From Chitinophagaceae bacterium (lineage in GTDB: Bacteria > Bacteroidota > Bacteroidia > Chitinophagales > Chitinophagaceae), in the NCBI GenBank assembly GCA_947381435.1, contig CANCVE010000039.1, forward strand, positions 1 through 35,394: 35,394 bases of DNA. The letters are read 5' to 3'. Shown here piece after piece: positions 1 to 35,394 of this stretch (within the stretch, counting starts at the first letter, position 1; each line of letters opens with the position of its first letter). A model generated the notes under the pieces. It ran no database searches and had not been told where the DNA came from. It saw only the letters and a list, made by a program, of their open reading frames with translations. Position numbers and translations under genes: made by a program.

Positions 1-60
1 AATAAAAATTTATATAAATTCTTTTTGATAATGTCCAAGTACCTATCAATTATCAATTAA

Positions 61-858
61 TTAACCGAATATCTCGTTTAGCAATCCTGCAAGTCTGATA
101 CCACCCTTTAGCAATTGCTCGTTTAATGAAGCTAAATGGTCAAAACTATACCGGTAACTTAACTTTTGATCCGGTTTTATTTCGGCATAGACCGTGTTTG
201 CCAACTGATAAGTTTGAAATATCCAAGTTGATAATGGCTGACTTTGCCATTTTGTTATTTGTGAAATGGAGGGATGGTCAATGGCAGCAGTATATTCCGT
301 ATAACTTAATTGTTGGTTGTCAATCATCTTTTCGTCCCAAACAGCGTGAAGGTTTGTTGGCTGATTAAACCAAGATACTTTAATCGTGTTGCCGCCTTTA
401 TCTTCAGTTCTTCCAGTGTGTAAAGGTTGGTGAATATCGCCTACTATATGTATTAACAATCGTAGGTACATCAACTGTTTTTCTTTATTAAGATTCCTAT
501 TTTTTAGCTGCGCGATAAGAAAGTTTAGTTTAACGTAAGCATCTGTAGCACTGTCATTTTTCAGTTTATTAACCATTAAAGGTGCCGTTAAGGCAGTATC
601 GTCAAAGTCTATGTAATGCCAACTATTTAGGTATTTAAAACTAGTATCCGATTTTACAAAATCTGCCCATGTGCTTGCCATAGCGATAGATTCATCTCCT
701 AATATTTGTTTTATGGCTTGTTTTGCCTTTGGCGATAAATGATGAGCCGCCACTTCTCCTACAATACGATGCCCCAAGGTTCCCCACGCTAATGATGCGA
801 ATGGAAGGCCGATAAATGCGGTAATAACCACTATATTAAGAATGCTTTTGTTTGTCAT
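61..858 (-). CDS. S1/P1-type zinc nuclease, secreted
   Basis: A 265-residue protein of the S1/P1 nuclease family, enzymes that cleave single-stranded nucleic acid with a three-zinc cluster. An N-terminal signal peptide (hydrophobic residues about 8-23, Ala24) would expose Trp25 as the mature N-terminus, which in this family is itself a zinc ligand. The other expected ligands are present in order: His30 (GHRIV), Asp66 (WADF), His81 (WHYIDF), His137 and Asp141 (HIVGDIHQPLH), His147, His171 and Asp175 (LHAVWDE). The length is normal for bacterial members. A secreted or periplasmic site and a role in nucleic-acid scavenging are inferred from the family. The gene is monocistronic here and divergent from the Uma2 gene, with a repeat element between them. 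Confidence 0.93.
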   Translation of the reverse strand: MTNKSILNIVVITAFIGLPFASLAWGTLGHRIVGEVAAHHLSPKAKQAIKQILGDESIAMASTWADFVKSDTSFKYLNSWHYIDFDDTALTAPLMVNKLKNDSATDAYVKLNFLIAQLKNRNLNKEKQLMYLRLLIHIVGDIHQPLHTGRTEDKGGNTIKVSWFNQPTNLHAVWDEKMIDNQQLSYTEYTAAIDHPSISQITKWQSQPLSTWIFQTYQLANTVYAEIKPDQKLSYRYSFDHLASLNEQLLKGGIRLAGLLNEIFG

Positions 859-873
859 AAAGTTGTTTTGTTA

Positions 874-881
874 CAAACATA
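874..881 (-). promoter_or_regulatory. Putative -7 box of the S1/P1 nuclease gene
   Basis: On the minus strand this reads TATGTTTG, a match to the Bacteroidota -7 consensus TAnnTTTG. It lies 15 bp upstream of the start codon, so the leader would be very short. No TTG is seen at the expected -33 position. Confidence 0.4.
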
Positions 882-924
882 GGGTAATTGCGAATACTTT
901 TTAGTAAGAGAAACGTTTTAAAAA

Positions 925-1038
925 CGTTTGGGTGCATAAAAGATTTTCGCTTTTAAGACGCATTGATATGCGTCTCTACATTCGCAACATAATTTATAAA
1001 GCGACAAACTTTTATGCGCCCAAACGGTTGTCGTTTGG
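925..1038. repeat. Nested inverted-repeat (REP/MITE-like) element
   Basis: Two arms of about 29 bp (925-953 and 998-1026) are inverted copies with only about three mismatches; both carry the core GCATAAAAG next to CGTTTGGG or its relative. Between them is a perfect 8-bp hairpin, AGACGCAT (956-963) and ATGCGTCT (968-975). A further 7-bp hairpin, CCAAACG (1020-1026) and CGTTTGG (1032-1038), overlaps the right arm. The structure suggests a palindromic interspersed repeat or a non-autonomous mobile element. It ends 43 bp before the Uma2 gene and could also affect its expression. There is no coding potential. Confidence 0.7.
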
Positions 1039-1080
1039 ACATGACTTACTAAAACTGTTAACTTTACCCAAAAGAATAAA

Positions 1081-1668
1081 ATGATAACAAGTATCGATCA
1101 GCTAGATTTTACCAAACAATATACCTATGCAGATTACCTTACATGGAAATTTGATGAACGAGTAGAACTTATTAGAGGTTGGATAAGTAGAATGAGTCCA
1201 GCACCTTTGGTTATTCATCAAAGAATATTAATGTCCTTAAGTAATCAGGTTTATTCATACTTAAAAGGAAAATCTTGCGAGGTATTTGTAGCTCCATTTG
1301 ATGTGCGTCTAACAAATAAACGAAAGAGTGTTCCGAACAAATCCATTACGTCAGTGGTTCAGCCTGATATTTCTGTTATCTGTGATTTGGAAAAGCTAGA
1401 TAAAAGAGGGTGTGTTGGTGCGCCAGATTGGGTGATAGAGATATTGAGTCCTGGCAATACTAAGATGGAAATGAAAGAAAAGTTTTCATTGTATGAGGAA
1501 AATGGCGTTAGGGAATACTGGATTGTTGATCCTGTACATTTGATGATTCAAGTATTTGATTTACTCAATGATAAGTTTGCTTGGCGGAGTAATTACGTGA
1601 AAGAAGACTTGATACCAGTTGGCATATTTGAAGGGTTTTCTATTGATACGGATGCCTTATTTGCTTAA
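1081..1668 (+). CDS. Uma2-family (DUF820) PD-(D/E)XK endonuclease-like protein
   Basis: A 195-residue protein with the Uma2/DUF820 signature. The PD-(D/E)XK-like core shows Asp96 in QPDISV, Glu120 in VIEILSPGN, Lys132 and Lys134 in EMKEKF, and the tail motif LYEENGVREYWIVDP. The conserved N-terminal acidic residue is in VELIRG (Glu29). The family has a restriction-endonuclease fold, is often found in many copies per genome (especially in cyanobacteria), and its biological role is poorly established. It stands alone, without a methylase or antitoxin partner. The repeat element directly upstream and the multi-copy habit of the family make horizontal acquisition plausible, but that is inference. 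Confidence 0.85.
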   Translation: MITSIDQLDFTKQYTYADYLTWKFDERVELIRGWISRMSPAPLVIHQRILMSLSNQVYSYLKGKSCEVFVAPFDVRLTNKRKSVPNKSITSVVQPDISVICDLEKLDKRGCVGAPDWVIEILSPGNTKMEMKEKFSLYEENGVREYWIVDPVHLMIQVFDLLNDKFAWRSNYVKEDLIPVGIFEGFSIDTDALFA

Positions 1669-1818
1669 TGAGGATGTGGCATTTGAAATATTTAGGAGTT
1701 ATTAATTTGATTGAAATGCTCAAATAAAATAACTGTATATTCTACCTATCAGCTTATCAATTGTTTGTGTATAATAATCTTTATAAGCATTTTATTAAAT
1801 CATATTATTCCAAAACAA

Positions 1819-1826
1819 TAGATTTG
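1819..1826 (+). promoter_or_regulatory. Putative -7 box for the glycan cluster
   Basis: TAGATTTG matches the Bacteroidota -7 consensus TAnnTTTG and lies 30 bp before the start codon of the first glycosyltransferase gene. A small hairpin (CACC, loop GCAA, GGTG) follows it in the short leader. No clear -33 TTG is seen. Confidence 0.35.
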
Positions 1827-1855
1827 CACCGCAAGGTGTAAAAAATTGTCAATAA

Positions 1856-2728
1856 ATGAACGTTTCTGGGTTTACGATTATCAAAAATGCAATCATCAAT
1901 GGCTACCCAATAGTGGAAGCAATAACATCATTACTCCCCGTTGTAGATGAAATGATTGTATTGGTTGGTGATTGCGATGATGATACAATTGGATTGATTG
2001 AAGCAATTGGTGACCCTAAAATAAAGATACATCATTCGGTATGGGATAAAAACCTACGCAAAGGTGGTACTGTATTGGCGGTAGAAACAGACAAGGCTTT
2101 TAAACTAATAGATCCAGATAGTACTTGGGCTTTCTACATACAGGCAGATGAAGTGATACACGAAAAGTATTACGATGCCATACGGAAAGGGTGCGAACAA
2201 TACAAAGATGACAAAAGTGTGCAAGGATTATTGTTTAAATATCTTCATTTTTATGGTACTTATGACTATGTGGGCGATAGCCGAAAGTGGTACAGTAAAG
2301 AGGTTCGCATTGTTAGAAATGATAAAAGCATACAGTCATACAAGGATGCGCAAGGCTTTAGGATAGGCAATACAAAACTAAATGTGAAGCCAATAGATGC
2401 GTACGTATATCATTATGGATGGGTGAAAAGCCCCGAACAGATGATGAAGAAGCGGAAAAATATAGGATTGCTTTGGCATACAGATGAGGAAGCTCAATCC
2501 TTCTCAGACCTGCCAGACTATTTTGATTTTAATGATTTTGATAGTCTAGCAAAATTTACAGAAACACATCCCTCTGTAATAATGAAGAAAGTATCAGCAA
2601 GGACTTGGAATGTTGAATTGGATATTACAAAAAAGAAATTGTCTGCAAAGAACTTGGTTCTTTATTACATAGAAAAGCTAACGGGGATAAGGTTATTCGA
2701 CTTTAAAAACTATAAGATTATAAAGTAG
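1856..2728 (+). CDS. GT2-like (GT-A fold) glycosyltransferase
   Basis: A 290-residue protein. The N-terminus (SGFTIIKNAIINGYPI) and the segment VVDEMIVLVGDCDDDT resemble the nucleotide-sugar-binding half of GT2 enzymes. The metal-binding acidic motif is probably QADEV at residues 96-100, matching the DxD/xADE position. Residues about 185-205 (HYGWVKSPEQMMKKRK) resemble the C-terminal part seen in this subgroup. No membrane segment is evident, so a cytoplasmic enzyme is likely. Donor and acceptor cannot be read from the sequence. It opens a run of surface-polysaccharide genes, so a role in lipopolysaccharide or another glycan is inferred. Confidence 0.75.
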   Translation: MNVSGFTIIKNAIINGYPIVEAITSLLPVVDEMIVLVGDCDDDTIGLIEAIGDPKIKIHHSVWDKNLRKGGTVLAVETDKAFKLIDPDSTWAFYIQADEVIHEKYYDAIRKGCEQYKDDKSVQGLLFKYLHFYGTYDYVGDSRKWYSKEVRIVRNDKSIQSYKDAQGFRIGNTKLNVKPIDAYVYHYGWVKSPEQMMKKRKNIGLLWHTDEEAQSFSDLPDYFDFNDFDSLAKFTETHPSVIMKKVSARTWNVELDITKKKLSAKNLVLYYIEKLTGIRLFDFKNYKIIK

Positions 2729-2820
2729 GGGGAAACTCGCTTTGTTTTTGAAAAGGAGTAAGTCTAATTTGTATTTGTTTAGTAACTCGGTTAAAATATT
2801 TTAATCTAACTTATACCACT

Positions 2821-3615
2821 TTATACTTTCTTTACGTAAACATCTCCATAATTTCCAAACTTTCCGTCATTGAAATCTTTGCTTGTAAACAATGCTTTTA
2901 ATTCATCAGCTTTAACAAAAGCTGGGAAATGCATTGCATAGTCTTCATCCTTACAAATATTATAAACCGCCTTTCCATTATATAATCTTTCAACAATTAA
3001 AAGACATTCTAGTGCCTTCTGTTGAGTATCTGGTAATGTGTACTCAAATGATAATGCTTTAATAGGGGTAGAAAGCCCTTTTAAAACTTCCTGTTCAAAC
3101 CCTTCGGTATCAATTTTTATAAAATCAGGGTTGCCATATTGCTCTATCAAATTATTTAGTGTTATAATTTCGATGGTTTCAATATTGTCCCAATTGTTTT
3201 TCTTATGCTTCTTTTTCATTCCCTCTATCCATTCCTTGCTAAAAGAGGACATAAGTGAATCATTGGAAATATAAAACTCTTTAGTTTCATTTATAGCGCC
3301 AACCCCTTTTTGTACTATAACAACCTCATGTGTTTTGTAAACTTTATCAAGCTCCTCTACACATTTTTTGTTAGGCTCTAATGCAATAACTTTTGCTCCT
3401 AACATTAAGAAACTACCAACCCTACTACCCATATTAGCCCCAATATCAAAACACAAATCGCCCTCTTTGATAAACTGACTATACAATGACCGCATTTGGA
3501 TCATTTTTTTTGTAGGACTTTTTCTTTCTTTATAGAACAGCCAAATATAATAGTACCCTAATGACTTTAATGAACGCCTCCAAATACTCTCAAAATTAAT
3601 TATACCTTTTATCAT
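2821..3615 (-). CDS. FkbM-family SAM-dependent methyltransferase
   Basis: A 264-residue class I methyltransferase of the FkbM type. Motif I is FDIGANMG (residues 56-63), followed by the acidic end of beta-2 in VIALEPN (residues 77-82). The FkbM hallmark IKIDTEGFEQEVLKGL is near residues 166-181. Enzymes of this family O-methylate sugars or small metabolites. Its position among glycosyltransferase genes points to methylation of a surface glycan sugar. It is on the opposite strand to its neighbours, so it has its own promoter and is convergent with the GT2-like gene before it. Confidence 0.88.
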   Translation of the reverse strand: MIKGIINFESIWRRSLKSLGYYYIWLFYKERKSPTKKMIQMRSLYSQFIKEGDLCFDIGANMGSRVGSFLMLGAKVIALEPNKKCVEELDKVYKTHEVVIVQKGVGAINETKEFYISNDSLMSSFSKEWIEGMKKKHKKNNWDNIETIEIITLNNLIEQYGNPDFIKIDTEGFEQEVLKGLSTPIKALSFEYTLPDTQQKALECLLIVERLYNGKAVYNICKDEDYAMHFPAFVKADELKALFTSKDFNDGKFGNYGDVYVKKV

Positions 3616-3784
3616 AGCTATTCTAAAATTTTAAATTACGTGCAATTATACACTTTCCATTTGCTCTTTGTAAAATATCCTAAATAAAATCGCTTAATAG
3701 TGAAACTTGTTAGTAGAAATCAAATTAATAAATAGACATATTGATTTTACAATATTTTTACGCCCACAAATAATTGAATTATAA

Positions 3785-4570
3785 ATGAGTAATGACCGTA
3801 CCGCCTTATTCCAAAGCATAAATTGCTTTTTTGACCATATCTATATATTAACAATTGATAGGGCAAAAGAAAGGCATAAAAGGTTGGCGGAGGATTTGGC
3901 CGGGCTTAATTATTCACTTTTTTTTGGAATCGATAAAAATGCTATCAATCTGGATGAGTTGAGTGAAAAAAATATCTATAATGAAAAAAGGGCAATTGAA
4001 TACCAGCGATACAGTAGAAGTATGAGACAGGGGGAGGTAGCCTGCAGCATGGGGCATAGAGCAATTTGTGAGGAAATGCTGAAAAAGGGGTTTCAAAAGA
4101 TTTTAATTTTGGAGGATGATGTGATTTGTAGTGAGGAGGGATTACAAAACTTTACTGAAATGATTAATGAATTGCCAGTGGATTGGGATGTTCTTTATTT
4201 TGACTATAATAAAAATACTACAAATACAATATTAAACATTGTAAAAAGAAAAATATATCATCTTCAAAAACTAATTGGTCATTTAAAGTGGAGTCATCAA
4301 ACGATAGACAATTTAAATGCAAAGAAATATAGCTTACACTTGAAAAAATCTGGCTATCATGATTATGCAAGTGCTTATGGTATTACTAATAATGCGGCAA
4401 GGAAATTGGTATCTCTAAATACACCTATTTGCTTTCCTGCTGATCATGTATTGCCTTATGCCATCACCAATAACTTGCTCAAAGGGTTTATTACAATCCC
4501 GAAGGTCTTTATTCAACAAAGCCAACTGAATAAGGGGGTGGTAGGTAGCTATGTAGAAGAAGGTGAATAG
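3785..4570 (+). CDS. GT25-family glycosyltransferase (LPS biosynthesis type)
   Basis: A 261-residue protein with GT25 features. DHIYILTIDRAKERHKRL at the N-terminus is the family's usual opening. GEVACSMGH (residues 83-91) is the conserved GE(I/V)GC-SH-like block, and ILILEDDV (106-113) carries the acidic metal site. A later PADHVLPYA segment is also typical. Family members add galactose or similar residues to lipooligosaccharide. The enzyme is soluble and probably acts at the cytoplasmic face of the inner membrane. It is divergent from the FkbM gene and is followed 78 bp later by a WaaE-like gene. Confidence 0.85.
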   Translation: MSNDRTALFQSINCFFDHIYILTIDRAKERHKRLAEDLAGLNYSLFFGIDKNAINLDELSEKNIYNEKRAIEYQRYSRSMRQGEVACSMGHRAICEEMLKKGFQKILILEDDVICSEEGLQNFTEMINELPVDWDVLYFDYNKNTTNTILNIVKRKIYHLQKLIGHLKWSHQTIDNLNAKKYSLHLKKSGYHDYASAYGITNNAARKLVSLNTPICFPADHVLPYAITNNLLKGFITIPKVFIQQSQLNKGVVGSYVEEGE

Positions 4571-4648
4571 CATGTCAGTTTTTTTGTGTTAGGATATTAA
4601 AACAAGTCTAAGGGTTTAGTTGATTTATTTGAATAAATAGAATAGCGA

Positions 4649-5428
4649 ATGTCAATATCAGTTGTTATAATCACATTTAATGAAGAGAGAAATATAGCGC
4701 GCTGCCTAAAAAGTGCGGTGGGTGTTGCCGATGAAATAGTAGTTGTCGATTCTTTGTCAACTGATGCTACAAAGAGTATCTGCCTTGAATTTGGGGTTAA
4801 GTTTATTGAGCAACCTTTTTTGGGTTATATTGAACAAAAGAACTTTGCTGTTTCTCTAGCTCAGTATAATTATGTACTTAGTTTAGATGCTGATGAGGCT
4901 TTAGATGAAAGATTAAGAAATGCTATTTTGGGATTAAAAGAAAATATAAAAGAATATGATAGTTATTCTATGAACCGTCTTACGTTTTTTTGTGGTAAAT
5001 GGATTAGGCATGGGGCTTGGTATCCAGATAGGAAAATAAGGCTCTTTGATAAAAATAAGGCACAATGGGGAGGAATTAACCCACATGATAAAATTGTTCT
5101 GCATGGAAATGCATCAAACAAACACTTGAAAGGGGATATTCTACATTATACATATAGTTCAATCGATGAAATGGTTGCTCAAAACAATAAGTTTACAACC
5201 ATACAATCAAAGGCTATGTATGAGAAAGGAAAAAGAGCGATATTTTTAAATCTTATTATAAATCCATTTATTGCATTCTTTAGTGGATACATTATTAAAG
5301 GTGGATTTCTAGACGGTGTGAATGGCTTTTTAATTGCTCGTTCCATTGCCTATCATACTATGATTAAATATGCAAAATTAATGAACTACCAAAGAGTATT
5401 GAGAGAGAACAATGCTACTATTGATTAA
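4649..5428 (+). CDS. WaaE/KdtX-like family 2 glycosyltransferase
   Basis: A 259-residue GT2 enzyme. The first 100 residues have the canonical GT-A pattern: SVVIITFNEERNIARCL, DEIVVVDSLSTDAT (the acidic pair binding UDP), and the DxD equivalent LSLDADEAL (residues 78-85). The overall shape, including EQKNFA and the late RKIRLFDK segment, matches the WaaE/KdtX group that glycosylates lipopolysaccharide core. The C-terminal 60 residues are hydrophobic (LNLIINPFIAFFSGYIIKGG), suggesting membrane association. A strong bidirectional terminator ends the gene. Confidence 0.88.
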   Translation: MSISVVIITFNEERNIARCLKSAVGVADEIVVVDSLSTDATKSICLEFGVKFIEQPFLGYIEQKNFAVSLAQYNYVLSLDADEALDERLRNAILGLKENIKEYDSYSMNRLTFFCGKWIRHGAWYPDRKIRLFDKNKAQWGGINPHDKIVLHGNASNKHLKGDILHYTYSSIDEMVAQNNKFTTIQSKAMYEKGKRAIFLNLIINPFIAFFSGYIIKGGFLDGVNGFLIARSIAYHTMIKYAKLMNYQRVLRENNATID

Positions 5429-5449
5429 GTAAAATTCAGATTATAAATA

Positions 5450-5481
5450 AAAAAGGAATAGCAATAATGCCATTCCTTTTT
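5450..5481. terminator. Bidirectional Rho-independent terminator
   Basis: AAAAAGGAAT (5450-5459) pairs perfectly with ATTCCTTTTT (5472-5481), with a further GCA/TGC pairing around an ATAA loop. T-tracts on both strands would let it end the WaaE-like gene (+) and the small membrane-protein gene (-). Confidence 0.85.
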
Positions 5482-5510
5482 AGCGATTGTGTTCTGCAGA
5501 AAGCTTTTTT

Positions 5511-5678
5511 CTATCCTTTAAAGTGTATATATGAAGCTATCGCAATAGCCGCATATATCATGATAATAAAGGATACATTTTTCACTGCTCTGTCTACTTT
5601 CGATACATCTTGTCTGGGCATAAAGTTTATTTTTTTGTTCACTAATTCAATATTTATGTTAATTTGTGTATAACTCAT
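5511..5678 (-). CDS. Small single-span membrane protein, unknown function
   Basis: A 55-residue protein starting MSYTQINI. It has a polar N-terminal half (MPRQDVSKVDRAVK) and one hydrophobic helix near the C-terminus (VSFIIMIYAAIAIASYI). An upstream in-frame Met at 5714 would add 12 less plausible residues. Support for a real gene: a basic stretch before the helix fits the positive-inside rule, and the reading frame ends just before a bidirectional terminator that would serve it. The overlapping plus-strand frame looks like its shadow. No family was recognised. Confidence 0.5.
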   Translation of the reverse strand: MSYTQININIELVNKKINFMPRQDVSKVDRAVKNVSFIIMIYAAIAIASYIHFKG

Positions 5679-5745
5679 TCTTATAACGGAATACAAGTAC
5701 AGTAAATTGTGCAAGAATTAAAAAAATGTAGTAAAAACGCCACAG

Positions 5746-6279
5746 ATGTTTGCAATTGTTGATATAGAGACCACGGGGGGGCAGGTTGGAGGCAATAATA
5801 TTACCGAAATAGCGATAGTGTTGCACAATGGATATGAGGTAGAAGGAAAGTATTCCACATTGGTAAATCCTTGTCGCCCAATACAAAGATATGTACAAGG
5901 ACTTACTGGTATTACTGATGCCATGGTGGCTAATGCACCAAAGTTTGAATTACTTGCGGAGAATATTTTTAATCTATTAAAGGATAGGGTTTTTGTGGCA
6001 CATAATGTAGCGTTCGACTATGTTTATGTACAACAAGAACTCGCCTTAGCTGGGTTTATTCTAAATACAAAACACCTTTGTACCATTAAGCTATCTAAGA
6101 AAATATTTCCAGGATTCCCCAAATACGGGTTGGGAACTCTTTGTAAAGAATTAAATATTCATGTAAACGATCGGCATCGTGCAGCAGGAGATGCATTAGC
6201 AACTGCTGAATTATTTAGTTTGCTCATTAATCATGACGCCAGTGGAGAATTGGATAAAATGCTTAAAAAGAAACCGTAA
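5746..6279 (+). CDS. DnaQ-like DEDDh 3'-5' exonuclease domain protein
   Basis: A 177-residue protein made almost entirely of one RNase T/DnaQ exonuclease domain. Exo I is VDIETTGG (Asp6, Glu8), Exo II is HNVAFDY (Asp91), and Exo III is HRAAGDA (His144, Asp149), giving a complete DEDDh set. KYGLGTLCKELNI is the usual element before Exo III. Many Bacteroidota homologues carry an extra GIY-YIG/UvrC-like domain, which is absent here. It could be a stand-alone polymerase epsilon-like proofreader or a repair or RNA-processing exonuclease; the sequence does not decide. It is convergent with purE. Confidence 0.88.
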   Translation: MFAIVDIETTGGQVGGNNITEIAIVLHNGYEVEGKYSTLVNPCRPIQRYVQGLTGITDAMVANAPKFELLAENIFNLLKDRVFVAHNVAFDYVYVQQELALAGFILNTKHLCTIKLSKKIFPGFPKYGLGTLCKELNIHVNDRHRAAGDALATAELFSLLINHDASGELDKMLKKKP

Positions 6280-6297
6280 AGGTTTTTACAATTAGGG

Positions 6298-6810
6298 CTA
6301 TCTATCGTAACCGTTAAAAAATTTACTCTTTAATCCGTCTACTTTTTCTAGTACTTCCTCCTGTAGGAGTGTTTTGTAGGCATGAATTGCAGCGCTCGTT
6401 TCGTTGTTGGATGTGCCAACTATCTGAGCAGCCAATATACCTGCATTTTTTGCAGCGTTCAAAGCTACGGTAGCCACAGGAACGCCATTAGGCATTTGTA
6501 AAATACTCAAAACACTATCCCAACCATCAATAGAATTACTAGATTTTATAGGAACGCCTATTACAGGCAAGGTAGTAATACTGGCAATCATACCCGGCAA
6601 GTGTGCCGCACCACCTGCTCCTGCTATAATTACTTTCAGACCTCTTTGTTGTGCAGTGGTAGCATAATCTACCATTCTGAGTGGGGTTCTGTGAGCCGAT
6701 ACAACAGTTAATTCGATTGGGATATTAAATTGTTGTAAAATATCAGCTGCTGCTTGCATGATGCCCAAGTCACTATCGCTTCCCATGATGATGCCTACTA
6801 TCGGTTTCAT
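6298..6810 (-). CDS. purE: 5-(carboxyamino)imidazole ribonucleotide mutase
   Basis: A 170-residue class I PurE, which converts N5-CAIR to CAIR in de novo purine synthesis. Conserved elements are GIIMGSDSDL at the N-terminus (Ser11, Asp12), SAHRTP (His39, the catalytic histidine position), GAGGAAHLPGM (64-73), VIGVPIKSS and LQMPNGVPVATV. Length and motifs match the bacterial N5-CAIR mutase rather than the class II AIR carboxylase. Its usual partner purK is not in this window. It is convergent with the exonuclease gene, only 18 bp apart, and no strong terminator lies between. Confidence 0.96.
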   Translation of the reverse strand: MKPIVGIIMGSDSDLGIMQAAADILQQFNIPIELTVVSAHRTPLRMVDYATTAQQRGLKVIIAGAGGAAHLPGMIASITTLPVIGVPIKSSNSIDGWDSVLSILQMPNGVPVATVALNAAKNAGILAAQIVGTSNNETSAAIHAYKTLLQEEVLEKVDGLKSKFFNGYDR

Positions 6811-7569
6811 ATTCTATTATGTTTTATGGCTGCAAGGTATTGAAAAAATTGCTATTACTCAGGCTGCTATTTCAATGGTAAAATAAAGTTACCATTCAGT
6901 AGCTCATTGTCAACTTTAGGATTACTACACAATTAATGACTTCTAATCCTTGTTTTTACTGTTAATATCAAGTGTACTTTGGTGCAAAACGATTATGTGT
7001 TTAGGACGAAGAAACTTATTTTAGGGAATTATACTGCTTGTAGTGTTACTACAAATGGTAGGTGAAAAAACGGATTACAATTTCAGTGTTTATATGGATT
7101 AGTTGTCTGAATAATTTCTAAGTATTTCGATTGTTCAATTTTATTTAAACAAATTTGGCTAATTTTTATTGCAAGCTCATAAAAAATAATAGCTCACAGT
7201 TGCAACAAGTAGAAAAAAAAGGAGTTTATAAATGGAAATAAAATTATCGCACCTTTATATAGTGTAGATTGCACGATTACTAAAAGAAATGACGGTTTAA
7301 TAAACAATGCCTATTTTTATAAAGAGTATTTGGGGGTGGATGCAATCGTGAAAAGGATAAATTAAAAGTTCCCTGACAATAAGGTTGATAGTAAAAAAAT
7401 GATATCTAGCAATAAATATAGATAAACAAAATAAGATTAAGCATAAATTCACATTATAATTCGGCATAAGCAAATGAGACTAGCAAATGATAGGGCAAAC
7501 CAGAAGAACACCGCCCAAGCCGAAAAGCGGACATAAATGCGAGTAGGCAAAAAATATAAATTTTAATTT
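6811..7569. other. 759-bp gap with degenerate coding-like stretches
   Basis: There is no intact gene. Two short open stretches look protein-like but have no start codon: 6940-7065 (41 codons) and 7213-7365 (50 codons, including the segment FINGNKIIAPLYS). They could be remnants of a decayed gene or chance. At the right end an 11-bp sequence, ATTCGGCATAA (7459-7469), recurs inverted at 7568-7578 across the next gene's start codon. Short direct repeats AGCAAATGA also occur near 7470-7490. No RNA gene or terminator was recognised. Confidence 0.5.
7213..7365 (+). pseudogene. Possible gene remnant, C-terminal fragment
   Basis: Fifty codons are open after an in-frame TAG and end at a TAA. They have no ATG but a plausible residue mix (KIIAPLYSVDCTITKRNDG, NNAYFYKEYLGVDAIVKRIN). 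Another frame just upstream (VEKKGVYKW) could join it by a single-base shift. No family was recognised. It may be chance in AT-rich DNA. Confidence 0.2.
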
Positions 7570-8082
7570 ATGCCGAATCAAGAAATAATTCAAGTTTCTT
7601 CTGCTGATGATGCCACTATAAAAGCGGCTATCCTTTTGATAGAAACAACGTTAACTCCTTATTTGCATGCCCTCACGGACAGTCAGCGTAAGGGTGGTGT
7701 TAAAATGGGAGATAGATCCATTGCCTTTGTAGATAAAGGTGATACTTATGGTAAACAGTTTGCCCCAGAGATGCCTGCATCCATAAAGGTGGCCGATTTG
7801 TCCATACATGTAAATGTGGTAAATATGCTAAGCGGTTATGCCAAGCCTTTAGCAACCATTTTGAGGGGTACAGAAGATACTATGATGATTGCAGGTAAAG
7901 TAGCAATGGAAACTTCATTAAATGTTTATGCAGCCATAAAGCAAGCCGCACACAATGGTGTTCCTGGAACACAAGCGGCATTTAATGACATGAAGGAAAG
8001 GTTTCCGGGAGGTTCTCACAAAAAGAAAACCACTGTTACTCCTCCAATTGTACCTACCACACCAACTACCCCTACCGTATAA
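7570..8082 (+). CDS. Conserved protein of unknown function, 170 aa
   Basis: A soluble 170-residue protein without signal peptide or membrane helix. Residues about 20-60 contain TPYLHALTDSQRKGGVKMGDRSIAFV. Residues about 95-150 appear helical and include AGKVAMETSLNVYAAIKQAAHNGVPGT, followed by FNDMKERFPGG. The last 20 residues form a Lys-His then Pro/Thr-rich tail (PTTPTTPTV). From memory, similar proteins (LT-x-Rk-x-KMGD, GVPG, RFPG) are widespread in Bacteroidota and uncharacterised; this could not be verified here. Its start codon lies inside one arm of an 11-bp inverted repeat. A strong terminator follows the gene. Confidence 0.75.
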   Translation: MPNQEIIQVSSADDATIKAAILLIETTLTPYLHALTDSQRKGGVKMGDRSIAFVDKGDTYGKQFAPEMPASIKVADLSIHVNVVNMLSGYAKPLATILRGTEDTMMIAGKVAMETSLNVYAAIKQAAHNGVPGTQAAFNDMKERFPGGSHKKKTTVTPPIVPTTPTTPTV

Positions 8083-8114
8083 AATTGTGGGTTCGTTTAT
8101 TTAAAAAGTTGCTT

Positions 8115-8148
8115 CCCCCAGAATGTGTTTTATTTCTGGGGGATTTTT
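8115..8148 (+). terminator. Rho-independent terminator
   Basis: CCCCCAGAA (8115-8123) pairs with TTCTGGGGG (8134-8142) and is followed by ATTTTT. It is placed 33 bp after the stop of the 170-aa gene. The reading frames of the neighbouring 21-bp array start inside or run through this hairpin, which argues against their being genes. Confidence 0.85.
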
Positions 8149-8160
8149 GTCAGTTCTTTT

Positions 8161-8357
8161 ATTGACAATCCGATTGCTCAAATTCACAATAATATTGACA
8201 AAATCGGCAATACGATTGATAAAATCGACAATATTATTGAGAAAATTGGCAATCTCATTGCCATAATTGACAATCCGATTGCTGCAATTCACAATAATAT
8301 TGACAAAATCGGCAATTCGATTGACAAAATTGGCAATCCGATTGCCCAAACTGGCTA
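8161..8357. repeat. 21-bp tandem array A (about 9 units)
   Basis: Units are exactly 21 bp, starting at 8176, 8197, 8218, 8239, 8260, 8281, 8302 and 8323, with partial units at both ends. A typical unit starts GACAAAATCGGCAAT and ends CGATT. There is higher-order structure: about 60 bp from 8161 recur almost unchanged 105 bp (five units) later, at 8266. Both strands stay open because 21 is a multiple of three, giving seven-residue peptide repeats (IDKIGNS on plus, NRIANFV on minus). These frames have no plausible gene context. The array directly follows a terminator. Confidence 0.9.
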
Positions 8358-8384
8358 TTAATGCTTTTGAAACAATAGAAATGA

Positions 8385-8579
8385 TTAATTTGTAGTTATT
8401 CGGAATTAGAAAACCATTTTCTTCGTAGTTCTGGATTCGTTTTGATTAACAACAACGAAAAGCAGGTTAGCATAATTAATCTAAAACTATTGGAACACTA
8501 TGCAATGTTTCAGAATTATTACTCACCAAAGGTTACCGAATTTCAATACAAGGATTTGTTGCGAAGCTTTTTGTCCTGA
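8385..8579 (+). pseudogene. Possible remnant of a protein-coding gene
   Basis: Sixty-four codons are open from just after an in-frame TGA to a TGA at 8577, with no ATG near the beginning. The translation is protein-like (SELENHFLRSSGFVLINNNE, then LLEHYAMFQNYYSPKVTEF, ending LLRSFLS). A run of this length is unlikely but not impossible in sequence this AT-rich. It looks like the 3' end of a gene whose 5' part was lost, possibly when array A expanded. No family was recognised. The rest of the gap up to 8743 shows nothing further. Confidence 0.3.
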
Positions 8580-8743
8580 TTTAGTATTAATTGCCAAATA
8601 CCTAAACCAAAGTTTATTTTACAGATTTATTTATTGAATAGAGAAAATACTTTTCTTTACACTTAAGTAAAATAGGTGTCCTGAAAACATTGACTTTATA
8701 TTTTATTGAAACAATTATTTTAACTAGTTATAATCAAAATAAA

Positions 8744-11209
8744 ATGGAATTTATTGTCTTCGCCTTAGTAGTTGCTATTCTTTTTATTCTGTTATCTTTA
8801 AAAAGTGATTTGACAGATAAGATACGTTCGCTTGACTTTCATATTCAGCAACTAAAAAAACAAATTGAAGAGGTCGCAAAATCACAATTATCTAATAACT
8901 CCATTTCATCTGATAAACAGTTTAAGGAGACACCAGTAGAACCAGTAAAACAAACAAAATCAGACTATTGGGAATCTGGGTTTAAGGTTGTTGTGGAACC
9001 TGAGGAAATTAAGCCAATTGACTTAATAAACATTTCCAGTACTGATACACTAGGAATATACGAAGAGGATTCTGTGGAATCTGTAAATGAAATTAAACCT
9101 GAACCAATAGCAGTTCCTGTAATTAATAGGCCATCTTTTGCAAACAAAAATGTGCCTAAAAAAGAAAAGCCTGATTTCTTTGAACGTAATCCTGACCTCG
9201 AAAAATTTATTGGCGAAAATTTAATAAGTAAAATTGGTATTGCCATATTGGTGCTTGCCATCGCATATTTTGTAAAGTTTGCTATTGACAATAATTGGAT
9301 CGGTGTTGTGGGGCGTGTGGGTATTGGTTTACTATGTGGCGCAATATTAACTGGGGCAGCTCATAAATTGCAAAATAGTTATAAGGCTTTCAGCTCTGTA
9401 TTGATTGGTGGAGGATTGGCTGTTTTCTATTTTACAATTACGCTGGCTTATCAACAATTTCATTTATTCAATCAAACAACTGCTTTTATTATAATGGTGA
9501 TAATTACTGCTTTTGCAGTGTGTTTGTCTTTACTATATGATAGGCAAGAAGTGGCAATCATTGCTTTGGTGGGTGGTTTTGCTTCTCCGTTTATGGCTAG
9601 CAATGGCAGTGGCGATTATAAAACGCTCTTCATTTATCTTATTATTCTAAATTGTGCTTTGCTTGCCATTGCCTTTAAAAAAGGATGGCGTATTCTTAAC
9701 TTACTTGCGTTTGCTTTTACCATCATTTTATACAATAGCTGGTTGTTTTACAGTCTAGATTATAACACGCCTGCTGCAACCTACAAAGGAGGTTTTGTAT
9801 TTGCTACTATCTTCTACCTGCTGTTTTTCAGTATCAATCTTTTGCATAATATTAAAGAAAATAAAAAGTTTCTTGCATCCGACTTTGCTATTCTACTAGC
9901 CAATACTGCTTTATATTTTGGCATTGGTCTATATCTTCTCGACAAAATGGATGCCGTATCATTGAAAGGATTATTCTGTATTTTGCTAGCCGTCATGAAT
10001 TTGATAATAACCTATACGCTATTTAAAAACAAAAAAGTAGATACAAATATTCTCTATCTGCTCATTGGTATTACACTCACTTTCATTTCTCTTACAGCAC
10101 CCATACAACTTCATGGGCATTATATTACGTTATTTTGGGCTTCAGAAACGGTGTTGTTATATTGGTTGTATCTAAAGTCGAGAATAACTTTTATCCAATG
10201 GACTTCAATGATTATTTGGGTGGCAATGACGTTTAGTTTATTGATGGACTGGCAAAACACATACGCATATACTGTAAATGCGGTAACAATTTTGTTTAAT
10301 AAAGGATTCATTGCCGGACTCTATTGTTCGGCTGCAACGTTCTTTTTATATGCTCTTTGTAGAAAAGAATCAGTGGCCTTAGAAAAGAATCTGGAATGGG
10401 GATACCATCAATATAAATCTGTTGTTCTGATAACTGGTACTGTTCTATTGTTCATAACTGGTTTATTTGAAATAGGGTATCAATTTGAACATTATTATCC
10501 AAATGAAGGCATTGCAATCTTGTATTCCCTCGCTTATATCAACTTGTTCATTTTAATAATATCAACACAAAAGACAACACTCTCACAATTAGAAAACTTT
10601 GAACAGATAAAACCTTACTTGTACATTGTGGGCATTGTAATGTATCTGATATGTGTATTTAGAATTTATCCCATTCAAGAAGCACTCTTAGAGGCACGGA
10701 TACATGTGATTCATTTTGCCATTCATTGGGTGAGTGCCTTAATAGTAGGTATATTTCTGTTTAAAATTATCAAACTTCTACGCACCATCAGTGGTGTAAA
10801 AGATGAGGATATGAATGTGTTTATTTGGCTAGTCTGTGGTGTAATTGTATTGTTTTTGAGTGTTGAAATAAACTTTCTGGTAAACCTAGTTTTCTATTCC
10901 AAAAACAACACCCTTGCCGATGTAAGTAGGGTTTACATCAAAACAGGGTTGCCGATATTGTGGGGTATCTGCTCGTTTGTGTTCATGTGGTTTGGTATGA
11001 AGTTTAAGTATAAAAAACTGCGTATAATATCTCTATCACTCTTTCTCGTGACGTTACTGAAACTATTCATATTCGATTTAAGCAATATTCCAGTTGCAGG
11101 TAAGATAGCAGCATTTTTCTGTTTGGGGGTATTACTGCTTGTAGTATCGTTTATGTATCAACGACTTAAAAAAATTATAATTGAAGATGAAAATAAAACT
11201 GTTGAATAG
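8744..11209 (+). CDS. DUF2339 polytopic membrane protein
   Basis: From the ATG at 8744 the protein has 821 residues. A TTG further upstream would add 18 residues in front of the first helix and is less likely. Order: a first membrane helix (MEFIVFALVVAILFILLSL), a short coiled coil (residues about 25-50), a charged linker to about residue 150, then some twenty or more membrane helices. FIGENLISKIGIAILVLAIA, VGRVGIGLL and VGGFASPFMAS are marks of DUF2339. The biochemical role is unknown. It overlaps the DUF3999 gene by 23 bp, so the two are co-translated, an association also known in other bacteria. An envelope role is inferred. Confidence 0.9.
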   Translation: MEFIVFALVVAILFILLSLKSDLTDKIRSLDFHIQQLKKQIEEVAKSQLSNNSISSDKQFKETPVEPVKQTKSDYWESGFKVVVEPEEIKPIDLINISSTDTLGIYEEDSVESVNEIKPEPIAVPVINRPSFANKNVPKKEKPDFFERNPDLEKFIGENLISKIGIAILVLAIAYFVKFAIDNNWIGVVGRVGIGLLCGAILTGAAHKLQNSYKAFSSVLIGGGLAVFYFTITLAYQQFHLFNQTTAFIIMVIITAFAVCLSLLYDRQEVAIIALVGGFASPFMASNGSGDYKTLFIYLIILNCALLAIAFKKGWRILNLLAFAFTIILYNSWLFYSLDYNTPAATYKGGFVFATIFYLLFFSINLLHNIKENKKFLASDFAILLANTALYFGIGLYLLDKMDAVSLKGLFCILLAVMNLIITYTLFKNKKVDTNILYLLIGITLTFISLTAPIQLHGHYITLFWASETVLLYWLYLKSRITFIQWTSMIIWVAMTFSLLMDWQNTYAYTVNAVTILFNKGFIAGLYCSAATFFLYALCRKESVALEKNLEWGYHQYKSVVLITGTVLLFITGLFEIGYQFEHYYPNEGIAILYSLAYINLFILIISTQKTTLSQLENFEQIKPYLYIVGIVMYLICVFRIYPIQEALLEARIHVIHFAIHWVSALIVGIFLFKIIKLLRTISGVKDEDMNVFIWLVCGVIVLFLSVEINFLVNLVFYSKNNTLADVSRVYIKTGLPILWGICSFVFMWFGMKFKYKKLRIISLSLFLVTLLKLFIFDLSNIPVAGKIAAFFCLGVLLLVVSFMYQRLKKIIIEDENKTVE

Positions 11210-12401
11210 ACCTATATTATTTTTTGTATTTATTGTTATCAGCTGTGTAGTTTCTGCACAATCGCACTTTAAATATAAAGCGACATTGGATAGCATAAAA
11301 CAAAGTGGTTTTTATCGAGTTCCACTTACAGCATCTATATTGGCAAAATGCCAAAGAGAATATGCAGACTTACGAATATTGGACAATGAGGGGAATCCTA
11401 CAGCCTACTTGTTGCAAACTGAAAATGGCGCATTTTACTCAACGCCAATGATTGATCTGCCAATAACTAAAAAGGAAAGAGGGGGTGATAAACAGTGGCA
11501 TATTACTGTAGAAAACAGTCTTAAAAGGGATATTGACCGTATTGTACTGACTGTAAAAGGAACTAATGCAAATAGAAATATAACCCTTTCCGGTAGTGAC
11601 GATGCCAAAAATTGGTATGTGATAACTGAGAATTATACCCCAGAGATTACCATGTTTGAACCGGGTAGAATGTCTATTTATTTCCCCTCCTGTAAATATA
11701 AATACTTTCAGATAACGCTTCTAGGTAAAGATTTATTACCAATTGATATTGAGAAGGTTAGTATTTACAGTAACAAAGTGATTGCACCACAATATTTTTC
11801 TTATCCACTTGGTTATAAGATTGTTCAACATGATAGTTCTAACAAAAAGAGTTATGTGAAAATAATTTTTGACGAGCCCTATCCAATAGAAAAAATTGAT
11901 TTGCAATTGTCTGGTGTCAAATATTTTAAAAGAAATGTAGCCATCTATAATTCATTGGATAATAGTTCATTAATTGATACCATAATTAGTTCTCAAAGTG
12001 ACAAATATTCAACTATTAATCTTTCTTGTAAAGAGAAAGAATTTTGGTTAGTAATAGATAATCTGGATGACAAACCATTGAAAGTAAATTCAATACAATG
12101 CTATCAATATGAAAGGCATTTGGATGCATATTTTGATTCTACAAAGAGGTATACACTCTACTTTGGCGATACAACTATTGCATCTCCTAACTACGATATT
12201 ACTTCTTTTAAAGACAGTATAACAAAATTAATCAAGGATGTTCCGGTAGGTAAAATTGAGAAGATTGATTACAAAACAGTCAAACCCAAATTAACTTCAA
12301 ATAAGAATGAATGGATTGTTTGGGCATGTATTGGCGTTGCATTAGTACTGTTGTTGAGTATTACATTAAAAATGCTCAAAGAAATAGGAGGTAAAAAGTA
12401 G
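11187..12401 (+). CDS. DUF3999 family envelope protein
   Basis: The ATG at 11187 (MKIKLLNRP) gives 404 residues; a TTG two codons earlier is less likely. A signal peptide (LFFVFIVISCVVSAQ) is followed by a large periplasmic region beginning with the family-typical segment SGFYRVPLTASILAK and ADLRILDNEGN. One transmembrane helix (IVWACIGVALVLLLSI) lies close to the C-terminus, with a short basic tail. DUF3999 proteins are commonly encoded next to DUF2339, and here the genes overlap, suggesting a complex with the DUF2339 protein in the inner membrane. Function unknown. Confidence 0.87.
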   Translation: MKIKLLNRPILFFVFIVISCVVSAQSHFKYKATLDSIKQSGFYRVPLTASILAKCQREYADLRILDNEGNPTAYLLQTENGAFYSTPMIDLPITKKERGGDKQWHITVENSLKRDIDRIVLTVKGTNANRNITLSGSDDAKNWYVITENYTPEITMFEPGRMSIYFPSCKYKYFQITLLGKDLLPIDIEKVSIYSNKVIAPQYFSYPLGYKIVQHDSSNKKSYVKIIFDEPYPIEKIDLQLSGVKYFKRNVAIYNSLDNSSLIDTIISSQSDKYSTINLSCKEKEFWLVIDNLDDKPLKVNSIQCYQYERHLDAYFDSTKRYTLYFGDTTIASPNYDITSFKDSITKLIKDVPVGKIEKIDYKTVKPKLTSNKNEWIVWACIGVALVLLLSITLKMLKEIGGKK

Positions 12402-12745
12402 TAGTTTAAAATAAGACGTTAACACTTTAATGAAGATGCAGAACTTAGTTCTGTGTTGGTAAGCCTAGTTGTTTATGGTATTCCCGAGAAGAAGATAATC
12501 ATAAAATAACAGACTTCGCAACCTAAAACAGCATTCATATAAACTTTTAAGAACAAACGGTATCTTGTAACCAGCATATAACTATCAAAATGGCTATTGC
12601 GTAAATGAATTCGTCTCACTTTTTTAAGATGTATTTGATGATTTAAGTTTTAAAGATTATTGAAAAATAAACAAGGGAATAAACATGATTTTTGTCATGT
12701 TTATTCCCTTGTTGTGTATTAACTTTATGTCTTAAAACGAGCTAT
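12402..12745. other. 344-bp intergenic region
   Basis: It contains a small hairpin, CAGAAC/GTTCTG (12439-12453), without a T-tract. A start-less 28-codon protein-like stretch (HFNEDAELSSVLVSLVVYG) ends near 12508 and could be a remnant. A long perfect hairpin at 12670-12713 is listed separately. Otherwise nothing was recognised. Confidence 0.4.
12670..12713. terminator. Perfect 19-bp hairpin upstream of uspA-like gene
   Basis: The arms 12670-12688 (AACAAGGGAATAAACATGA) and 12695-12713 are perfectly complementary, with a 6-nt loop, TTTTTG. It lies 32 bp before the start codon of the first UspA gene and 268 bp after the DUF3999 stop. No long T-tract follows on plus. It may be a terminator for upstream transcription or a structured 5' leader or regulatory site. 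Confidence 0.6.
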
Positions 12746-13588
12746 ATGAAAACGATATTAGTGCCTACCGATTTCTCAGATACATCATTAAAAGCAGCTA
12801 GTTATGCCATAGGCTTAGCAAAGCAAGTGCAAGCAACAAGGATTGTATTGTTTAATGCATTTTCTGCACCAATGAACACCACAATTGACCCGTTAGTTGT
12901 AGGAATTGGAATTATGGATTATGAAATGCTAGAAGGAGCCGCACTTGAAGGCCTTCAATATGTAAAAGATAAACTGTCTTCTGAATGCCCAGAAGGATTG
13001 GAGATCGAAGTATTTGCAAAATATGGTCTCCTGTCAGAAAATATTAATATCTCGTGCAAAGAAGTTGAGGCTGATGTTATAGTAATGGGAATAACTGGCG
13101 GAGGAATGGTGTCTGAAAAGTTATTTGGCAGCAATACTACCGTTGTGGCAAGGTGCGCTAATGTTCCAGTTATTATTGTGCCACCAATTAGCACCTATAA
13201 ACCAATTAGTAGGCTGCTTTTAGTATCAGACTTTGTGGCAATAGAAGAGTTTGTTCCATTTTCCGTGATAAAAAAAGTATTAGACGATACACAGGCAAAA
13301 CTTCTGATACTGCACGTTGCCGCTTCGGGTCATCATTCCCTATATGAAGGGGCTTATGAATGTTTTTCTTTTAAAGAAATGTTTGAAGGTTATCAACCAG
13401 AATTTCATTTTGTTGTAAACACTGATTTCGCTGGAGCTATAAATAAATTTGCAGAAGAAAATCATGCAGATATTGTTATGGTGATACCCAAAAAACACAG
13501 CTTTTTATCAAGTATATTTAATAAGAGTCATACAAAAGATTTGGCATTTCATAGTAATATCCCTTTAATGGCCGTTCATGAAATTTAG
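12746..13588 (+). CDS. Universal stress protein, two tandem Usp domains
   Basis: From the ATG at 12746 (MKTILVPTDFSDTS) the protein has 280 residues; an upstream TTG would start inside the long hairpin and is rejected. Domain 1 (about 1-148) has the Usp opening ILVPTDFSD and the ATP-binding pattern G-x2-G-x9-G-(S/T) in MGITGGGMVSEKLFGSN, then VPVIIVP. Domain 2 (about 155-280) begins LLLVSDF and ends VMVIPKKHSFLSSIF...SNIPLMAVHE, lacking the glycine-rich ATP motif. The protein is cytoplasmic. Paralogous to the next gene; the pair arose by duplication. A stress or starvation role is known for the family but not shown here. Confidence 0.92.
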   Translation: MKTILVPTDFSDTSLKAASYAIGLAKQVQATRIVLFNAFSAPMNTTIDPLVVGIGIMDYEMLEGAALEGLQYVKDKLSSECPEGLEIEVFAKYGLLSENINISCKEVEADVIVMGITGGGMVSEKLFGSNTTVVARCANVPVIIVPPISTYKPISRLLLVSDFVAIEEFVPFSVIKKVLDDTQAKLLILHVAASGHHSLYEGAYECFSFKEMFEGYQPEFHFVVNTDFAGAINKFAEENHADIVMVIPKKHSFLSSIFNKSHTKDLAFHSNIPLMAVHEI

Positions 13589-13685
13589 TAAATTCAAACA
13601 ATAATTTAAAGCTTAAAAATGACATTATAAGTCTAATTTTCTTCAAATAAATAACTATTGAACATCTTTAAATAAACAAGTGATT

Positions 13686-14534
13686 ATGAACACTATACTT
13701 CTGCCGACCGATTTTTCTGATGCTTCTATTTCTGCTGGAAAGTATGCATTGGCTTTTGCTAAACAAGTTAATGCAAAAAAAATAATATTATACCATACTT
13801 ATATTGTACCAATAAATTTCAATGTAATACCTACAGAACCAGTATTGATTGATGAAGATGTTGCCGACTTTGAGATAATGAAAGATAGTGCCATTAATGA
13901 ACTTAAATTGTTTAAAGAAGAATTAAAATCAGATGATTTTCCTGATATTGAGTTTGTAAACCTTGTCAATTATGGGTTCTTTACGGAGGATATTAAGAAA
14001 GTACAAGCTGAAATAAATGTTGATATTATAATTATGGGTATAAATGGGGGAGGAGCCTTTACTGAAAATATAATTGGAAGTGATTCTGTTGTGGTTGCAA
14101 GGCAGTCTACGGTACCTGTAATTATTGTTCCTAATAAAAGTAAATTTACCAGGATAAATAAAGTTGCATTAATCTCAGATTTTATTGATATTGAAAAATC
14201 TGTTCCTACTAAACAAATTATATGTTTATTGGATGAAACTAAAGCTCAATTACATATTCTACATGTTTCAAAAAATGCTGGTGATTCATTTGATAAAACG
14301 TCTGTAGAGTGTCAACAGTTTAATACGTTGTTTAATGGCTACAATCCTGTATTTCATATTGAAGAAGCCTTAGTATTTGCAGATGGAGTTAACGACTTTG
14401 TAGAATCTGAATCAATTGATTTGGTAATAATAATACCCAAGAAACATAATCTCTTAGAAAGTCTTTTTATAAAAAGTCACACTAAGGAATTAGCTTTTCA
14501 TAGTCACAAACCATTGTTTGTAGTTCATAGTTAA
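13686..14534 (+). CDS. Universal stress protein, two tandem Usp domains
   Basis: From the ATG at 13686 (MNTILLPTDFSDAS) the protein has 282 residues; the GTG two codons earlier is less likely. It has the same architecture as the preceding gene: an N-terminal Usp domain with the ATP motif MGINGGGAFTENIIGSD followed by VPVIIVPN, and a C-terminal Usp domain with KVALISDFIDIEKSVP and IIPKKHNLLESLFIKSHTKELAFHSHKP, where the glycine motif is lost. Near-identical C-terminal blocks (KSHTK-LAFHS) show recent tandem duplication. It is 97 bp after its paralogue and ends at a shared terminator with clpC. Confidence 0.92.
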   Translation: MNTILLPTDFSDASISAGKYALAFAKQVNAKKIILYHTYIVPINFNVIPTEPVLIDEDVADFEIMKDSAINELKLFKEELKSDDFPDIEFVNLVNYGFFTEDIKKVQAEINVDIIIMGINGGGAFTENIIGSDSVVVARQSTVPVIIVPNKSKFTRINKVALISDFIDIEKSVPTKQIICLLDETKAQLHILHVSKNAGDSFDKTSVECQQFNTLFNGYNPVFHIEEALVFADGVNDFVESESIDLVIIIPKKHNLLESLFIKSHTKELAFHSHKPLFVVHS

Positions 14535-14554
14535 TCATAAATTTTTAAACATAA

Positions 14555-14605
14555 AAACAAAAAGAGGAGACAATCTTAATGATAGAATGTCTCCTCTTTT
14601 TGTTT
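14555..14605. terminator. Bidirectional Rho-independent terminator
   Basis: An 18-bp perfect stem (14555-14572 with 14588-14605, core AAAAAGAGGAGACA) around a 15-nt loop, with A- and T-tracts built into the stem ends. It serves the second UspA gene (+) and clpC (-). Confidence 0.9.
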
Positions 14606-14620
14606 AATGTAAATGCTTAA

Positions 14621-17194
14621 TTATTGAGAGTTTGTACTCTCCTCTGTTTCCGCAGGCGTCTCCTCGTTACGTTTTATTTCGTATTTTATTTTGCCATTTT
14701 CCTTATCTAATATTGCCAACAGAGTGTCTCCACTTTTAATATTCATGTTCAATATCTCCTCAGCCAAAGGATCTTCAAGATGTTTCTGAATTGCTCGGTG
14801 TAAAGGTCTTGCACCAAAGTTTACATCGTAACCTTTTTCAGCAATAAAGTCTTTTGCTTCATCAGTAATCTGTAATGAATAACCCATATTTGCTAAGCGC
14901 TTGTAAACACCTTGCATCACAATATCAATAATAGAAAATATATTCTCTTTGGTAAGTGAATTGAAGATAATTACATCATCTATTCTATTCAAAAACTCTG
15001 GCGAAAAAGTCTTCTTTAATGATTTCTCAATTACAGCCTTATTGTTTTCTTCTTGATTTTGAACCCTTGTTGCTGTGGCAAAACCAACGCCATCCCCAAA
15101 TTCCTTCAATTGCCTAACGCCAATATTTGAAGTCATGATAATCAGACTATTTTTAAAGTCTATTTTCCTTCCTAAACCATCTGTCAATTGTCCATCATCA
15201 AGTACTTGAAGCAAAATGTTGTAAATATCTGGATGCGCTTTTTCTATTTCATCCAATAATATTACAGAATAAGGTTTACGTCTTACTTTTTCGGTTAGTT
15301 GTCCGCCTTCTTCATATCCTACATATCCTGGAGGGGCACCAATTAAACGGCTTACCGTAAACTTCTCCATATATTCACTCATGTCAATGCGGATTAGTGC
15401 ATCTTCACTATCAAACATATATTTTGCTAAACTTCTAGCTAGTTCTGTTTTACCAACACCTGTTGGACCCAAGAAAATGAAGCTTCCAATAGGTTTTTTA
15501 GGGTCTTTCAGTCCCACCCTGTTACGTTGAATAGCTTTGGTAACTTTGCTGATGGCATCTTCTTGTCCTATCACCATGCCGCGCATGTCTTCACTCATTC
15601 TGCGAAGCTTTTCTGTTTCAGCCTGTACCATTCTTTTCACCGGAATACCCGTCATCATACTAATTACCTCAGCAATATTATCTTCAGTAATTGGATATCT
15701 CTTGTGTTTACTATCTTCTTCCCAAATTCCTTTTGCCTTTTCTAGTTCTTCCCCAAGTTTCTTTTCTTTATCTCTTAGGCTTGCGGCTTCTTCAAAACGT
15801 TGGCTTTTTACAACCTTATTCTTTTCTATTTTAACCTCTTCTATTTGCTTTTCTAGTTCAATGATGTCTTCAGGAACATTTATGTTTTTTAAGTGTACCC
15901 TTGCACCAACCTCATCTAGAACGTCAATTGCTTTGTCGGGCAACAAACGATCTGTCATATACCTATCACTAAGCTTCACACAGGCTTCTATGGCAGCTTC
16001 GTCATAGTTTACATTGTGGTAATCTTCATATTTACTCTTAATGTTAGTTAATATCTGAATAGTTTCATCTACGGAAGGTGGTTCGATTAATACTTTTTGG
16101 AAACGTCTGTCCAATGCACCATCTTTTTCAATGAATTGCCTGTATTCATCCAATGTAGAGGCACCAATGCATTGCAATTCTCCACGTGCCAAGGCAGGTT
16201 TAAATATATTGCTAGCATCCAAGCTTCCGCTTGCACCACCAGCGCCTACAATAGTGTGTATTTCATCAATGAAAAGAATTACATCTCTGTTTTTCTCTAG
16301 TTCATTCATGATGGCCTTCATTCTTTCTTCAAATTGACCACGATATTTAGTGCCAGCTACCAATGCAGCAAGGTCTAATGAAATCACTCTCTTATCAAAA
16401 AGTACCCTACTTACCTTTCTTTGCACTATTCTCAGGGCCAATCCTTCCACTATAGCAGTTTTACCCACACCAGGTTCTCCTATAAGTATTGGATTGTTCT
16501 TTTTTCGTCTAGATAAAATCTGCGATACTCTTTCTATCTCAGTTTCTCTACCTACTATTGGATCCAGCGTACCCGCTTCTGCCATTTTGGTTATATCTCT
16601 ACCAAAATTATCTAATACAGGAGTCTTGCTCTTGATGGCAGGATTTGGTTTGCCCGATGATGGATTGCTTTTAGGTTGTTGATAACCACCGCCACGTTTT
16701 TCATCATCAAATTCATCATCATTATCATCTGGGAATTCATTTTTTGGATTGATAGAGCTACCAACCATCCCCAATTCGTTTCTAAACATATCGTAGTCCA
16801 CGTCAAATTGATTTAATATTTGTGTTGCAATATTTTCCTTATTCTTCAATATGCTAAGCATCAAATGTTCTGTTTCTACATACGGACTCTTTAAGGCTTT
16901 TGCTTCCAGTACTGTTACCCTAATTACTTTTTCTGCTTGTTTTGTAAGTGGCAGGCTGTTAATGTTGGCAATATGTTTTCCTGTTTTATCTTTCACAGCC
17001 AACTCTATTTCCTTACGTAGCTCATATAAGTCTACATTTAGTCGCTGTAATACTTTGATAGCAGTATTTTCTCCATCTCGTATTAATCCCAACAAAAGAT
17101 GTTCTGTACCAATGAAATCATTACCTAATCTGAGGGCTTCCTCTCTGCTGAAGGAGATGATTTCTTTAACTTGAGGTGAAAAATTATTATCCAT
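14621..17194 (-). CDS. clpC: ClpC, AAA+ unfoldase of the Clp protease
   Basis: An 857-residue HSP100 ATPase. Two Clp_N repeats cover about residues 1-143. The first AAA+ module has Walker A GEPGVGKT (239-246) and Walker B ILFIDE (306-311). A UVR-type middle segment, QRFEEAASLRDKEKKL, lies near 465-480. The second AAA+ module has Walker A GPTGVGKT (576-583) and Walker B VILLDE (644-649). The ClpP-docking loop is GVGF (702-705), so it should pair with ClpP to degrade misfolded proteins. Between Clp_N and AAA1 is an acidic then Gly/Ser/Pro-rich linker (about 150-190) longer than in Bacillus ClpC. Convergent with stress-protein genes and preceded by a palindromic TGTACA pair. Confidence 0.95.
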   Translation of the reverse strand: MDNNFSPQVKEIISFSREEALRLGNDFIGTEHLLLGLIRDGENTAIKVLQRLNVDLYELRKEIELAVKDKTGKHIANINSLPLTKQAEKVIRVTVLEAKALKSPYVETEHLMLSILKNKENIATQILNQFDVDYDMFRNELGMVGSSINPKNEFPDDNDDEFDDEKRGGGYQQPKSNPSSGKPNPAIKSKTPVLDNFGRDITKMAEAGTLDPIVGRETEIERVSQILSRRKKNNPILIGEPGVGKTAIVEGLALRIVQRKVSRVLFDKRVISLDLAALVAGTKYRGQFEERMKAIMNELEKNRDVILFIDEIHTIVGAGGASGSLDASNIFKPALARGELQCIGASTLDEYRQFIEKDGALDRRFQKVLIEPPSVDETIQILTNIKSKYEDYHNVNYDEAAIEACVKLSDRYMTDRLLPDKAIDVLDEVGARVHLKNINVPEDIIELEKQIEEVKIEKNKVVKSQRFEEAASLRDKEKKLGEELEKAKGIWEEDSKHKRYPITEDNIAEVISMMTGIPVKRMVQAETEKLRRMSEDMRGMVIGQEDAISKVTKAIQRNRVGLKDPKKPIGSFIFLGPTGVGKTELARSLAKYMFDSEDALIRIDMSEYMEKFTVSRLIGAPPGYVGYEEGGQLTEKVRRKPYSVILLDEIEKAHPDIYNILLQVLDDGQLTDGLGRKIDFKNSLIIMTSNIGVRQLKEFGDGVGFATATRVQNQEENNKAVIEKSLKKTFSPEFLNRIDDVIIFNSLTKENIFSIIDIVMQGVYKRLANMGYSLQITDEAKDFIAEKGYDVNFGARPLHRAIQKHLEDPLAEEILNMNIKSGDTLLAILDKENGKIKYEIKRNEETPAETEESTNSQ

Positions 17195-17214
17195 GTAGCT
17201 ATTTTATTTTCTTA

Positions 17215-17228
17215 TGTACAGTTGTACA
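17215..17228. promoter_or_regulatory. Palindromic site upstream of clpC
   Basis: TGTACAGTTGTACA consists of two TGTACA half sites, each itself a palindrome, separated by GT. It sits 21-34 bp before the clpC start codon in the 100-bp divergent region shared with the STAS gene. It could be an operator for a stress regulator. No regulator is identified. Confidence 0.35.
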
Positions 17229-17294
17229 ATAGTAACGATTATTTTTGAAGAATTTAATTGAAGATTTATTCACACGTTGTTAATCTAAAGAATC

Positions 17295-17681
17295 ATGAAT
17301 TTCAAAATTGATACCAAGGAGAAATTTACTGTCATTGAGCTGTTAGACGCCGATTTAAGTGACATTATGGCTGTTGACCTAAAAACGATTTGTTTGCCCT
17401 TTCTGGATGCAGAAATTAGTAATGTTGTCGTAAATATGCAAGCTGTTGTTACAATTGATAGTGTTATAGCACAAACCATTGCACATATTCATCAGCAATT
17501 TTATGACAATAATGTAAGTTTTGTTATTTGTAGTATTTCAGCTGCCGTAAAAGAAGTTTTTAAGAAAGAAGAGCTAGATGATGTGCTAAATATTACGCCT
17601 AGCGAAAGTGAAGCATGGGATATTGTGCAAATGGAAGAGATAGAAAGGGAGCTTTTAGAGGGCGAAGATTTTTTATTTTAA
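17295..17681 (+). CDS. STAS-domain protein (anti-sigma antagonist-like)
   Basis: A 128-residue protein with a STAS-like pattern: beta strand FTVIELLDADLS, a central hydrophobic strand NVVVNMQAVVTIDSVIAQTI (the region holding the phosphorylatable Ser/Thr in SpoIIAA-like proteins; a Ser is present here), then NNVSFVICSISAAVKEVFKK. The acidic C-terminus (EEIERELLEGEDF) extends past the domain. No kinase or sigma factor of that system is nearby. From memory, Bacteroidota often place this gene just before ribonuclease Z, as here (199 bp apart), so a functional link is possible but unproven. It is divergent from clpC. Confidence 0.75.
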   Translation: MNFKIDTKEKFTVIELLDADLSDIMAVDLKTICLPFLDAEISNVVVNMQAVVTIDSVIAQTIAHIHQQFYDNNVSFVICSISAAVKEVFKKEELDDVLNITPSESEAWDIVQMEEIERELLEGEDFLF

Positions 17682-17880
17682 AGTAAAAAAGCTTTTTCAA
17701 TGTTCTGGAATTGCTGGTAGTGGAATTACATAATTCTATTATTTGGCAATTTCCAATCATTTATGTCAATTGAATTAATTTTCATTGACCAATTACATTG
17801 TAAAAAGTATTTCTATACTGTTTTTCTACTATATTTATCGCAATTAATATATATAGGTTTTCAGGGATCAATTCAATAGC

Positions 17881-18789
17881 ATGTTCGGAGTTACAATTTT
17901 AGGAAATAATTCAGCAGTACCAGCATACAATAGGCATCCTTCTGCCCAGATTGTAACTATTCATGATCAACTTATTTTGTTTGATTGTGGGGAGGCAACA
18001 CAGTTTCAAATTGCACATTACAAGGTAAAGTGGAACAAGATAAAATACATATTCATTTCCCATTTACACGGCGACCATTACTTTGGGCTTATTGGCCTAA
18101 TATCAAGCATGTATCTATTAGGCCGAAAAGACCCTCTATATGTGTACGGACCAGCTGCGTTAAAGCCTATTATCGATCTGCAATTGCTAGTTGCTGATAG
18201 TCGTTTACCTTATGATCTTGTTTTTATTCCACTCACTAATGATGGGGTTGTGTTAAATGAAACAAGGTTTACGGTAGAGTGTTTTGCCACCCAACATAGG
18301 ATAGAAAGCAGGGGTTTTATAGTAAGAGAATTACGTAAACCCAGGAAAATAAACAAGGATACTATACATTATTACAATATACCCACACATTTCTACGATA
18401 ACTTACAAGAAGGCGAAGATTATGTTGGTATAGATGGCACTCTGGTAAAAAATGAATTAGTTACTATCCAAAACAAGCCCGGTAGGAGTTATGCTTATAC
18501 CGCGGATACACTTTTTGATGAAAATGTGGCAAAAAAAGTAAAAGGAGTCTCTTTGCTTTACCATGAATCTACCTATTTAAAGCACATGGCCGAGAGTGCA
18601 GCCCTAAGGTTTCATTCCACTACACATCAGGCGGCCACAATTGCCTTATTGGCTAATGTGAAAAAGCTAATTATTGGGCATTTCAGTAGTAAATATGAAA
18701 GTATTGATGTGTTTGTGCAGGAGGCACAAGAGGTGTTCCCAAATACCGATTTAGCCATAGAAGGAACCACTTACAGAATTCGATTTTAA
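17881..18789 (+). CDS. rnz: Ribonuclease Z
   Basis: A 302-residue short-form tRNase Z, the metallo-beta-lactamase enzyme that trims tRNA 3' trailers. The zinc motif is SHLHGDHYFGL (His61, His63, Asp65, His66). Other family elements are the N-terminal LGNNSAVPAYNRHPSAQ with LFDCGEATQFQ, TQHRIESRGFIV, SYAYTADT, and the late IIGHFSSKY histidine. The central flexible-arm region (residues about 155-200, PRKINKDTIHYYNIP) is present. Placement 91 bp before a tRNA gene that lacks an encoded CCA fits the need for 3' processing, though adjacency may be coincidental. Confidence 0.95.
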   Translation: MFGVTILGNNSAVPAYNRHPSAQIVTIHDQLILFDCGEATQFQIAHYKVKWNKIKYIFISHLHGDHYFGLIGLISSMYLLGRKDPLYVYGPAALKPIIDLQLLVADSRLPYDLVFIPLTNDGVVLNETRFTVECFATQHRIESRGFIVRELRKPRKINKDTIHYYNIPTHFYDNLQEGEDYVGIDGTLVKNELVTIQNKPGRSYAYTADTLFDENVAKKVKGVSLLYHESTYLKHMAESAALRFHSTTHQAATIALLANVKKLIIGHFSSKYESIDVFVQEAQEVFPNTDLAIEGTTYRIRF

Positions 18790-18818
18790 ATTTAATTTGA
18801 AAAAAAATAAAAATATTT

Positions 18819-18848
18819 TTGCCAATATGAAAACTACTCCTATATTTG
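18819..18848 (+). promoter_or_regulatory. Bacteroidota-type promoter of the tRNA-Val gene
   Basis: TTG (18819-18821) and TATATTTG (18841-18848) are separated by 19 bp, a near-perfect match to the -33 TTG and -7 TAnnTTTG consensus. Transcription should begin near 18855, about 26 nt before the mature tRNA. Confidence 0.75.
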
Positions 18849-18880
18849 CACTCCCAAAGCGAAAGAGGGACACGAAAAAA

Positions 18881-18955
18881 GGGAGTTTAGCTCAGTTGGT
18901 TTAGAGCATCTGCCTTACAAGCAGAGGGTCGGCGGTTCGACCCCGTCAACTCCCA
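18881..18955 (+). tRNA. tRNA-Val (anticodon TAC)
   Basis: A full cloverleaf is visible. The acceptor stem GGGAGTT pairs with AACTCCC plus discriminator A. The D-arm includes AGCTCAGTTGGTTTAGAGC. The anticodon stem TCTGC/GCAGA encloses the loop CTTACAA with anticodon TAC. The T-arm has GGCGG, loop TTCGACC, and CCGTC with one G-T pair. CCA is not encoded. A terminator follows immediately. Confidence 0.97.
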
Positions 18956-18963
18956 CAGATTCA

Positions 18964-18997
18964 AAAAAAGGGTTTCAAGAAATTGAAACCCTTTTTT
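18964..18997 (+). terminator. Rho-independent terminator of tRNA-Val
   Basis: A 15-bp perfect stem (AAAAAAGGGTTTCAA, loop GAAA, complementary arm ending in six Ts), starting 9 bp after the tRNA. Confidence 0.92.
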
Positions 18998-19823
18998 ATT
19001 TTTATCCTTTCTCATTGTTGCATAAGTCTGATAATCAATTGTTTGCTTTAGTTTTATTGTTAGTTTAGTTTTTGCTTTTTAAATTTTATTGGCTGTCTTT
19101 AAATTTTGATAATTCCTTTTTAATTTCAAAACAATTGGCATTCATCTCTTCGGGGCACTCTCTCTTTTCTGCTTTAATGCCTTATTTGATGTTGAAATTC
19201 AATTTGCCACTTTTCTTGTCCTCTTTGTTATTCTTGTCTTTATTGCGTTTTTCTACTAAACTTTTTTTAGGGTTTTAAAAGTTTATTTTTAATTGTATCA
19301 TAAAAGAAATATTGATTTCTTAAAGGGGTATTTTGTGTGTAAAAATCCCGGTGGAGTGGTAGTTAAAATAATTGTTGACTAATATTAGAAGGCTGAAACT
19401 TCTTAGGTCGTCGATTTTTAATACTAACGGCAAATAATGCTTTCCTTTTTTAGGTTAATGCATCAGTTAGTTAAATAGGTACTCCTCTCTTTTCCTGCAT
19501 TATTGCTTTGTATTCCTTCTGCGTCTTATTGTTCAAATTTTAAATGGCCTTTTCTCTGTTGTTTCTCCACTTTCGTTTTAAATGAGGCCTAGTTTTACTT
19601 TCATTTCTTGCATTTAGTCATTTTCGGGTACTCTCTGAGGTTGAAAATGTTTCCTAACTACAATTATTTATCTAACATTAAAATTTAGAAATTATCTATT
19701 TTAGAATTCTGTTTTGATGATATTTTAAAATTGTCTCATGGCTACTTTACCAACTATGTATAAAATATAATCTAACCTCTCATTGGCGCTTATAAATTGT
19801 GCTTTTGCTGGGAATGTATCCTT

Positions 19824-19979
19824 AAGGAGCATATTTGTCTTCATAAGGAGCATATTTGTCTTCATAAGGAGCATATTTATATTCATAAGGAACATATTCG
19901 TATTCATAAGGAGCATATTCGTCTTCATAAGGAGCATATTCGTCTTCTTAAGGAGTATATTCGTATTCTTAAGGAGTAA
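19824..19979. repeat. 21-bp tandem array B (7 units plus a partial)
   Basis: Units start at 19824, 19845, 19866, 19887, 19908, 19929 and 19950, with a partial unit from 19971, all exactly 21 bp. Each begins AAGGAGCATATT (one AAGGAAC, late ones AAGGAGTATATT) and ends TCAT or TCTT. The first two units are identical. Several frames stay open on both strands and give seven-residue repeats (RSIFVFI, KEHIRLH, LLMKTNM). None has gene context or normal composition, so the signal is treated as DNA-level. Confidence 0.92.
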
Positions 19980-19996
19980 AACCAATAAATCTGCTC

Positions 19997-20145
19997 CTTA
20001 GGAATACAATTTTATTCCCCTTGAAAACGATTTTTTCTCATTTTAAGACGGTTTTATTCTGTTTTAATGCCATTCCTAAACTTTTGAAAACACGCTTTTT
20101 TCATTTTAAGCAAAAAATGTCTTTTTTTAAGACCATTTTTATACG
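19997..20145. repeat. Degenerate array D with 20-22 bp period
   Basis: About seven weakly conserved units follow array B. Boundaries lie near 20020, 20041, 20062, 20082, 20104 and 20125. Units start TTTTAAG, TTTTAATG or TTTTGAAAAC and end in T-rich stretches such as TTTTTTCTCA. The T-tracts recur about every 21 bp, so they are phased with the helix and the DNA is probably curved. Confidence 0.65.
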
Positions 20146-20415
20146 ACCATACTCTTTAAAAAAGCATAATTGGATAAGGTCAGAAACTAAGCACACCTAA
20201 AATCTTTGATGTGGGAATACAAAATTGATTTATGGAATTTAAAACCCTCCACAATAAAACAAATTTTAATTTATCGGGATAAACTCATTGTTTTTAAGAA
20301 GGCATATTGCCTAACCAAAAGCATTAAAATGTAAATAGGAGAGATGCGCCATAGATTGATGGATGAGCAAATGGCAAAAGAGGAAAAATAACAGGCATCC
20401 AGCTGCCCAAAAAGG

Positions 20416-20571
20416 ATGAAAGGAGAGAAGCGGCAGTTTATTTACCCTCAAAATGTGTTATTGGGTGAAAGGTTAGTTGCTGCCCTTCATGATTTTGAAA
20501 ATAACTGGATAAACAACTGTTTTACATTAGTAGGATGTAAATATTTTATGACAAAGAAATTGCCAAATTAA
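20416..20571 (+). CDS. Possible 51-aa small protein
   Basis: An ATG-started frame of 51 residues (MKGEKRQFIYPQNVLLGERL, then VAALHDFENNWINN and a short C-terminal part with two cysteines), with AAAAAGG just before the ATG. The composition is protein-like, but nothing independent supports expression. It could be chance. Confidence 0.22.
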   Translation: MKGEKRQFIYPQNVLLGERLVAALHDFENNWINNCFTLVGCKYFMTKKLPN

Positions 20572-20677
20572 AATCTTTGTTGAAATTATAGCCTCATTAA
20601 TTGCTTAAAAAATTGAACATAAACTACAGCAAAAGACAGTACTTTTTAAGGTAAATAACCTGATTTATAGTACAAAC

Positions 20678-20718
20678 TACTACAAGCCTCTTGCACTTTG
20701 TATACTAGGTTTGTAGTA
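20678..20718. promoter_or_regulatory. Inverted repeat over a -7-like box before the kinase gene
   Basis: TACTACAA (20678-20685) and TTGTAGTA (20711-20718) form an 8-bp inverted repeat. The right arm overlaps TAGGTTTG (20706-20713), a match to the -7 consensus TAnnTTTG. This is the arrangement expected of an operator at a promoter. It lies about 70 bp before the kinase ATG. Confidence 0.4.
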
Positions 20719-20788
20719 TAACTATGTAGTTATCCAAAATACTGATTTGGGTGTCTTAAAATATTTTAAGCACTTTTATATTGTTGCC

Positions 20789-23302
20789 ATGAGAAGAGAA
20801 CGAATTACCCATGCTAAGTTTAGTTTACTTGTTATTGTTGTTACTATTATTATTTTTTTAATTGGGATAATTGGCACATCGGGTATTAAAAAAATGAACC
20901 ATAATGTTCAGAGCCTTTATTCGGATGGGTTGCTTCCATTGCAATATTTAACCCAAATAAGGTATGCTTATTTATCGGAAGTACTCAATACTAGCGATGA
21001 ACTTGAAGAACATGCAATGCCATACTCAAGGGCTGCAATAAAATTGGCGTCTGCACAGCAACTTATAGACAGTAATTGGGTGCTATTTATAAAAACTGTT
21101 TTAACTAACGATGAAAGAGTTTTAGTAAATAATACTATTGAAAAAAAGAAAGCTGTAGACGAATTAGTCAATCATTTAATTAAAAGAATAAATGCTGGCG
21201 ATACGCTTTACAATGCAGAAGATGCTAGTGAAGAAATTAGCAAGGCAGTATCTACAGTAATAGTTAAAATAAACCAGTTAGACCAGTTGCAAATAGATAG
21301 TAGCAATGAAGCACAGAAACAAAATGAAAAACTTTATAAAGAATCTGAACTAGAGTTTTATATTTTAATTGCCCTATCGGTATTGTTTATTTCGATACTT
21401 GGTTTTTATATTCTGCAAGACATCAGTCAGTTTATTAATGATCTTAAAAATAGCAACTTAAAAGTAAAAGAGTCGGAAGAAAAGTATCGTTACTTATTTC
21501 AAAATAACCCAGCACACATCTTTTTGTGGGATTTGAGTTCTTTAAAGATATTGGAGGTTAATGATACCGTTATTGCCAAGTATGGTTACAGTAAGGAGGA
21601 GTGGGCGGATATGATTTTGTTAGACTTTCGTCCTGAAAAAGACCATGATAGTGTAATGGCATTAGCCAAAAGAGTGATAAATGAAAATTTGCCTATTACA
21701 AAAGCTGTATGGAAACACTTGAAGAAAAATGGCGAGGAAATGCTGATGGAGATTGTATCTCACAAGGTTGATTATCAAGGTAAACAAGCCATTCTATCGA
21801 TAGCAATTGATGTAACAGAACAAGAAAAAGCAAAACTAGCGCTGAATAAAACCGAAGAAAGAAATAGTGCATTGATAGAGAACATAAATGATGGTATTGT
21901 ATTGATATATGCGGATGGAACTGTGTTTTATCAAAGCCCTTCTGTAACTAAAATAGTGGGTTGGACTTTGGAGGACAGAAGAGGGCAAAAAGCAATAGAT
22001 TTTATCCATCCCAACGATGTAAATGTCTGTAAAGAATTTTTTAATTATTCGAAAAATAATCCAAGGGAGGCTGTAAAAACAGAGTATCGTACCCGTCATA
22101 AAGACGGTCATTATATATGGGTGGAACTTTTTATAACTAATTTATTAGATAATGAAAATATAAAAGCCTACGTAGTTTCTTACAGGGATATTACGGAAAG
22201 AAAGGCATTTGAAGAGCAACAACGACTGATGAGTTCGATAGTAAATTCGTCGGATGATGCTATTATAAGTAAAACATTGGATGGTATAATAACCTCTTGG
22301 AATTATGGAGCAGAAAAAATATTAGGCTATAAAGCAGAGGATGTAATAGGAAAACATGTTTCTATTATAGTACCACCAGATTTGTTGGATGAAGAAGATG
22401 ATATTTTAACCAGAATTAGTAAAGGTGAATCTATAGATCATTATGAAACGCAAAGGATAAAGAAAGGGGGCGAATTGATATATGCTTCCCTTACTGTATC
22501 GCCCATTATTGATTCATTGGGTAAAGTGGTAGGGACATCAAAAATATTGCGGGACATAACAAACGAAAAACGCTCTGAAAAGAAGTTGACCCATCAAAAT
22601 GTGGAGTTAATGAAGACTAATGCAGAGCTAGATAGGTTTGTTTACAGTGTATCGCACGAGTTGCGTATGCCATTGACTGCCGTAATGGGTCTACACACTT
22701 TTATAGACAAAACACCACTTAGCGAACGGGATAAGGGGCTAATGGATATGATAAGAAAAAGTGTTTACAATATGGATGATACGCTTAGGGGCATACTAGA
22801 TTACTCTAGAAACAATAGGCTAGAGCCAAGTATGGCGCCCATTGACTTACCTACACTTGTAAATAATGCATTTGAAAACTCTGAGTATCATCTAGAGGCA
22901 GTAAACCTAGAAAAGCGTATAACTATTCAGGATAATGTACCATTTTACTCGGATTTACTTCGAATAAAAATCATTTTAAACAACCTTGTTTCCAATGCAA
23001 TAAAATACAGCAAAAAGGGTATACCCGATGCCTTTATATCTATTAAAATAGAGGTTGATAAGGATAAATTTTTGTTGGAAATAGCTGACAATGGAATTGG
23101 GATAGAAAGTGATTACTTACCAAACGTATTTAAAATGTTTTATAGGGCCACATCAAGCGTTACAGGATCTGGTTTGGGACTTTATATAGTAAAAGAAAGT
23201 ATAGAAAGGCTTGGTGGAAGTATAGAAGTAACCTCAGAATTTGGCGTAGGAACAAAGTTTATGGTACAAATACCTAATGGCAATGAAAGTGGCAATTTAT
23301 AA
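20789..23302 (+). CDS. Membrane-bound multi-PAS sensor histidine kinase
   Basis: From the ATG at 20789 (MRRERITHAKF) the protein has 837 residues; a TTG 14 codons earlier is less likely. Order: membrane helix about 12-31; periplasmic four-helix-bundle sensor about 32-190 (resembling 4HB-MCP); membrane helix about 190-211; three PAS domains (about 230-345, 355-475, 480-600; PAC-like ends such as ISIAIDVTEQEKAK, VVSYRDITERKAF, SKILRDITNEKRS); HisKA with phospho-acceptor His623 in YSVSHELRMPLTAV; HATPase with N-box ILNNLVSNAIKY, G1 ADNGIGIE and G2 GSGLGLYIV. No response regulator is adjacent, so it is an orphan kinase with unknown signal and target. Confidence 0.95.
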   Translation: MRRERITHAKFSLLVIVVTIIIFLIGIIGTSGIKKMNHNVQSLYSDGLLPLQYLTQIRYAYLSEVLNTSDELEEHAMPYSRAAIKLASAQQLIDSNWVLFIKTVLTNDERVLVNNTIEKKKAVDELVNHLIKRINAGDTLYNAEDASEEISKAVSTVIVKINQLDQLQIDSSNEAQKQNEKLYKESELEFYILIALSVLFISILGFYILQDISQFINDLKNSNLKVKESEEKYRYLFQNNPAHIFLWDLSSLKILEVNDTVIAKYGYSKEEWADMILLDFRPEKDHDSVMALAKRVINENLPITKAVWKHLKKNGEEMLMEIVSHKVDYQGKQAILSIAIDVTEQEKAKLALNKTEERNSALIENINDGIVLIYADGTVFYQSPSVTKIVGWTLEDRRGQKAIDFIHPNDVNVCKEFFNYSKNNPREAVKTEYRTRHKDGHYIWVELFITNLLDNENIKAYVVSYRDITERKAFEEQQRLMSSIVNSSDDAIISKTLDGIITSWNYGAEKILGYKAEDVIGKHVSIIVPPDLLDEEDDILTRISKGESIDHYETQRIKKGGELIYASLTVSPIIDSLGKVVGTSKILRDITNEKRSEKKLTHQNVELMKTNAELDRFVYSVSHELRMPLTAVMGLHTFIDKTPLSERDKGLMDMIRKSVYNMDDTLRGILDYSRNNRLEPSMAPIDLPTLVNNAFENSEYHLEAVNLEKRITIQDNVPFYSDLLRIKIILNNLVSNAIKYSKKGIPDAFISIKIEVDKDKFLLEIADNGIGIESDYLPNVFKMFYRATSSVTGSGLGLYIVKESIERLGGSIEVTSEFGVGTKFMVQIPNGNESGNL

Positions 23303-23817
23303 ATGGGTAAAGTAGATTTGGTGTACATTTTAAAAGCAGCTAATAGTATATGATAGTAATGCGAAATAGAAATAAGGGGTTGGAACATTGAATAGATAGA
23401 TGCATTAACACATTTGATGGCAGATACTTTTAAAAAAGGGGATAAATGATAAGTTTCCTTGCATAAAAAAGAGAAGAAAGGGGAGACGCGACAGGCATCA
23501 ACCCGTCAAAAAACAAAAAAAGGATAGAAGCTACAGGCTACTAGCAACCAACAAAAGATAAAAGGAGGTTTTTTCAAGGAATAATGGTTTGTTATCCGCA
23601 GAAATGAATTTTGTTAGTGATAAAATATAGCTAGAATTGGTTGAAAAAGAAGGGGGAGGGGGAGTGCAATCTGTAAAATAAATAAGGCAAGGATAAAAAT
23701 GTATTTAACGGGAATCTTTTTTAAATGAATTGAAAACGACAATAGCTAAACATTGCACTTTTATTAACAACCCACAAAGAAATTAAAACCATTATATTTG
23801 AACTCGCAAAATAAATA
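23303..23817. other. 515-bp purine-rich gap
   Basis: The plus strand is strongly purine-rich (about 23450-23700), with runs such as AAAAGAGAAGAAAGGGGAG and AAGAAGGGGGAGGGGGAG. No open frame or RNA gene was recognised. The segment ACAGGCATC followed by AAAAAAAGGATAGAAGC weakly resembles DNA near 20392-20440 upstream of the kinase, which may mark an old duplication. The right end holds the promoter of the next gene. Confidence 0.5.
23793..23800 (+). promoter_or_regulatory. Putative -7 box of the His-rich protein gene
   Basis: TATATTTG is a full match to TAnnTTTG, 18 bp before the GTG start. The -33 position has no clear TTG. Confidence 0.5.
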
Positions 23818-24216
23818 GTGAAAAAAACAGTCTATCTCTTCCTCTTAATGTTTTACAGCCTTGGTACTATCTGTTTACCATTGGGAGATTTCTCTGTTTT
23901 GGCAGATATTCCTCAAATGTATCACCATTGCAAGACGGTAGAAGATAAGGATATGTCGCCGATTGAGTTTGTGACAGATCATTTATTAAACATAGACGGG
24001 ATATTTGATGGACATCAACACGAGGATGCTCAAAAACCTCATCAGCCATTGCAACATAATCATCCCACACAAACGGTTTGCTCATTTGTAACTAATTATA
24101 CTATTACCCACACGGAATTTATTGAAAGTAAAATAAAACCAACTTTATACAAAACAGATTTTATCCTTTCTGATTACACTGCCAAGATATTCCGCCCTCC
24201 GGTACAACAATCATAA
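23818..24216 (+). CDS. His-rich secreted protein, possible metal-binding
   Basis: A 132-residue protein with a GTG start (MKKTVYLFLLMFYSLGTIC) and an N-terminal hydrophobic segment acting as signal peptide or lipid anchor. The middle has PLGDFSVLADIPQMYHHC and DHLLNIDGIFDGHQHE, followed by a His-rich stretch (HQPLQHNHP). From memory, proteins with this PLGDFS...MYxHC...DHLLNIDGIFDxH layout occur in Bacteroidota next to heavy-metal (Czc/Cus-type) efflux genes; no such pump is visible here. Metal binding is inferred from the histidines. It is followed by a repeat element, then a PepSY-like gene. Confidence 0.7.
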   Translation: MKKTVYLFLLMFYSLGTICLPLGDFSVLADIPQMYHHCKTVEDKDMSPIEFVTDHLLNIDGIFDGHQHEDAQKPHQPLQHNHPTQTVCSFVTNYTITHTEFIESKIKPTLYKTDFILSDYTAKIFRPPVQQS

Positions 24217-24221
24217 AAAGA

Positions 24222-24339
24222 ATTTTACCATTAAGTACACTAAGGAGAAACAAGGACCACAAAGTTTTTGTGAAGTGCCAACGCGTACCCTATTTCTTTG
24301 TGTCTCTTTGTGAATACTACGTATTCCTTATGGTAAAAT
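24222..24339. repeat. 118-bp palindromic interspersed element
   Basis: The ends are perfect 10-bp inverted repeats, ATTTTACCAT (24222-24231) and ATGGTAAAAT (24330-24339). Inside, ACCACAAAG on the left pairs with CTTTGTGT on the right, and a GAATAC-TAC-GTATTC hairpin is near the right end. Sequences of this type (CACTAAGGAGAAACAAGG, CTTTGTGTCTCTTTGTG) recur between genes in many Bacteroidota, by memory. It is likely a MITE or REP-type repeat with no coding content. Confidence 0.7.
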
Positions 24340-24399
24340 GAGTTATAAACGCACTTCTACAATCAATTTTTAATAGTATTCATTTAATAAAATAAGACA

Positions 24400-24825
24400 A
24401 TGAAAAAAATAATTTTCGTTGCTATGGCAGTAATATGTGCCTACGCAACAAGTTTTGCCGCAGAAAAAACACCAGCAGCAACAAAAGAGGCATTCAGTAA
24501 AAAGTTTCCAAACGCTACAGAAGTAAAGTGGGGTAAGGAGGAAGAACATAATTATGAAGCGGAATTTAAATTGGACGGTAAAACCTATTCTGCTAACTTC
24601 TCAGATACTGGTGAATGGTTGGAAACTGAAAGTCCATTTACTTTTAATGAACTTCCAGAAAAAGTGCAACAATCTTTTAACCAAGCACACAAAGGTGCAA
24701 AGGTGAAGGCCGTTGCAAAGATTGAAACCTCAAAAAAAGGAACACTTTATGAGGTGGAAATAAAGAAGGGGCTTAAAACAATTGAGTTTTATTATAACTC
24801 AGATGGATCGGAAGCAAAGAAATAA
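24400..24825 (+). CDS. PepSY-like (BLIP-fold) secreted protein
   Basis: A 141-residue protein with a clear signal peptide (MKKIIFVAMAVICAYATSFA, cleavage near residue 21). Two repeats of the PepSY-like pattern follow: AFSKKFPNATEVKWGKE-x-YEAEFKLDGKTYSANFSDTGEW, then a second copy with PEKVQQSFNQAHKGAKV and LYEVEIKKGLKTIEFYYNSDG. Family members are small periplasmic proteins of unknown function that are abundant in Bacteroidota. It stands 160 bp before the barrel-receptor gene but ends in its own strong terminator, so it is probably separately transcribed. Confidence 0.88.
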   Translation: MKKIIFVAMAVICAYATSFAAEKTPAATKEAFSKKFPNATEVKWGKEEEHNYEAEFKLDGKTYSANFSDTGEWLETESPFTFNELPEKVQQSFNQAHKGAKVKAVAKIETSKKGTLYEVEIKKGLKTIEFYYNSDGSEAKK

Positions 24826-24832
24826 GTAATAG

Positions 24833-24862
24833 AGCAGAACGCCGAAGGCGTTCTGCTTTTTC
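24833..24862 (+). terminator. Rho-independent terminator
   Basis: AGCAGAACGCC (24833-24843) pairs perfectly with GGCGTTCTGCT (24847-24857) around GAA, followed by a T-tract. It ends the PepSY-like gene. Confidence 0.93.
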
Positions 24863-24984
24863 TTTTCCATCATTTATAGGAAACTGTATATGCAATAGTT
24901 TCCCTAGCATTCTTATGTGCTTTATAAAACAACAACAGCAATTGATTAAAGGGGTGAAATAAACTAACTATTAAAAAAATATTT

Positions 24985-27432
24985 ATGCGAATAACAATAA
25001 TAATTTGGCTATGCCTAATTGGGCTATGTTTTAAGATATCCGCTCAAGAAACAAAGAAGTATTCCTTTTCGGGTAAGATATTGGATGCAGAAACAAAGAA
25101 ACCTTTAACCAATTGTACGGTAAACTTATTGGATGCAAAGATGGCTGTGGCCAAAACATCCCAAACTGATGAGGAAGGTTTGTTTTCTTTCGATAAATTA
25201 TCTACACAAAACATAACTATCTCTATAGAATACATTGGTTACGGTGTTATTAGGAGAGATATTACGGTGAAATCTGCAAAAGGAACTGATACAATACAGG
25301 TTGCCAAGAAGGTAAGGGCATTGAACGAGGTGGTGGTGACAAGTAACCAGAAGCTGATAGAGAACAAGGTGGATAGGTTAGTGTACAATGTAGAGCAAGA
25401 CGTTACATCGCAAGGGGGAGTGGCCACAGATGTACTTAAAAAAGTGCCACAGGTTACAGTGGATATAGATGGTAAAGTAGAACTATTGGGCAACCCAAGT
25501 ATCTTGTTTCTAATAAATGGAAAACGGTCTTCTCTGTTTGGTTCCAATGCAGCAGATGCTCTGCAATCTATTCCAACCAGTCAAATACAAAAGATAGAAG
25601 TAATGACCATACCTCCTTCTAAATACCAGGCGTCCGGAACGGGTGGTATCATCAATATTGTATTAAAAAAAAATAAGCTGGAGGGTTATAATGGCACGCT
25701 GAACCTATCTGGTGGAACAAGATTGGAGAATGCAAGCCTGAATGGCAACTACAAGCAAAAGAGTTTTTCGGCTAATGCGTTTATAAGCGGTAATGACCAA
25801 CTTACTGGCAAAATGCCGAGTGGTAGTACACGGAACACACAAAATACCAGTGGAAATAGCTTGCTTATACAAGATGGAAGTACTGATTTTGGGAGAAACA
25901 GTTACCGCATGGGGACAGGTGTAGATTGGGAGATTACCAAGAAAGATATACTTTCTGCATCGATAAGCACTGATGGGGCGCGCAAGAATAATAAGGGGGA
26001 TATTGCACTGCAATCTTATAATTATGACCTGACAAATAAGCTATTGAACAGCACAAACACTATGAGAGATTTTGAAAACAACAACAAGAAATCTACGTTG
26101 GAAACAAATGTTACTTATCATAGAGATTTGGGAAAGAATGATAGGAACATAGAGTTCTCTTTTGGAAATAGTACAGATTATATTGATGATTATTACCATC
26201 AAATACAGGATAGTGCAACGCATACAATTCCTTTTGCAGGGTCTTATAGTAAAAATCCGGGAAGGGAGAGTGAAACTAACTGGACAGTGGATTATACACA
26301 TCCTTTTGGGGAGGATATTTCTGTGCAAACTGGGTTTAACTATACGCAGCAGGAAATAATAAGCTCTGCCAATGTGTTTACCTTATTGGCGAACACAATT
26401 ATTTTCAATAGGGATAGTTTACAATCGTACCAATCTAGTTTTAAGCGGGATATTTATGCAGGATATATTTCAGGAACCTATACACTTTTCGATTGGTTGG
26501 ATGTAATGTCGGGTTTGCGATATGAATATACCAAAAGCAAGGCATGGTATAATAATTCAGGCAATGTATCGATACCCGATTACGGAAACATTGCCCCTTC
26601 CTTAATACTTCAACATAAATTCAAGCATGGATTATCCTTTAAATTGGCGTATAGTTATCGTATAGAAAGACCAGACTTTGGGGATATGAATCCTTTTATG
26701 AATCTATCAGACCCAAATAACATTTCTACGGGTAATCCTAATCTAAAACCAGAGATTGGTAACAATTATCAGTTTTCTATGAATAAGACATACGAAAAGG
26801 GAGGCTTTATAAATGCAGTTCTGTTTTGCAATTACAATAGTCCGGATATAAAGCCTTACACCACCTACTATCCTACGTATAAAATTGGAGATTCTATCTA
26901 TACAAATGTCGCCATTAGCTCAAGGGCAAATATCAGTGCCGAAACAAGGATTGGGTTGAATATTTCAGGTTCTATTCCCGTAGGTAACTTCAAGATTAAT
27001 CCCAATATAATGCTGTTCAACAGACATTTGATTAACCCTTTTGATACACCTAGGGTTACCAATGCTTTTGGGTTTAGGACAAGTATGAATGTTACTTATA
27101 CATTGTCTAAAAGTTGGGTGATGGAGGCATTTGGTAATTACAATATGGGAATGAAATGGCAGGGAAGAACGCCCGCAAACTATAGTTACACACTTGCCGC
27201 CAAAAAACAACTATGGAAAAGTAAAGGCAGCTTAGGAATAGTTGTGGTAAATGCTTTTGATAAATATATACGGCAGACTTATGAGGTAGATACCAAGAAT
27301 ATTGTTACCAATGGATACAGGAATCAGCCTTATCAATCTTTTGGTTTGGTGTTTAACTATAAGTTCGGTGCCTTAAAAGTGACCAAACAAAAGGAAGGGG
27401 AGAACTTTTTGTATGCGCCACCTGCGCAGTAA
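24985..27432 (+). CDS. Outer-membrane beta-barrel protein, TonB-receptor-like
   Basis: An 815-residue outer-membrane protein. Signal peptide residues 1-20 (ending KISAQ); a carboxypeptidase-regulatory-like beta-sandwich about 25-105 (FSGKILDAETKKPLTNCTV); a plug-like region about 110-240 (LNEVVVTSNQKLIENKVDRLVYNV, IPTSQIQKIEVMTIPPSKYQ, GTGGIINIVLKKNK); then a barrel of the OMP_b-brl_3 type to the C-terminus. This group resembles TonB-dependent receptors but usually lacks a recognisable TonB box, and none was seen at the N-terminus. The substrate is unknown, and no SusD partner follows. The His-rich and PepSY-like neighbours may point to metals, weakly. Confidence 0.9.
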   Translation: MRITIIIWLCLIGLCFKISAQETKKYSFSGKILDAETKKPLTNCTVNLLDAKMAVAKTSQTDEEGLFSFDKLSTQNITISIEYIGYGVIRRDITVKSAKGTDTIQVAKKVRALNEVVVTSNQKLIENKVDRLVYNVEQDVTSQGGVATDVLKKVPQVTVDIDGKVELLGNPSILFLINGKRSSLFGSNAADALQSIPTSQIQKIEVMTIPPSKYQASGTGGIINIVLKKNKLEGYNGTLNLSGGTRLENASLNGNYKQKSFSANAFISGNDQLTGKMPSGSTRNTQNTSGNSLLIQDGSTDFGRNSYRMGTGVDWEITKKDILSASISTDGARKNNKGDIALQSYNYDLTNKLLNSTNTMRDFENNNKKSTLETNVTYHRDLGKNDRNIEFSFGNSTDYIDDYYHQIQDSATHTIPFAGSYSKNPGRESETNWTVDYTHPFGEDISVQTGFNYTQQEIISSANVFTLLANTIIFNRDSLQSYQSSFKRDIYAGYISGTYTLFDWLDVMSGLRYEYTKSKAWYNNSGNVSIPDYGNIAPSLILQHKFKHGLSFKLAYSYRIERPDFGDMNPFMNLSDPNNISTGNPNLKPEIGNNYQFSMNKTYEKGGFINAVLFCNYNSPDIKPYTTYYPTYKIGDSIYTNVAISSRANISAETRIGLNISGSIPVGNFKINPNIMLFNRHLINPFDTPRVTNAFGFRTSMNVTYTLSKSWVMEAFGNYNMGMKWQGRTPANYSYTLAAKKQLWKSKGSLGIVVVNAFDKYIRQTYEVDTKNIVTNGYRNQPYQSFGLVFNYKFGALKVTKQKEGENFLYAPPAQ

Positions 27433-27802
27433 TAATATTGTGATTGCAGAATAGTATAATTAGAAGGCTTTTTCGGATTCAAGGCTTATTGTTTTTTCTT
27501 TACTAGTGATTAACTAAAGGAAGGATAGAATTTGTAGGTTGAAAGTGAACCGAATTTTAAGAAAGGATAAAATTGTGAGGGATAAGTAGATAAATGTGAA
27601 AGGGGAGTAGCATCAAAAAAAGGGTAAGCGAATATTGAAAAAGCGTAATTAGTGAAATTTTATCTTCGGAGAGATTCAATAAGCTGTGGTTAGGGCATTG
27701 AAAATTTTAATTAGCTCAAAATAGTGTGCTGGATGTATTAAAAACTTTATCGAAAAAAGAGGGAAGTTTAACCCCTACATTTGGAAAATAAAAAGAACAA
27801 TT
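27433..27802. other. 370-bp purine-rich gap
   Basis: Mostly purine-rich on plus (for example AAAGGAAGGATAGAA, AAGGGGAGTAGC), like the gap after the kinase gene. No open frame, RNA gene or terminator was recognised. The right end holds the promoter of the DUF1569 gene. Confidence 0.5.
27776..27783 (+). promoter_or_regulatory. Putative -7 box of the DUF1569 gene
   Basis: TACATTTG matches TAnnTTTG and lies 20 bp before the ATG. A -33 TTG was not found. Confidence 0.45.
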
Positions 27803-28255
27803 ATGAACAATGTTTTTAATGCAGCCGATACGGCTATTGTTATCAATAGAATCTCTAAATTAACACCTGAATCTAAACCTTTATGGGGGAAGATGGCTGT
27901 AGGACAAATGTTGGCACATTGTAATGTAACCTATGAGCTGGTGTATGAAAATATTCATCCAAAGCCAAATGCATTCATGAAGTTTATACTAAAAACCTTT
28001 GTAAAAAAGCTTGTAGTAAATGATGTTCCATATAAACATAACGGACAAACAGCACCTTATTTCATTATAAAAGATGATAAAGACTTCAATAAAGAAAAAA
28101 ATAGGCTAATTTACTACATTAATAAAACACAGCAACTTGGTGCGCAAAATTTTGAAGGAAAAGAATCACATTCATTTGGAAAACTTACACAAGTAGAATG
28201 GAATAATATGTTTTACAAACATTTGAATCATCACCTATCTCAATTTGGTGTTTAG
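27803..28255 (+). CDS. DUF1569 (DinB-like) protein
   Basis: A 150-residue protein. LWGKMAVGQMLAHCNVTYELV near the N-terminus and MFYKHLNHHLSQFG at the C-terminus match the DUF1569/DinB-like four-helix fold, in which His37 and the C-terminal histidines would form a metal site. The function in this family is unknown; related DinB-fold enzymes are thiol transferases or metal-dependent hydrolases. No signal peptide, so cytoplasmic. It has its own promoter and terminator. Confidence 0.82.
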   Translation: MNNVFNAADTAIVINRISKLTPESKPLWGKMAVGQMLAHCNVTYELVYENIHPKPNAFMKFILKTFVKKLVVNDVPYKHNGQTAPYFIIKDDKDFNKEKNRLIYYINKTQQLGAQNFEGKESHSFGKLTQVEWNNMFYKHLNHHLSQFGV

Positions 28256-28319
28256 TATAACAATTATAGCCTTAAGTGGTGATTATTGATTCAATAATTA
28301 CATGATTATTTTTGAGTAT

Positions 28320-28356
28320 TAGCTCTAGACAATAACTGTTTAGAGCTATTTTTTTT
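28320..28356 (+). terminator. Rho-independent terminator
   Basis: TAGCTCTA (28320-28327) pairs with TAGAGCTA (28341-28348), followed directly by eight Ts. It ends the DUF1569 gene. Confidence 0.85.
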
Positions 28357-28533
28357 GGGTGAAAACAGTCTTTTTTTCAAACAATCAAAGTATTTTTCAA
28401 CTCTATTTTATACTTGGGTATCATAAAATAAAATTGCTGAAACTCAATAAGGAAGCGGGTTTCAATATTTTAGTAATAGTTTGGTATCATAAAAACGCCA
28501 TTAAGTTAGTACCTAATGGCGCAAATGCAACGT

Positions 28534-28541
28534 TACTTTTG
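28534..28541 (+). promoter_or_regulatory. Putative -7 box of a candidate small RNA
   Basis: TACTTTTG matches TAnnTTTG. About 190 bp downstream is an isolated strong terminator with no open reading frame between. No -33 TTG is seen. Confidence 0.35.
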
Positions 28542-28547
28542 TGTAAC

Positions 28548-28730
28548 AAATAAGGAAATAAACATCCTGAATAATAAGGTAGCAATCGTTAGAAGAGCAA
28601 GATTATCGTGAGAGGCCAAGTTCGAAGAAAGTTAAGCTACTTTAAAAGGCTCAAATTACTAAGAAGAATTTTTCATATGGCAAGCAATCGTTAGAGGTCA
28701 GTCTGTTTCTACAGAGTGACCCTTTTTTTT
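28548..28730 (+). ncRNA. Candidate small RNA, about 180 nt
   Basis: The evidence is positional: a -7-like box (28534-28541), no open frame, then a terminator hairpin (GGTCA and CTGT paired with ACAG and TGACC, 28696-28721) followed by eight Ts. Inside, AAGGTAGC (near 28577) can pair with GCTACTTT (near 28637), with one G-U pair. The 13-mer AGCAATCGTTAGA occurs twice, at 28581 and 28683. The length would suit a regulatory RNA of 6S size, but no known RNA family was recognised. Confidence 0.35.
28696..28730 (+). terminator. Rho-independent terminator without an adjacent ORF
   Basis: The stem GGTCA/TGACC plus inner CTGT/ACAG around a TTCT loop is followed by C and eight Ts. No protein gene ends nearby on plus, so it implies a non-coding transcript or a remnant. 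Confidence 0.75.
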
Positions 28731-28947
28731 GAATCACTTTGCAAATATATAGGGATAGAATTCTAATATTAACAAATTGTGAAATTTATTTTTTAACAAA
28801 ATCAAGACATTTATCCACGACTTTTATCACTCAATAAATGCTACTGAAAATATCTTAAAAGCATTAGCATAATTAAAACAATAAGCCAAACTTGTTTTCA
28901 TTATTGTGCTATTGCTGTACATTTACCCCCAACAAATAAGTGACAAA

Positions 28948-29976
28948 ATGAGGCTGCTGCCTTTTAAAAAAGTACATCCACTTGTAATATGGTTTGCCGT
29001 AATTGTTTCCATTAACCTTTTTGGGGTTTTAGGGTTCATGGTGGTAGAAAAGCTAAGTCTTTTTGATGCACTTTACATGACCATAATTACCATTACCACC
29101 ATTGGTTATAGTGAAGTAAAGGCATTGTCGCACGAGGGGAGGATATTTAATATCATCTTTATCATTACTTCTTTTACCACATTTACAATAGCCTTGGCAG
29201 GACTGACAAGATATATTGCAAGTGGAGAAATGTTTCTGTATTTAAAAAATAGAAAGCTGATGAAAGCGTTAGGACAACTAAATAATCATGTAATAGTTTG
29301 TGGATTTGGTAGAAATGGACAGCAAGCAGCTAAAACTTTAAAGAGCCATAAGCTTCCTTTTGTGGCAATAGATTATAGGGAGAAAAATATAGATGATTAC
29401 CTAAAACACGACCCTGATTTGATTTATATAAAAGGTGATGCTACCGATGATGCATTGCTTTTACAGGCGGGAATAGAGCGCGCATCGGGGCTTATATGTG
29501 CATTGCCCACCGATGCAGACAATGTTTTTATTGTTTTATCGGCAAGATCTCTCAATGCACACATACAAATCATAAGTAGGTCTGCACAGGCTAGTTCTAT
29601 AGCTAAACTAAAGAAAGCAGGAGCTGATAATGTGATTATGCCAGACAGAATTGCGGGTACGCACATGGCTACTTTATTATCTAAACCCGATGTTATAGAG
29701 TTTATAGATTATTTGTCGGGCGAGGAAGGCGAAAGTATTAATATTGAAAGTGTTGCGTACGAAAGTTTACATAATTCTATACAGGATAGTACCCTAAAAG
29801 AAGTAATGGAATGGGAGAAAACCGGGATGACCTGCATCGGTGTAAAAGATAAGGATGGTAAGTTTATGATTAATCCACCGCATGATACCTTGATAGGCGC
29901 GGGAATGAAAGTAATAGTATTGGGTTCGAAAGACCAGATTAGAAAGATGAAACACAACTTAATTAATATAAAATAA
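28948..29976 (+). CDS. Potassium channel with TrkA-N/TrkA-C (RCK) domains
   Basis: From the ATG at 28948 (MRLLPFKKVHPLV) the protein has 342 residues; a GTG 14 codons earlier is less likely. Helix 1 is about 11-33, the pore loop about 38-58, and helix 2 about 65-90, a two-helix K+ channel. The selectivity filter region is TITTIGYSEV (filter TIGYS at 51-55), with Ser in place of the usual second Gly. The cytoplasmic RCK domain has the nucleotide-binding GFGRNG (119-124) and conserved KGDATDD; a TrkA-C domain covers about 255-342. A tetramer gated by a ligand at the RCK ring is expected. The next gene starts 9 bp later, so they are probably co-transcribed. Confidence 0.92.
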   Translation: MRLLPFKKVHPLVIWFAVIVSINLFGVLGFMVVEKLSLFDALYMTIITITTIGYSEVKALSHEGRIFNIIFIITSFTTFTIALAGLTRYIASGEMFLYLKNRKLMKALGQLNNHVIVCGFGRNGQQAAKTLKSHKLPFVAIDYREKNIDDYLKHDPDLIYIKGDATDDALLLQAGIERASGLICALPTDADNVFIVLSARSLNAHIQIISRSAQASSIAKLKKAGADNVIMPDRIAGTHMATLLSKPDVIEFIDYLSGEEGESINIESVAYESLHNSIQDSTLKEVMEWEKTGMTCIGVKDKDGKFMINPPHDTLIGAGMKVIVLGSKDQIRKMKHNLINIK

Positions 29977-29985
29977 CAACATAAA

Positions 29986-31032
29986 ATGACAATAATTAAT
30001 GCCGCATTGTGCTCTTTTGGAATGTCGGGGCGCGTATTTCATGCTCCATTTATAAACTTACACCAAGGGTTTAATTTAATTGGTGCATGGGAGAGGAGTA
30101 AGCACTTGATTCAGGAACATTATCCTACTGCCAAATCGTATGCTAATTACGAAGATTTATTAAAGGATACAAGCGTGGAACTGGTGATAGTAAATACACC
30201 TACATATTCGCATTATGACTATGCAAAGCAGGCTTTATTGGCAGGAAAACATGTGGTGGTAGAGAAGGCGTTTACAACAACAGTGGCAGAAGCAGAAGAA
30301 CTAAAAGCAATAGCACAGGAAAAGGGATTAGTGATAAATGTGTTTCAAAACAGGCGATGGGATAGTGATTTTTTAACGGTGAAATCGGTTGTAGAATCTG
30401 AAAAATTGGGCAAAATAAATGAAGCAGAGTTCCGTTTTGATAGATTTAATTTAGCTTTAAGCCCAAAAGCACACAAAGAAGTACCTGGTCCAGGTGCGGG
30501 AATTATGAAAGACTTGGGGCCACATATAATAGATCAAGCATTGTATCTTTTTGGTATGCCCAATGCCTTATTTGCTGACATAAGGATAACGCGTCCTGCT
30601 TCGGAAGTGGATGATTGCTTCGAATTATTGTTTTATTATCCAACAATGAGGGTAAGATTAAAGGCAGGATATATTGTAAAAGAATTATTGCCATCGTATA
30701 TAGTGCATGGAAGCAATGGGTCTTTTGTGAAGAATAGGGCAGATTTGCAAGAAGTCAAATTGTTGCTCAATGAAAAGCCGAATATAGCTACTTGGTGTTC
30801 TGAACCAGAAAGCGAAGAAGGTATTTTACATATTGATGTAAATGGTGCAAGCAGTAGGTATACTATTCCGACTTTAAAAGGCAATTATTATCATTTTTAT
30901 GAGGGCGTATATCAATCAATTGCCAATAATGCTTCTCCAATAGTGAGTGCAGATGATGGGATAAATGTGATGAAGATTATTGAAGCATCAGTTACTTCGA
31001 GTAAAGAGAAACGAGTTGTAGAACTAGCATAA
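29986..31032 (+). CDS. Gfo/Idh/MocA-family NAD(P)-dependent oxidoreductase
   Basis: A 348-residue protein. An N-terminal Rossmann fold begins AALCSFGMSGRVFHAPFI, a variant of the glycine-rich loop seen in this branch (the YdgJ/scyllo-inositol dehydrogenase-like group). Conserved elements are VIVNTPTYSHYDYAKQALLAGKHVVVEKAF (the EKP motif is EKA here) and GIMKDLGPHIIDQALYLFG with the catalytic-region DLGPHIID. The C-terminal alpha/beta domain is complete. The substrate, probably a sugar or inositol, cannot be read from the sequence. It follows the channel gene by 9 bp. Confidence 0.9.
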   Translation: MTIINAALCSFGMSGRVFHAPFINLHQGFNLIGAWERSKHLIQEHYPTAKSYANYEDLLKDTSVELVIVNTPTYSHYDYAKQALLAGKHVVVEKAFTTTVAEAEELKAIAQEKGLVINVFQNRRWDSDFLTVKSVVESEKLGKINEAEFRFDRFNLALSPKAHKEVPGPGAGIMKDLGPHIIDQALYLFGMPNALFADIRITRPASEVDDCFELLFYYPTMRVRLKAGYIVKELLPSYIVHGSNGSFVKNRADLQEVKLLLNEKPNIATWCSEPESEEGILHIDVNGASSRYTIPTLKGNYYHFYEGVYQSIANNASPIVSADDGINVMKIIEASVTSSKEKRVVELA

Positions 31033-31135
31033 ATCGGTTAATAAAAGGATTTTTAGTTGAGATAAATAGGTTATATTTTTAGTATTCCATGATTCTTAAT
31101 CAAATGATATCTCAATAACACATTACTTTGCCACC

Positions 31136-32225
31136 ATGACAATAGAACAAATTAAAGATATAAGAGACCGTGTAGTGGTTTTGGGGAGGTTTCTTTGACT
31201 ACGCTAACCGGAAAAACAAAGTAGCACAAGACAAACAACTATCTCTTTCGGCAGGTTTCTGGGACGATAATGTCCGAGCCACCGCCACTATGAAAGACAT
31301 TAAGGCAAACGAATATTGGATAAAGCTATACGAGCAAGTGGATACTGCCGTTGAAGACTTTGTTGTGCTGTTCGACTTCTTTAAGGAAGGCGATGCTACA
31401 GAGGAAGAAACGAAAGCTGCCTACACTGCCGCACTTGCTGCAATAGAAGATGCAGAGTTCAAAAGTACGCTCAATAAACCTGAGGATGAAATGACTGCCA
31501 TTGTACAGATTAATGCTGGTGCTGGTGGAACTGAAAGTCAGGATTGGGCAGAAATGCTGATGCGGATGTACATTATGTATGGACAAAAACAAGGTTGGTC
31601 AGTAACCGAAGTGGATTATCAAGCAGGTGATGCAGCAGGTATTAAAACCGCTACACTTCAATTCGAAGGTTCTTTCGCTTATGGCTTTACCAAAAGTGAG
31701 AGTGGGGTGCATCGATTGGTGCGTATCTCGCCTTTTGATAGTAATGCCCGCCGTCATACCTCTTTTGCCAGCGTTTATGTGTATCCTTTGATAGATGATA
31801 CCATAGAAATAACCATTCATCAATACGATCTGGAATGGTCTTTCTCCCGAAGCGGTGGTGCAGGTGGACAGAATGTAAATAAGGTAGAAACCTCTGTACG
31901 GTTAAAGCATACGCCAACAGGTTATATAGTTGAATGTCAGATAGCTAGAACGCAGGGAGAGAATAAGGAAATAGCGTTAAAGATGTTGCGTAGCCGTCTT
32001 TACGAAGACGAAATGCGGAAACGACAAGAAGTATTGGATGCCAATAACTCCAAGAAAAAGAAGATAGAATGGGGTAGCCAAATAAGGAGTTATGTTTTTC
32101 ATCCGTATAAGATGATTAAAGATCACCGCACCGACTATGAAGTGGGTAATGTGCAGCCCGTAATGGATGGTGAACTTGACGGTTTTGTAAAAGCTTATCT
32201 TATGATGGAGAAAGAAGATAGCTAG
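31136..32225 (+). CDS. prfB: Peptide chain release factor 2, programmed +1 frameshift
   Basis: Release factor 2 (recognises UAA/UGA) of 362 residues if read through a +1 shift. The start ATG at 31136 opens 20 codons ([20 protein letters not shown]) and meets TGA at 31196-31198. Shifting at CTT-TGA-C after 31195 continues as [20 protein letters not shown] to the TAA at 32225. An SD-like GGGGAGG lies just upstream of the slip site, as in classic prfB. Later motifs are [13 protein letters not shown] (SPF, stop-codon recognition) and [17 protein letters not shown] (GGQ, peptidyl-tRNA hydrolysis). Taking only the ATG at 31290 would give a truncated protein. The gene ends at a strong terminator. 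Confidence 0.96.
31183..31199 (+). promoter_or_regulatory. prfB autoregulatory +1 frameshift site
   Basis: The slip sequence CTTTGAC (31193-31199) contains the in-frame TGA, with GGGGAGG (31183-31189) as internal Shine-Dalgarno-like stimulator 3 bp before it. Low RF2 slows termination at TGA and favours the shift, so RF2 controls its own synthesis (established for prfB in other bacteria). Confidence 0.93.
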
Positions 32226-32252
32226 TTATAAATAATTAACTATGAGTTAAAG

Positions 32253-32290
32253 GAATCCCACTAAGCAAAATGTTTAGTGGGATTCTTGTT
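32253..32290 (+). terminator. Rho-independent terminator of prfB
   Basis: GAATCCCACTAA (32253-32264) pairs perfectly with TTAGTGGGATTC (32274-32285), followed by a T-rich tail. Confidence 0.9.
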
Positions 32291-32344
32291 TTAATCATAC
32301 CTGAAAAAATGTTCCCCTTAACTCTTTGGTTTGTGGCATTCTGA

Positions 32345-32554
32345 AAGGTATAACTCCGCTCCGTGAAGGTATAATTCAGTTACTAAGAGGTATAAATAAG
32401 TTACTAAGAGGTGTAATTCGGTTACTAAGATGCGTAACTCGGCTTCTAAAAGGTATAAATCGGCTACAGAAAGGTATAACTTGACTACAGAGAGGAGTAA
32501 ATCGGTTACAGGGTGGTGTAAATCAGTTACTAAGAGGTATAAATCGATACAAGT
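32345..32554. repeat. 21-bp tandem array C (10 units)
   Basis: Ten consecutive units start every 21 bp without any slip, at 32345, 32366, 32387 and so on to 32534. The consensus begins RAGGTATAAATCGG and ends TTACTAA. Units differ by a few substitutions and no indels. One plus frame spells a seven-residue repeat (LLRGINR) but is broken by a TGA near 32480, so it is not a gene. The array lies between the prfB terminator and the tandem paralogue genes. Confidence 0.92.
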
Positions 32555-32761
32555 TCCCTATTATTTGGCAACAATCTTAGTGTAACAGTGATTGTTTAGG
32601 TGTAAAAGACTGCATTTAAAGACTTATAAACGTAAATAGCTGCTTCTGCAACTTCCCGAATGTTATAATTTTTGGGAAATTTACCCAAACCCTTATCCAT
32701 TAAATAATCTTTCTTTTCTCAAATAAGAATACTTTGGTGGAATAAGGGGTATATTTATACA

Positions 32762-33904
32762 ATGAGTAACGATGAGAATGATTATTTAAAAATAAAACTT
32801 CAAAAAGAGGCCATTGAAGCTAAAGAAAAGGAAGCATACTATAAGGAGGTTTGCAACACTTTAGATACAGATGAACGGTTGCTAAACTATTTTAAAGACT
32901 TTGATGAGCAATCGGTAAAAGAGTTCAAAGAATTCTATGCACACCAAAAAGTATCATGGCGTTTTGCTAAATACAACCAAACCGAGTTTAAAGCAAAGTT
33001 GGATGAACGGTTTCATGGCTATTGCGTTGCTTCCCTAAAAAATATCCAATATAAAAAACTGTTCCATGCCATGGCCAGTTGGATGAGTGAAGAAGTGGTT
33101 TTTGATGGTATTCAAATTTGCTGGGATTGGCACCAATGGCATGCCAAACCCCTTAGCTGCCCTCACCTGCCACCAATAGAAAAACATGAAGTGCAATGCT
33201 ACATAGACTTTCTAAACCAAGTAGGGGATGACTTTGCTATTGACGATAATTACATCCATTTATCACCCGATAATTTTTTTGAGACGGATGAAGCAAAAGG
33301 CGAAGACAGATGGATAGGTCAGGATGAGGAACTTATGTATGGTAGTTGGTTTAAATACTATGATAAATGCTATGGTACTGAGTATTATAAATTGAAACCT
33401 GGCTTAAGAGTCAATAAAGAAAACAAATACATTTATCGTACTCATGAAGAGGAAGCAAAGCAAAACCCTATAGACCCAAACGCTGTACACGCCCCTTATT
33501 TGCACTTCTATACCGAGAAAGAAAACTTTATACGCCTTTTTGAAGATAGTGAATTTAAGCACCTGTACAGGGCTCATGCAGCACAAACGGAGCAGAATAA
33601 TTTTGCTGAAGAAATAGATATGGAAATTATACACCTATGCGATGCCGAAGAAATAATACCCATAGAAAGTAATGACGACTGGCGGCAAGGCGTAAAGATA
33701 GCCTGCGAAAAATACCACAGGGAAACAGCAATACTGCTTATGTGGGATGTTTATGATGAGTATCTGGTTTTTAAACCCATTAAAGATGGATTAAAAGACT
33801 GGGAAAGAGATTCTGATACTTACGATGAACTTAGGGAACAAGTAGCAAACAGGATATTAACTGGCAGAAGATTGATGGGGGAGCCAGAAGACTTTAATTT
33901 TTAA
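32762..33904 (+). CDS. Unknown protein, tandem paralogue 1
   Basis: A 380-residue acidic, soluble protein without signal peptide or membrane helix. The N-terminus is Lys/Glu-rich and probably helical (about 1-30). Regions shared with the next gene are NYFKDFDEQSVKEFKEFY (about 43-60), LKNIQYKKLFH (about 92-102), YIDFLNQ (about 147-153), KYYDKCYGTEYY (about 199-210), NDDWRQGVKIACEKY and the C-terminal GRRLMGEPEDFNF. No known domain was recognised. The gene starts about 200 bp after array C and is followed 8 bp later by its paralogue, so they form an operon. Confidence 0.8.
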   Translation: MSNDENDYLKIKLQKEAIEAKEKEAYYKEVCNTLDTDERLLNYFKDFDEQSVKEFKEFYAHQKVSWRFAKYNQTEFKAKLDERFHGYCVASLKNIQYKKLFHAMASWMSEEVVFDGIQICWDWHQWHAKPLSCPHLPPIEKHEVQCYIDFLNQVGDDFAIDDNYIHLSPDNFFETDEAKGEDRWIGQDEELMYGSWFKYYDKCYGTEYYKLKPGLRVNKENKYIYRTHEEEAKQNPIDPNAVHAPYLHFYTEKENFIRLFEDSEFKHLYRAHAAQTEQNNFAEEIDMEIIHLCDAEEIIPIESNDDWRQGVKIACEKYHRETAILLMWDVYDEYLVFKPIKDGLKDWERDSDTYDELREQVANRILTGRRLMGEPEDFNF

Positions 33905-33912
33905 AACAAATA

Positions 33913-35115
33913 ATGATGGATAATACACCAACAAATAAATATCAGACAGAGGGCGAAAAGGCTGTGCAACAAGAAAAACTATACGAAGAGATTTATCAAT
34001 CGCTGCGCAATAATAAAAAGATACTGGATTACTACAAAGAGTATAGCCCTGAAAGTGTGGATGAGTTTTTAAAGGATTATGCCAAGGAAAAGATAAATAT
34101 ACTGGAATGGGGACCTTCGCAAATAAGAATACAAGAAAGTCAGGACATGGAGTTTTCCAATGCGGCGTTTGAATGTTTGAAACAGATACAGCAAAAGAAA
34201 TTATTCGACCTGCAATGCCAATGGCGTGCCGAGCTGATAACATTGGAAGGAGTAGAAACAAGTGACGACTTTGGCATCATAGCAGAAAACATCCTTAATT
34301 GCAAACTAATTCCCCCCGTTTCGGAAACAGAGTTGGATATGTTTATTGATTTTCTAAACAATGAAGAGTTTCATGGGATTCAATCGGGCTTGCCGGATGG
34401 TATGTGGCAATTTTATTTCGCCTTTAAAAAAGCTTACGAAGGTGATCCCTTTATGTTTATAGGGTTTCCCGAATGGTATTATTATTATGATACATGTACA
34501 GGCAATTCCAAATATTTACTCTTGCCAGACATAAGAGGGGAGAAAGAACAGCATTACATAAGGCTTTCAGACAATAAAACAACTCCTGTAGCATCTACGC
34601 CTGCAAAAGGGAAAAAGGTGAGTAAAAAGAAAGCCATTGCCACTGCAGAACCAGTAAAAGATGTACCAGCAACAAAGCCACGAATAAATTATTACAATGC
34701 CAGCTATTTGTCCTGGTTCGTACATGAGTTTGAAGATAAAAAGACAGAAAGAGAGTTTAGAAATGCTGGTGGTAAAATGAATTTTGATGAAGATGATGAT
34801 GAAAATGAAGAAAAGTACGATTATGGGAAGGTTTACGATATTGTAAGTGATTTATCGACTGATGGCAAAATACGGTCAGTGGAGGCAAACTATAATTGGG
34901 CCAAAGGTTTGAAAGAGACGTTGCACAAATATCAGATTCAAGAAAGAAAAGACGCAATAGCGCCAGCTTACGAACAATATTGCATGTACATAGAAAATGG
35001 TATCTCCTTTGAAAATAAGTCGGATGGATTTTCATTAACTATGCAACAATCAAGAAGAGTCAAAATATTAGAAGGGAGAAAGATAGTAGGCGAACCAGAA
35101 GATTTTAATTTTTAG
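33913..35115 (+). CDS. Unknown protein, tandem paralogue 2
   Basis: A 400-residue acidic protein clearly related to the preceding one: DYYKEYSPESVDEFLKDY, LKQIQQKKLFDLQ, FIDFLNN, YYYDTCTGNSKY, YNWAKGLKETLHKY and the same end, GRKIVGEPEDFNF. It differs by a Lys/Ala/Pro-rich insert (about 225-255, including KGKKVSKKKAIATAEP) and an acidic run (DEDDDENEE) around 295. LLLPDIRGEKEQHYI looks like the best-conserved segment. Two ATGs start the frame; either could be used. No function is assigned. A hairpin terminator follows. Confidence 0.8.
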   Translation: MMDNTPTNKYQTEGEKAVQQEKLYEEIYQSLRNNKKILDYYKEYSPESVDEFLKDYAKEKINILEWGPSQIRIQESQDMEFSNAAFECLKQIQQKKLFDLQCQWRAELITLEGVETSDDFGIIAENILNCKLIPPVSETELDMFIDFLNNEEFHGIQSGLPDGMWQFYFAFKKAYEGDPFMFIGFPEWYYYYDTCTGNSKYLLLPDIRGEKEQHYIRLSDNKTTPVASTPAKGKKVSKKKAIATAEPVKDVPATKPRINYYNASYLSWFVHEFEDKKTEREFRNAGGKMNFDEDDDENEEKYDYGKVYDIVSDLSTDGKIRSVEANYNWAKGLKETLHKYQIQERKDAIAPAYEQYCMYIENGISFENKSDGFSLTMQQSRRVKILEGRKIVGEPEDFNF

Positions 35116-35143
35116 AATAAAAAGAACCTTTCAATTATTTAAT

Positions 35144-35190
35144 TTCATCCTTGTAAGGAAATTATTTGCCCTACAAGGATGAATTAGACT
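35144..35190. terminator. Hairpin terminator between convergent genes
   Basis: TTCATCCTTGTA (35144-35155) pairs perfectly with TACAAGGATGAA (35172-35183), with extra GG/CC pairing inside. A short T-run follows on plus. It lies between the paralogue operon (+) and the transposase fragment (-). Confidence 0.75.
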
Positions 35191-35253
35191 TTTTCAATAA
35201 ATACCACTTATGTTGGTTTTTCGAAGGTAAGCCGATGCTTTATACACTAGAGT

Positions 35254-35394
35254 TTATGTCAGTTTAATTACAGGGTAATTAAACGGCTTTCTTTCCACCC
35301 TAAAGTTATGCAAGGCGGCACAAATGGCAAATATCTTGTACGGATATTTGTTTTTTCTTAACCTGCATTCATCCTTTACAATTCTGTACCTTTT
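35254..35394 (-). mobile_element. DDE transposase gene, 3' end only (cut by window edge)
   Basis: Read on minus, the last 46 codons before a TAA at 35254 give KRYRIVKDECRLRKNKYPYK, then IFAICAALHNFRVERKPFNY and a short tail. The RYRI...CRLRKNK...ICAALHN pattern is the C-terminal end of DDE_Tnp_4-type (IS5-group or HARBI1-like) transposases. The catalytic part lies outside the window. The inverted repeat of the element should lie between about 35190 and 35254, but without the other end it cannot be defined. Confidence 0.75.

Follow-up and report, generated by a model that had tools for sequence, protein, structure and literature searches.

Why do tandem arrays with different unit sequences, all lying between genes, share a period of 21 bp? 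The question is raised by a stretch of 35,394 nucleotides (the window) from G000, a Chitinophagaceae genome of 4.88 Mb, which contains the following features.

Array 1: 8161..8355 (TRF), no strand, 9.3 units of 21 bp with a ATTGNCAAT-type core, rich in dyads
Array 2: 19823..19976 (TRF), no strand, 7.3 units of 21 bp, TAAGGAGCATATTCGTCTTCA
Left inverted arm of array 2: 19815..19836, no strand, inverted-end score 14.5
Right inverted arm of array 2: 19987..20008, no strand, closing array 2 in the inverted-end scoring
Array 3: 19997..20145, no strand, T-rich DNA with weak 20-22 bp periodicity, its first part apparently a continuation of the array 2 element
Array 4: 32345..32554 (TRF 32367-32545), no strand, 8.5 copies of 21-bp units with the core AGGTRTAA
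Terminator hairpin upstream of array 1: 8114..8143, plus strand, stem present in the RNA fold and read directly
Rho-independent terminator-like hairpin upstream of array 4: 32251..32287, plus strand, from a terminator scan

The identity at lag 21 is 0.72, 0.92 and 0.71 in arrays 1, 2 and 4, compared with 99% null values of 0.42, 0.45 and 0.40, and lags 20 and 22 are at background; together with TRF, this bears out the exact 21-bp period that the original prediction assigned to three of its four arrays. In array 3, the periodicity of 20-22 bp is weak and close to the 99% null of 0.50, with top lags of 42 (0.51), 22 (0.48) and 21 (0.47), and TRF finds 2.8 copies at 20009-20067. In addition, array 3 begins inside the right inverted arm of array 2, and the similarity between array 2 and a relative elsewhere in the genome (C10:960-1093) continues to about 20059, i.e. 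into array 3. Array 3 is therefore not independent of array 2, and judging from the sequence the two look like one element. All four arrays lie outside the listed ORFs of the window, as had been proposed, and two of them, arrays 1 and 4, each have a terminator hairpin upstream; the one at 8114-8143, which has a 10-nt loop, is absent from the list of the terminator consensus scan.

The 21-bp period extends to the genome and the genus. A 1.23-Mb sample of G000 (25% of the genome) contains 121 clusters of at least 63 bp. Ten of these have no base period, five have a base of 7 and three a base above 100, leaving 103 arrays with base periods of 15-100 bp, of which 94 lie within 1 bp of 21, 42, 63 or 84 bp, values that account for 12 of the 86 possible base periods. 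A shift scan without TRF gives a concordant quantum. The arrays occur at a density of about 80 per Mb, make up about 1.5% of the sampled sequence and are mostly intergenic (4/67 inside ORFs of at least 200 aa). In eight genus mates, 33 of 46 arrays are on the quantum, and the class is thus found in nine sampled members of this genus, a group of freshwater-type bacteria; it is not shared by 80 loci, mostly from other genera (stretches of G019 registered as GC 0 and contributed nothing to the period scan). The original prediction of a strong 21-bp peak, chiefly between genes and made up of numerous consensuses, is borne out in the sampled quarter of G000 and again in the eight genus mates. A chance origin is rejected by a Markov-3 control, which yields a single cluster of that length.

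Some arrays have base periods of 41, 43 or 83 bp, and hardly any base period is an odd multiple of 10.5 bp. Of the 36 arrays with periods of 41-43 bp, 24 lack 21-bp repetition yet keep the four-turn length, arguing against an origin of 42-bp arrays solely by higher-order copying.

Within the arrays, the register is kept far better than the sequence. Neighbouring units diverge by about 22%, and of 355 core-to-core steps, counted in 46 of the 49 base-period-21 arrays with steps above 90 bp left out, 341 are exactly 21 bp and 8 are off the 21-bp register; in the genus mates, 1 of 114 steps is off register. With the substitution:indel ratio measured in intergenic DNA (7.5), simulation gives 16.9% off-register steps, compared with 2.3% observed, and with the ratio of ORFs (84) it gives 2.0%, figures in which the preference of TRF for in-register arrays is corrected only as far as the simulation model reaches. 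The near-absence of off-register steps supports the proposed selection on unit length. Since sequences vary from array to array while almost every unit measures two or four turns, these data suggest that spacing, not sequence, is what the arrays preserve. The same steps bear on the idea that replication or repair copies DNA in increments of roughly 21 bp and that the resulting neutral arrays persist wherever genes are spared. A copying quantum of this kind would account for a period common to unrelated unit sequences, for the higher-order repeats of 42, 63 and 84 bp found within arrays, and for the avoidance of genes. However, it is neutral decay that predicts the higher off-register fraction, and the dyad symmetry and inverted ends described below are not predicted at all, making this account rather improbable.

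The class shows no sign of translation, in agreement with its predicted non-coding nature. Because 21 is a multiple of 3, arrays could in principle encode seven-residue (heptad) repeats, and array 1 and its relative at C5:48445-48633 do have one open frame in common, in which isoleucine follows a heptad pattern. However, column variability in 52 arrays lacks a 3-bp periodicity (0.76 of the permuted value), the number of open frames (101, compared with 95.6 after column-wise permutation) reveals no avoidance of stops, base periods of 41, 43 and 83 bp disrupt the frame, and neither array 2 nor array 4 shares an open frame with its relative. Heptad coding, rejected for the class with array 1 as a possible exception by frame only, thus has almost no likelihood. 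Phased curvature of the A-tract type is not supported either, as WW dinucleotides give no 10-11 bp signal inside units; of the original prediction, the 21-bp peak and unit-length selection are supported, whereas the seven-codon idea fails for the class. A role as terminators is rejected, because convergent gaps are not favoured by the arrays.

Many arrays are dyad-symmetric. Relative to column-permuted arrays, the mean fold z is -2.0, with 42 of 94 arrays below -2 and none above +2; in genus mates, 15 of 33 arrays are below -2. Dyads are significant (p<0.05) in 18 of the 34 base-period-21 arrays, out of 49, that passed the filters of the dyad and spacer test (five or more in-register units with sufficient variation), and in 24 of 66 consensus units; neither dyads nor folding are in excess in window arrays 2 and 4. 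The excess folding of both strands, together with the z of -5.8 for array 1 folded as RNA with its flanks, could mean that the arrays work as RNA, with transcripts forming rows of small hairpins to which a protein binds or which stabilise the transcript. We consider this very unlikely: array 4 shows no folding (z +1.8), the arrays have no preference for gene orientation, Rfam at gathering scores finds only a tRNA in the window, and a 21-bp helical quantum is expected of DNA rather than of RNA hairpins.

Inspection by eye of C2:47382 shows a conserved core of about 14 bp and a varying spacer of about 7 bp; of the 34 filtered arrays, only 5 have a significant variable-spacer block. Within the 42-bp units of the 24 arrays without 21-bp repetition, alternating dyads at a distance of 21 bp are not seen (1/24, 8% null), and two strong dyad axes at any distance are somewhat commoner (5/24, 8% expected). 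Furthermore, the two ends are inverted copies of each other (score of at least 11) in 25 of 93 arrays, compared with 0.4% of mismatched pairs, and in 10 of 31 arrays of genus mates, compared with 1.1%; the other 68 of the 93 score lower. These inverted ends are particular to each array and not common to families.

The arrays form small dispersed families. BLAST sorts the 94 arrays into 69 families, and 44 of the 94 have a sequence partner at another genomic place. The similarity is limited to the arrays in the C24/C32 pair, spans 367 bp and enters the flanks in the C18/C20 pair, and is accompanied by common flank sequence in the C8/C28 pair. Array 4 has relatives in G000 (C2, C33 and C202), G003 (C449) and G005 (C67 and C114). 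The four window arrays had been called unrelated, which holds among themselves, but arrays 1, 2 and 4 each have relatives elsewhere in the genome; four separate inventions are thus not what the window records, the clear arrays belonging to dispersed families and array 3 going with array 2.

In gene gaps shared with a sister species, arrays recur more than elsewhere, several with unrelated sequence, although the numbers are small. Orthologous sites can be found only in part through flanking genes, because synteny within the genus is poor. A strict two-sided test against G003 gives three sites with arrays in both genomes, two in G000 only (one of them of the heptamer type), none in G003 only and 21 in neither (p 0.0038); with all relatives pooled, p is 0.017, and G005 and G007 have no array site in common with G000 in this test. 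A looser one-sided test gives 6/11 compared with 2/18 (p 0.028), counting C38:6128 as own-only even though a related array is visible there by hand. At sites C32, C16 and C20 the two arrays are seemingly unrelated, with best ungapped scores of 11, 12 and 7 and shuffle maxima of 8, 11 and 8, so that C32 and C16 are slightly above. Related arrays are found at C38:6128 and C3:94639 (ungapped scores 51 and 56). At C2:37614 the G003 array belongs to the same broad family but is nearer to window array 4, and at C1:67703 arrays lie past the same gene end in both species with different consensuses, a comparison of consensuses and not of scored similarity.

We therefore favour, at a probability of about 45%, non-coding arrays of sites on one helix face, probably for a cooperative DNA-binding protein. 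Short, often dyad-symmetric sites repeat every two turns (21 bp) or four turns (41-43 bp), and such a fixed step places every site on the same side of the helix. Proteins, most likely dimers, would bind these sites cooperatively on one face, which may be why the spacing is selected, and the bound arrays would form a local nucleoprotein platform serving as a chromosomal or transcriptional spacer. Site sequences would drift or be exchanged, so that families come and go but the step, and perhaps the gap between genes, stays the same. One helix face alone is insufficient to explain the quantum, given the near-absence of odd multiples of 10.5 bp.

Inverted ends and dispersed families also fit mobile elements. 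The main rival, which we consider unlikely but far from negligible, is therefore that the arrays are non-autonomous, MITE-like mobile hairpin elements, each with its own inverted repeats, moved by a transposase that reads hairpin shape and spacing. In line with this, the genome has seven Y1-transposase matches, and an array like C20:10913 is present in G003 at C263 (87% identity), whereas a different array occupies the G003 copy of the shared gap. However, the inverted ends are array-specific and below the score of 11 in most arrays, mobility alone explains neither the two-turn quantum nor the rarity of indels, neither target-site duplications nor empty-site junctions came to light, and C38:11674, the one own-only site examined closely, is not a clean insertion. 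It is a tentative and somewhat doubtful extension that the genus holds several hundred intergenic arrays in which the sequence is exchanged but the step, and perhaps the gene gap, is kept, the spacing being measured by an undescribed DNA-binding polymer or by a shape-reading transposition system. Returning to a binding protein, its role in organising the chromosome would be an inference, and the search for candidates came up empty: a histone fold occurs in none of 23 genomes, and HU is not expanded in them (two HU-family matches in G000, 1-4 in the others).

DNA between bacterial genes is commonly interpreted as promoters, terminators and relics of mobile elements, and here about 1.5% of the sampled genome consists of arrays defined by length rather than by sequence. 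Selected spacing would point to some protein or process able to gauge a length of two helical turns, and a copying quantum to a bias in how one genus duplicates DNA; either outcome would bear on the origin and persistence of bacterial satellites. Conservation of step and gap with replacement of sequence, if true, would be a bacterial counterpart of satellite logic.

A literature search found no published description of such an array class. Plasmid iterons are direct repeats of about two helical turns with protein sites on one face, and they lie at a single origin beside a rep gene and have one common sequence. The present arrays share the direct repeats of about two turns but are scattered genome-wide, and no replication initiator gene is found among the Pfam-scanned neighbours of the window arrays (DUF2339, lactamase-fold, PAS kinase, prfB and two proteins without a match). 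BrickBuilt, a MITE minisatellite of Porphyromonas gingivalis (PMC4596501), resembles them in belonging to Bacteroidota, in its intergenic repeats of about two turns (23 nt), in its many copies and variable copy number and, for the 25 of 93 arrays whose ends are inverted copies, in its inverted-repeat ends. As described in that account, however, it is one sequence family of 19 copies with a leader, a tail and shared terminal inverted repeats, whereas here there are dozens of unrelated families with array-specific inverted ends and a quantum of 21/42/63/84 bp. REP/BIME elements are likewise short palindromic repeats between genes, but are defined, in the account of PMC3733652, by shared palindromes of 20-40 bp, while each array here has its own sequence. 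Such palindromes are tagged and go with a RAYT transposase, and the Y1-transposase matches in G000 number seven. The TAACTGA heptamers are abundant short intergenic direct repeats, also in five Bacteroidetes, with a single 7-bp unit as far as PMC4679880 describes them; most 21-bp arrays here are near background at lag 7, and a few separate heptamer arrays exist. Finally, arrays 1, 2 and 4 fall within the definition of prokaryotic satellites and minisatellites (repeats of 10-200 bp, at least 4 copies). The dispersed non-coding tandem arrays surveyed in PMC6749651 are similar, but that account, as far as it goes, does not describe a 21-bp quantum; its Bacteroidota example is limited to one Flavobacterium psychrophilum family, and its densities exceed the present one only in some Methanosarcina.

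A scan with TRF of 1,226,450 bases sampled from the window's own genome, G000 (clusters of at least 63 bp, period at least 9), returned 121 clusters, compared with 1 in a Markov-3 control. A base period between 15 and 100 bp was assigned to 103 of them, and in 94 of these it falls within 1 bp of 21, 42, 63 or 84 bp. An ungapped shift scan of 835 kb of G000, independent of TRF, peaks at the same periods (37 at 21, 49 at 42, 29 at 63 and 32 at 84, every other period reaching at most 5), verifying the genome-wide 21-bp excess that the original prediction called for.

Base periods of the 94 G000 arrays
21 bp: 49 arrays
22 bp: 4 arrays
41 bp: 9 arrays
42 bp: 23 arrays
43 bp: 4 arrays
63 bp: 1 array
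64 bp: 1 array
83 bp: 3 arrays

The same quantum periods occur in 33 of 46 arrays of eight genus mates, with 2 to 12 per sampled genome. In a comparison set of 80 loci around the release-factor gene (1.34 Mb, a single gene neighbourhood throughout, at least one locus, L025, belonging to the genus itself), three clusters include a row of period 21, 42, 63 or 84, and in none of the three is such a period the best, one having 20. G000 falls in the Chitinophagaceae, going by its nearest relatives, and no quantum arrays are present in 100 kb from two other genera of that family. Within this sampling, the phenomenon looks restricted to this genus.

The window was first read as holding four arrays of mutually unrelated sequence with a period of 21 bp or nearly so:

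8161-8355, array 1: exact 21-bp repetition, preceded by a terminator hairpin (by fold); relative on G000 contig C5
19823-19976, array 2: exact 21-bp repetition; relative on G000 contig C10
19997-20145, array 3: weak periodicity
32345-32554, array 4: exact 21-bp repetition, preceded by a terminator hairpin; relatives on three G000 contigs (C2, C33, C202), with others from two genus mates

The 21-bp period stands for arrays 1, 2 and 4, as does the placement of arrays 1 and 4 after terminator hairpins. Each clear array has relatives elsewhere in G000. Array 3, with its weak repetition, shares sequence with the arm closing array 2, so the two are best described as a single element. Beside array 1, the DUF2339 gene has a G003 relative in two overlapping pieces (L208/L209, G003:C323), one with two internal stops.

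In base-period-21 arrays, neighbouring units mismatch at 1,703 of the 7,712 bases compared. Core-to-core steps were counted in 46 arrays: 341 of the 355 measure exactly 21 bp, 6 span a larger multiple of it and 8 fall off-register; in genus mates, 1 of 114 is off-register. Alignments between G000 and its genus mate G003 contain 1,570 mismatches and 208 gap openings in intergenic DNA, a ratio of 7.5 to 1, versus 84 to 1 in ORFs. Arrays simulated at each ratio and put through the identical detection step, which is biased toward in-register arrays in a way that the simulation corrects within the limits of its model, gave 16.9% and 2.0% off-register steps, respectively, compared with 2.3% observed. 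The arrays thus keep their register roughly as strictly as genes keep their reading frame, although no reading frame is involved.

Only 4 of 67 arrays lie inside ORFs of at least 200 aa, with ~82% of the DNA in ORFs under the same crude calling. The suggestion that 21 bp serves as seven codons with open frames fails for the class, as 52 arrays show no codon-position pattern and their open frames are about equal in number to those of permuted controls. In addition, base periods of 41, 43 and 83 bp rule out a reading-frame rule. The sole coding hint among the window's arrays is one frame, with isoleucine heptads (IDNPIAQ-like), open in both array 1 (window 8161-8357) and its relative L017:8445-8635 (reverse).

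The arrays fold better than column-permuted controls (mean z −2.0; 42 of 94 below −2 and 0 of 94 above +2), as do those of genus mates (15 of 33 below −2). Testing for dyads by base frequencies gives a positive result for 18 of 34 arrays, in which the least variable columns lie 2-6 bp off the axis, a profile that is only indicative since low variability partly guided axis choice. Array 1 is dyad-rich and array 4 is not, while array 2 has symmetry at its ends, without excess in its units. Some arrays, C2:47382 among them, combine a constant ~14-bp core with differing ~7-bp spacers; a general core/spacer block test is weak (p<0.05 in 5 of 34 arrays).

Given the preserved register, the excess of symmetry and the freedom of the sequence to vary, we favour the reading that the arrays are binding sites kept on one helix face, with the protein and its function inferred. 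Putative protein sites would be presented on one face of the helix, their spacing kept and their sequence free to change. A copying quantum is a possible origin, but leaves the scarcity of indels and the symmetry unexplained. The strongest rival, mobile hairpin elements, may be the route by which such arrays spread, and is compatible with binding sites. The two ends of an array match each other as inverted copies (score of at least 11) in 25 of 93 arrays, versus 0.4% for ends of different arrays (genus mates, 10 of 31 versus 1.1%). A sequence partner exists within the sample for 44 of 94 arrays; likeness is confined to the arrays in the C24/C32 pair and reaches well past them in C18/C20.

In a one-sided test, with G003 alignable up to the gap edge, G003 holds an array in 6 of 11 gene gaps with a G000 array versus 2 of 18 without (p 0.028); under a stricter, two-sided version the counts are 3 of 5 versus 0 of 21 (p 0.0038), and pooling all relatives gives p 0.017. 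The paired arrays look unrelated in sequence at the C32, C16 and C20 gaps, and are related at C38:6128 and C3:94639. Persistence at gene-gap positions is only suggestive, because numbers are small and long gaps may draw arrays in both species.

A literature search covering few subscription papers found no account of repeat periods quantised at 21 bp between bacterial genes. The closest systems there are BrickBuilt (PMC4596501), prokaryotic satellites (PMC6749651) and heptamer repeats (PMC4679880). In addition, a lake long-read study describes intergenic tandem repeats in Planctomycetota (PMC9426551), and PMC4060949 surveys DNA structure features.

Arrays of 7/14 bp, of CTAACCA/ACTAATA type, form a separate class (L008:18395-18474, L014:694-749, L011:11280-11317 and others) and resemble published heptamer direct repeats. 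Seven Y1-type transposase matches occur in G000 (L117-L123), with 21/42/43-bp arrays also on L120 and L121. L203:12142-12270, a short stretch just past the C38 array, matches more than 10 G003 contigs and is a small dispersed repeat. An ORF of 2,787 aa (L020:3529-7231) carries 15.8 copies of a 234-bp coding repeat and resembles an adhesin solely in its repeat structure. Another intergenic repeat, ~170-190 bp long and dispersed (L298:1501-1678), perhaps a MITE, has several copies in G000 and G003, including:

G000 C4 51193-51358, copy of the repeat
G000 C4 60803-60978, copy of the repeat
G000 C1 76522-76712, copy of the repeat
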